From positions 45,258,001 through 45,322,000 of the forward strand of contig NC_133167.1 of NCBI RefSeq assembly GCF_040802235.1: DNA of 64,000 nt, in the 5' to 3' direction. The notes beneath the pieces were generated by a model that made no database searches, was not told the origin of the DNA, and saw only the letters and a program-made list of their open reading frames with translations. Positions 1 through 64,000 of this stretch are shown piece after piece; within the stretch, counting starts at the first letter, position 1; every line of letters begins with the position of its first letter. Source of the DNA: Manis javanica. Its lineage: Eukaryota > Chordata > Mammalia > Pholidota > Manidae. The translations under genes were made by a program, and so were the position numbers.

Positions 1-1470
1 TCATTTGCATATGACAATTTGACAGCCAATAGATATCAGAGAAGCTGTGAGATTAACTGGATTTTAAAGATTTTCTTCCTAATTAAGTGATGCTCTGTGT
101 GTACATATGTGTAGCTTGTGAAGAAAGGAGAATATGCAAAGAGTTAAATCAAAATTTGTCCAACATACGAAGCTTTACAATTCTAAAGGCTTTCACGCTG
201 AACAGTGGCAGACACTTTTGAGTAAAAAAAATGGTAATTATTTCTTCATCTCCGGAGTAACAGTTTCTTGGCCAGATAGATCATTTAGGTAGTTCACAGC
301 TGTTCACATTTTGAAACTCTCTGGAAATTTCCCTAGAGTGATTTACAATTTTGTGGAATATTCTGTTGAGAGTGGGGAAAATATAAAAAAAACAAAACTA
401 AACAAAAGAGTATTGGAAAGTCAATTATTGTTTTCTTATTCCAAAAATTGACTAAGAAGGAAGTAGCAGTTTCCTCTGGCTTCTAACTGGAGAGCACCTG
501 CTGTTAAAGAAAAAGTTCAGTAAATTAGAAAAATACCTTCTGTGAAAGTATGGATTAAAAATGAATTAAAATCCCAAAGACACTCAGGTTCATAATTGAC
601 TTAGCTAATATTATCTCCTAATGAATGAAGAACAAGTCATCAGTAATGTTGGCAGCAATGAGTGAATTTTGGCTACAACTGGATTTGCTTAAAACTTATT
701 AGAATAAATTTTAGATTGAAATAAAGTATTTGCTAGCTCTTATAGGAATGATTTTAGAAAGAGATTAAATGCTTTCAAAATTGTATCAAAACTTGTCAGG
801 AGCTTAAAATGCCAAGATGACTTAGTGTAAATCAGAAGCACATGCATTCTTTTCTCTAGAATGCATATAGTCTTGAGGGGAGAAAAGTGAATTGTTCAGG
901 AAAAAAATCATAGTTGTACCCAATTACTGAGGTATTCAGAATCTCCCAAAATGAATGAGGCCTCCTGTAAACAGTAACTTAGAAACTTCTCATAAAAATT
1001 TGACATTTGGGAATCAATCAGGGACTGAAATGGGAATTTGTTACAGATGTAGTCAGTCTGGAGATGGCAAGCAGCACCAACATAGGCTAGTTTTGAAGAA
1101 ATATAGCAGATGACTGCAGATGACCACCTCATGCTAGAAGGGCTGCAGTTATTACCAAGAGAAGAGCCTGACCCTTGTTGATTTTTGTTTTTTAATCATA
1201 GAACACCTTTACATTTTTGGCTTACTGTAGAGTGGTGTTGGGTGCTATTAAATAAAAAGCATTCTCATAAAATCCTAAAATGCCCAACTGGAAGAATTCT
1301 TATAGTCAGTCTAGACCAAAACACTCATTCCAAATGTGAGTAAAGTGGACCTAAGGAAATCTGACAACAAATTCATCCACTAGTAGTATCAGTATTGGTA
1401 CAAGAAAAAATATCTTAGTTCACATACCACAACTTTCCCCAATGCCTCTGATGGAAAGTGAAAGCATTAT
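1..1470. other. AT-rich flank 3' of TFPI, no gene seen
   Basis: No splice-compatible coding exon, RNA gene or recognisable young repeat is visible here. The short open frames have no recognisable protein content. The region lies downstream of the TFPI stop codon on the minus strand, so it is either distal 3' flank or intergenic. Confidence 0.5.
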
Positions 1471-1630
1471 ACAGCTTTATAATTTTTTTTATTTTTTATT
1501 TTTTATTTTGATATCATTAATGTACAAGTACTCAAACATTATGGTTACTAGACTCCCCCCATTATCAAGTCCTCCCACATACCCCATTACAGTCACTGTC
1601 CATCAGCGTAGTGAACAGCTTTATAATTTT
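1471..1630 (-). mobile_element. 5'-truncated L1 3'-end insertion with target-site duplication
   Basis: The stretch 1487-1614 is the reverse complement of the L1 3'UTR seen elsewhere in the window (the segment around 'ctgatggacagtgactgtaa' near 51266). It begins with a T-rich tract that is the poly(A) tail of a minus-strand element. It is flanked by an exact 16-bp duplication, 'acagctttataatttt', at 1471-1486 and 1615-1630. Only the last ~125 bp of the L1 were inserted, which is typical of abortive target-primed reverse transcription. Confidence 0.85.
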
Positions 1631-2199
1631 AAGTAACTTTTATTTTTCAGTAAAGCTCTACAGGCACAGAATTAAAAGATCAATTAGCACTAAAAGCTTA
1701 CAAGTAGTAAGCAGCTACTCCTCTTCCCCCAAACTTCCATACCCCAATTTATTCTGGCTTCCTTCCATTCTTGCCATTGAGATACACAATTCCATTGTTA
1801 TTTCTATTTCTCTGTATGTGACTTATTCTTCCACATTCTTCCCTGTCCTTTAGAGATATTCTCTTTATCACTAGTATTTGAAATTTCATGTATGTATGTG
1901 TGGTGGGGTGTGTAGGGGGTGTGCTGGGTGGGTTTTCCTTTGTTGGATACAATACACCATTTCGATAAAGGAAACGTGTTGTTTAGTTCTATAAAATCTC
2001 CCTCCCTCCTCTATTTTATCTTTTTTTCTGAACCTTACTTCAAGGTTGGGTCCCAGAATTGACTTTCTAATTTTATTGTTTTCTATCTTGTTTTCCTTTT
2101 CTATAGGTGTTTCTTTGTATAGCTTAGAGATCTTTGCTTTTTCTTCTGTTCCTTAATTTTGAAAAAAAATGTTTATTGAATTTTAATATTTTTTCCTTC

Positions 2200-2830
2200 A
2201 GAATCTAGTGTTGTCTTATTTCTCTGAAAATACTACAAGGATTATGAAAAATAGAAAACGATTTAGCTTTTTGTGTGTCCTTCAATTAAAAAAGCGAATT
2301 ATCTCTGGGGTTTTTCTCAAAAAAATCTCTTTATACATCTTTTGTGAAATTCACTGTTAAGTATCTTAGTATTTTTGTTCTATATTGACTAGTACATATT
2401 TTCTATTTTCTTTTTAGTGTACAGAAATGCTATTGATTTCATATACTGAATTGCATATAGCAATTTTGCTGAACTCCAGTATTATTTCTAATTGTTTTAG
2501 ATGGTCTTGGATTTTTACTTATGAAAATAATATTACCTGAAAGTAACTGTAATATAATGTAATATTTATGCCTAATTTGTTTCTTGTCTTTTTTGGTTTA
2601 GTGAAATAAGACTGCCTAGATATGTTGAATGGCGACAGTAATGGAGAGTATCTTGGTTGTGTTCCTGAGCTTAATAGGAATGTTTCTAAAATTTTACCAA
2701 TAAGTATCATGTTTTATGTTTTTGGTAGATATTTTTCATCAGATTAAGAAAGGTCACTTCTCTAGTTTACTAAATTTTTAATGATGAAACAAGTATTTAA
2801 TCAAATGATTTTTTATTGAAAAAAATAACT
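2200..2830 (-). mobile_element. Ancient, highly diverged L1 ORF2 fragment
   Basis: The plus strand reads like degraded antisense L1 ORF2. It follows the same order of phrases as the younger minus-strand L1 at about 17930-18460 (the 'attcctaggtattttattctttttgatg' type region, then the 'cttttattatgtt' and 'tcaaatgatttttta' type regions). Frameshifts and stops are everywhere and the limits are approximate. Confidence 0.45.
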
Positions 2831-3285
2831 TGGCTTAATTTTGACTGTCAATATTTTTTATTATATTAAACAATGATCAAATTTGAACTATTTTTATATT
2901 TCTTAATGAAGGATTGGTATTACTGGTTTTACCATTTATATCAGATTCTAATAAGGTTCAGCTACTAATCCTGTCTTCTGAAAATTTTTATATCTTCATG
3001 AATTTTTTAATATTAAATACTACATTATAATATTATTTATCCTTGTTACTGAGATTTTTTATATCCCCTCAAATTTTATACCTGAGGCCAGTGCCTCACT
3101 TGTTCATTCTAGTCCCAGCCCTGCCAATCAGACCACAAATTTCAAATAGATTTTATACCAACTAATTATATGGAAGTAGAGTCAAATCTGGTCAATCAGA
3201 AAGTCATGTTTCTCTCAATATGGTGTTTGGGTCAAGGCTGGCCATTAGATATTTGGGTCAGAGAGTGAGGCCAGGATTTTTAATA

Positions 3286-4410
3286 TAGGCTTTATTTTTT
3301 TAGAGCAATTTTAAGTTCACAGCAGAATTGAAGGGAAGGTACAGCTTTCCATATATCGTCTACCATGACACATGCATGACCTCCCCGTTACCATCATTCC
3401 CCGCCAGAGTGGTACATTTGTTAGAGATGATCAACCTACATTGACACATCATGATCATCCAAAGTCCATAGTTTACATTATGGTTTGTGCTTGGTGTTAC
3501 ATGTTCCATGGGTTTCGGCAAATATAAAATGACATTTCTATCATTATGGTATCAGAATATTTTCACTGCACAATATTTCTCTGTGCCCTGCCTATTCATC
3601 TCCCCCACAACCCCTGATAATCACTGATCTTTTTACTGTTTCCAGTTTTACCTTTTCCAGAATGCCATATATTTGGAATCATACAGTAGGTAGCCTTTCT
3701 AGATTGGCTCCTTTCACTTAGTAACATGCATGTCCTTTCATGGCTTGATAGCTCATTTCTCTTTGGCAGTGAATAACATTCCACTGTCTGGGTGTAACAG
3801 TTTATCCATTCATCTACTGAAGGACATCTTGGTTGCTTCCAAGTTTTGGCAATTGTGAATAAAGTGGCTATAAACATCTGTGTGCATATTTTTGTGTGGA
3901 CATTTTCAAATTCTTTGGGTAAATACCATGCATGATTACTGGATAGTATAATATGTTTTGTAAGAAACTGCCAACTGTCTTCCAAGGTGGCTATACCATT
4001 TTGCATTCTTACCAGCAGTGAATGAGTTGCTCTTGTCCCATCCACATTTTTGTCAGCGTTTGGTAGTGTCAGTGTACCTAATTTTGACCATTCTTATAGC
4101 TATGTAGTATTAGCTACATTATTGTTTTAATCTACATTGTCCTGATGAAAAGATGGAGCATCTTTTCATATGTATATTTTCCATTTGTGAAGTGTCTGTT
4201 ACTGTTTTTGACCCATTTTTTTTAAAAAGTTGTTTAGTATTAAGTTTTGTATTTTTTTTGTATATTTTGGATAACAGTCCTTTATCAGATGTGTCTATTG
4301 CAAATATTTTATCCCAGTCTGTGGCTTATCTTCTAATTTCTTGATATTATTTCTTGCAGAGCAGAAGTTTTTAATTTTAATGAAGCCCAGCTTATCAATT
4401 ATTTCTTTCA
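3286..4410 (-). mobile_element. Old L1 3' portion (ORF2 C-terminus plus 3'UTR)
   Basis: On the minus strand an open remnant at 3596-4045 resembles the ORF2 C-terminal region, including a '[23 protein letters not shown]' type block (compare '[21 protein letters not shown]' in the intact L1). The sequence continues leftwards into an old L1 3' end beginning with a T-rich tract at about 3290. There are many stops and indels and no clear target-site duplication. The element lies sense to TFPI but downstream of its stop codon. Confidence 0.75.
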
Positions 4411-4429
4411 CAGATCATTCCTGAGGCCA

Positions 4430-5010
4430 GAACTTTAATTCAATTCTTTGAGGTAAGAGAGTCCAAACTTCTCTAGCAAACTTAACACTGAGAGGATGTG
4501 GGCCTGAAAATCTGGAAGTCATTTGGAAACCCTACGAGATTAGAAAATAAAGGCAAAAATATTGGGCAGTAGAATCACAGGCAAAGACAGACTGAGTTTT
4601 GATGACAATACAAGTCCTTGAATACATCTGTACTGAAGCCAAATACCTCTGTACTTTGTGATCAACTATATCTTTGTTTTAGACTGTTTGGGCCAGAATT
4701 TTTCTCATCTGTGAGCAAATTAATGAGAAAAATCCTAATCATTGTTAATACCCTATTTTATCTATTGTATTTTATGATTAAATGCCTCTGTACTTCTCTC
4801 TCTCTCTTTGGTAAACCGAATTACTATGTATCACTTACTCTCTTTAGAAGTGGTCTGAATAATTTTAGCCAAGACACCAGCTCTGTGGTTAAAGTAGTTT
4901 GGAGACGGCCTGCGGGACTGACAAGATCAAGTTTTCCTGTTCTGCATAGCAGAATGCAGAAAAATCAATTAAGATGTGTCCACGCTAAAGTCCTCAAGAA
5001 AGAACTGTAA
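4430..5010. repeat. Probable ancient interspersed repeat, family not identified
   Basis: The stretch directly abuts the old L1. The phrase around 4500-4640 (tail of a degraded transposon-like unit with 'gagttttgatgacaataca') feels like a mammalian-wide interspersed repeat, but I cannot name the family. It contains a chance 130-residue open frame (4618-5010) with no recognisable domain. Confidence 0.3.
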
Positions 5011-7765
5011 GTCAAAAGGTAGAAAAACTAAATAAAAATACTAACTTCATAAAAACCAGACAAAAACAGGAGCAGATGATTTTTTTAAAAATCAAGAAGT
5101 CACCTACATAGTTTATTTCAGTGTCATTTTCTTCCTTCCTCTGGTATGGAAATAGTCAAGATTAGAAGTCAAGTATAAAAGTATAGTTACATGGTATATC
5201 TTTCCATATATATGCCAAATTTATACAATTATTTATAAGGTGGTTAGTAGAAATACATATGAAATGCATTGAATGTAGAATATATGGATTGTAAGATATA
5301 GTGTACTGATTTGTTTAACAAATAAGAAGTCATAATACATAGAATTAAAATCATAACTGAAAGGAGATTATCATATTTGAATTAAAGGAGGTAAAAGTTG
5401 ACTGGAGCTTGTGCAACAATTTTTTTCTTTGTCTTAGGGTTCTAACTAAAGAGCACTAAATTTTTTTGCAATAAAAAAAACTTTGAGTCTAGCCATCATA
5501 CTTGTTATTATTCAGGATAATATTATATTTCTTACCATGTAAAAATAAAATCACTTGAGCAGTTTTCAGCATTACCTGTTAAATTTGAACAAACAATAAA
5601 CAAAGTAGGTAAATACATGTATACGCTATACAATGTAATACTGTATGAAATTCACAGTTAAGTGTATTTGATTATGTAAAGCAAAACAGTACTAACAGAA
5701 GGCTTCTTATTTAAAAACACAGTAAAGATAATATTCACATGCATTAAATATTACACACCATCTCATTGTGTCTTTCTTGACTAAGTAATGAACTCAGGAA
5801 TGTTTGTTAGAGCAAATAACTAATCAACTCACTGATGAATGTGCTGTTTATATGTCCGTGGTGGCAACTTGCCACTTGACTAGATACTTTACCCTTTATT
5901 TAAAGCTATTGTTATCCACCTGTAAATGACAGCAGAGCGTATTTCAAAAGGGATTTTGATTTCCAAAAGTCTCAAAATTCTACAACAAACACTCTCTCTA
6001 AAACAGTTACTTATATACTCAATATTTGAAATGAAGTTATAACAGTTTTATTAAGTGAACTGACACTATTTTGTGATAATATAATTTTATGCCACATGTA
6101 ATGGTATAATTTTAATGATTTGTGACTGTATGTTAGGACTTCACATTCTGCCTAAAAATGCAATGATTTTGTAGTTCATATCAGCTGGACCCAGACTTCA
6201 GATGAATCTGGAGGGGACCAGATTTTTAAATAAGAAATCAGCATGAATAAGCTGAGTAACTAAAGAAGCATTCAGTGAACAGTGAATACCCTTTTAACTG
6301 AATTGAAATTGTCATGAAAGAGAGTAGTGTAGAGAAGTCCAAAAAACATATATATATAAAAATTAAATTGTGGGGGACGGGGTAGGGTTAAGTACCAACT
6401 AGTGAGTCTTTGAAGGATTTTAAGTGGTGGAGAGGTATACTGAATTGTATTAATACTGATGTGAAGAATTCAGTAGGGGTAAAAAGCCGGAGAGTTGGAT
6501 AAACTATATGAAAAAGGAAGCAATAGTCTTTAGAGACAGATTAGATGTGCTATATGAAGGAAAGTAAGAAATCAAAATTGGGTTCAAACTTAAGCCTTAG
6601 GAACAAATATAATATTATTCCTAAAGAGAAGTCATTAAGCTAAACTAAATGGATGAAGTGGTTATTATTTCTAAAAGACAAGTTCAAATTAAATGTGAAA
6701 TTTGATGTGAACACTAGAGAGACTGAAATGTCTAGGAGGCTGTTGAGATTCCAGACTTCACATGGTTCAGCAGAGAAGGAAAGACAGATCTGGATAAAGA
6801 GAATTAACTCCAGAGAAATGTTAATTAAGACCCTGAGAGTGAATAGCACATAGATTTTCTAGTAGAATCTTACTTGCTGATAATTTTCTCACCCTCTTCT
6901 ACAGAAACAACATGATTTTTTTTGAAGCATGACTTACTGCTGTCATTGCAAACCCTACTGATAAATGAATAGGTAGGTCACAGGAGGTTTAAATATTCTT
7001 GCTATTTTGGTAAAAGAAAAGTTTGTCAATAAAAATTAGGAAGTATGTAAACAGAAATTCCCTTTTGATTGTCATTAAAAACTTCCCTTTTCTACCAAGT
7101 TTCTTCTTATCATGATCTACATTTAACACACACTGTTCAACCATCTTTACTGTTATATTAGACCATAACCAAAAAAAAAAAGCCAATCAAAATCATGCAC
7201 ATGACAGAGCTGACTCTCTTTGTTCAGATAATGGTTTGGCTCATGATCAATAGAGATACTTGTTAGTATACAAAGAGAAAAAGTATGTCTAAGGAGGGAA
7301 GCACAAGATAGAATTTTACTACCAGCTTTTTCAAAATGCACGATTTGAGTGATTTTTATTGGAAGAAGGTACTTGTCCCCATGATAGATATGAAACCCAA
7401 AAAATGATTGATATGTAAAAGTTGCATTTCTTAATTTGGGCAGAGGTTTTAAAGGAGATCACTGTATACATGATCAAAATAAGTAAGTGACAACATATTC
7501 TCAAATAGATGATCACCAAATGGAAAAACTGACTTATTTTTGTGGCCACTAGTATGGTAATTTGTAGTTAAATGGCAAATAGTTAGAAAGGGATTGAGAG
7601 AATAATTCATAGTAATCAGTTAATTATAGCCCTAAAATAAGCAATTTGACTAGATTATAAAAGAAACTGTGATGCAAATGTATTAACAGGTAATACATAT
7701 ATATGAAAACTCACAAAAATATTTCATTGAAAGGAAAGAAAAAAGTACAAATATAGTGAACAGTT
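5011..7765. other. TFPI 3'UTR and 3' flank; no further gene seen
   Basis: This AT-rich stretch follows the TFPI-alpha stop codon on the minus strand, so its right end must be 3'UTR. No coding exon was found. The part at about 6400-6850 looks like a degraded old repeat but could not be assigned. The boundary between 3'UTR and intergenic DNA cannot be placed from sequence alone. Confidence 0.5.
7355..7360 (-). promoter_or_regulatory. TFPI: Candidate TFPI polyadenylation signal (AATAAA)
   Basis: An AATAAA hexamer on the minus strand lies about 405 bp after the TFPI-alpha stop codon. It is the first canonical hexamer I noticed in the transcript direction. Whether it is used is unknown, and longer 3'UTRs are equally possible. 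Confidence 0.3.
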
Positions 7766-7917
7766 TCATCCAAAATATTTAGAAGTGATGTTGTAATAAT
7801 GCAGCAAATTTTTATCTTTTTTAACAAAAATTTTTTCATAGATTATTTTCACTGTCTGCTTCTTTCTTTTTCTTTTGGTTTTAATTAATCCTCCTTTTGA
7901 TAATCTTTGGATGAAAC
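7766..7917 (-). CDS. TFPI: TFPI C-terminal coding exon (alpha isoform basic tail)
   Basis: This exon encodes the basic C-terminal tail of TFPI-alpha, which in the known protein binds heparan sulphate, factor V and platelet or endothelial surfaces and strengthens factor Xa inhibition. The acceptor is a 'ttttgtag' at 7925-7918. The K3 exon ends in phase 1 and the join restores 'KKGFIQRLSKGGLIK'. The basic cluster 'KTKRKRKKQ' is intact. After 'IFVK' the reading continues for 17 residues to a TGA at 7768-7766, whereas the human protein ends two residues after that point (from memory). The extra tail includes an N-I-T glycosylation sequon. The exon was missed by simple ORF scanning because it is short. 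The splice phase and tail motif make the call firm. Confidence 0.92.
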
Positions 7918-8612
7918 CTACAAAAGGAAGAGAAACAAATTTATGACTAATAAAGTGACATAATAAAACACTTCATCTAAAATTTCCTCAAATTATCTTT
8001 TAATCTTTGAAACAAAAACAAATGTGATTAGTTTAAAAGCCTTTAATTTGTCTATCTCATTGTGTAGAACAATTGTATCTAAGGAAGTCACTTTGCATAT
8101 ATGAGTTAAGCCAAAATGAAGAAGCACGTTCTTGGTTTTTTTTATGCATCTTCAGTTATAAATTGATGTTTATTTTATTAAAGTGGACATGTGGCTGTAT
8201 GTGGTTGATGAAATTTTAGGTGATTTTTATTTACATGTTAATACTCTCCCAAGTTTGTAATTATATATGCAGAAGAAAATAAATATACTAAGATTTTGTG
8301 CATTATGGGAAAGCATAGAGGTATTTTGGTACAATCCTTTAAAATTATAGCTTGATATGTAAATATTAAAAGAATAAAATGTTTTATTTAACTGATTCTT
8401 ATGAAGACATATTAAGAAGAATTGCAGTTAACATTCAGCAATATTATCTAAATATATTTGGAAAGGAGACATCTGTTAGCTAAATCACAGTACTTTGTTT
8501 CTTATCATAAATAGAACTAATTTCATATTTTTCACAGATGAAAATTCATTAATGGTTTCAATATAATTATTATCCTAAACATTAGTGAATTATGGGAGAA
8601 ACACCTCTGTAC
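7918..8612 (-). other. TFPI: TFPI intron between K3 and C-terminal exons
   Basis: A short intron of about 695 bp with donor 'gtacag' at 8612-8607 and acceptor 'ttttgtag' at 7925-7918. It is AT-rich and no repeat or gene was recognised. Confidence 0.85.
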
Positions 8613-8792
8613 CTTTTTTGCAAGTCCTAAGACATGCTTTTTTAGAAGTAAAATTGTTTTCGTTTCCTCCACATCCACTGTACTTAAATGGGCGGCATTT
8701 CCCAATGGTTGAATTGTAGTAGAATCGGCTCTCGTTGGCTTGACACAGTCCTCTATCGGCTGGGGTCAGACACCAGGAGGGACCGTAAAATT
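8613..8792 (-). CDS. TFPI: TFPI Kunitz-3 domain exon
   Basis: This 180-bp exon is phase 1 on both sides and encodes a complete Kunitz/BPTI domain with six cysteines in the expected order (WC, LC, KC, GC, AC, TC) and the 'FKYSGCGGNENNF' signature. The acceptor is 'gttcttag' and the donor is 'gtacag'. In TFPI, K3 does not inhibit a known protease; it binds protein S, which speeds factor Xa inhibition. Oddities: the P1 residue after the second cysteine is Gln (codon CAA, 8742-8740), while human TFPI has Arg199 there. Two N-glycosylation sequons, N-E-S three residues on and N-S-T further on, are present where human has N-E-N and N-S-V. The N-F-T sequon is shared. Human comparisons are from memory of the protein. 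Confidence 0.96.
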
Positions 8793-9492
8793 CTAAGAAC
8801 ACCAAAAAACATTGTAAATCATATATTATACTTAATCTAGACTTTCATATTTATTGTTTATAAATTAGTCCTTTGGCCTACTTATGTAAAATAGTAATCT
8901 GAGTGAATAAAAGTGGGAAAACTCATGTATTTAAAATCCAGGAAAATGCTTAACCAATCTCCAAGTGTCTACTGTACTGACACCTTTCTCTAATAAATAA
9001 AAAAGTAGATACATCTGCTAAAGGAAAGTGTTATGGTTACTCTTTATATAAAAAATAGTTGTACATAATAGAAGCAACCACTACTCAGCAATTTAACTTT
9101 TGAAAATTTGTCAGTCATATCCAGTAAAAAAAATTATCAATATTTACATATCATTTTTTCATAAATGCTCAACTTTGGAAAAAAAAGTCCTGATGAGCAA
9201 AATCTTTATTCATTGTCTGACAAAAACACTGAAGCTAGGAAAGAGTATCTTCATTTAAGCAAAATTCTGAGTGATGTGACAATCACAGTTTGAAGCAGAG
9301 GAATCCAAGTGTAGCAGATTTTAACTTTTAAGCTTCAGAAAAGTAACCCAGAATGCAGTTTTCTTGTGAACTGCAGCATCAGTTCTAGATGCAAAGGAAG
9401 GAATATTGCTAAAGGAAGTAAGATAAGACATTTACAGGTTTAAACCAGGCAGGCTGATTGTTGATGGGACCAACCACTTTCGAAAACATTAG
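8793..9492 (-). other. TFPI: TFPI intron sequence next to the K3 exon, no repeat recognised
   Basis: AT-rich intron between the K3 acceptor and the 5' end of the first L1. Nothing else was recognised. Confidence 0.6.
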
Positions 9493-10899
9493 GGAGGAGG
9501 CGGAGCCAGGATGACGGCGTGAGTAGAGCAGTGGAAATCTCCTCCCAAAAACACATAGAGCTATGAAAATATAACAAAGAAAACTCTTCCTAGAATAGAG
9601 ACCAGAGGACACAGGACAACATCCAGACCACATCCACACCTTCAAGAACCCAGCGCCTTGCGAAACGGGTAAGATACAAGCCCCGGCCTGGCGGGACCCA
9701 AGCGCCCCTCCCCCCGGCTCCCGGCAGGTGGAAAGAAACCGGAGCGGTTTTTGTTGTTGTTTTTTTTGGCGAGTGCTTTTTGGAAGCCTTAAAGAGACAG
9801 GGATCCCGTTGCTAGGGAGACAGGGCGGCAGGACCGGTGAGCAGGTGCCTGGGACCGGCGCCTGAGGACAAAGATTATCGGGCATTTTTCGCTATGGGAC
9901 CTGTGGGCAGGTGCCTGAGACCGGCACCTGAGGACGGAGGAAATCGCGCGTTTTTCCCCTTTATTTTTCTCTCTTTTTGGCGAGTGCTTTTTGGAAGCCT
10001 TAAAGGGACAGGGACCCCGTTGCTAGGGAGGCACGGCGGCGGGACCAGTGAGCGGGTGCCTGGGACCGGCGCCTGAGGACAAAGATTATCGCGCGTTTTC
10101 CCCTGCGGGACCGGTGGGCGGGTGCCAGAGACTGGCGCCTGAGGACGGAGGAAATCGCCCGTTTTTCCCCGTTTTTTTTCTCTTTTTGGCGAGTGCTTGG
10201 TGGAAGCCTTGAAGGGACAGGGACCCCGGTGCTAGGGAGGCAGAGCAGCAGGACCGGTGAGCAGGTGCCTGGGACCGGCAACTGAAGACAAGGAACATCG
10301 TGCGTTTTTTCCTGCGGGAACAGTGGGTGGGTGATTTCTGGAAGCCTTGAAGGGACAGGGACCCCGGTGCTAGGGAGGCAGGGCAGCAGGACCAGTGAGC
10401 AGGTGCCTGGGACCGGCACCTGAGGAAAAAAAAAAAATCGCGTGTTTTTTCCTTTTTTTTTTCTTTTTTTTTTCTGTTCCCTCTCTCATTGTTGCTGTTG
10501 TTGTTTTGGCTTGGAGAGTGCTTTTTCGAAGTCTTAAAGGGGCAGGACAGGACACTTAGACCAGAGGCAGGGAATCTGGGGATCTCTGAGCACACTAACC
10601 CCCTGGGCAACAGGGAGCACAGAGGCCTCTTACGGAGATAAATAGCCTCCTGGCCGCACCCCTTCCAACAGGGCTCCACCACTTTGGAGGAGCAGCCCCA
10701 GCCAGGCCACGCCAACAGCTACAGCGGAGATAAACTCCATAGCAAACGGGCAGGTAGCAGAAGCCCTGCTTGCGCACAGCTGACAAGCATAAGCCACTAG
10801 TGGTCGCTATTCTCCCGGGAGACGAAGGCCACAAACCAACAAGAAGGGAAGCTCTTCCAGCGATCACTTGTACCAGCTTTGCAAACTGTCTCTATCACC
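9493..10899 (+). promoter_or_regulatory. L1 5'UTR with tandem monomers
   Basis: GC-rich units begin at about 9769, 9978 and 10187 (spacing 209 bp), then a short unit at about 10323 and a divergent one near 10513. Each starts with a 'gcgagtgctttttggaagcc' type block and contains 'cgcgcgtttttcccc' type CpG motifs. By analogy with monomeric L1 promoters in rodents these are probably promoter units. The YY1-like site at the 5' end is degraded here ('aggatgacggc'). Confidence 0.75.
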
Positions 10900-11049
10900 A
10901 TGAAAAGGCAAAACTACAGGCAGACAAAGATCACAGAGACAACACCTGAGAAGGAGACAGACCTAACCAATCCTCCTGAAAAAGAATTCAAAATAAAAAT
11001 CATGAACATGCTGACAGAGATGCAGAGAAAAATGCAAGAGCAATGGGAT
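10900..11049 (+). pseudogene. L1 ORF1 5' fragment (truncated)
   Basis: The ATG context and first ~50 codons match ORF1 of the intact L1 ('MKRQNYRQTKITETTPEKE'). ORF1 stops matching after 'MQRKMQEQW', where the sequence switches to ORF2. The coiled coil, RRM and C-terminal domain are gone. Confidence 0.9.
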
Positions 11050-13121
11050 CATCCACCACATCAACAAAAAGAAAGACAAAAACCACATGATCATCTCCAT
11101 AGATGCTGAAACAGCATTTGACAAAATTCAACATCCATTCATGGTAAAAACTCTCAGCAAAATGGGAATAGAGGGCAAGTACCTCAACACAATAATGGCC
11201 ATTTATGATAAACCCACAGCCAACATTATACTGAACAGCGAGAAGCTGAAAGATTTTCCTCTGAGATCGGGAACTAGACAGGGATGACCACTCTCCCCAC
11301 TGTTATTTAACATAGTACTGGAGGTCCTAGCCATGGCAATCAGCCAAAACAAAGAAAGACAAGGAATCCAGATTGGTAAAGAAGAAGTTAAACTGTCACT
11401 ATTTGCAGATGACATGACATTGTACATAAAAAACCCTAAAGACTCCACCCCAACAGTACTAGAACTGATATTGGAATACAGCAAAGTTGCAGGATACAAA
11501 ATTAGCAAACAGAAATTTGTGGGTTTCCGATACACTAACAATGAACCAACAGAAAGAGAAATCAGGAAGACAATTCCATTCACAATTGCATCAAAAAGAA
11601 TAAAATACCTAGGAATAAAACTAACCAAAGAAGTGAAAGACTTATACTCTGAAAAATACAAGTCACTCTTAAGAGAAATTAAAGGGGACACTAACAAATG
11701 GAAACTCATCCCATGCTCATGGCTAGGAAGAATTAATATCGTCAAAATGGCCATCCTGCCCAAAGCAATATACAGATTTGTTGCCCTATCAAACTGCCAG
11801 CAACATTCTTCAATGAACTGGAACAAATAATTCAAAAATTCATGTGGAAACACCAAAGACCCCGAATAGCCAAAGCAATCCTGAAAAAGAAGAATAAAGT
11901 AGGGAGGATCTCACTCCCCAACTTCAAGCTCTACTATAAAGCCATATTAATCAAGACAATTTGGTACTGGCACAAGAACAGAGCCACAGACCAGTGGAAG
12001 AGACTAGATACTCCAGACATTAACCCAGACATATATGGTCAATTAATATTTGATAAAGGAGCCATGGACATACAATGGCGAAATGACAGTCTCTTCAACA
12101 GATGGTGCTGGCAAAACTGGACAGCTACATGTAGGAGAATGAAACTGAACCATTGTCTAACCCCATATACAAAAGTAAACTCAAAATGGATCAAAGACCT
12201 GAATGTAAGTCATGAAACCATTAAACTCTTGGAAAAAAACACAGGCAAAAACAACATAAACATGAGTGACCTCTTCCTGGACATATCACCCCGGGCAAGG
12301 AAAACAACAGCAAAAATGAACAAGAGGGACTATATCAAGCTGAAAGGCTTCTGTACAGCAAAAGACACCATCAATAGAACAAAAAGGAACCCTACAGTAT
12401 GGGAGAATATATTTGTAAATGACAGATCCGATAAAGGCTTGACATCCAAAATATATAAAGAGCTCACACACCTCAACAAACAAAAAACAAATAACCCAAT
12501 TAAAAAATGGGCAGAGGAACTGAACAGACAGTTCTCAAAAAAGAAATACAGATGGCCAACAGACACATGAAAAGATGCTCCACATCGCTAATTATCAGAG
12601 AAATGCAAATTAAAACTACAATGAGGTATCACCTCACACCAGTAAGGATGGCTGCCATCCAAAAGACAAACAACAACAAATGTTGGCGTGGCTGTGGAGA
12701 AAGGGGAACCCTCCTACACTGCTGGTGGGAATGTAAATTAGTTCAACCATTGTGGAAAGCAGTATGGGGGTTCATCAAAATGCTCAAAACAGACTTACCA
12801 TTTGACCCAGGAATTCCACTCCTAGAAATTTACCCTAAGAACGCAACAATCAAGTCTGAGAAAGACAGATGCACCCCTATGTTTCTTGCAGCACTATTTA
12901 CAATAGCCAAGAATTGGAAGCAACCTAAATGTCCATCGATAGATGAATGGATAAAGAAGATATGGTACATATACACAATGGAATACTACTCAGCCATAAG
13001 AAGAGGGCAAATCCTACCATTTGCAGCAACATGGATGGAGCTAGAGGGTATTATGCTCAGTGAAATAAGCCAAGCAGAGAAAGAGAAATACCAAATGATT
13101 TCACTCATCTGTGGAGTATAA
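11050..13121 (+). pseudogene. L1 ORF2 3' part (RT core to C-terminus), broken
   Basis: It begins inside the reverse transcriptase domain (about '[19 protein letters not shown]') and still shows 'SLFADDM' and the C-terminal cysteine motif '[18 protein letters not shown]'. It lacks the endonuclease domain. Breaks: an in-frame TGA at about 11285 in the block that reads RQGCPLS in intact copies, a small deletion near 11780, and a frameshift near 12540. It ends '..MISLICGV' at 13121, three residues longer than the intact L1 copy. Confidence 0.92.
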
Positions 13122-13819
13122 GAACAAAGGAAAAACTGAAGGAACAACACAGCAGCGGAATCACAGAACCCAAGAATGGACTAACAGGTACCAAAGGGAA
13201 AGGGACTGGGGAGGATGGGTGGGTAGGGAGGGATAAGGGGGGGCAAGAAGAAGGGGGGTATTAAGATTAGCATGCATAATGGGAGGGGGAGAAAGGGGAG
13301 GGCTGTGCAACACAGAGAAGACAAGTAGTGATTCTACAACATTTTGCAATGCTGATGGACAGTGACTGTAAAGGGGTTTATAGGGGGGACCTGGTATAGG
13401 GTAGAGCCTAGTAAACATAATATTCTTCATGTAAGTTTAGATTAATGATAACAAAAAGAAATAAAGAAAAGGGATTACTTACTGATAGGATAAAACTAAC
13501 TGTAAATCAATGATTAATGCATGCTTTAAATATCCTTAATTTTGATCACTTAAAGGGTGTCAGATGATCGGCTATGGAGGTACATTTTTCTGATAATATT
13601 CCTTTCTCTTAAAAAAAAAAATGAAGCAGTTCCTGTGTGGTGACCTCCAATGTGTTCTACACAATGGTATAAAGGGCATATCAAAGTGTGGGCAAAGGGT
13701 CTGTTTGTGTTTATACAGAGGATCAAAGCCTAATTTGGCTACCCAGAAAATGAACTAAAATACGATATGAAGAAGAACTTCCAACATCAGCACTCTTTGG
13801 AAGACTCATACTAGAAGAT

Positions 13820-14316
13820 GATCATCAAAAAACCTCAACAAAGATCCAGGCGCTGCTACAGCTGTAGCTGCATTCATCCCACCGGTTCCTGGACTTGCTA
13901 TGGGAATGAAGAAGGAGATATCTAAGCTGGCCTGTGCATACAGTAAAACAACAAATTTGACTGGATCTATACTGTTGGAACTCAACCAAGAATTAGGAGA
14001 AGTGCAAGTTGTAGTGCTCCAAAATCTTACAACTACAGACTATCTACTGTTAAAAGAACATATGGGATGTGAACAGTTCACAGGAATGGGTTGTTTTAAT
14101 TTGTCTGATTTCTCTCAGACTGTTCAAGTACAGTTGAACAATATCCATCATATCATAGATAAATGTACACAAATGCCTAGGATGCCTAACTGGTTTTCTT
14201 GGTTTCACTGGAGATGGCTGGTATTTACAGATCTGCTTTGGTTATGTAACTGTATTCCTATTATGTTAATGTGTGTGCACAATTTAATTAGTAGTTTAAA
14301 ACCTATACATGCTTAA
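13820..14316 (+). pseudogene. Retroviral env transmembrane-subunit remnant (ERV)
   Basis: An open stretch ends at 14316 (methionine at 13900). It resembles the TM subunit of class-I/gamma-like Env: a hydrophobic Ala/Val/Pro-rich segment before the first methionine, a heptad-like region with 'LLELNQEL', an 'LQN...DYLLLKEHMGCEQ' immunosuppressive-domain-like block followed by a cysteine pattern in which one residue of the usual CX6CC is Gly, a Trp-rich membrane-proximal part, and a C-terminal hydrophobic span. The SU part is absent, so it cannot be a functional envelope. The family call rests on motif resemblance. Confidence 0.75.
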
Positions 14317-14930
14317 GTTACTCTACAAGAAGATATGTCAAAGAAATAATCAATCTTCCTATGTTTTCTTCCGCCTGCTACTTCTATAGCTTTTCTTCTT
14401 CCTTCTTAATTACAACCCTTAAATAGAATTCATGTCTCGTATCGAATTTACAGAGTATCATAATTCCTCCAAGTGGTAAAGATACCTCAAGACAAATGCT
14501 GAGCATAGAAGCCACAGAGCATAAATCTGCAAAGTAAAAAGCTAACCTTTTCAAACAGTATTGCTTCTCTCTCACTTACCAACTTTACATTTCCCTGTAA
14601 TGCCCCGGAAGATGACTGGTTAGCCAGAGACGGGTAAGATTCCTCAAGTGAGGAACAACCTAAGACAGGCACAGTTGCAGGGGGGCCATCAGGTGAGAAA
14701 TTGGGGATCATCAGTGGTGAGGCTTAGAACCTCACCCCCCCTGTTTTGAGAGAAATCTTCTGCATCCGTGGATGGTTTAGTGCCCTTGTCTAGCTTGGAT
14801 TAACACATAGTCTACAGGCACACACCTGATCATCTACATTTGCTCTCTTACAACACTAAACTATGTTTTCTACCTTTATCTTGCATCTACCTACCACTTC
14901 AGCATTTTATTAAAAATAATAATAATAATC

Positions 14931-14965
<35 letters not shown>

Positions 14966-14973
14966 GGGAGAAA

Positions 14974-15295
14974 TGTGGGATCCACATATAAATCAAGTAT
15001 AAAAATCAAATGAATATTCATATTTGACCTGATTGTTTATAGTTCATAATGCGTGATCAAAACTGAAAGTTTCTGTGATGAATGCCCTTGTACTGTTCAC
15101 CATGTAAGAACTTATTCACTATGTAAGAATTTGTTCACCATATAAGAACTTGTTCTTTATGCTTCAGAAGATTGGAGACTGACGAGATTAAGCTTGAGGT
15201 GGATTAATGACTGTGCATTGAGCATTGAGTCCCCTATACAGAATTTTATTGTTGTTAACAACCATTTGATCAATAAATATGAGAGATGCCCTCTC
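14974..15295 (+). mobile_element. ERV LTR truncated at its polyadenylation site, copy 1
   Basis: The LTR begins TGTGGGATCC immediately after a polypurine tract ('aaagggagaaa'). It contains TATA-like 'tataaa' motifs early and AATAAA at 15272-15277, and it stops 18 nt later in an A-rich tract. No U5 follows, as expected if the copied RNA was polyadenylated at the end of R. The (AAT)n stretch just upstream (about 14915-14963) is part of the same module. Confidence 0.82.
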
Positions 15296-15353
15296 AAAAA
15301 AACAAAAAACAAAAAACAAAAAAAACAAAAGAAAAAAAAACAGGACAAAAAAA

Positions 15354-16045
15354 ATAACACAAGGATATTATATGATTCAAACAGTGCCAAAAATAAAAAG
15401 AAGAAATGAGAACTCAAAAAATAATAAGAAGAATAAGAATAATTTTAACCCTAACTAGTAAGACTACCATTGGGTTACTCTAGGATAAGCAACAGTAGAA
15501 TTAAAATAAGGAGGCAGATAGTTTCTCAAGGACATTGTAGCTCCAAGATTCTTTGAATCCTTGATTGTCACTGGTTCGATCTCCAAAGGTGAGGAAATTG
15601 AATTTTTTTGTACCCAGTGAGGATAAGCTTAACTGTTTTCAATTAACATATTTATTCTAGATGAACATAGGCACTCACCTATTCAAAATCCAGAGTTTGA
15701 TATCTACAATGAAAGAAAATATTAAAGTTTTGATGTAGTTGCACAATGTGAATTTTTTGGCCTATATTATAATTATTTTTAGAAATTTAAGATAATTAAA
15801 AGACACTAACCTGACTTTTGTTCATTTTCCAAGGGAATTTAATAACTCAATGCATTCTGTCTTACCTTGCTGTAAATAACTAGTTGGACAACTTCCATTT
15901 AGAGGGTCTATGATAGGTTTCAGAATTGAGGATCCACTTATATTATTGCCAGGAATTTCCAGGATCTAATAAAACTGCTAAACTGTAAGATGGCACTCTA
16001 AAGTCAATTTTACAGTTAATGTGTTTGGTATAAATTTTCTTTTAA
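15354..16045. other. TFPI intron sequence between two L1s
   Basis: AT-rich unique-looking sequence. Nothing was recognised in it. Confidence 0.5.
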
Positions 16046-19000
16046 ATATAATCTTTTTTTTATTGAGGTATCATAGATATATAATCTTATATTGGTTTCA
16101 AGTATCTAACACAGAGGTTCAAGAGTTACACACATTATCAAATCCTTATCCTCTCTCTACCCCAGTGCAGTTACTATCTGTCAACATAGAAAGATGTTAC
16201 AGAATCATTGACTATATCCTCCATGCTGTACTACCATCCCTGTGACCAACTTGTATTATGAGTGATTTTTGTGTCCTTTTATCCACCTCACAGTCCCCAC
16301 TGACCCACACCAACCCCTCCCCCATCTTAACCACCAGTCACTTCTCAGTGCCTCTGAGTCTACTGCTATTGTTCATTTTGCTTTGTTTTGTTTTTATATC
16401 TCACAAATCAGTGACATCATATGGTATTTGCCTTTTTCCCCCTGGCTTATTTCACTTAGCACCGTACCCTCTAGGTCCATCCATGTTGTTGCAAATGGCA
16501 GGATTTCTTTTTCTTTTATGGTTGAAAATATTCTATTGTGCATATGTACCACCTCTTCTTTATCCATTCATCTATTGATGGACACTTAGGTTGCTTCCAT
16601 ATCTTGGCTATTGTAAATAGTGTGGCGAAAAGCATAGGGGTATATATGTCTTTTTGAATCAGGGATTTTGTCTTCTGTGGGTAAATTCCTAGAAGTGAAA
16701 TTACTGGAGAGAATGATATTTCTGTGTTTAGTTTTTTGAGGAACCCCCCCCCCCATACTGCTTTCCACAGTGGCTGCACCAATTTATATTCAGAACAACA
16801 GTGTAAGACAGTTCCCTTTTCTACATATCTTCACCAGCACATGTTATTTCTTGTCTTTTGAATAGTGGCCATTCTAACTAAGATGAAAAGTTAGAATTCT
16901 AACTGATGTAAGGCTATTTTAAGTAAGGTGGTAGCTTGTTGTGGTTTTGATTTGCATTGTCTGATGATCAGCAGTGTGGATCATCTTTTCATGTGCCTGT
17001 TGGTCAACTGTATGACTTCCTTAGAAAAATGTCTAGGTCCTCTGCCTATTTTTAATCAGGTTATTTTTTTTTTTTGGTTTTGAGAAATATGAGTTCTTTA
17101 TATATCTTGGATGTTAACCCCTTACCAGATAAATTGTTTACAAATATATTCTCCCATACTTTAGGTTGCCTTTTCGTTCTGCTGATGGTGTCCTTTGTTG
17201 TACAGAAGCTTTTTAGTTTGATGTAGTCCTACTTGTTCATTTTATATGTTGTTTCCTTTGCCCAAGGAGGTGTGTCCAGGAAAGAGTTGTCACGCTTATG
17301 TTTAAGAGATTTTTTACTATATTTTCTTCTAAGAGTTTTATGGTTTCATTCATACATTCAGGTCTTTGATCCATTTTGAGTTTCTTTTTTGTAAGAAGTT
17401 AGACAGTATACAAGTTTCATTCTCTTGCATGTAGCTGTCTAGTTTTCCTAACACCAGTTATTAAAGAGGCTGTCTTTTTTTCATTGTATATTCATAGCTC
17501 CTTTATTGTATATTGACTGACCATGTATGCTTGGGTTTATATATAGGCTTTCTATTCTGCTTCATTAATCTATGGGTATGTTCTTGTACCAATACCATAT
17601 TGTTTTCATTACTGTAGCTTTAACAGCTTGAAGTCAGGGAGCTTAATACCCTGGCATTGTTCTTTCTCAGGATTGCTTTGGATTTCTTTTGTGGTTCTAT
17701 ATGAATTTTAGGATTATTTGCTCTAGTTCATTGAAAAATGACTTTGGTATTTGGATAGGGATTGCATAGAATCTGTAAATTGCTTTGGGCAATATGGCCA
17801 TTTTGAAAATATTAATTCTTCCTATCCATGAGCAATGAGCATGGGATAGAGCACCATTGATTTGTGTCTTTAATTTCTCCCATGAGTATCTTACAGTTTT
17901 CAGAGTACAGGTCTCTTATCACCTTGGTTAAGATTATTCCTAGGTATTTTATTCTTTTTGATGCAACTGTAAATGGAGTTGATTTCCTGATTTCTCTTTC
18001 TGCTAGTTTGTTGTTAGTATGTAAGAATGCAACAGATTTTTGTGTATTAATTTTGTATCCTGTAACTTTGATGAATCCAGTTATTTGTTTTAATAGTTTT
18101 TTGTGTGTGTGAAATCTTTAGAGTTTTCTATGTGTAACATCATGCCATGTGCAAATAGTGGCAGTTTATTTCTACCTATCATTTGGATGCCTTTTATCTC
18201 TTTATCTTGTCTGATTGCCATGGCTAGACCTACAGTATTATGTTGAATAAAAGTGGTAGTGGATATCCTTGTCTTGTTCCTGATATTAGAGGAAAAGCTT
18301 CCAGCTTTTTGCCATTGAGTATGATGTTAGCTGTGGGTTTGTTGGATATAGCCTTTATTATGTTGCTGTATGCAACTTCCAAATTTTGTTGAGAGTCTTA
18401 TTATGAATGATGTTGAACTTTGTCAAATACCTTTTCAGCATCGATTGAAATGATCATATGGTTTTTATCTCTTTTGTTAATGTAGTGTATGATGTTAATT
18501 GATTTCTGAATATTGTACCATCCTTAATTCCTACTTGGTCATGATGGATGATCTTTTTGATGTATTTTTGAATTTGGTTTGCTAATAATCTGTTGAGTAC
18601 TTTTCCATCTATGTTCATCAGGGATATTGGTCTATAATTTTCTTTTTTGTTTTGTCTTTGTTAGGTTTTGGTATTAGAGTGATGCTGGACTCATAGGATG
18701 AGTTTGGAGGTTTTTCCTCCTTTTCTGATTTTTGTAATAGTTCTAGAAGGATGGGTATTAGTTCTTCCTTTCCTTGCAGAATTCATCTGTGAAGCCATCT
18801 GGTCCTCAACTTTGGTTTGTTGGGAGTTTTTTTATTACCAACTCAATTTCATTTCTGGTAATTGGTCTGCTCAGATTATCTGTTTCTTCCAGGGTCAATC
18901 TTGAAAGGTTGTACTTTTCTAGGAATTTGTCCTTTTCTTGTAGGTTGTACAATTTGTCAGCATTTCATTTTTCATAGAATTCTCTAATAATTCTAGTGAC

Positions 19001-22000
19001 TATGCCTTTGATCCTGTATGGGAGAGACTTGAATATAGAGACTTTTGCTTATTTGTGTCCTGTCTTTTTTTTTCTTGATAAGTCTGGCTAGGGGTTTGTT
19101 AATTTTATTTTCTCAAAGAACCAGCTCTTGGTTTTGCTGATTTTTTTCTATTGTTTTATTTTCTCTATTTTATTTATTTCTGCTCTGATCTTTATTATGT
19201 CCTTCATTCTACTATCTTTAGGTTTCATTTGTTCTTCTTTCTCTAGTTCTTTAATTATTAGTTTTGAATGTTTATTTGGGATTGTTCTTGTTTCTTGAGG
19301 TGGGCCTGTACTGCTATGTATTTCCCTCTTAGAACTGCTTTTGTGGCAGCTTACACATTTTGCACTGTTATATTTTTGTTTTCATTTGTCTCCCTATATT
19401 GCTTGATTTCTTTCATTTGTTCATTGATCCATTGATTATGTAGGAGCATGTTGTTTAGCTTCCATGTGTTTGTAGGCTTTTTTGTTTTCTTTGTGTAATT
19501 TATTTCTAGTTTCATATCACTGTGGTCTGAGAAGTTGCTTGATACAATTTCAATCTTTTGAATTTATTGAGGTTCTTTTTGTGGCCTAGTATGTGATCTA
19601 TTCTGGAGAAAATTCCATGTACAATTGAGAAAAATGTGTATCTTGGTGCTTTGGGGTAGAATGTTCTGTAGATATCTGTTAAGTTCATCTGATCAAATGT
19701 CTTTCAGTGCCTCTGTTTCCTTATTTATTTTCTGTCTGGATGATCCATTGATCTGAATACTGTGTTAAAGTGTCCTAAAATGAATAAGTTGCAGTCTACT
19801 TCCTCCTTTAATTCTGTTAGTGTTTATTTTAAATATTTAGGTGCTCCTATGTTGGGTGCATAGATATTTATACTGGTTATATCATCTTGTTCGCTGACCC
19901 CTTTATAATGTCCTTCTTTCTGTCTTGATACTTTCTTTGTTTTGAAGTCTGTCCTGTCTGATATAAGTACTGCTACTCCTGCTTTTTTCTCCCTATTATT
20001 TGCATGAAATATTTTTTTACATCCCTTCACTTTCAGTCTGTATATGTCTCTGGTCCGAAATGAGTGTCTTGTAGGCAGCATATAAATTGGTCTTGTCTCT
20101 TTATCCATTATACCATTCTGTTTTTTCATTGGTACATTCAGTCCATTTACATTTAAAGTAATTATTGATAGCTATGTACTTATTGCAACTTCATTGTTTT
20201 CTGGTTGTTTCTATAGTTCCTCTCTGTTTCTTTCTTCCTCTCTTATACTCTCCTCTTGTTATTGATGGTTTTCTTCAGTGTTATAATTAGATTATTTTTG
20301 TGGGTGTGTATCTGCTTTAGGCTTTAGGTATGTGGTTACCTAAGGTTCAAGGAGAGCTTCCTGACTGTATAATATTCTATATTAAGTTGATGATTGCTCT
20401 ATTTTAAACACAATCTAAAAGTACTTCTTTTTTTCTCTTCCTCGTTCTCCATACTTTATGTATCATATGTCATAATCTGCATTTTTTGTGTATCCATTGA
20501 CTGATTTTGTGTATAGTTGGATTTACTAATTTTGTTTCATTTTAATTTCATACTTGCTAGGTAAGTAATTGGTCTACTACCTTTACTGTGGGTTTATTTT
20601 CCCTGGTGAAAACTATTTAGCCTTAGGAAAATTTACATCTACAGAAGTGTCTTTAAAATATCCTACAGTACTGGTTCAGTGGTTCTAAATTCCTTCAGCC
20701 TTTGTATTGGGAAATGTTTAATCTGTTCTACAAATGTGAATGATAATATTGCTGAGTAGAGAATTCTTGGCTTAAGGTCCTTCCTTTTCAATACATTAAA
20801 TATTTCATGCCACTCCCTTCTGGTGTATAAAGTTTCTGCTGAGAAGTCTGCTGGTTGCCTGATGGGATTTCCCTTATAAGTAATCTTTTTTTCTCTCTCT
20901 GGCTGCTCTCCGTACTCTTTATCTTTAATTTTTTCCTTTTAATTATTATATGTCTTGTTTTTTCTTCCTGGGGTACCTTTTGTTTGAGGCTCTCCATGCT
21001 TCTGTGACATCTGAGTATCTATTTCCTTCCATAGATTGGGAAGTTTTCAACAACTATTTACTCATGGAGATTTTCTGTCCCTTTGTCTCTCTCTTCTCCT
21101 TCCAGTACCCCTGTTAGGCAAGTTTCAATTGGAGTTGTTACACAGCTCTCTTAGCATTCTCTCTCTAGAGATTCTTTTTTCTCTCTGTCCCTCAGCAGCT
21201 TAATTGTGTTCCTGTTCTCTGATTTCCACCTCCTTGATTGTCTCCCCTACTTGCAGCAATCTATTACTCATTCCCTCCATTTTGTGTTTCATTTCAGATA
21301 CTTTATTCTTCAGCTCAAAGTGGATCTTTTCAGCTCTTCTATCTCTTTGTTGAAGTCTTCCCTGAGATAGTCAATGCTTTTCCACAGATCACTGAGCATA
21401 TTTATGACTGTTACTTTGAAACCTTTATCAAGAAGATTAGTGATCTTTGTTTCATTTAGCTCTCTTTCTAGTGTCTTATCCTTTACTTTTGTTTGGAACA
21501 TATTCCTCTACCTCTTCATTTTGTCAGGGTTTCTGTGTTTTTGCCTTATATTACATGGATCTGCTATGCTTCCTGGTCTAGAAAGTAATGGCTTTATGAA
21601 GAAGGCATCATGTGGTGCCAGAAACTCAAGACTCTTTTCTCTTCAGTGCTTGGTTCTGGAGCCCCAGTTGCTGTTGATGGGCAATTAGTGAAGCCATATT
21701 TCTGTCTGTCTGCTGGCAGTGGTTTAACTCCATCCACTGTGACTGGCATTTTGCCTCAGCCGGCCCTTTGTGATAAAACAGTGGCTTCTGCTGGAATTGT
21801 TGTGGGTAGGGCTGCCTCTGCCTGCCCTACAAACATGTCAGGAATGTTGTGTTATGGGATAGTAGGACAGTCTTGTGGCTCTGGGGCAGGTGCACAGTGG
21901 TTGGGAGTGGTGTGGCACCAGCGAATTGCCTGGTTGGGCTTCCTGGAAGAGGGAAGGAGCACTCAGCACTGGCTGCTGCAGGCACCTCTCTAATTGGACT

Positions 22001-22690
22001 GAGACAGGGCTGAAAAAGTTGGGAAAGCATCCCTCTACCTGCCAGGCAGCAACGTCTGACACTGCTGGGCTAGTGGGTGGTGTACTGGTGGTACTCAGGG
22101 CTAAGCTGCCATAAAGAGGAAGGGAGCATTTGGGACTCCCAAGAATGCCCAAGCTGTTGGACTGAAGGAGGACTGGGGAAGCATCCTCCACTTGTCCTTT
22201 CTTCTCCAGAGAGAGCTCTAGCCTATCCTTGCCCCTCTGCTAGTAAACCTTTCACACTGCCATTTTGGGTCTCAGTGGGACCAGTGGAGCATGACTGTCC
22301 CCCACTGGCAGCAGAAGTCTCAGCCTCCTGAGTGCTCCAACTCTCCCTATTGTCCAGCCCCACTAATCACCAGAACCCAGTGCAATGTGGTTGTGTTCCC
22401 AGAGCAGATCTCCAGAGCCAGGTGTGCAGAGTTCCTGAGCACCTATCTCCTCACTGCTCTGTTCCTCTTCCTTCTGCCTGTGGGCTGGAATGGGGGAAGG
22501 ACTTGGGTCCCACTTGATGGTAGCTCTGCCACTTTACTCTTCTCTCTGTGGTCTTTTCTTCTTCACCGGGTGTAATGGTCTGTTTTGCAGTCTTCAGGTT
22601 GTTTTCAGGGTTAACTGTATTTGCTGTAGTGTGTGTGTGGGAGAAGGTTTCTGCCTTGCCTTCCTAGGCCATCATCATTTTTCTCACTCC
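16046..22690 (-). mobile_element. Older near-full-length L1, minus strand
   Basis: A T-run at 16047-16056 is the poly(A) tail. From there the minus strand gives the 3'UTR, ORF2 remnants (C-terminal block at 16516-16782, endonuclease block at 19824-20129 with 'INIYAPNIGAPKYLK'), ORF1 remnants (20788-20997 and 21310-21501) and a GC-richer 5'UTR from about 21560 to 22690. Frameshifts and stops are frequent, so it is clearly older than the plus-strand elements. It lacks their monomeric 5'UTR and the env/LTR segment. It lies in the same orientation as TFPI transcription. Target-site duplications were not resolved. Confidence 0.88.
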
Positions 22691-23640
22691 TTCACTTTGA
22701 ATCTTTACTGTGTTGTCTCTTTTACTGTTCCTATTTTATATGACTATTTAGGCCTTTATTTTACTAGTCTACTCAGGTTTTATGATCAACCTCATTCCTT
22801 GTTGAATAAACTATTTTTTGTCTTCTGAGATTGTTTTAGGGAATTGAATAGCAAATTTTTCCTTTGAATAACAAACCTTTTTCCCCAAATTTGTAGTGCA
22901 GAGAAATATAGATATTTTTTCTAATTGTAATTTATTATAAAATGTTGAGACAATACAAAAGTATAACTAACATAAAAGTTCTCCATAATTTGACCTGAGT
23001 CTTCTAACCATCATCAGTGGTTTAGTGTATATCTTCTCCCAAACTATTTATGTATACAATTACATATTGGTATATTGCTCTGTGTCTTTCTGTTATACTT
23101 ATTAATATTTTCTCAATATGTTTCTATATTTGTTCATAAGTATACTTCATTCTTTTCAAGGTATGCACATTATTTCACTTTTTGAAATGATTACAGTATA
23201 TGTACTCAATCCATTACTCATGTACATATAGATTATTTCTATTTTTTATTCAATTCCAGTAAATGGCCCAAGAACTTCCTTGTAAACTGGCTCAGATATT
23301 TCTACAAGAGATAGTTATAATATTAGAATTGTATAAAAACTACATTCAATTTATACTTTGGTAGATGTTGCTAATTTTTCTACTAAAGGTTTAAATAAGT
23401 TTATATAAAAATGGTGTTTAAAAGTGCCTAATCATTTAATAAACTATTGACATGGCAACAATGCATTTATTTACTGTTTGTTGCTTTTATTCTCTTCTCA
23501 TACCCAAAAAAGTGGAAGGGTACTATATAGAAATAGTAATTGCTTATAGTTCCTCAAATGTTCTGCAAAATATAATTTACATAGGGGCCTAAGATGCCAC
23601 TGATTTTAAGATGCACCATTATTTTATGTAGTGCTTATAA
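22691..23640. other. TFPI intron sequence, nothing recognised
   Basis: AT-rich sequence between the inverted L1 and the L1 nest. The part at about 22860-23300 could be a degraded old repeat, but no family can be assigned. Confidence 0.45.
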
Positions 23641-23658
23641 AGAAAAAATAAAACCTAC
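23641..23658 (+). repeat. Target-site duplication of the outer nested L1 (left)
   Basis: 'agaaaaaataaaacctac' matches 47072-47089 at 17 of 18 positions. The two copies bracket the complete 23.4-kb nest. Confidence 0.88.
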
Positions 23659-24474
23659 GATGGAACCAAGATGGTGGCATGACTAGGACAGTGGGAATCT
23701 CCTCCCAAAAACACATATAATTTTGAAAATACAACAAATACAACTATCCCTAAAAGAGAGATCAGAAGACACAGGACAACAGCCAGACTACATCCACACC
23801 TGCGAGAACCCAGCGCCTGGTGAAAGGGGTAAGATACAAGCCGCAGCCCGGCGGGACCCGAGGCCCCTGACCACAGCTCCTGGCAGGAGGAGAGGAGTTG
23901 GAGCAGGGAGGGAGAGGGAGCTCAGGACTGCTAAACACCCAGCCCTAGCAATCCGCACCAGAGCGCAGACACACAGTGCGTGCGTGGGGTGCTGGAAACT
24001 AGGGAAGCAGGACAGTAAGACCTGTGAGTGGGTCCCACAGCCAGCACTCCTGGGACAAAGAAAAGCGAGTGCTTTTTGAAAGTCTTAAAGGGACAGGGAC
24101 CCAAAAGCTGGACGGAAGCATCCCGGGTAACAGTCCAGCAGCTGGAAATTCCAGGGAACTCCGGGCACACTAACACCCTGGGCAACAGCTCTGACACGCC
24201 TCACAGAGGAAAACAGCCAAACACCCCTTGTCCATTACCCCACTGGGGCCCCACCATAGCAGAACAGCAGCCAGAGGCTGGCCACGCCCACAGCAAGGGA
24301 GCTTGCTCCATACCGGCTGGGCAAGATACAGAGACCCAGTCTACATGCAATTGCCAAACACAAGCCACTAGGGGTCGCAGTTGTCCCAGTAAAGAAAGGC
24401 CAGGAGCAATTGGAAAATGTCTAGGCTCTCCCAGTTCACAGACATATCAATAGCATACCACTGCACCTATCAAT

Positions 24475-25330
24475 ATGAAAAGGCAAAAAAATTTGATTCA
24501 GACAAGACTAACCCAGACAGCTTCGACATCTTCTACATCTTCCCCTGAGAAGGAACCTGGGGAGATAGATTTAACCAGTCTTGCTGAAAAAGAATTCAAA
24601 ACAAAAGTCATAACCATCCTGATGGACTTGCAGAGAAATATGCAAGAACTAAGGAGGGAGCATACAGAAATAAAAAAATCTCTGGAAGGACTTCAAAGCA
24701 GAATGGATGACATGCAAGAGACCATTAATGGACTAGAAAACAGAGAACAGGAATGCAGAGAAGCTGATGCGGAGAGATAAAAGGATCTCCAGGAATGAAA
24801 GAATTTTAAGAGAACTGTGTGACCAATCCAAAAGGAACAATATCCGCATTATAGGGATATCAAAAGAAGAAGAGAGAGAAAAAGGGATAGAAAGTGTCTT
24901 TGAAAAAATAATTGCTGAAAACTTCCCCAAACTAGGGAAGGAAATAGCCTCTCAGACCCCAGAGGTACACAGCACTCCCATGACAAGGGATCCAGGGAGG
25001 GCAACACCAAGACACATAATAATTAAAATGGCAAAGATCAAAGATAAGGGGAGAGTATTAAAGGCACCCAGAGAGAAAAAAAAGGTCACCTACAAAGGAA
25101 AACCCATCAGGCTATCATCAGACTTCTCAACAGAAACTCTACAGGCCAGGAGAGAATGGCATGATATACTTAATGCAATGAAACAGAAGGGCCTCGAACC
25201 AAGAATACTGTATCCAGCATGACTATCATTTAAATATGAAGGAGGAATTAAACAATTCCCAGACAAGCAAAATTTGAGGGAATTTCCCTCCCACAAACCA
25301 CCTCTACAGGGCATCTTACAGGAACTGCTC
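24475..25330 (+). pseudogene. L1 ORF1, frameshifted (outer L1)
   Basis: It opens with ATG ('MKRQKNLIQTRLTQTASTSS'). It has a coiled-coil part, then a 2-nt deletion near 24765 that shifts the frame into 'RDKRISRNERILRELC', the RRM block 'NIRIIGISKEEEREKGIES' and the C-terminal domain. A TGA at 25220-25222 replaces the CGA codon present in the intact copy. It lacks the tandem 11-residue repeat seen in the coiled coil of the younger copies. Confidence 0.9.
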
Positions 25331-25528
25331 TGGATGGGAGCACTCCTAAAAAGAGCACAGAACAAAACACCCAACATATGAAAAAGGGAGGTGGAGGAAT
25401 AAGAAGGGAGAGAAATAAAGAATCATCAGACTGTGTTTATAATAGCTCAATAAGTGAGTTAAGTTAGATAGTAAGATAGTAAAGAAGCTAACCTTGAACC
25501 TTTGGTAACCACAAACTTAAAGCCTGCA

Positions 25529-25663
25529 ATGGCAATAAGTACATACCTTTCAATAATCACCCAAAATGTAAATGGACTGAATGTACCAATCAAAAGACAC
25601 AGAGTAATAGAATGAATAAAAAACCAAAACCCATCCATATGCTGCTTACAAGAGACTCACCTC
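25529..25663 (+). pseudogene. L1 ORF2 5' start, interrupted (outer L1)
   Basis: It starts at ATG ('[18 protein letters not shown]') and runs to 'QETHL', where the middle L1 is inserted. An in-frame stop replaces Trp before 'IKNQ'. It continues at 43038. Confidence 0.88.
25654..25663 (+). repeat. Target-site duplication of the middle L1 (left)
   Basis: 'gactcacctc' here equals 43038-43047. The duplication may extend a few bases further left with mismatches. Confidence 0.85.
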
Positions 25664-27203
25664 GGGGGCAGAGCCAAGATGGCGGCGTGAGTAGAGCAGG
25701 GGAAATCTCCTCCCAAAAACACATAGAGCTATGAAAATATAACAAAGAAAAATCTTCCTAAAATAGAGACCACAGGACACAGGACAACATCCAGACCACA
25801 TCCACACCTGCAAGAACCCAGCACCTTGCGAAGGGGGTAAGATACAAGCCCTGGCCCGGCGGGACCCGAGCGCCCCTCCCCCCGGCTCCCGGCAGGTGGA
25901 AAGAATCCAGAGTGGATTTTTTTTTTTTTTTTTTGGCGAGTGCTTTTTGGAAGCCTTAAAGGGACAGGAACCCCGTTGCTAGGGAGGCAGGGTGGCGGGA
26001 CCGGTGAGCGGGTGCCTGGGACCGGCACTTGAGGACGGAGGAAATTGCACGTTTTTCCCCTTTTTTTTTCTCTTTTTGGCGAGTGCTTTTTGGAAGCCTT
26101 AAAGGGACAGGGACCCCAGTGCTAGGGAGGCAGGGCAGCGGGACTGGTGAGCAGGTGAATGGGACCGGTGCCTGAAGACAAAGGATATCGCGCATTTTTA
26201 CCTGCAGGACTGGTGGGCGGGTGCCTGAGACCGGCACTTGAGGATGGAGGAAATCGCACGTTTTTCCCCTTTTTTTTTCTCTTTTTGGCGAGTGCTCTTT
26301 GGAAGCCTTAAAGGGACAGGGACCCCGGTTCTAGGGAGGCAGGGCGGTGGGACTGGTGAGAGGGTGCCTGGGACCAGCGCCTGAGGACAAAGAATATCCC
26401 ACGTTATTCCCTGCGGGACCGGTGGGCGGTTGCCTGAGACCGGCACATGAGAACGGAGGAAATCGTGCGTTTTTCCTCTTTTTTTTTCTCTTTTTGGAGA
26501 GTGCCTTTTGGAAGCCTTAAAGGGACAGGGACCCTGGTGCTAGGGAGGCAGAGCGGCGGGACTGGTGAGGGGGTGCTTGGGACCGGCGCCTGAGGACAAA
26601 GAATATCGCGCATTTTTCCCTACGTGACCAGTGGGTGGGTGCTTTTTGGAAGCCTTGAAGGGACAGGGACCCTGGTGCTAGGGAGGCAGGGCAGCAGGAC
26701 CAGTGAGCGGGTGCCTGGGACTGGCACCTGAGGAAAAAAAAAAAAATCACGCGTTTTTCCTTTTTTTTTTTTTTTTTCTATTCCCTCTCTCATTGTTGCT
26801 GTAGTTGTTTTGGTTTGGAGAGTGCTTTTTGGAAGTCTTAAAGGGGCAGGACAGGTCACTTAGACCAGAGGCAGGGAATCTGGGTATCTCTGGGCACTCT
26901 AACCCCCTGGGCAGCAGGGAGCGCAGAGGCCCCTTACAGAGATAAATAGCCTCCCAGCCGCTCCCCCTCCAACGGTCCTCCACCATTTTGGAGGAGCAGC
27001 CCCAGCCAGTCCATGCCCACAGCAACAGCGGAGATAAACCACATAGCAACCGGGCAGGAAGTAGAAGCCCTGTCTGCACACAGCTGCCCAGCACGAGCCA
27101 CTAGAGGTCGCTATTCTCCCAGGTGAGGAAGGCCACAAACCAACAAGAAGGGAAGCTCCTCCAGCGGTCAATTGTACCAGCTCTGCACACTATCTCTATC
27201 ACC
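25664..27203 (+). promoter_or_regulatory. L1 5'UTR with tandem monomers (middle L1)
   Basis: Unit starts lie at about 25935, 26078, 26287, 26496, 26634 and 26817, so two units are ~209 bp and others are ~140 bp. The difference equals one internal ~66-bp sub-repeat. A YY1-like 'caagatggcggc' is at 25675-25686, the position where human L1 also has a YY1 site. A T-run at about 25918-25934 precedes the monomers. Confidence 0.75.
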
Positions 27204-28094
27204 ATGAAAAGACAAAACTACAGGCAGACAAAGATCACAGAGACAACACCTGAGAAGGAGACAGACCTAACCAGTCTTCCTGAAAAAGAATTCAAAATAA
27301 AAATCATGAACATGCTGACAGAGATGCAGAGAAAATTGCAAGAGCAATGGGATGAGATGCAGAGAAAAATGCAAGAGCAGTGGGATGAAGTCCGGAGGGA
27401 GATCACAGATGTCAGGAAGGAGATCACAGAAGTGAAACAATCCCTGGAAGGATTTATAAGCAGAATGGATAAGATGCAAGATGCCATTGAAGGAATAGAA
27501 GACAGAGAACAGGAACGTAAAGAAGCTGACATAGAGAGAGATAAAAGGATCTCCAGGAATGAAACAACACTAAGAGAACTATGTGACCAAGCCAAAAGGA
27601 ATAATATTCGTATTATAGGGATACCAGAAGAAGAAGAAAGAGGAAAAGGGATAGAAAGTCTCTTTGAAGAAATAATTGCTGAAAACTTCCCCAAACTGGG
27701 GGAGGAAATAATCGAACAGACCATGGAATTACACAGAAGCCCCAACAGAAAGGATCCAAGGAGGACAACACCAAGACACATAGTAATTAAAATGGCAAGG
27801 ATCAAGGACAAGGAAAGAGTTTTAAAGGCAGCTAGAGAGAAAAAGGTCACCTATAAAGGCAAACCCATCAGGCTAACATCAGACTTCTCAACAGAAACCC
27901 TACAGGCCAGAAGAGAATGGCATGGTATACTTAATGCAATGAAACAGAAGGGCCTTGAACCAAGGATACTGTATCCAGCATGACTATCATTTAAATATGA
28001 TGGCGGGATTAAACAATTCCCAGACAAGCAAAAGCTGAGGGAATTTGCTTCCCACAAACCACATCTACAGGGCATCCTACAGAGACTGCTCTAA
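27204..28094 (+). pseudogene. L1 ORF1 with one premature stop (middle L1)
   Basis: The 891-bp frame is the same length as the intact ORF1 and has one lesion: CGA to TGA at 27981-27983, after 'RILYPA'. This removes the last 37 residues of the C-terminal domain. The coiled coil with two 11-residue EMQ(R)KMQEQWD-type units, the RRM block 'NIRIIGIPEEEERGKGIES' and 'REKKVTYKGKPIRL' are all present. Confidence 0.93.
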
Positions 28095-28289
28095 ATGGGA
28101 GAACCCCTAAAAAGAGCACAGAACAAAACACACAACCTATGAAGAATGGAGGAGGAGGAATAAGAAGGGAGAGAAGAAAAGAATCTCCAGACAGTGTATA
28201 TAACAGCTCAATAAGCGAGCTAAGTTAGGCAGTAAGATACTAAAGAAGCTAACCTTGAACCTTTGGTAACCACAAATCTAAAGCCTGCA

Positions 28290-31200
28290 ATGGCAATAAG
28301 TACATATCTCTCAATAGTCACCCTAAATGTAAATGGACTTAATGCACCAATCAAAAGACACAGAGTAATAGAATGGATAAAAAAGCAAGACCCATCTATA
28401 TGCTGCTTACAATAAAACTCACCTTAAACCCAAAGATAAGCATAGACTAAAAGTCAAGGGATGGAAAAACATATTTCAGGCAAACAACAGTGAGAAGAAA
28501 GCAGGGGTTGCAGTACTAATATCAGACAAAATAGACTTCAAAACAAAGAAAGTAACAAGAGATAAAGAAGGACACTACATAATGATAAAGGGCTCAGTCC
28601 AACAAGAGGATATAACCATTCTAAATATATATGCACCCAACAGAAGAGCACCAGCATATGTGAAGCAAATACTAACAGAACTAAAGAGGGAAATAGACTG
28701 CAATGCATTCATTTTAGGAGACTTCAACACAACACTCACCCCGAAGGATAGATCCACCAGGCAGAAAATAAGTACGGACACAGAGTCACTGAACAACACC
28801 CTAGAACAGATGGACCTAATAGACATCTATAGAACTCTACATCCAAAAGCAACAGGATGTACATTCTTCTCAAGTGCACATGGAACATTCTCCAGAATAG
28901 ATCACATACTAGCTCACAAAAAGAGCCTCAGTAAACTCCAAAATATTGAAATTCTACCAACCAATTTTTCAGACCACAAAGGTATAAAAGTAGAAATAAA
29001 TTCTACAAAGAAAACAAAAAGGCTCACAAACACATGGAGGCTTAACAACATGCTACTAAATAATCAATGGATCAATGAACAAATCAAAATAGAGATCAAG
29101 GAATATATAGAAACAAATGACGACAACAACACAAAGCCCCAACTTCTGTGGGACGCAGCGAAAGCAGTCTTAAGAGGAAAGTATATAGCAATCCAGGCAC
29201 ACTTGAAGAAGGAAGAACAATCCCAAATGAATAGTCTAACATCACAATTATCGAAACTGGAAAAAGAAGAACAAATGAGGCCTAAAATCAGCAGAAGGAG
29301 GGACATAATAAAGATCAGAGAAGAAATAAACAAAATTGAGAAGAATAAAACGATAGCAAAAATCAATGAAACCAAGAGCTGGTTCTTTGAGAAAATAAAC
29401 AAAATAGATAAGCTTCTAGCCCAACTTATTAAGAGAAAAAGAGAATCAACACAAATCAACACAATCAGAATTGAGAATGTAAAAATCACGACAGACTCCA
29501 CAGAAATACAAAGAATTATTAAAGACTACTATGAAAACCAATATGCCAACAAGCTGGGAAACCTAGAAGAAACGGACAACTTCCTAGAAAAATACAACCT
29601 CCCAAGACTGACCAAGGAAGAAACACAAAAGTTAAACAAACCAATTACGAGCAAAGAAATTGAAATGGTAATCAAAAACCTACCCAAGAACAAAACCCCG
29701 GGGCCAGACAGATTTACCTCGGAATTTTATCAGACACACAGAGAAGACATAATACCCATTCTCCTTAAAGTGTTCCAAAAAATAGAGAAGAGGGAATACT
29801 CCCAAACTCATTCTATGAACCCAACATCACCCTAATACCAAAACCAGGCCAAGACCCCACCAAAAAAGAAAATTACAGACCAATATCCCTGATGAATGTA
29901 GATGCAAAAATACTCAATAAAATATTAGGAAACAGAATTCAACAGTATATCAAAAGGATCATACACCATGACCAAGTGGGGTTCATCCCAGGGATGCAAG
30001 GATGGTACAACATTCGAAAATCCATCAACATCATCCACCACATCAACAAAAAGAAAGACAAAAACCACATGATCATCTCCATAGATGCTGAAAAAGCATT
30101 TGACAAAATTCAACATCCATTCATGATAAAAACTCTCAGCAAAATGGGAATAGAGGGCACGTACCTCAACACAATAATGGCCATTTATGATAAACCCTCA
30201 GCCAGCATTATACTGAACAGCAAGAAGCTGAAAGCATTTCCTCTGAGATCGGGAACCAGACAGGGATGCCCACTCTCCCCACTGTTATTTAACATAGTAC
30301 TGGAGGTCCTAGCCACGGCAATCAGACAAAACAAAGAAATACAAGGAATCCAGATTGGTAAAGAAGAAGTTAAACTGTCACTATTTGCAGATGATATGAT
30401 ACTGTACATAAAAAACCCTAAAGACTCCACTCCAAAACTACTAGAACTGATATTGGAATACAGCAAAGTTGCAGGATAGAAAATTAACACACAGAAATCT
30501 GTAGCTGAAAGAAAATCAGGAAAACAATTCCATTCACCATTGCATCAAAAAGAATAAAATACCTAGGAATAAACCTAACCAAAGAAGTGAAAGACTTATA
30601 CTCTGAAAACTACAAGTCACTCTTAAGAGAAATTAAAGGGGACACTAATAAATGGAAACTCATCCCATGCTCATGGCTAGGAAGAATTAATATCATCAAA
30701 ATGGCCATCCTGCCCAAAGCAATATACAGATTTGATGCAATCCCTATCAAACTGCCAGCAACATTCTTCAATGAACTGGAACAAATAATTCAAAAATTCA
30801 TGTGGAAACACCAAAGACCCCGAATAGCCAAAGCAATCCTGAAAAAGAAGAATAAAGTAGGGGGGATCTCACTCCCCAACTTCAAGCTCTACTACAAAGC
30901 CATAGTAATCAAGACAATTTGGTACTGGCACAAGAACAGAGCCACAGACCAGTGGAACAGATTAGAGACTCCAGACATTAACCCAAACATATATGGTCAA
31001 TTAATATTTGGTAAAGGAGCCATGGACATACAATGGCAAAATGACAGTCTCTTCAACAGATGGTGCTGGCAAAACTGGACAGCTACATGTAGGAGAATGA
31101 AACTGGACCATTGTCAACCCCATATACAAAGGTAAACTCAAAATGGATCAAAGACCTAAATGTAAGTCATGAAACCATTAAACTCTTGGAAAAAAACATA

Positions 31201-31480
31201 GGCAAAAACCTCTTAGACATAAACATGAGTGACCTCTTCTTGAACATATCTCCCCGGGCAAGGAAAACAACAGCAAAAATGAGCAAGTGGGACTACATTA
31301 AGCAGAAAAGCTTCTGTACAGCGAAAGACACCATCAATAGAACAAAAAGGAACCCTACAGTATGGGAGAATATATTTGAAAATGACACATCCGATAAAGG
31401 CTTGACGTCCAGAATATATAAAGAGCTCACACGCCTCAACAAACAAAAAACAAATAACCCAATTAAAAAATGGACAGAGG
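28290..31480 (+). pseudogene. L1 ORF2, first part, broken (middle L1)
   Basis: It starts at ATG in '[18 protein letters not shown]'. Lesions relative to the inner copy: a frameshift and stop near 28410 in the QETHL block, a 1-nt deletion near 29790, a TAG for Tyr at about 30478, a ~28-bp deletion near 30505, and a 1-nt deletion near 31118. Endonuclease motifs ('GDFNT', 'SRIDHIL', 'SDHKG') and 'SLFADDM' remain readable. The inner L1 is inserted at 31480. Confidence 0.93.
31465..31480 (+). repeat. Target-site duplication of the inner L1 (left)
   Basis: 'aaaaaatggacagagg' equals 40219-40234. The preceding 'ccaatt' gives a TTTT/AA cleavage site on the bottom strand, the preferred L1 endonuclease target. 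Confidence 0.93.
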
Positions 31481-31732
31481 GGGGGGCGGAGCCAAGATGG
31501 CGGCGTGAGTAGAGCAGTGGAAATCTCCTCCCAAAAACACATAGACCTATGAAAATATAACAAAGAAAAATCTTCCTAAAATAGAGACCACAGGACACAG
31601 GACAACATCCAGACCATATCCACACCTGCAAGAACCCAGCGCCTTGTGAAGGGGGTAAGATACAAGCCCCAGCCCGGCGGGACCCGAGCGCCCCTCCCCC
31701 CGGCTCCCGGCGGGTGGAGAGAAACCGGAGCG

Positions 31733-31771
<39 letters not shown>

Positions 31772-33125
31772 GCGAGCGCTTTTTGGAAGCCTTAGAGGGA
31801 CGGGCCCCCGTTGCTGGGGAGGCAGGGTGGTGGGACCGGTGAGGAGGTGCCTGGGAACGGCGCCGGAGGACAAAGAATATCCCGCGTTTCTCCCTGCGAG
31901 ACCTGGGGGCGGGTGCCTGAGACCGGTGCCTGAGGACGGAGGAGGTCGCGCGTTTTTCCCCTTTTTTTTTCTCTTTTTGGCGAGCGCTTTTTGGAAGCCT
32001 TGAAGGGACGGGGACCCCAGTGCTAGGGAGGCACGGTGGCGGGACTGGTGAGCGGGTGGCTGGGACCGGCGCCTGAGGACAAAAAATATCCCCCGTTTTT
32101 CCCTGCGGGACCGGTGGGCGGGTGCCTGAGACCGGCACTTGAGGACAGAGGAAATCTCGCGTTTTTCCCCTTTTTTTTTTCTCTTTTCTGCGAGTGCTTT
32201 TTGGAAGCCTAAAAGGGACAGGGACCTCGGTGCTAGGGAGGCAGGGCGGCGGGACTGGTGAGCGGGTGCCTGGGACCGGCACCTGAGGACAAAGAATATC
32301 CCGCATTTTTCCCTGTGGGACCGGTGGGTGGGTGCCTGAGACCAGCACCTGAGGACGGAAGAAATCGCGCGTTTTTCCCCTTTTTTTTCTCTCTTTTTGC
32401 CGAGTGCTTTTTGGAAGCCTTGAAGGGACAGGGACCCCGGTGCTAGGGAGGCAGGGCGGCGGGACTGGTGAGCGGGTGCGTGGGACCAGTGCCTGAGGAC
32501 AAAGAATATTGAGCGTTCCTTCCCTGCGGGACCGGTGGGTGGGTGCTTTTTGGAAGCCTTGAAAGGACAGGGACCCTGGTGCTAGGGAGACAGGGCAGCA
32601 GGACCAGTGAGCGGGTGCCTGGGACCGGCACCTGAGGACAAAAAAAAAAAAAAAAAAATCGCTTGTTTTTTCCTTTTTTTTCCTTTTTTTTTTTCTTTGT
32701 TTCTGTTCCCTCTCTCATTGTTGCTGCTGTTGTTTTGGTTTGGAGAGTGCTTTTTGGAAATCTTAAAGGGGCAGGACAGGTCACTTAGACCAGAAGCAGG
32801 GAATCTGGGGATCTCTGGGCACTCTAACCCCCTGGGCAGCAGGGAGCACAGAGGCCCCTTACGGAGATAAATAGTCTCCTGGCTGCTCCCCCTCCAACGG
32901 GGCTCCACCATTTTGGAGGAACAGCCCCAGCCAGGCCAAGCCCACAGCAACAGCGGAGATAAACCCGAAAGCAACTGGGCAGGAAGCAGAAGCCCTGTCT
33001 GCGCACAGCTGCCCAGCACAAGCCACTAGAGGTCGCTATTCTCCCAGGAAAAGGCTACAAACCAACAAGAAGGGAAGCTCTTCCAGCGGTCACTTGTACC
33101 AGCTCTGCAAACTATCTCTATCACC
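31481..33125 (+). promoter_or_regulatory. L1 5'UTR with tandem monomers (inner L1)
   Basis: Monomers start at 31771, 31979, 32189 and 32399 (208-210 bp each), the last shortened to ~142 bp, followed by units at 32541 and 32741. Each full monomer holds one spacer block ('gcgagtgctttttggaagcc...') and two related ~66-bp sub-repeats built on 'accggtgggcgggtgcctg' and ending in 'cgcgcgtttttcccc'. Poly(T) runs 31737-31770. The non-monomeric rest (32760-33125) leads to the ORF1 ATG. Confidence 0.8.
31492..31504 (+). promoter_or_regulatory. YY1-like site at the L1 5' end
   Basis: 'ccaagatggcggc' lies ~12 nt inside the element. Human L1 has a YY1 site at the equivalent place that sets the transcription start. 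The match is by motif only. Confidence 0.5.
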
Positions 33126-34016
33126 ATGAAAAGGCAAAACTACAGGCAGACAAAGATCACAGAGACAACACCTGAGAAGGAGACAGACCTAACTAGTCTT
33201 CCTGAAAAAGAATTCAAAATAAAAATCATGAACATGCTGACAGAGATGCAGAAAAAAATGCAAGAGCAATGGGATGAGATGCAGAGAAAAATGCAAGAGC
33301 AGTGGGATGAAGTCCGGAAGGAGATCACAGATGTCAGGAAAGAGATCACAGAAGTGAAACAATCCCTGGAAGGATTTATAAGCAGAATGGATAAGATGCA
33401 AGAGGCCATTGAAGGAATAGAAGCCAGAGAACAGGAACGTATAGAAGCTGACATAGAGAGAGATAAAAGGATCTCCAGGAATGAAACAACACTAAGAGAA
33501 ATATGTGACCAATACAAAAGGAAAAACATTCGTATTATAGGGATACCAGAAGAGGAAGAAAGAGGAAAAGGGATAGAAAGTGTCTTTGAAGAAATAATTG
33601 CTGAAAACTTCCCCAAACTGGGGGAGGAAATAATCGAACAGACCATGGAATTATACAGAACCCCCAACAGAAAGGATCCAAGGAGGACAACACCAAGACA
33701 CATAATAATTAAAATGGCAAGGATCAAGGACAAGGAAAGAGTTTTAAAGGCAGCTAGAGAGAAAAAGGTCACCTATAAAGGAAAACCAATCAGGCTAACA
33801 TCAGACTTCTCAACAGAAACCCTACAGGCCAGAAGAGAATGGCATGATATACTTAATGCAATGAAACAGAAGGGCCTTGAACCAAGGATACTGTATCCAG
33901 CACGACTATCATTTAAATATGATGGTGGGATCAAACAATTCCCAGACAAGCAAAAGCTGAGGGAATTTGCTTCCCACAAACCACCTCTACAGGGCATCCT
34001 ACAGGGACTGCTCTAG
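33126..34016 (+). CDS. L1 ORF1 protein (RNA-binding chaperone), intact
   Basis: A 296-residue protein starting at ATG 33126. ORF1p trimerises through an N-terminal coiled coil, coats L1 RNA and acts as a nucleic-acid chaperone. Coiled coil spans roughly residues 30-110 and contains two adjacent 11-residue repeats (EMQKKMQEQWD and [11 protein letters not shown]) followed by two 7-residue repeats (VRKEITD, VRKEITE). The RRM follows ('NIRIIGIPEEEERGKGIES'), then the C-terminal domain ('TTPRHIIIKMARIKDKERVL', 'REKKVTYKGKPIRLTSDFS', 'RILYPARLSFKYDGG'). It ends 'GILQGLL' at TAG 34014-34016. ORF2 follows after 195 bp, the usual bicistronic L1 layout. Confidence 0.97.
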   Translation: MKRQNYRQTKITETTPEKETDLTSLPEKEFKIKIMNMLTEMQKKMQEQWDEMQRKMQEQWDEVRKEITDVRKEITEVKQSLEGFISRMDKMQEAIEGIEAREQERIEADIERDKRISRNETTLREICDQYKRKNIRIIGIPEEEERGKGIESVFEEIIAENFPKLGEEIIEQTMELYRTPNRKDPRRTTPRHIIIKMARIKDKERVLKAAREKKVTYKGKPIRLTSDFSTETLQARREWHDILNAMKQKGLEPRILYPARLSFKYDGGIKQFPDKQKLREFASHKPPLQGILQGLL

Positions 34017-34211
34017 ATGGGAGCACCCCTAAAAAGAGTACAGAACAAAACACACAACATATGAAGAATGGAGGAGGAGGAATAAGAAGGGAGAGAAGAA
34101 AAGACTCTCCAGACAGTGTATATAACAGCTCAATAAGCGAGCTAAGTTAGGCAGTAAGATACTAAAGAAGCTAACCTTGAACCTTTGGTAACCACGAATC
34201 TAAAGCCTGCA

Positions 34212-37200
34212 ATGGCAATAAGTACATATCTCTCAATAGTCACCCTAAATGTAAATGGACTTAATGCACCAATCAAAAGACATAGAGTAATAGAATGGAT
34301 AAAAAAGCAAGACCCATCTATATGCTGCTTACAAGAAACTCACCTTAAACCCAAAGATAAGCATAGACAAAAAGTCAAGGGATGGAAAAACATATTTCAG
34401 GCAAACAACAGTGAGAAGAAAGCAGGGGTTGCAGTACTAATATCAGACAAAATAGACTTCAAAACAAAGAAAGTAACAAGAGATAAAGAAGGCCACTACA
34501 TAATGATAAAGGGCTTAGTCCAACAAGAGGATATAACCATTCTAAATATATATGCACCCAATACAGGAGCACCAGCATATGTGAAGCAAATACTAACAGA
34601 ACTAAAGAGGGAAATAGACTGCAATGCATTCATTGTAGGAGACTTCAACACACCACTCACCCCAAAGGATAGATCCACCGGGCAGAAAATAAGTAAAGAC
34701 ACACAGGCACTGAACAACACACTAGAACAGATGGACCTAATAGACATCTATAGAACTTTACATCCAAAAGCAACAGGATATACATTCTTCTCAAGTGCAC
34801 ATGGAACATTCTCCAGAATAGACCACATACTAGCTCACAAAAAGAGCCTCAGTAAATTCCACAATATTGAAATTCTACCAACCAATTTTTCAGACCACAA
34901 AGGTATGAAAGTAGAAATAAATTCTACAAAGAAAACAAAAAGGCTCACAAACACATGGAGGCTTAACAACATGCTACTAAATAATCAATGGATCAATGAA
35001 CAAATCAAAATAGAGATCAAGGAATATATAGAAACAAATGACAACAACAACACTAAGCCCCAACTTCTGTGGGATGCAGCGAAAGCAGTCTTAAGAGGAA
35101 AGTATATAGCAATCCAGGCACACTTGAAGAAGGAAGAACAATCCCAAATGAATAGTCTAACATCACAACTATTAAAACTGGAAAAAGAAGAACAAATGAG
35201 GCCTAAAGTCAGCAGAAGGAGGGACATAATAAAGATCAGAGAAGAAATAAACAAAATTGAGAAGAATAAAACAATAGCAAAAATCAACGAAACCAAGAGC
35301 TGGTTCTTTGAGAAAATAAACAAAATAGATAAGCCTCTAGCCCAACTTATTAAGAGAAAAAGAGAGTCAACACAAATCAACATAATCAGAAATGAGAATG
35401 GAAAAATCATGACAGACTCCACAGAAATACAAAGAATTATTAAAGACTACTATGAAAACCTATATGCCAACAAGCTGGAAAACCTAGAAGAAATGGACAA
35501 CTTCCTAGAAAAATACAACCTCCCAAGACTGACCAAGGAAGAAACACAAAAGTTAAACAAACCAATTACAAGCAAAGAAATTGAAACAGTAATCAAAAAA
35601 CTACCCAAGAACAAAACCCCGGGGCCGGACGGATTTACCTCGGAATTTTATCAGACACACAGAGAAGACATAATACCCATTCTCCTTAAAGTGTTCCACA
35701 AAATAGAAGAAGAGGGAATACTCCCACACTCATTCTATGAAGCCAACATCACCCTAATACCAAAACCAGGAAAAGACCCCACCAAAAAAGAAAATTACAG
35801 ACCAATATCCCTGATGAATGTAGATGCAAAAATACTCAATAAAATATTAGCAAACAGAATTCAACAGTATATCAAAAGGATCATACACCATGACCAAGTG
35901 GGGTTCATCCCAGGGATGCAAGGATGGTACAACATTCGAAAATCCATCAACATCATCCACCACATCAACAAAAAGAAAGACAAAAACCACATGATCATCT
36001 CCATAGATGCTGAAAAAGCATTTGACAAAATTCAACATCCATTCATGATAAAAACTCTCAGCAAAATGGGAATAGAGGGCAAGTACCTCAACATAATAAA
36101 GGCCATATATGATAAACCCACAGCCAGCATTATACTGAACAGCGAGAAGCTGAAAGCATTTCCACTGAGATCGGGAACCAGACAGGGATGCCCACTCTCC
36201 CCACTGTTATTTAACATAGTACTGGAGGTCCTAGCCACGGCAATCAGACAAAACAAAGAAATACAAGGAATCCAGATTGGTAAAGAAGAAGTTAAACTGT
36301 CACTATTTGCAGATGATATGATACTGTACATAAAAAACCCTAAAGACTCCACTCCAAAACTACTAGAACTGATATCGGAATACAGCAAAGTTGCAGGATA
36401 CAAAATCAACACACAGAAATCTGTAGCTTTCCTATACACTAACAACGAATCAATAGAAAGAGAAATCAGGAAAACAATTCCATTCACCATTGCATCAAAA
36501 AGAATAAAATACCTAGGAATAAACCTAACCAAGGAAGTGAAAGACTTATACTCTGAAAACTACAAGTCACTCTTAAGAGAAATTAAAGGGGACACTAATA
36601 AATGGAAACTCATCCCATGCTCATGGCTAGGAAGAATTAATATCGTCAAAATGGCCATCCTGCCGAAAGCAATATACAAATTTGATGCAATCCCTCTCAA
36701 ATTACCAGCAACATTCTTCAATGAATTGGAACAAATAATTCAAAAATTCATATGGAAACACCAAAGACCCCGAATAGCCAAAGCAATCCTGAAAAAGAAG
36801 AATAAAGTAGGGGGGATCTCACTCCCCAACTTCAAGCTCTACTACAAAGCCATAGTAATCAAGACAATTTGGTACTGGCACAAGAACAGAGCCACAGACC
36901 AGTGGAACAGATTACAGACCCCAGAAATTAACCCAAACATATATGGTCAATTAATATTTGATAAAGGAGCCATGGACATACAATGGCAAAATGACAGTCT
37001 CTTCAACAGATGGTGCTGGCAAAACTGGACAGCTACATGTAGGAGAATGAAACTGGACCATTGTCTAACCCCATATACAAAGGTAAACTCAAAATGGATC
37101 AAAGACCTGAATGTAAGTCACGAAACCATTAAACTCTTGGAAAAAAACATAGGCAAAAACCTCTTAGATATAAACATGAGTGATCTCTTCTTGAACATAT

Positions 37201-38027
37201 CTCCCCGGGCAAGGAAAACAACAGCAAAAATGAGCAAGTGGGACTACATTAAGCTGAAAAGCTTCTGTACAGCGAAAGACACCATCAATAGAACAAAAAG
37301 GAACCCTACAGTATGGGAGAATATATTTGAAAACGACAGATCTGATAAAGGCTTGACGTCCAGAATATATAAAGAGCTCACACGCCTCAACAAACAAAAA
37401 ACAAATAACCCAATTAAAAAATGGGCAGAGGAACTGAACAGACAGTTCTCCAAAAAAGAAATACAGATGGCCAAGAGACACATGAAAAGATGCTCCACAT
37501 CGCTAATTATCAGAGAAATGCAAATTAAAACTACAATGAGGTATCACCTCACACCAGTAAGGATAGCTGCCATCCAAAAGACAAACAACAACAAATGTTG
37601 GCGAGGCTGTGGAGAAAGGGGAACCCTCCTACACTGCTGGTGGGAATGTAAATTAGTTCAACCATTGTGGAAAGCAGTATGGAGGTGCATCAAAATGCTC
37701 AAAACAGACCTACCATTTGACCCAGGAATTCCACTCCTAGGAATTTACCCTAAGAACGCAGCAATCAAGTTTGAGAAAGACAGATGCACTCCTATGTTTA
37801 TCGCAGCACTATTTACAATAGCCAAGAATTGGAAGCAACCTAAATGTCCATCTGTAGATGAATGGATAAAGAAGATGTGGTACATATACACAATGGAATA
37901 CTACTCAGCCATAAGAAGTGGAAAAATCCAACCATTTGCAGCAACATGGATGGAGCTGGAGAGTATTATGCTCAGTGAAATAAGCCAAGCGGAGAAAGAG
38001 AAATACCAAATGATTTCACTCATCTGA
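34212..38027 (+). CDS. L1 ORF2 protein (endonuclease and reverse transcriptase), intact
   Basis: A 1271-residue protein, close to the 1275 of human L1. I chose the ATG at 34212 ('[18 protein letters not shown]') because the open frame further upstream has only a non-ATG codon. The N-terminal AP-like endonuclease shows 'QETHL', '[10 protein letters not shown]', 'GDFNTPL', 'SRIDHIL' and 'SDHKGM'. The reverse transcriptase shows '[16 protein letters not shown]' and the catalytic 'FADD' at about residues 699-702. The C-terminal zinc-knuckle-like motif '[18 protein letters not shown]' starts at about residue 1129. It ends '..MISLI' because TGT is TGA, three residues shorter than the L1s at 9493 and 43038; the middle L1 shares this stop. 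No internal lesion was seen. Confidence 0.97.
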
Positions 38028-38803
38028 GGAGTATAGGAACAAAGGAAAAACTGAAGGAACAAAACAGCAGCAGAATTACAGAACCCAAAAATGGACTAAC
38101 AGGTACCAAAGGGAAAGGAACTGCGGAGGATGGGTGGGCAGGGAGGGATAAGGGGGGGGGAAGAAGAAGGGGGGTATTAAGATTAGCATGCATGGGGGGG
38201 AGGGAGAAAGGGAAGGGTGGGCCGCACAACACAGAGAGGACAAGTAGTGACTCTACCACATTTTGCTAAGCTGATGGACAGTAACCATAATGTGGTTGTT
38301 AGGGGGGACCTGATATAGGGGAGAGCATAGTAAACATAGTATTCTTCAGGTAAGTGTAGATTAAAAATTTAAAAAAAAAAAAAAGAAAGAAAGAAAGAAA
38401 AGGGGGATTACTCCTTAACAGGATAAAACTATTGGTAAATCAAAGATCAACGCATGCTTTAAATATCCTTAATGTTGATCACTTAAAGGGTGTCAGATGA
38501 TCAGCTATGGAGGTACTCTTTTCTGATAATATTCCTTTCTCTTAATTAAAAAAAAAAAAAAAAAAGCAGTTACTGTGTGCTGACCTCCAATGAGTTCTGC
38601 ACAGTGGTATAGAGGGCATGTCAAAGTGTGGGCAAAGGGTCTGTTTGTTTCTACGCAGAAGATCAAGGCCTAGCTTGGATACCCAGAAAATGAACTAAGA
38701 TACGATATGAGGAGGAGCTTCCGGCATCAGCACTCTCTGGAGGACTCGTGCCGGGGGATGATCATCAAAAAGCCTCCACAGGGATCCGGACGATGCTGCG
38801 GGT

Positions 38804-39245
38804 GTGGCTGCATCCAGCCCACCGTCTCCTGGACTTGCCATAAGAAGGAGGAGGGAGATGTCTAGGCTGGCATGTGCATACAGTGAGACAACGAATTTGA
38901 CTGGATCTGTACTGTTGGAACTCAACCAGGAGTTGGGAGGGGTGCAAGTTGTAGCACCCCAAAATCTCATGACTATAGACTATCTATGGTTAAAAGAACA
39001 TATGGGATGTGAACAGATCCCAGAAATGGGCTGCTTTAATTTGTCTGATGGTTCACGTACAGTTGGAAAATATCCATCATATCATAGATAAATTTTCACA
39101 AATGCCTAGGGTGCCTAAATGGTTTTCTTGGCTTCACTGGAGATGGCTGGTAATTATAGATTTGCTTTGTTTATGTCACCGTATTCCTATTATGTTAATA
39201 TGTGTGTGCAAATTAGTTAGTAGTTTAAAACCTATACATACTTAA
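38804..39245 (+). pseudogene. Retroviral env transmembrane-subunit remnant, frameshifted (copy 2)
   Basis: Homologous to 13820-14316 and 41606-42058. A deletion of about 11 nt near 39049, just after the 'GCFNLSD' block, splits the frame, so the N-terminal and C-terminal halves are in different frames (38804-39091 and 39009-39245). Non-functional. Confidence 0.8.
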
Positions 39246-39882
39246 GGTACTATACAAGAAGATATGTCAAAGAAATAATCAATCCTCCCAAGTTTCCTTC
39301 ATATGCTACATCTATAGCTTTTCTTCTTCCTTCCTAATTACAAACCTTAAATAGAATTCGTGCCTCATATCGAATTTACCGAGTATCATAATTCCTCCAG
39401 GTGGTAAAGATACCTCGAGACAAGTGCTGGGCATAGAAGCCACAGGGCATAAATCTGCAAAGAAGTAAAAAGCTAACCTTTGCAAACAATATGGCTTCTC
39501 TCTCACTTACCAACTTTACATTTCCCTGTATGGCCCCGGAAGATGACTGGTTAGCCAGAGACGGGTAAGATTCCTCAAGGGAGGAACAACCTAAGACAGG
39601 CACAGTCGCAGGGGGGCCATCAGGTGAGAATTTGGGGATCAACAGAGGTGAGGCTCAGAACCTCACCCCCCCTGCTTTGAGAGAAATCTTCTGCATCCGT
39701 GGATGTCTTGCTGCCCTTGTCTAGCCTGGATTAATACTTAGTCCATAGGCACACACCTGATCATCTGATCATCTATATTTGCCTTCTTACAGCACTAAAC
39801 TATGTTTTCTACCTTTATCTTGCATTTACCTACCACTTCAGCATTTTATTAAAAATAAAAATAATAATAATAATAGGAGAAA

Positions 39883-40205
39883 TGTGGGATCAACATATAA
39901 ATCAAGTACAAAAATCAAATGAATATTCATATTTGACCTGATGGTTTATAGGTCATATTGCATGATCAAAACCGAAAGTTTCTGTGATGAATGCCCTTGT
40001 ACTGTTCACCATGTAAGAATTTATTCACTCTGTAAGAATTCGTTCACCATGTAAGAACTTGTTCGTTATGCTTCAGAAGATTGGAGACTGACGAGAATTA
40101 GGCTTGAGATGGATTAATGATTGTACATTGAGCCTTGACCCCCCTATACTGAATTTTATTGTTGTTAACAACCATTTGATCAATAAATATGAGAGATGCC
40201 CTCTC
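39883..40205 (+). mobile_element. ERV LTR truncated at its polyadenylation site, copy 2
   Basis: It starts TGTGGGATCAAC after a polypurine-like tract. AATAAA is at 40182-40187 and the sequence stops after 'ctctc' in the poly(A) run. U5 is absent. Strongly similar to the copies at 14974 and 42699. Confidence 0.85.
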
Positions 40206-40218
40206 AAAAAAAAAAAAA

Positions 40219-40234
40219 AAAAAATGGACAGAGG
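40219..40234 (+). repeat. Target-site duplication of the inner L1 (right)
   Basis: Identical to 31465-31480. The ORF2 frame of the middle L1 resumes here without loss of sequence. Confidence 0.93.
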
Positions 40235-40830
40235 AACTGAACAGACAGTTCTCTAAAAAAGAAATACAGATAGCCAAGAGACACATGAAAAGATGCTCCA
40301 CATCGTTAATTATCAGAGAAATGCAAATTAAAACTACAATGAGGTATCACCTCACACCAGTAAGGATAGCTGCCATCCAAAAGGCAAACAACAACAAATG
40401 TTGGCGAGGCTGTGGAGAAAGGGGAACCCCCCTACACTGCTGGTGGGAATGTAAATTAGTTCAACCATTGTGGAAAGCAGTATGAAGGTTCATCAAAATG
40501 CTCAAAACAGACCTACCATTTGACCCAGGAATTCCATTCCTAGGAATTTACCCAAAGAACGCAGCAATCAAGTTTGAGAAAGACAGATGCACCCCTATGT
40601 TTATCACAGCACTATTTACAATAGTCAAGAATTGGAAGCAACCTAAATGTCCATCGGTAGATGAATGGATAAAGAAGATATGGTACATATACACAATGGA
40701 ATACTACTCAGCCATAAGAAGTGGAAAAATCCAACCATTTGCAGCAACATGGATGGAGCTGGAGAGTATTATGCTCAGTGAAATAAGTCAAGCGGAGAAA
40801 GAGAAATACCAAATGATTTCACTCATCTGA
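40235..40830 (+). pseudogene. L1 ORF2, last part (middle L1)
   Basis: It continues the ORF2 C-terminus of the middle L1 from 'RGAEELNRQ'-type sequence onwards, with the cysteine motif '[18 protein letters not shown]'. A TGG to TGA change at 40483-40485 truncates it. It ends '..MISLI' at 40830, sharing the derived early stop with the inner L1. Confidence 0.92.
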
Positions 40831-41605
40831 GGAGTATAGGAACAAAGGAAAAACTGAAGGAACAAAACAGCAGCGGAATTACAGAACCCAAAAATGGACT
40901 AACAGGTACCAAAGGGAAAGGAACTGGGGCGGATGGGTGGGCAGGGAGGGATAAGGAGGGGGGAAGAAGAAGGGGGGTATTAAGATTAGCATGCATGGGG
41001 GGAGGGAGAAAGGGGAGGGTGGGCTGCACAACACAGAGAGGACAAGTAGTGACTCTACAACATTTTGCTAAGCTGATGGACAGTAACCGTAATGTGGTTG
41101 TTAGGGGGGACCTGATATAGGGGAGAGCATAGTAAACATAGTATTCTTCATGTAAGTATAGATTAAAAATTTAAAAAAAAAAGAAAGAAAGAAAGAAAAG
41201 GGGGATTACTCCTTGATAGGATAAAACTATTGGTAAATTAAAGATCAATGCATGCTTTAAATATCCTTAATGTTGGTCACTTAAAGGGTGTCAGATGATC
41301 AGCTATGGAGGTACTCTTTTGTGATAATATTCCTTTCTCTTAATAAAAACAAACAAACAAACAAAAAGCAGTTACTGTGTGCTGACCTCCAATGAGTTCT
41401 GCACAGTGGTATAGAGGGCATGTCAAAGTGTGGGCAAAGGGTCTGTTTGTTTCTATGCAGAAGATCAAGGCCTAGCTTGGATACCCAGAAAATGAACTAA
41501 GATACGATATGACGAGGAGCTTCTGGCATCAGCACTCTCTGGAGGACTTGTGCCGGGGGATGATCATCAAAAAGCCTCCACAGGGATCCGGACGATGCTG
41601 CGGTT

Positions 41606-42058
41606 GTGGCTGCATCCAGCCCACCTTCTCCTGGACTTGCCATAGGAATGAGGAGGGAGATGTCTAAGCTGGCATGTGCATACAGTGAGACAACAAATTT
41701 GACCAGATCTGTACTGTTGGAACTCAACCAGGAGTTGGGAGGGGTGCAAGTTGTTGCTCTCCAAAATCTTACGACTATAGACTATCTACGGTTAAAAGAA
41801 CATATGGGATGTGAACAGATCCCAGAAATGGGCTGCTTTAATTTGTCTGATTTCTCTCAGACTGTTCAAGTACAGTTGGACAATATCCATCATATCATAG
41901 ACAAATTTTCACAAATGCCTAGGGTGCCTAAATGGTTTTCTTGGCTTCACTGGAGATGGATGGTAATTATAGATTTGCTTTGTTTATGTCACCGTATTCC
42001 TATTATGTTAATATGTGTGTACAAATTAGTTAGTAGTTTAAAACCTATACATACTTAA
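41606..42058 (+). pseudogene. Retroviral env transmembrane-subunit remnant, open frame (copy 3)
   Basis: A ~150-codon open stretch with no ATG at its first codon (first methionine about 15 codons in). It shows the same order of features as copy 1: 'LLELNQELGG', the 'LQN...DYLRLKEHMGCEQ' block, the Gly-Cys in place of a Cys pair, a Trp-rich stretch and a C-terminal hydrophobic span. There is no SU domain or signal peptide. It could be translated only if an upstream start is supplied. Confidence 0.78.
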
Positions 42059-42698
42059 GATACTCCACAAGAAGATATGTCAAAGAAATAATCAACCCTC
42101 CCATGTTTTCTTCCATATGCTACCTCTATAGCTTTTCTTCTTCCTTCCTAATTACAACCCTTAAATAGAATTCATGCCTCATATCGAAGTTACCGAGTAT
42201 CATAATTCCTCCAGGTGGTAAAGATACTTCGAGACAAGTGCTGGGCATAGAAGCCACAGGGCATAAATCTGCAAAGAAGTAAAAAGTAAACCTTTTCAAA
42301 CAATATGGCTTCTCTCTCACTTACCAACTTTACATTTCCCTGTATGGCCCCGGAAGATGACTGGTTAGCCAGAGACGGGTAAGATTCCCCAAGGGAGGAA
42401 CAACCTAAGACAGGCACAGTCGCAGGGGGGCCATCAGGTGAGAATTTGGGGATCAACAGAGGTGAGGCTCACAACCTCACCCCCCTGCTTTGAGAGAAAT
42501 CTTCTGCATCCGTGGATGTTTTGCTGCCCTTGTCTAGCCTGGATTAATACTTAGTCCATAGGCACACACCTGATCATCTGATCATCTACATTTGCCCTCT
42601 TACAGCACTAAACTATGTTTTCTACCTTTATCTTGCATCTACCTACCACTTCAGCATTTTATTAAAAATAAAAAAAATAATAATAATAAAGGGAGAAA

Positions 42699-43018
42699 TG
42701 TGGGATCAACATATAAATCAAGTACAAAAATCAAATGAATATTCATATTTGACCTGATTGTTTATAGGTCATAATGCGTGATCAAAACAGAAAGTTTCTG
42801 TGATGAATGCCCTTGTACTGTTCACCATGTAAGAATTTATTCACTATGTAAGAATTCGTTCACCATGTAAGAACTTGTTCATTATGCTTCAGAAGATTGG
42901 AGACTGACGAGAATTAGACTTGAGATGGATTAATGATTGTACATTGAGCCTTGACCCCCCTATACTGAATTTTATTGTTGTTAACAACCATTTCAATAAA
43001 TATGAGAGATGCCCTCTC
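42699..43018 (+). mobile_element. ERV LTR truncated at its polyadenylation site, copy 3
   Basis: It begins TGTGGGATCAAC after 'aaagggagaaa'. AATAAA is at 42995-43000 and poly(A) starts 18 nt later. A 3-nt deletion precedes the AATAAA relative to the other copies. Confidence 0.85.
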
Positions 43019-43037
43019 AAAAAAAAAAACAAAAAAC

Positions 43038-43047
43038 GACTCACCTC
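43038..43047 (+). repeat. Target-site duplication of the middle L1 (right)
   Basis: 'gactcacctc', equal to 25654-25663. The outer L1 ORF2 continues from here. Confidence 0.85.
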
Positions 43048-46000
43048 AAACCCAAAGACGTGCACAGACTTAAAGTCAAGGGATGGAAAAAGATATTTTA
43101 TGCAAACAACAGAGAGAAAAAGGCAGGTGTTGCAATACTAGTATCAGACAAAATAGACTTCAAAATAAAGAAGGTAACAAGAGATAAAGAAGGACATTAC
43201 ATAATGATAAAGGGTTCCCTCCAACAAGAGGATATAACCATTATAAATATATATGCACGGAATACAGGAGCACCAACATATGTGAAACAAATACTAACAG
43301 AATTAAAGGAGGAAATAGAATGCAATGCATTCATTCTGGGAGACTACAACACACCACTCACTCCAAAGGACAGATCGACCAGACAGAAAATAAGTAAGGA
43401 CACAGAGGCACTGAACAACACACTAGAAGAGATGGACCTAATAGACATCTACAGAACTCTACCTCCAAAAGCAACAGGATACACATTCTTCTCAAGTACA
43501 CATGGAACATTCTCCAGAATAGACCACATACTAGGCCACAAAAAGAGCCTCAGTAAATTCCAAAAAATTGAAATCCTACCAACCAACTTTTCAGACCACA
43601 AAGGCATAAAACTAGAAATAAATTGTACAAAGAAAGCAAAAAGGATCACAAACACATGGAGGCTTAACAACATGCTCCTAAATAATCAATGGATCAATGA
43701 CCAAACCAAAATGGAGATCCATCAATATATGGAAACAAATGACAACAACAACACAAAGCCCCAACTACTGTGGGATACAGCAAAAGCAGTCTTAAGAGGA
43801 AAGTATATAGCAAGCCAGGCATATTTAAAGAAGGAAGAACAATCCCAAATGAATGGTCTAATGTCACAATTATCGAAATTGGAAAAAGAAGAACAAATGG
43901 GGCCTAAGGTCAGCAGAAGGAAGGACATAATACAGATCAGAGAAGAAATGAACAAAATTGAGAAGAATAAAACAATAGCAAAAGTCAATGAAACCAAGAG
44001 TTGGTTCTTTGAGAAAATAAATAAAATAGATAAGCCTCTAGCCAGACTTATTAAGAGGAAAAGAGAGTCAACACACATCAACAGAATCAGAAATGAGAAA
44101 GGAAAAATCACGACGGACCCCACAGAAATACAAAAAATTATTAGAGAGTACAATGAAAACCTATATGCTAACAAGCTGGGAAACCTAGGAGAAATGGACA
44201 ACTTCCTAGAAAAATACAACCTTCCAAGACTGACCCAGAAAGAAACAGAAAATATAAACAGACCAATTACCAGCAATGAAATTGAAGCGGTAATCAAAAA
44301 ACTACCAAAGAACAAAATCCCCAGGCCAGATGGATTCACCTCGGAATTTTATCGGACATAAAGGGAAGACATAATACCCATTCTCCTTAAAGTTTTCCAA
44401 AAAATAGAAGAGGAGGAAATACTCCCAAACTCATTCTATGAAGCCAACATCACCCTAATACCAAAACCAGGCAAAGACACCACCAAAAAAGAAAACTACA
44501 TACCAATATCCCTGATGAACATAGATGCAAAAATAGTCAACAAAATATTAGCAAACCGAATTCAAAAATATATCAAAAGGATCGTACACCATGACCAAGT
44601 GGGATTCATCCCAGGGATGCAAGGATGGTACAACATTCAAAAATCCATCTACATCATCCACCACATCAACAAAAAGAAAGACAAAAACCACATGATCATC
44701 TCCATAGATGCTGAAACAGCATTTGACAAAATTCAAAATCCATTCATGATAAAAACTCTCAGCAAAATGGGTATAGAGGGCAAGTACCTCAACATAATAA
44801 AGGCCATATATGATAAACCCACAGCTAACATCATACTGAACAGCGAGAAGCTGAAAGCTTTTCCTCTGCTATCGGGATCAAGACAGGGATGCCCACTCTC
44901 CCCACTGTTATTCAACATAGCCACGGCAATTAGACAAAACAAAGAAATGCAAGGAATCCAGATTGGTAAAGAAGTTAAACTGTCACTATTTGCAGATGAC
45001 ATGATATTGTACATAAAAAAACCCTAAAGACTCCACTCTGAAACTACTAGAGCTAATATTGTAATTCAGCAAAGGTGCAGGATACAAAATTAACACACAG
45101 AAATCTGTGGCTTTCCTATACACTAACAATGAACCAACAGAAAGAGAAATCAGGAAGACAATTCCATTCACAATTGCATCAAAAAGAATAAAATGCCTAG
45201 GAATAAACCTAACCAAGGAAGTGAAAGACCTATACCCTGAAAACTATAAGACACTCTTAAGAGAAATTAAAGAGGTCACTAACAAATGGAAACTCATCCC
45301 ATGCTCCTGGCTAGGAAGAATTAATATCGTCAAAATGGCCATCCTGCCTAAAGCAATATACAGATTCGATGCAAGCCCTATCAAACTACCAACAGCATTC
45401 TTCAATGAACTGGAACAAATAGTTCAAAAATTCATATGGAAACACCAATGACCCTGAATAGCCAAGAATAAAGTGAAAAGAAGAATAAAGTGGGGGGGAT
45501 CTCACTCCCCAACTTCAAGCTCTACTACAAAGCCACAGTAATCAAGACAATTTGGTACTAGCATAAGAACAGAGACACAGACCAGTGGAACAGAATAGAG
45601 ACTCCAAACATTAACCCAAACATATATGGCCAACTAATATTCAATAAAGGGACCATGGACGTACAATGGGGAAATGACAGTCTCTTCAACAGATGGTGCT
45701 GGCAAAACTGGACAGCTACATGTAAGAGAATGAAACTGGATCACAGTCTAACCCCTTACACAAAAGTAAATTCGAAATGGATCAAAGACTTGAATGTAAG
45801 TCATGAAACCATAAAACTCTTAGAAAAAAACATAGGCAAAAAATCTCTTAGACATAAACATGCATTACTTAATCTTGAACATATCTCCCCGGGCAAGGGA
45901 AAGAAAAGCAAAAATGAACAAATGGGACTATATCAAGCTGAAAAGCTTCTGTACAGCAAAGGACACCATCAATAGAACAAAAAAGCATCCTACAGTATGG

Positions 46001-46720
46001 GAGAATATATTCATAAGTGACAGATCCGACAAAGCGTTGACATCCAAAATATATAAAGAGCTCACACACCTCAACAAACAATAAGCAAATAATCCAATTA
46101 AAAAATGGGTAGAGGAGCTGAATAAACAGTTCTCTAAAGAAGAAATTCAGATGGCTAACAGACACATGAAAAGATGCTCCACATCACTTGTCATCAGAGA
46201 AATGCAAATTAAAACCACAATGAGATATCATCTCACACCAGTAAGGATGGCTACCATCCAAAATACAAACAACAACAAATGTTGGCAAGGCTGTGGAGAA
46301 AGGGAAACCCTCCTACACTGCTGGTGAGAATGTAAATTAGTTCAACCATTGTGGAAAGCAGTATGGAGATTCCTCAAAAAGCTCAAAATAGACATACCAT
46401 TTGACCCAGGAATTCCACTTCTAGGAATTTACCCTAAAAATGCAGCACTCCAGTTTGAAAAATACAGATGCACTCCTATGTTTATCGTTGTGCTATTTAC
46501 AATAGCCAAGATATGGAAGCAACCTAAATGTCCACCAGTAAATGAATGGATAAAGAAGATGTGGTACATACACACAATGGAATATTACTCAGCTATAAGA
46601 AAAAAACAGATCCTTCCATTTGCAACAACATGGATGGAGCTGGAGGGTATTATGCTCAGTGAAATAAGCCAGGTGGAGAAAGACAAGTACCAAATGATTT
46701 CACTCATATGTGGAGTATAA
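43038..46720 (+). pseudogene. L1 ORF2, main part, broken (outer L1)
   Basis: Open pieces lie at 43009-44361, 44515-45027, 45107-45451, 45655-46084 and 46349-46720, separated by frameshifts and stops. Readable motifs are 'GDYNTPL', 'SRIDHILG', '[12 protein letters not shown]', 'LFADDMILY' and the C-terminal cysteine motif, which itself ends in a TGA after 'LLHCW'. It ends '..MISLICGV', the ancestral form. Confidence 0.93.
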
Positions 46721-47071
46721 GAACAAAGGAAAACTGAAGGAACAAAACAGCAGCAGAAGCACAGAACCCAAGAATGGACTAATAGTTACCAAAGGGAAAC
46801 AGACTGGGGAGAATGGGTAGGAAGGGAGTGACAAGGGCAGGGACAAAGAAAGGGGGCATTACGATTAGCATGTATAGTGTTGGGGGGGCACGGGGAAGGC
46901 TGTGCAACACAGAGAAGACAAGTAGTGATTTTACAGCATCTTACTATGTTGATTGACAGTGACTGTGAATGGGTATGTGGGGGGGACTTGGTGAAGGGGG
47001 GAACCTAGTAAACATAATGTCCTTCATGTAATTGTAGATTAATTATACCAAAATAAAATTAATTAAAAAAA

Positions 47072-47089
47072 AGAAAAAAGAAAACCTAC
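47072..47089 (+). repeat. Target-site duplication of the outer nested L1 (right)
   Basis: 'agaaaaaagaaaacctac', matching 23641-23658 with one mismatch. Confidence 0.88.
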
Positions 47090-48149
47090 AATGACAGTAT
47101 TATACTCTATCCGTTATAAACTTCATCATGTTTTCACCATGTTAAAAATGTACAAAAATATGCATCTTAGAATTTATAAAATATGATTTATCTTTTTGTG
47201 TCAACAGACCAAACTTATACACATACATACACACATATACATATACAAACCCACACAAATGGGAATGGAAAGGATATGCACTACTTACTGGGCAAAAGTT
47301 TGAGAGGATGTGCAATCAGTGGGAAAGATAATTACTGTAGATAATATTCTATTAGGTAGGGGGCTTAGCAGTTTGCTAGGTTACAACTCTGTAAAATAGA
47401 TTCTGTTATACTGAGCTTATTCTGTACTGTTGAAAATCCTCCTAAAGCTACTTCTAGTCTTGAATTTTATTTACTTCATTATGACTAGGAAAATAAAAAT
47501 AGCAAAGAAATATTAAAAGGAAATATGCTAGAATGTTGACAATGATTGTCTCTGGGTAGTGCAAATATGGCTCATTTTTCTCTTTTTTCTACTTTTTTGA
47601 AGTCAGCAATTATAATGTTCAAATTCTGTAAGACATATAATAAATATTAGAAATACTATTATATAATAAAAATATTTCTAGGGTATCCCATTGTCCTGGG
47701 GTCATAAAGAAAAGACTTGAGATTGGACTTTCTGATTACGAAAGGAGAGTAAGCCTGGCACCCATAAATTTAGTATTCACAGGCAGTAAATCTATGCCAC
47801 AGGAAAAGCATGTATCTCTCTATTCACTAACAAGGGGTAATTTTTTTTTAAATGGCTAAAAACTAACACTCCTTATAGAAGAGAAAAGAGGGCAGGGGAT
47901 GGGAAAACAAGCACTGTGAAACAGTCATTTTTCTGTGTGCACTGGGCCACTTAGCTTGGGGTAAAATGTACAAGGTAAGCTGCCAGAGCATTTGAAACTA
48001 AAAGGTCATGGGGAATGGACTGGAAGAGATCTTCCCAGACAAGAAAGATGCCATAGATTAAAAAGGGAGAGGAGAAATTGGTAGATATTTATTTGGTTGG
48101 ATTTCTTTGCCTACATACTGCCTAATCAGTGGGCAGAGTTCACAAAGTT

Positions 48150-48385
48150 ATCTTCATCCAGGGATTTTTCTAAATAAAGCCTCAATGAAAGAAAGCCATA
48201 GTAAAATTACAAATTATGAAACTATTATGAGCATAATCTATTCCAAGAAAATTATGTCTCATAATACATTAAAAAATAAAATATAATGAGTATAAAATAT
48301 AGCCATAATAGTTTCATAATTTTGTAATTTTTATCATGACTTTCTTTCACTATGGTTTTACTTAGAAAAATCCCTGAATGAAGAT
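48150..48385. repeat. Long imperfect inverted repeat (~80-bp arms)
   Basis: The left arm 48150-48229 and the right arm 48304-48385 are reverse complements with few mismatches and small indels (for example 'attatgaaactattatg' against 'cataatagtttcataat'). The loop is ~74 bp. It could be a palindromic MITE-like DNA element or a product of template switching. No clear flanking duplication was seen. Confidence 0.8.
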
Positions 48386-48639
48386 GTAATTATGAACTAT
48401 ATCCATGGATTAGCCAGCATCGAGGTAAACAAGTCCAAGATGTTAGGTAGAAGATAGAACCCAAATTTTGAAAAGAGAGAAAACTTGAACTTTGACATCC
48501 TCAATGGAAGTGAAGGATGTCACTACCAAAACTCTGTCCTCCATAACACTTGTACACGTCTCTGTTTTAGCATATAACATAGGCATTAAAGTAATCTAAA
48601 CATATATTTCCTTCCCACATTTGCAGGCATATCCCTAAA

Positions 48640-48735
48640 GGATGAAACCATCCTCTTATTTATTATTCTCAGACTCCCAGTCCCCATGACACTTCCCCAT
48701 CATATAGGACATACTAAATATTTGTTGAACTGAAC
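48640..48735 (+). repeat. L2-like 3' end remnant
   Basis: The stretch ending 'actaaatatttgttgaactg' resembles the common L2 tail (lists of '..aataaatgtttgttgaatg' type). Identification is by resemblance only. Confidence 0.5.
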
Positions 48736-49054
48736 TGAAATTAAGAAGTTTAAGAGATATGTACCTCAGGTCATAATATAATTGGAAATGTAAGCTTGCA
48801 AGTTCTTTGATTAGAAGTAAAATCCAAAAGAGAAAATATTATAATCATGTTTGAATTTTACAAGTACTTTATGTTATTTCAGATAATTATTATTAAGTAC
48901 ATTAAATGAGGATACTCAGATCAAGGTTAAAGGCTTTAGCTGTATTGAAAAATTATTACTAATGAAATGTGTACACATAACACCCCTGATTATTTTAATT
49001 GTTTCTTGCCATAAATCTCCATTGACACTGGGTAATCATCATCATCATCATCAA

Positions 49055-49290
49055 AAGCCTCAATTATTAACACTTTTAGGTTCTTACTGTGTGTTAAACA
49101 CAGGTTAAGAGTTTTATATCTGTCATCACAAACTTTACAAAGATTTTATATTTTTCCACATTTAACAAATGAGAAACCTGAGGCCAAGAGTTGTGTAATA
49201 TTTTCAAGTCCATACAGAGAGTTGGCAAATAACATAACCAGAACTGAAACCCACATCTTTATCCCCAAGCCAATGCTTTCAACCTCCAAG
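49055..49290 (+). repeat. MIR SINE remnant
   Basis: It follows the MIR order: 'ttcttactgtgtgttaaaca', an interval, 'caaatgagaaacctgaggcc', 'agagttggcaaa', and 'gaactgaaacccacatcttt'. Diverged, as expected for this ancient family. Confidence 0.75.
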
Positions 49291-50909
49291 ATATGTCATC
49301 TGAAGACTAACTAACTACAAAATAAAAGTAATGGAGTGAAGACATTTTAGTAATTATCAAATAAAGAGGAAGTTGTCCCAACTTCCCCTTATTTTATATC
49401 CAACTCCTGAAGTCTCTCCTCTTTGAAGCTCAGGTTCAGAATATCTTAGATACTTTGTACCCTTGGTTACAGGCATGGAGTTGGAGTTTATCAAGTTTGA
49501 ACAGGAGTAAAATATCCGATCAAAATAGGTCATCAAACAAGGAGGCTGGAAACAAGTATTGGGAGCAGCAGTGCTGAGTGAGCCACGCAGTATTCAGAGC
49601 TCAAACATTTGAAGGCAAGAATTGCTGGGTTGGCATGTTCAATCTGGACTGATTTTAGAAATAACAGACCAAAGTCCTAGACTTTTATGCACTCTGTGAT
49701 CACACTTGCACCAGCCAGTCAGATCCATTTAATAGCATTAGGATGTGAGAGAGAACTAGAAACCTCATTCTGCTATATGCCTAGAAAAGAAAGAGCTGGG
49801 ATTCTCCTAATCAACGTATTTTATATCAGTGCTTCTCGAAGTCACTCCTGCAAAGACTGTCCAGTATTCAAATAGAAAAAAAGGCAGTCAGAGAATCACA
49901 CATAGCATACAGCACAGGCTTTACTGATCTATTCCAACTTCATTCCTAATCTGCTCTACAGCAATCAATACCAAATTAATATTATAACAGGGAAATTTCC
50001 CTTCTAGCAAAAAACATGTGCCATCAAATTAGTATTGTTAGTTTTAGTTTGTAATTTGTTTTGTATCCATTTGTTAATAAGTTTTTACTTACATATGTTT
50101 GATGGTCACATGTATAAGGAGTTTGTTCCTACTACTATTTTACTTGTTCATATGAAATTAATGGCATTCAGAATTTAGTTTATAAATCAGAAGTTGATGA
50201 TTTTTCTCCTTTAAAGGTGTCTATATTACTCAAGTTTTAGAAACACTTCTCTGGAGGAGGAATCTTATGACTAAGGGTAAAAAAATTATCCTTGTTAAAA
50301 CCAGAGATGGTCCGGGAAGAAAAGGATTAGCAAAAGTAGTCAGTGGTCACCTAGGGTGAATGTATTTGGATGACAGCAGTCTTGGCAGAGATAAAGTACC
50401 AAATTTCTGTTTCACACCAGCTCTCCTGCCAGGAAGTAGAAGGTCTGATGGATCCTCTCCACAAGTTGTTATCTATTTTTGGAAAGGCAACTTGTCAGCA
50501 AATCAGCATCTGAGGCACTAGATTCACCATGGAGGCATATTTAGAGTATGAGAGAAGTTTCTGTTTCTTGGTCTGAAAACACACTATGAAAAACAGAGTA
50601 CTTCTTTGGGACTACAGAAGTGGGTTGAAGTGGCGCTTTCCAGAATTGTCAACAATGCTAGTGATTAGCTGTAATATGCAACTAAGGTTGTAACTCTTCA
50701 ATTGGTAGGGGATATTTTCTCTCAGAAAAATGTCCATGGTTGTGACATTACTATATATGTAATCACAACTTCAATAAGCAGCTAAATAGGTGACAACATT
50801 CTCTTACAAATCTGTAAGTTGATTGTATCAGTAATGGTGTTTGACTGTTAATCAGGCAATTTGTGAGCATAACACCTTTTCCTGAAGGCCAATGATAACA
50901 TTTTTTAAA

Positions 50910-51413
50910 AAGATGTGTATGTGCAATGGGATATTATTCAGTCATAAGAAGAAAACTAATCCTACCATTTGCAACAACATGGATGGAGTTAGAGGGTATT
51001 ATGCTCAGTGAAATAAGCCAGGTGGAGAAAGACAAGTACCAAATGATTTCACTCATCTGTGAAGTATAACAACAAAGCAAAAACTGAAGGAACAAAACAG
51101 CAGCAGAACCCAAGAATGGACTAATGGTTACCAAAGGGAAAGGGACTGGTAAAGGGGGATAAAGGGGCATTATGATTAGCACACATAATATAGCGGGGAC
51201 ACGGGGAAGGAAGTATAGCACAGAGAAGACAAGTAGTGACTGTATAGCATCTTACTATGCTGATGGACAGTGACTGTAATGGGGTATGTGGTGGGGACTT
51301 GATAATAGGGGAGAATATAGTAACCACAATGTTGCTCATGTGAAACCTGAGCATAAGATTGTATATCAATGATACCTTAAAAAGAAATGTAAAAAAAAGA
51401 AGACATGTATGTG
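50910..51413 (+). mobile_element. 5'-truncated L1 3' end with target-site duplication
   Basis: The sequence 50924-51399 contains the last ORF2 codons and the 3'UTR, ending in an A-rich tract. Flanks 'aagatgtgtatgtg' (50910-50923) and 'aagacatgtatgtg' (51400-51413) match at 12 of 14 positions. It has no ERV extension. Confidence 0.85.
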
Positions 51414-51555
51414 TGTTTTTTCCCCATATATATGGAAGAAATATATGTATTTTCTTTTTTCATATGTATATGGAATCTGGCCACCAAGCCAGGTCATACA
51501 TCAAGTACAGTCAGGAGAGAGAGAAGTACCAAATGCCTTTCAGAATGACATGTAA

Positions 51556-51599
51556 TCATTTTCTCTTGACCTGGAGTCTGCCAGGAAAGAAATGTGGAA
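51556..51599 (+). repeat. 44-bp exact inverted repeat, arm 1
   Basis: This stretch ('tcattttctcttgacctgga...') is identical to the reverse complement of 52064-52107. The arms are 464 bp apart and there is no similarity beyond a few bases outside the arms. Confidence 0.95.
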
Positions 51600-52011
51600 A
51601 TAGGTCAGATAAATAGGTGTTCCTTTTCTCAGTCAGAGAGCAAGTACCATTCTGGGTATGCAGTAGGCTTTTGAAGTCTATCTGAAGATTTTTTTCATAT
51701 AGCTTATATAGTCCCAAGGCAACTATTAAGAGTTGATATATAGAAGCAAAGGGGACTATGAGAATAAGAAAATAATTCACATTTTTCATGAATGGGTTAG
51801 GCCCACTGAAAATGCCCAGAACCAATATGAGCACCTGGGAAAATTAGTTTTCCTAATGCTAGTTAGGTGTTCACAATGAGATATATTGAGAGGAATATAT
51901 TAACTCTATGTATATAAATATGAAAACCTTATTAATGGTGTCTTGTCAAAAGTATCACATATACCATATAAATATTAAAGAAATGTCAAAAGTATAATAT
52001 TAATGTATATA

Positions 52012-52157
52012 TCAAATGCTGTCTAATCCTAAAATGAACATGGATATATGAATGCAGAAGGTATTCCACATTTCTTTCCTGGCAGACTCCAGGTCAAGAG
52101 AAAATGAATATTCAGATTTAGTATGATCTTCCAACCATCATTTACTTTCTTTTGTAG
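52012..52157 (-). pseudogene. TFPI: Decayed TFPI-beta-specific (GPI-tail) exon
   Basis: In humans a separate exon between the K2-K3 linker exon and the K3 exon encodes the C-terminus of TFPI-beta, a signal for GPI anchoring on endothelium. Here, after an acceptor 'gacccacag' at 52166-52158 and in the phase set by the linker exon, the minus strand reads A-T-K-E-S-K and then TGA at 52140-52138. Continuing in another frame gives N-D-G-W-K, and further on 'FCIHISMFILGLDSI' followed by TGA at 52014-52012. These blocks match human TKEGTNDGWK and FCIHASMFFLGLDSI (from memory). The exon has lost 2 nt near 52143, contains a 44-bp insert-like segment (52064-52107) in its middle, and ends early. It cannot encode a GPI-tail isoform as it stands. 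Confidence 0.8.
52064..52107 (-). repeat. 44-bp exact inverted repeat, arm 2 (inside the beta exon)
   Basis: Exact reverse complement of 51556-51599, sitting between the two conserved blocks of the beta exon. It has no counterpart in the human beta peptide, so this arm is probably the inserted copy. Confidence 0.9.
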
Positions 52158-52204
52158 CTGTGGGTCACAAAACTACCAAATAAAAAATGTGAACCATCAG
52201 TCCT

Positions 52205-52290
52205 GTGCTTGACACTGGGCTAGACAGTATACAAAATGTATAACACATGATCCCTTCCTTCAAAAAACTAGTGATCTCATCAGTGAGGCA
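52205..52290 (+). repeat. Ancient mammalian interspersed repeat fragment
   Basis: The order 'gtgcttgacactgggctaga', 'atgatcccttccttcaaaaa', 'ctagtgatctcatcagtgag' matches a widespread old repeat pattern (MIR/L2-like). The exact family was not determined. Confidence 0.4.
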
Positions 52291-52871
52291 GAGCTAACAC
52301 AACATCAAATATAAGTATTAAGTAAATCAAAATAGGAAACTAGGGGAAAGTGAAAGATGGAGACTTCCTTAAGGTGGCAAAATGCAGCTTAGGTAAGATG
52401 AGGGGGGCTGGTGAATTTTGGGTGGGAGAAACCACAAAAAAACATCACATGGAATGAGAATGAATACTTTGTATTTATTAAAGACAAAGAGATTTGATAA
52501 CTCTTTAGTTACCAAATTCTGAATGGACAGAAAAATTTCATACTTAGAGGACAGTGAGACAAAATAAGTTGGGTAATAAGTAGAGGGCTAACAGATAATG
52601 CAGACAAATTTAAACCAAGTGGATGGGTCTAAATTAACAGAAAAAGAATGTATCCTTTGATTTTCTAAGTGTTTCTGTAAAACAAGAGAAATATGTAAGC
52701 TTGTTTGAGTAAAGATAGTCTGACTCTAATATAATGTACTGAACTAAGACAATGATGTCAAAAAGGTCATATTTAATACATGTTATATATGACTAATATT
52801 CTGTTCCGTCTTTTCTGTCTGTCTCTCTATACACACATACACACAAATACATACTATATATGCATGTGTAT

Positions 52872-52874
<3 letters not shown>

Positions 52875-52918
<44 letters not shown>
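52875..52918. repeat. (TA)22 microsatellite
   Basis: 44 bp of uninterrupted TA, flanked by CA/TA-rich sequence. It is likely length-polymorphic. Confidence 0.98.
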
Positions 52919-52927
<9 letters not shown>

Positions 52928-53096
52928 ACAGACATACCAAATGTTTACTTGTATTTGATATAGACCATATATATTAAGAATATATGTATGCAGTGAATCT
53001 GAGTATATATGTGATTTAAAAAATTGAGATACTTCAAACAAAACTATTTTACATATCCACCAAAATAACAAACACAATTTTCTATCTATACCTACA

Positions 53097-53448
53097 TGTG
53101 GGTAAAATTGTAGTATTTCCAGAATATCTCTCCTGGCTTTGGTACATCTGCATATCAACAAGTATTCAGAGGTGGAGAGAAGTATGGCTTTAGTGCATTT
53201 GCATTCTTTCCTCAGGGGTGGAGAAGTCATCTCCATATCAGTGGGTGATTACCTGGGCAACACAGGGCTTATCAGTACCTGAGAGGTGAGAGGGGGTGCT
53301 GGTGTGGTTGCTGCTTGAGCAGAGAAGAAAGATGGCCTGGGACTGCAGTTTGTGAGCAATAAACAGGTTTTAAACTTTATTTCTCCCTTTGACTCATTTT
53401 GGTTTTTAGGGGTATTTTGCCCCAGTATTTCCTTTCCCCAGACTTACA
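53097..53448 (+). mobile_element. Candidate solo ERV LTR
   Basis: A 352-bp block starts TG and ends CA. It has AATAAA within 'gtgagcaataaacagg' (about 53356-53361), followed by a T/C-rich stretch and a 'ggggtattttgccccagta' end typical of class I LTRs. The flanks 'ctaca' and 'ctact' match at 4 of 5 positions. It is different in sequence from the LTR in the L1 3' segments. Confidence 0.5.
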
Positions 53449-54014
53449 CTACTTATATATTTTAAATAAATAATTTTTTTAGCATCCCCCTTTCATTTTC
53501 ATTAAATGAAATCCCAGTTGGGATGACATATGATTGCTTAAAGATAATCTAACATGAAGGATTGATAGTCTGAACAAAACAGATAAGGTTGAAAATGGAG
53601 AAGACAGGAACGAACATTTCATCAGAAAAAGCAATAGAATTAAATGACTGATTAAAAGAATAGAAGTGATCAAAGGTGATTACCAAATGCTTAAACTGAA
53701 GTAATTGGAAAAATGATGGCAAAACTCTGAAAGTGTGCAAAGCTGGAAATATTGAAAATGATACAGAAAAGTTATACAAATAAAGGTCTTCTGGCTTTGA
53801 AGCCCTCTGAAGCTTCTGCATGCCAAAATTCTCAACTTGTTTCTAGTAAACTCATTTGAACCATTTAAGTTTCTATACATGAATTAATTTAGTTCTGTGA
53901 ATTCTCTTTTAAAGGTTAATTATAATTCTGTGACTGGATGATATATTTGAATAAGTAAAGATTTTATAAGTGACTGGAGTATCATTTTCTCCTACAAATG
54001 GGAACTTACAAAGA

Positions 54015-54335
54015 GTTGTTTTACAAATGAGAAACCAAGGCCTGAAAAGTTAAGTGTATTGTTCTGAGTCACGTGGGCAATAATAATGAGTTGTGTTTAT
54101 ATAGCACTGAATATATGTCAGGCACTGTCCTAAGGAAGCCATGTATACTGACTGATTTTACCTCCCAACGAAACCTATGGGGTAAATACTATGTTATTAC
54201 CATACTCATTTTACCATGGGAAACTAAGATTCAGAGAGGTTAAGAAATATCTGAAGGTTATGCAGCTAGTAAATGGAAGAATGGGGATTTGAGCCCAAAT
54301 CTTCAGGTTCAGAGTCTTTTATCTACTCTGTTACA
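54015..54335 (+). repeat. MIR SINE remnants (two adjacent pieces)
   Basis: A 3' MIR piece at about 54020-54075 ('acaaatgagaaaccaaggcc') is followed by a longer MIR at 54079-54335 with 'atgtcaggcactgtcctaag', 'acctatggggtaaatact', 'cagagaggttaagaaat' and 'atttgagcccaaatcttcag'. Confidence 0.8.
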
Positions 54336-55141
54336 GTGCCAGTCACAGTGAGAATAAGGTCAAGAAGAACCAGTGTGATAGTCTTTCATCTGAAGATTAT
54401 CCACAGAACTACATACTTTAGAGAGATGGCTCAAATAATGTGTTCTTACTGGTGTACAGGATGTGCTCACACTTTGTTAAAAAATCTCTATAGGAAGAGT
54501 AAGGCTCAATCTTTGAGATCACCTGTATAGCCTATTAATATTAAAATACAGAAATAGGATGAGAAAATCAAATCTCAGTTGTGCTTGATGAGCATTCAAA
54601 TATCTTACGTCACAAGGGCTCACTGGAAAAGACATATTTTCAAGCTTATATGCAATATATGTAGTTAAGAATAAAAACTGATTTTTTAAATTACCAAACT
54701 ATTTCTACTAACATTGAACAAAACTTGAAAATGATTTTCCATTATAGTCATGAAGAGAAACATTAAAATTCTATTTATAAATACTTCACTTAATAATAAT
54801 ACAATCTAACGATATTTTTGGAGTATTCAAATACTCTACAGAAGGATTGTTATTTTTTGGAAACAATTTTAAATTAATGCTGTTCTGTTTGTGTTATGGG
54901 GCATATTATTCCTATGCACTGAATTAAAACTGTAAGGGCTTTATATTTTTTTTCAAAAGAAACTAATACTCTCAGAGAACCGTACACAGTTGCTGAAACC
55001 TTGAACACTAAAGTTGTACGTAAACAAAGAACTATTTTCTTAAATTATAATAAAATGTATTAATAGAATTATAAGCAGTAACAGATGCAACTGTTTTTGA
55101 GCTGGAATATCAACAGTGTTTGTACAAAGCTCAGCAAAGCC

Positions 55142-55360
55142 CTTTGATGGAGTGGGGAAGGGATAGCATAGGTACAGGAAAGATGGGGGGCATAATTGCC
55201 TTCCTACACTCTAGCACTTGGATGGGATGAAGAAGGGATCATCTACCTCTCAGACAGTGGAGAGGAACAGCTGTATTCCTATCTACATCTTGGATGGGGC
55301 AGACAAGGGATCATGTAGTTCTTAAGGAGAGTGGAGGAAGAGGTCTGTTGTAACTTTTTA
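55142..55360 (+). repeat. Degenerate three-copy tandem repeat (~72-75 bp unit)
   Basis: Units start at 55142 ('ctttgatggagtgggg'), 55217 ('cttggatgggatgaag') and 55289 ('cttggatggggcagac'). Each continues with 'aagggatcat'-like and 'gtggaggaa'-like blocks. The spacing is 75 and 72 bp. No protein or known satellite was recognised. Confidence 0.65.
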
Positions 55361-57830
55361 TATGTGACAACATAAACCACCCTTCATATCAAACTTCTCA
55401 TTGTAGTTTTTGCAATACTATTTCATGTTTTAAATTAGGAAGGTTAAAAAACAAAAGAAAAAATGTTCCTAGAAAAAGTAAAGGGGGTCAAATTGGTTAG
55501 AGGAATTTAGATTTTGAGGCAAATACATACAAAAAAAAATAAAATAGTCTTCTAGACAAACAAAGGAAACCATTTGCCCTAATTTTAAATATAGTTACTA
55601 TGAAAGAATTATCCCTTAAATGGGATAATTTTATTTTAAATAAAAATCCCCTTAATTTGTTTCCTTTTAAATTCATGTGAATTTTTACTGCTTCCTTAGT
55701 AAATAATACTTTCATAATCATTAATTTGTTTTTCATACTTTTTAGTGTGCATCTACATAAAAATGCAGGACATTTATCAGACAGTATTTAAAATTTCATA
55801 GCTTTTTTTTGGAATCCATTCCAGATTCCATAGCTCCCATTTACTTCTCACACATATTTTATTTTGCCCTATTCTATTTTAATGATTTTTTCCATCATAA
55901 AATTTCAAGGCAAAACCATCCCATAACTGCTCTACTTATTTTAGTGATAAATGACTGAAGATTTCTATTTGAATTAGTAAAGTAACCCAAACAAAATATA
56001 TTGAAACATACTGAAAACTGATTTCATACATTTATTTATAGATATATCACATCTATCTTTAAACCCATTGATAAATTTGTTATTCTAAACTTTAAAATCT
56101 TTCATGGTAATAGGAGTTAGCATTCTTTCAACATGTGATATTTAACTGGATAAAACAAAATGTCATTAAAGACACAAGGATGGAAGGACACAAACAATGC
56201 AAGGAAATTACTTAATTTTAGTTAAAAAATCAGAACTACAAAAATACTTATCATTATTATAAATAAAGCAGTATTTAAAAATTAGACTCAGATGTATCGA
56301 ACATTGAATTTATTGCTCTAATTGTAGAATCTAAGGACCTGAAGTCATTTTGAATATACCTTATTGTCCAATTCCCTCTGAAATTTTGTGTGCCCTTAGC
56401 GGTATCTCAAGGCATCTAAAACACTGAATGACTACCATTTCGGGAAATGTAATCACTGAGGCAGCCATTGATTTTTTAAGACATCTCATTAAAAATAAAC
56501 ACTTTATAGAAAGAAATTTATAGTTTAGATTTCATACATTAATCCTGATTCTTAGACTGGGTTGAGGGAGATAAAGAAGGGTGGGGATGTGGTAGGGTGG
56601 GGTGAGAACTGAAATGGAGAGGACTGAGTGGGAGGCATGCCCAGAGCTTAATTCTCCTTTCACATGATGGTGTTTCAAGTCCTGAGAGCATATAAAGTGT
56701 TTTGTTAGATCTCTTCTCCTTACACTTTCCAGTCCTTCTACTAATGTGTTTTTAGGTCTCTTTGTGACTTAGGTATGGCATTCAGGGCTGAAGCACATCT
56801 CACAGCCATGATCAGGTCAGTGTGGGACCAACCTGCACATTTACATCCTTCATTCTGATAAATCATACTCAATGTTTGCAATGCTTTAAATCCATATGGG
56901 CAGAAATTTTGTTTGCTCGCTGATTTGTTGTAAAGAGAGATGATTAAAGACATTCTGATTCTGAATCTCATCTGATTTTGATACATGGCCAGGGTAGAGA
57001 ACCCCAGCCCCCAGACATTATGTCTCTTTTTACCCTAAGGCTACAATTTTAATAGCTACAGAATTCTTTCAACTCATGCCAACTTTACATTTAACACATT
57101 CACATGAACTGCTTCTAAACAAAATCTCCAATTCCTGAATGCTCACATGTGGCTTTTAAAATGTAGGTAGGACCTTACATTTATCCTGTTACCTTTCAGC
57201 TTAGGTTGTTTCTAACTGCCCAGATTTTTATTGTGTCTGGTTATGTTTTCCAGCATTTTCATTATTTTACCAGCTCCACATATTTCCTGTATGTTTATTT
57301 AAATTTGATAAATGTGTTGGCAGGGTAGAACCCAGGTAAGAGTTCTTGCAGAAGTGCAAAAGAAAATTCCCTTTAGAGTGCCATAGCTTTGGGGATGGTT
57401 ATTAAACAAATTCCTAATCTGTCCTGTGACTAATACCAGAGACCTTGCCCAATGCCATGCTCAATTTAAGAGCATTTCACACTGCCTTTGACACACTGGT
57501 GCTGTTACAATGACTTGTCCTCAGTCATTGAGGCTGATAATTCCTAGCATTATTTTATCAGATAAATTTGGCATAGAGTTAAGTATCATATGAAAATTTT
57601 CATGTGATATGTAATCAAAATCCTACTTCAAAGCATACTTTAAACTTGACTAGAATTATCACATTTGTGGGATTAAAGGTCCTAAACATTTTTAATCTCA
57701 GTATTTCAACACACCTATTATTAAATAAAAAAGAGGCATACATTTTTTAAAAGCATAGTTCTAATACACATTCCACTTCTATTATTACCATGGTAGATTT
57801 TTGGGGAGTCAGAAAAAAAAAGAACCTTAC
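55361..57830. other. TFPI: TFPI intron, no exon or repeat identified
   Basis: AT-rich sequence upstream of the decayed beta exon and downstream of the K2-K3 linker exon. The 81-residue minus-strand open frame at 56741-56986 has no recognisable homology or splice context. Confidence 0.5.
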
Positions 57831-57926
57831 CCCAAAAGCTGGGAACCTTGGTGGGCTGGGGGGACAAGGAGTCATTATTCATAGCCTCAAGCTGGGTTCT
57901 GTTATCTCCCACCTGGAAATCATTCA
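57831..57926 (-). CDS. TFPI: TFPI K2-K3 linker exon
   Basis: A 96-bp exon, phase 1 on both sides, with acceptor 'gttttttccag' and donor 'gtaagg'. It encodes the flexible linker 'NDFQVGDNRTQLEAMNN' ... 'PTKVPSFW' between Kunitz domains 2 and 3. When spliced to the K3 exon it reads 'VPSFWEFYGPSWC', which fits the family. It has N-R-T and N-D-S glycosylation sequons. Simple ORF reading runs past both splice sites. Confidence 0.93.
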
Positions 57927-58557
57927 CTGGAAAAAACACATCTAATTAAAATCAAGACATTATCATGAAATTATACACATAAAACACCAGTTGTGTTAAG
58001 ACAAGTAGACTTTATTTACACTGCTATTTTAAATTAGTTAACAGTGAATGTATATATAGAGTAAGATAATATTTCCATGAGTAACTTTGTCATTCTTGGT
58101 CAAAAAATGGTTAACTGTTAATGTTTAAGTCACTGCTTTAATAAATATTATGGTCAGATAGAACTGATTGATTTTAGGTTTGATTTTAAGTGGTAGGTTC
58201 CAAAGAACTATTTCCCCCAAATTTTTTTAAACCTAAGGGGATGTCAGCAGTCCTACTCTTGTAACTAAATTGTACTACAACTTTCTCTGGAAGGAAGTTT
58301 AAATAATTTAACCTAAAAAACAAAGACAAAAACGATATCAGGTCTCTAGAAATAATTTCCACTACAAATTATTTAATTCTCTGTTCTTTTTTAAAATTAA
58401 AATAATAATTAATCAGATTAGTACTGAATTTAGTGAATACAAATGTATATTTGTATGGCTGAAATAAAATCTGAGTAAATGTGAACATCCTGTAAGATGC
58501 CTTATTTTTAAGAGGATGCCTATAAATGAAGTAAAATGGGATGAGAAATAAACTTAC
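57927..58557 (-). other. TFPI: TFPI intron between K2 and K2-K3 linker exons
   Basis: 631 bp with a strong donor 'gtaagt' at 58557-58552. Nothing else was recognised. Confidence 0.85.
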
Positions 58558-58734
58558 ACACATCCTCACAGGTGTTCTTGCATTCTTCCAGTGATTCAAA
58601 GTTGTTTAGATTGCCGAGACACCCACCGTACTTGAAACGTTCACACTGTTTTGATTGATTGTTATAAAAATACCTAGTAATATAACCTCGACAGATTCCG
58701 GCATCTTCTTCCAAAAAGCAGAAATCTGGCTTTT
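58558..58734 (-). CDS. TFPI: TFPI Kunitz-2 domain exon (factor Xa-binding)
   Basis: A 177-bp exon, phase 1 on both sides, with acceptor 'tttctag' and donor 'gtaagt'. It encodes a full Kunitz domain with six cysteines (FC, IC, QC, GC, EC, TC) and the 'FKYGGCLGNLNNF' signature. K2 is the domain that inhibits factor Xa. The P1 residue after the second cysteine is Arg ('ICRGYITRYF'), as in human TFPI, so inhibitory function is probably kept. An N-Q-S sequon is present. I placed the 3' end at 58558 because the GTAAGT donor keeps phase 1 and gives 'CEDVLNDFQV' when joined to the linker exon. Confidence 0.96.
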
Positions 58735-60290
58735 CTAGAAATTATAAAAATGTCAAGAAAAAATACTAATTTTTGTGAATAATTTATCTTAATTAAGTGT
58801 ATAAATAACTTGTTAAGTTGAAGTTACTGAAGGAAAAAACATGAAAAATTAAAGATATAAGGTAAAAATATAACTTTATCCACAACTATACCATATGAAA
58901 TTGTCTTCTAAATATACTGTAACATTTAGAATGAGTACTATGAAACTTACATCACGCATTGTTGCTGTTGGATTTCAAGTTCTATATTTCTCATAGTAAA
59001 TTAATAGAGCATTAGCTATCAACTATTTCATGATTAAAGAGAATAAAAGATATTGAGTTATTTGGTCCTTTGGTTAGAAGTACAAAATATTCTGGCAAAA
59101 ATTTGGTTTAAATATTTTTACTAAGCTTATGCACACTGTCATTTAGAAAAGATCTACAAATATTTCATATTTTTCAGGTGTGTGGGCTTTCATTAGGGAA
59201 AAAAAGTATAGTGTGTTGCTTTATTAAGAATGGTTTCAATTTTTAAAAACAAATTGGAGAAGCTTTGCAGGGTATGAGACATTTCATAGCTATTCTTGGA
59301 AGTTCCTGAATTTTTATGCTGGTATTATCTGTATTAGGTACGATACCCTCCACTAGTGTGTCTCTTATTTCTTCTTCCAGGCATTGGAATGACTCCAACA
59401 GTGCTAAGGCAGAAAGGAAATACATGTTCAGGGATTGGAGAGGCTTTTGAAAAAGCCTACTACCTATTCTTTGATACTGCTCCAAACCAGGCTAAACACA
59501 GGTGTCACAAAACTAGCACTACAAGCCTTGTCTATATGCATACTCTGTAAAAAAGGGAATTGAATTTATTTTCAAAATCATTATGATCATAAGACATACT
59601 GGGCTTAAATTTTTTGGGGGGAGGCTTAAATTTTTTATGGAAAAACTCCAAGTTCCAAGTTCCCCATTTTTCTCCCTGCAACTACATTACTTTAGTGGCA
59701 AAAATTAACTGTAGTATCCTCTTATAGCTTAAAGCAGCTTGCTCTTCTATCTCTGGGAAATAATACTCATCAGTGTTTTACTATAAAAAGAGCATGGTTA
59801 ATGGTAATGATTTCTGGAGCATTTGTAGATCTGCAGAAAAGCAATCTCCTATGAAAAATGTTTTTTATTAAATGAAACACTCTCTTTTAATATAGTATAC
59901 TATATACTTTTAATATAGTATGAAAAGTGATTTCCTGTAACTTCTCAAAGTACTAATTTGCAAATTATATTATTATTGCCTTTTTCTCAAGGTGAATGTT
60001 ACTATTATTTCCATAATAACAATTTGTGGTTAAGTTTAATATAGGGTAAGAACAAAACCAATTTTTTAAAAGTTTAATACTTTTTTATAAGAGAAAAGAA
60101 AAATACATTGAATTGCTATCATGTTTATATGTTTTGGTATTAGTATGTACTCCTTAAGAAATTTTAAATCATCTTAATAGAATATAAGAATTCTATGTTT
60201 AACAAAAGAAAGTAGGTAAAAATACTGCATATAAAGAACAGAAAGCAGTAACAAGTTATGCTAAAAAGTATAATTTAAAAAATTATACAA
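58735..60290 (-). other. TFPI: TFPI intron, no exon seen
   Basis: AT-rich intron. The part at about 59270-59540 looks like a decayed old repeat or pseudo-sequence but could not be assigned. Confidence 0.5.
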
Positions 60291-62120
60291 TGGACCCAAC
60301 CAAGGAGGTGAAAGACTTGTACTCTGAAAACTATAAGACACTCACGAGAGAAATTAAAGAAGACATAAATCAATAGGAATCTATCCCATGTTCATGGATA
60401 GGAAGAATCAATATTGCCAAAATGACCATCATACCTAAAGCAGTTTATAGATTCAATGCAATTCCTATCAAAACACCAACAGCATTCTTCAATGAACTAG
60501 AACAAATAGTTCTAAAATTCAATTGGATTCACAAAGACCCTGAATAGCCAAAGAAATCCTGAGAAAGAATGAAGTGGTGGAAGGGGTGGTGTGGGGATTA
60601 CACTCCCTGACTTTAAGCTCTATTATAAAGCCACAGTAGTCAAAACAATTTGGTGCTGGCACAAGAACAGACATATAGATCAATTGAACAGAACAGAGAG
60701 CCCAGATATAAACCCACACATAAATGGTAAATTAATATGTGATAAAGGAGACATGAATACAATAGGGAAAAGACAGCCTCTTCAATAACTGGTGTTTGGG
60801 AAACTGGACAGCTACATGCAAAGGAATGAAACTGGAATACTGTCTAAATCCATACACAAAGTAATCTCAAAATGATCAAAGACCTGAATGTAAGCCATGA
60901 AACCACAAAACTCTCAGAAGAAAACATAGGCAAAAATCTCTTGAAAATAGGCATGACAATTTTTTTCTTGAAAAATAAGTGGGACTACATCAAACTACAC
61001 AGCTTCTGTACAGCAAAGGATACCATCAACAGAACAAAAAGATAGACCAAACAATATTTGTAAATGATGCTTCCAATAAGAGGTTAACATACAAAATATA
61101 TAAAGAACTCACCTGACTCAACACCAAAGAAACAAAACAAAACAAATAACCTGTTTAAAAAATGGGCAGAGAACCTGAACAGACATTTTTCCAAGGAAGA
61201 TATACAGATGGCAAACAGGCACATGACAAGATGTTCCACATTGCTAATCATCAGGGAAATGCAAATCAAAACTACAATGACATTACCTCACACCAGTTAG
61301 AATGGTCACTATCCAAAAGATGAGGAATAACAAGTGTTGGAAAGGATGTGGAGAAAAGGAACCCTCCTTCACTGTTGGTGGGAAGGTAAATCGGTGCAGC
61401 TGCTTGGAAAGCAATATGGAAGTTCCTCAAAAAACTTAAAATAGAAATACCACTGGACCCGGTAATTCCACGTTTAGAAATTTACCTGAAGAAAACAAAA
61501 TCTCTGATTTTAAAAGATATATTCATCCCTATATTTATTGCTGCATTATTTACAATAACAAAGATACAGAAGCAATTTAAGTGTCCATCAATAGATGAAT
61601 GGATAAAGAAGAGGCAGTACATATACACAATGGGATATTATTGAACCACAAAAAAGAAAGAAAGCCTCCCATTTTCAACAACATGGATGGACCTGGAGGG
61701 TATTATGTTAAGAGAAATAAGCCAGGTGGAGAAAGACAAATACCATATTATTTCACTTATTTGTGGAATATAGTAACGAAACAAAGTGAACAAAAAAATA
61801 GTGCACTCATAGACACTAAGCAGTAGACTCATGGTTACCATGGGGGAGGGATTGGGGTGGGTGAGTGGGGAAGGTGAGGATGATGAAGGGGCATAAAAAT
61901 CTCAATCATAATATAAGTTGGTTTTGGGGATGGAACTTCAGTATGGACAATATTGCCAGCGGTTATGTAACATCTTCCTATGTTCTCAGTAGTAACTGTA
62001 CTAGTGGGGTGAGATTATTTAATAATGTATAACTTGTTCAACCACTCTGTTGTATACTTGAAACCAATGTAAGATTGTATATCAATTGTATATCAACTGT
62101 ACTTTAGTAAATATATATAT
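60291..62120 (+). mobile_element. Old 5'-truncated L1 (ORF2 3' half and 3'UTR)
   Basis: It opens within ORF2 ('acttgtactctgaaaactat') and carries decayed blocks such as '[20 protein letters not shown]' (60591 onward), a broken cysteine-motif region near 61340 and a 3'UTR ending at a (TA)n tract rather than poly(A). It has many frameshifts. It is antisense to TFPI and belongs to an older subfamily than the nested L1s. Confidence 0.85.
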
Positions 62121-63783
62121 ATATGCAACCAGAATTGCTGTTATTTATATGAGGCCCTATTCTAGGATATAAATGTATTTTAGGACAAGGTGGAAGTTGC
62201 ACATTTGTAAAATAATTCTGCTTGGGCATGCAGTTAAAATACATTTACAAATCAAGAAATTATTGCTTCCTAGTCCTCAGATAAAGTAGCATTCATATCA
62301 AATCTGCATACACAATCCTTGCTCTAAATTGATGCTTAGGTCAAGCACAAAATACAGACTTAAACTATGCACTAACTTCCAAAAGTCACCTGATTTTGTT
62401 TGAATCTGAATACTTGGCAATTATCTCAAAATAAACTTTGTTTAGAAGAGGTTGTTACATTGTCTTCAGAATTGTTCTGGTGCTGATGCCAGGAAGCATA
62501 TCACAAAGTTAACTTCAAATGGCTATACTTAAAGGTCTTATGGATTGGTGTTAGCATCTGAACATTTTTCAACATATGTGAATGGTATTGATAGCTTTGT
62601 CCTCTAAATATCATGTATATTAAGAATGACTGAATTCTGAATCATTAAATACACATTAGCATAATTTTATAGCAAATTTTACCTGCATATAATTTTTTCC
62701 TAATTCTACATTTTTGACAAAAATTAACTGATATTTAAAAGCTGGTATTTTCTTTCATGAAGCTGTCATCTTTTACTTGATGGAACAAAATACCTGTTTA
62801 TAAATATGCTAATTCTTTGATATTATAGATAATAAATGTTTCATTTAATTGAAGTATTGAGGATTTTTGTAGGATTAATTCCTGATTATTAGGAAGCTAT
62901 TTTAAAATGTGTGAATAATACATTTACTTATGTTGTTTTACATATTTTGCTGATGAATTTGTTTCATAAATTTTGATTGAAAATCCAGACAATAAATTAA
63001 GTCAAGTTATCAGTGAGTCACAGAAGTTTTCAGCTCCTTCCATGCAATTAAATCATTCAGTAAAATTAAAATACACTTGTAGCTTTGTAGCTCTTTCATG
63101 TACTGAGTTAAATAATTTAATCTCTTTGTTCAATATTTTCTCATTCAAATGTAAATGCCATAAATGGTAATTGGCCCAGTCAATTTCTAGACCTTTATTT
63201 AAAAAAGCATGACTTATTTGATCAGTTGAAAATACTTTTTCTTGTGATGATACAATATTTTCACTAGAAACTAATTATTTTTAGTTAAAGCTAAATTTAA
63301 ATCACAAAATAAATATATGCACACACATGATAATAATATTGACAAAAGCATTATATATTGTTAAATATCTCTACCTTTTCATACAGAGTGTTGACAACTC
63401 AAAGTCATCTATCCATTTAGGGAAGTATTGGATTAAACTTGCTAAAGACAAACAATGCTGACATTATCAAGGGATTAGAGCTCTGAGAACTAAGACTAGT
63501 AACATCTAATTCACTATTTGGGAGATGCTAAAATAGTATGTACATGGCCCTGAATTGTGACTGATCTAACACTAAATATCATGCTGCATTAGAACAAGAG
63601 TAGTGTCTGAAGACTTCCCTACTAAATATCATCTATTTCTAATTTTTCATTATATTCACTGGGAATAAAAACACTATTTCAAAGATTACATGGATTTATG
63701 AAGAACCCTATATCTGAAAACCTAAGAGTTGCATTAAGTGTCTTACAAAAATTCTAGTAATTAGCACAAAAATTAATATTCAC
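62121..63783 (-). other. TFPI: TFPI intron between the K1-K2 linker exon and the old L1
   Basis: AT-rich, no exon or clear repeat recognised. Confidence 0.55.
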
Positions 63784-63831
63784 CTTTTTGTAATGTTGTC
63801 TTTGTCCTTCTAGTCTTCTTTAGATAAGATG
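63784..63831 (-). CDS. TFPI: TFPI K1-K2 linker exon
   Basis: A 48-bp exon, phase 1 on both sides, with acceptor 'ttatttttctag' and donor 'gtgaat'. It reads (A)SYLKKTRRTKTTLQK and joins the K2 exon as 'TTLQK-E-KPDFCF', close to human 'TTLQQEKPDFCF' (from memory). It appears three residues longer than the human exon; an alternative acceptor at 'atctaaag' would shorten it. The first residue depends on the preceding exon, which lies beyond the window together with Kunitz-1. Confidence 0.8.
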
Positions 63832-64000
63832 CTAGAAAAATAATATATGTATATCAGTTACCACAGTTTATAATATAATGTTATGAACTTCAATTTAACA
63901 AAAAATCTAACATTCAGTCATTACCATTAAGATTTTTCTTAAGCAGGATGTCAATAAATAGATTTTTTTATTGTCTCTAAATCATTTAAACCGTTGTAAC

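Follow-up and report, generated by a model that had tools for sequence, protein, structure and literature searches.

The pangolin elements analyzed here are best compared with composite retrotransposons and L1 lineages that carry foreign sequence at one end. Human L1 3′ transduction families, which are small and consist of unique flanking sequence, likewise hold, within the target-site duplication (TSD), sequence past the L1 3′ end that is terminated by another poly(A) signal, but the pangolin tail is of retroviral origin and has become fixed in a lineage whose 3′ ends number in the tens of thousands. Likewise, SINE-R, in the hominoid composite retrotransposon SVA, provides an env 3′ end and an LTR as the 3′ part of the element; SVA is however non-autonomous and includes CCCTCT hexamers, an Alu-like part, and a VNTR, whereas the pangolin element has a complete L1 with open ORFs upstream and a tail from a different, alpharetrovirus-like ERV. 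As portrayed in parts of two published sources, mammalian L1s, for example in perissodactyls, have recruited new 5′UTRs (PMC5872511; PMC13174262), which likewise replaced a non-coding end and founded a successful lineage, while the pangolin swap concerns the 3′ end and draws on an ERV. Similarly, the L1 template-switch chimeras with U6, Alu, or mRNA covered in portions of PMC13174262 fuse L1 to another RNA, but the fusions described there are 5′ and the pangolin one is 3′. The passages of PMC13174262 on LTRs or retroviruses contain no fusion like the pangolin tailed L1, and no report of such an L1 family was found in the open-access literature searched; parts of it may already be represented in the pangolin models of Dfam/Repbase.

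The window, i.e., the whole stretch of 64 kb of pangolin DNA that was analyzed, contains three L1s that share a ~1.8-kb tail after their own A-rich 3′ end, as proposed in the first-pass annotation and confirmed by self-comparison of the window, in which homology reaches through the 3′ ends of all three. That the genome is a pangolin's is borne out by its ACE2 exons, which match pangolin ACE2 in PDB. All the features given below lie on the forward strand. The first element, L1 “A” (9493..13470), joins a 5′UTR and part of ORF1 to the 3′ part of ORF2 and a 3′UTR, with ~2.7 kb missing internally near 11048 according to the self-comparison and the open frames. Its ERV-derived tail spans 13471..15295 and is followed by poly(A) from 15296; no convincing TSD was found for this copy, the candidate being just 6 bp long and within A-rich DNA. 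The other two are nested. With its tail, the full-length inner L1 occupies 31481..40205 (tail at 38402..40205, LTR from about 39883; 16-bp TSD AAAAAATGGACAGAGG at 31465 and 40219) and splits the middle L1, which together with its own tail covers 25664..43018 (tail at 41200..43018, LTR from about 42699; TSD GACTCACCTC at 25654 and 43038). Both interrupt an outer L1 without ERV tail (23659..47084; TSD AAAACCTAC at 23650 and 47081), so that the TSDs are nested as well. In the inner and middle L1s, the extra sequence is flanked by the L1's A-rich end on one side and a further poly(A) on the other and falls within the TSD, as is the hallmark of 3′ transduction, and these TSDs bracket L1 plus tail, which bears out the proposal that the segment moved together with the L1. 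Local segmental duplication, named in the first-pass annotation as what would overturn this proposal, is excluded for the nested pair because the checked copies have their own TSDs and sit in different flanks.

In all three copies, the tail has the anticipated composition, namely an env TM remnant, a polypurine tract, and an LTR ending 18 nt past AATAAA in poly(A). In the tail of L1 “A”, the TM remnant (13822..14316) is open over 164 codons, and this frame matches the ASLV fusion TM in PDB at 8.2e-10, the tail giving no convincing protein family match in Pfam. An (AAT)n repeat and the polypurine tract AAAGGGAGAAA (14907..14973) precede the LTR (14974..15295), which runs from TG to the poly(A) site, with AATAAA at 15272, and lacks U5. 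The same sequence is contained in a two-LTR provirus (L039) and, together with the TM match, this shows that the tail is retroviral in origin. The tails are nevertheless not proviral ends: they stop in poly(A), whereas proviral LTRs run on into U5, and the fetched L1-linked tails are missing ~0.9 kb of env SU present in the fetched proviruses. Of the fetched segment starts preceded by an L1 (37 rows, in which some elements occur twice), 37/37 are devoid of SU, 34 of them with a measured gap of 0, and none has pol directly upstream with SU between the segment start and TM; among those with pol upstream, SU is present in all 12 fetched rows. This loss of SU is not visible from the window alone. 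Splicing as the cause of the SU loss was rejected, the missing stretch having no GT-AG at its ends. An impression that many copies stop before the LTR was likewise dismissed: their alignments ended near 1520 because expansion of the (AAT)n repeat interrupted them, and one such copy (L040) has the whole LTR.

Upstream of the tail, the inner element is a genuine LINE-1. Its ORF1 (33030..34013; 328 aa from stop to stop, first Met at residue 33) carries the L1 RNA-binding and dsRBD-like domains (Pfam Transposase_22, 3e-25; Tnp_22_dsRBD, 3.8e-20), and its ORF2 (34158..38024; 1289 aa from stop to stop) is full-length, with endonuclease, reverse transcriptase, and the FADD motif, residues 22-1289 aligning to human ORF2p. 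A second full-length copy (L081) also has a full-length ORF2 with both enzymatic domains, and ORF1 and ORF2 are open in both copies.

Genome-wide, the LTR-poly(A) end pattern matches 27,208 places, against 0 for a reversed-pattern control; the tail family is thus far from confined to this locus and comprises tens of thousands of 3′ ends. Twenty of these ends were sampled systematically, with a bias in that all are exact matches from the initial 11.6 Mb of a single chromosome: 12 extend to the segment start, all of which adjoin an L1 3′ end, and 8 are 5′-truncated inside the tail; none is proviral, the search pattern requiring a poly(A) and hence leaving out free proviral LTRs by design. Such frequent truncation, along with TSDs and A-tails, is typical of target-primed reverse transcription. 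In the reverse direction, the tail follows each of the 13 exact young L1 3′ ends within the initial 11.58 Mb of C1, with the LTR-poly(A) end lying 1834-1848 bp downstream, where about 0.013 would be expected by chance per site. The first-pass annotation had suggested weighing L1-preceded copies against free proviral ones, and would have been contradicted if most copies were independent of L1; the sampled ones are L1-linked. U5-bearing free ERV LTRs are also present, a U5-like sequence following at 25 of the 100 matches listed, and proviruses appear few, any ratio of ERV to L1 copies being based on these 25 of 100 and on 247 first-look proviral candidates genome-wide.

From an evolutionary perspective, L1s and segments have descended jointly, as their distances are congruent across 19 copies (Mantel r 0.94, 0/2000 permutations), and the L1-linked copies examined have a single junction and a single SU deletion in common. 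Linkage in both directions, this shared junction and deletion, the congruent distances, and the TSDs strongly support the existence of a multi-copy L1 lineage ending in an env-LTR module. What had been described as a recurrent 3′ transduction therefore stands as regards a tail inherited at the L1 3′ end, but not as regards recurrence: no independent capture was seen, and the best reading is accordingly that the tail was captured once and then passed on vertically at the 3′ terminus of a lineage that went on amplifying until very recently. Tailed copies diverge by up to about 13% and form a series whose basal copy contains U5 and whose young copies are nearly identical, five of the closest showing 4-5 mismatches with the inner copy over 1490 bases; for the tail-less outer L1, the best other match among the matches listed is at 95%. 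The tailed lineage is thus young, and may well still be active today.

The LTR AATAAA is retained in 21/23 copies, and the L1's own AATAAA is found in 5/11 copies of the older group and 1/12 of the younger; a candidate native signal, ATTAAA, however persists in 11/12 younger-group copies, so that decay of the native signal remains putative. The LTR signal would presumably be the one used in living cells. We regard as an even bet the stronger proposition that this L1 lineage swapped its 3′ module for a retroviral one, now running on the LTR 3′-processing signal with its own AATAAA decayed, and that the swap marks the takeover from the tail-less lineage.

Taken as a whole, we consider it probable that the 3′ part of an ERV was gained once by an L1 and inherited by a lineage that replaced its tail-less ancestor, with read-through as the likeliest form of capture. 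A pangolin L1 lineage would have acquired, past its own A-rich 3′ end, sequence from an alpharetrovirus-like ERV, namely the 3′ portion consisting of the pol/env boundary, env TM without SU, the polypurine tract, and the LTR as far as its poly(A) site. From that point on, the L1 transcript would end at the AATAAA of the LTR, so that the poly(A) tail following the LTR would prime each new insertion and the segment would be inherited as the L1 3′ end, in a lineage that would have displaced its tail-less ancestor and that has amplified until very recently. The capture itself most likely involved a sense-orientation L1 insertion at a TT/AAAA site, at the pol/env boundary of a provirus, with read-through to the signal of the 3′ LTR. 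The first-pass model of an L1 reading through a provirus fits in that the junction falls at a TT/AAAA site of proviruses, TT/AAAA being the L1 endonuclease consensus, but no source locus, i.e., an L1 inside a provirus with the 5′ junction, was found among 12 proviral rows (the 10 best-scoring of 40, plus L039 and L042). Against this model also counts the SU deletion, which it leaves without explanation.

A rather unlikely, though credible, alternative to read-through is a template switch, in which reverse transcriptase would have started at the poly(A) end of an SU-deleted or processed ERV transcript and switched, within A-rich sequence, onto the poly(A) tail of an L1 transcript, the chimera becoming the founder without any L1 ever lying within a provirus. 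Such a switch requires no source locus, and would be favored by the A-rich DNA found on both sides of the junction, also in the basal copy L079; moreover, the ERV part begins at its poly(A) end, which is where a copy made in this way is expected to begin. That the ERV side starts right after TT/AAAA is nonetheless what an insertion would leave, and known L1 chimeras usually have the other RNA fused 5′ of L1, not 3′. L1 template-switch chimeras are as such an established phenomenon (PMC13174262).

Whichever the route of capture, a reading in which it is the ERV that moves and the L1s lie next to it by chance, through free LTRs or proviruses beside L1s or through segmental duplications, could invoke the free U5-bearing LTRs and the two-LTR provirus mentioned above, but is highly improbable: it is refuted for the copies tested by the 12/12 and 13/13 linkage, by TSDs that bracket L1 plus tail, by tails that end in poly(A) with no U5, and by the one junction and one SU deletion of L1-linked copies, a deletion that proviruses do not have. 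Finally, the tail may have been kept for a function beyond ending the transcript, such as a TM protein, an RNA-export element, or an escape from host silencing, as could be suggested by the retention of 1.8 kb across so divergent a lineage and by the replacement of the tail-less one. We deem this unlikely. In the inner copy, an 11-nt deletion disrupts the TM frame, the TM span is 11-12 nt short in 8/12 sampled copies reaching the segment start, and a TM dN/dS of 0.58, versus 0.64 and 0.71 in shifted frames, does not support selection, this frame being a dispensable passenger sequence. The tail furthermore shows no folding signal of a structured RNA (z -0.39 and +0.70), no Rfam family match, and no detectable tRNA, and hitchhiking on a successful master lineage would suffice to explain its retention.

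Single capture followed by vertical inheritance, the reading retained here, means that an autonomous LINE can acquire and keep a retroviral 3′ end while becoming a successful lineage. The pangolin tailed L1 thereby appears as a 3′ counterpart to 5′UTR swaps and as an independent parallel to the SINE-R of SVA. It also means that an LTR with its U3 sequence has spread to tens of thousands of sites by means of L1, without retroviral integration, so that counts of LTRs in pangolin would mistake these copies for solo LTRs. In turn, the evolution of an L1 3′ end becomes directly testable through the dated series of copies.

Comparison of the window with itself revealed four plus-strand L1s of interest, here called A, outer, middle, and inner, and bore out the claim of the first-pass annotation that three of them (A, middle, and inner) carry the same ERV-derived tail of ~1.8 kb behind their A-rich end. 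L1 A, internally deleted, spans 9493-15295 with its tail, which starts at 13471; the tail starts at 41200 in the middle L1 and at 38402 in the inner one, and the outer L1 (about 23659-47084) has none. The target-site duplications (TSDs) of outer, middle, and inner (AAAACCTAC, GACTCACCTC, and AAAAAATGGACAGAGG, respectively) prove that inner is nested in middle and middle in outer. The tail is composed, in order, of an env TM frame (13822-14316 in A, plus strand, matching the ASLV fusion TM of the PDB at 8.2e-10), an (AAT)n repeat with a polypurine tract, an LTR that starts with TG and stops 18 nt past AATAAA, and a directly adjoining poly(A). The L1 5'UTRs at 9763-10333, 25995-26642, and 31753-32546 contain tandem units of ~210 bp whose number varies by copy.

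In the genome compared (2.56 Gb in 63 contigs; window G000:C12:45258001-45322000), the LTR-poly(A) end (29 letters, at most 2 mismatches) has 27,208 matches and its reversed-pattern control 0. Sampling of one in five among the first 100 exact matches gave 20 loci: an L1 3' end preceded the segment in 12/12 loci reaching the segment start, 8/20 were 5' truncated within the tail, and proviral pol or SU (the ~0.9-kb env part between segment start and TM in proviruses) occurred in 0/20, a count of L1-linked versus proviral copies that agrees with the L1 lineage proposed by the first-pass annotation. Eight loci from the first genome search, one being the window's own copy, are likewise L1-linked. 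In the reverse direction, the young L1 3' end (30 letters, at most 1 mismatch) has 4,950 matches, and all 13 exact ones within range of the listed LTR-poly(A) ends are followed on their own strand by such an end, at a distance of 1834-1848 bp, the chance of this spacing being ~0.013 per young L1 3' end. The tailed L1 family is real and large. Elsewhere, at C4:168955813-168983713, we observed three consecutive ACE-like exon sets, the third missing some exons among the matches listed, which are perhaps ACE plus an ACE3-like gene. On contig C19, ACE2 exons found with Pfam PF01401 show the animal to be a pangolin: for two of them the top PDB match is 7dhx, pangolin ACE2 (43/43 and 48/49 aligned residues), and for a third 7dhx is the highest-ranking ACE2 entry, behind two rows of two-domain ACE. 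Since ACE2 is X-linked in mammals, C19 is the X; the eighteen contigs numbered ahead of it would agree with 2n = 38 of Manis javanica, which suggests that species without proving it.

Among the proviruses, L039 is flanked by two LTRs that share 88% identity across 445 bp, and its internal part has SU between segment start and TM. A search with the pol piece from just 5' of the segment gave 247 first-look candidates, of which 40 were scored; in the 10 best-scoring loci, pol leads uninterrupted into the segment and SU comes next (partial in L067 and L069), and no L1 stands at the pol/segment boundary. Among fetched rows, SU is present in 12/12 with pol upstream (segment-to-TM gap 887-926 in the 10 measured) and in none of 37 with L1 immediately upstream (gap 0 in all 34 measurable); the gap is also 0 in 13 rows whose upstream side is interrupted or beyond the fetched flank. 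Duplicate rows in these tallies are L001 (=wA, copy A), L063 (=L039), L073 (=inner), L074 (=L080), L075 (=L081), and L024 (=L041).

At the junction, proviruses read ..TTTATTAAAA(C/T)AAAAAGGGGGATTACTCCC.. and L1-linked copies read L1 3'UTR, A-rich stretch, AAAAGGGGGATTACTCC.., so that the ERV part starts directly after TT/AAAA. On the opposite strand this site reads TTTT/AA, the consensus of the L1 endonuclease. This start favours a scenario, read from sequence, in which an L1 would have inserted into a provirus and its transcript then read through into the ERV part, although a junction of the same appearance would also result if the reverse transcriptase had switched templates from one A-rich stretch to another. 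Neither GT-AG at the edges of the SU deletion nor, among fetched proviruses, a precursor of that deletion was found.

When TM and the 0.6 kb that follow it were placed in a tree with two proviral pieces as the root, L041b came out as the basal L1-linked copy; it belongs to the L1 L079 and already has the SU deletion. It ends 20 nt further, inside U5 (the LTR part past the poly(A) site), before poly(A), and represents an early stage, prior to the settling of the 3' end at CTCTC. Such U5-tailed ends occur at about ten genomic places (at most 3 mismatches), two of which were fetched: L082, a truncated PPT-LTR copy with putative TSD AAAACTAGCTG, and L083, an LTR that lies beside an old L1 and may or may not belong to it. 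Next above L041b comes an older group including A (pairwise distance 4-8%), from which a ladder rises to a younger group including middle and inner; the groups are ~9-13% apart, L046 and the middle copy are intermediate, and inner lies 0.5-1.0% from its closest sampled copies. As to whether L1 ends and segments share a history, distances between copies in the final 0.5 kb of L1 are congruent with those in the tail (Mantel r 0.94, 0/2000 permutations, n=19 of 23 copies, the four left out having too short an L1 part). The tailed L1s have a single origin.

Several copies show further rearrangements. The basal tailed L1 ending inside U5 (L041/L024, C1:7786738; L079) was itself interrupted when a younger full-length L1, also tailed, inserted into an A-run of its tail. 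In L013 (C6:46305850), a 3' LTR piece is inserted past TM and the remaining tail is then repeated with a full LTR. Tandem LTR ends ~370-378 bp apart are seen at L045 (C1:2242110-2244490) and C1:2241791, at L029 (C1:41050265), and at C1:6426337/6426715, the unit being (AAT)n, polypurine tract, LTR, and A-run, with LTR pair identities of 98.2% (L045) and 95.0% (L029); slippage between A-tail and (AAT)n in reverse transcription perhaps produced them.

The lineage is recently amplifying. With a 1490-bp inner-tail query, 39 other copies among 40 scored are 99-100% identical over full length, and the five read differ by 4-5 mismatches, each with an L1 upstream, an A-tail, and a flank of its own, which, with the TSDs of middle and inner, contradicts local segmental duplication as the source of that nested pair. 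At a neutral rate near 2.2e-9 per site and year, these mismatches date the youngest copies to around a million years ago or more recently. ORF1 and ORF2 are open in inner and in L081 (99.1% alike over 8660 bp), and a third copy, L080, is broken. For the tail-less outer L1, no end but its own exceeds 95% among 40 scored matches (taken irrespective of tail), which marks it as an older family.

Concerning the role of the tail, 21/23 copies retain an intact AATAAA in the LTR. In the last bases of the L1 itself, AATAAA is found in 5/11 older and 1/12 younger copies, and ATTAAA in 5/11 and 11/12, respectively; the native signal is thus weakened and, with ATTAAA still standing there, perhaps not lost. 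The TM frame is clean in 11/24 distinct copies and broken by 11 nt in inner, and its dN/dS is 0.58 versus 0.64 and 0.71 in shifted frames (26 rows, two loci doubled), so these sequences give no sign of a working TM protein. No unusual RNA folding appeared in the tail of A, the one copy folded. The simplest reading is that the tail would serve 3' end formation, the rest being passenger.

We found no such L1 family with an ERV tail described in the open-access literature. Pangolin ERVs have been surveyed (PMC12584738), and the parts of that article examined mention one provirus interrupted by a LINE-1, not the tailed L1 family. The 3' part of SVA (SINE-R) resembles the tail, but here the tail sits on an autonomous L1; and whereas the likely origin resembles that of an L1 3' transduction, here the tailed L1 founded a lineage.
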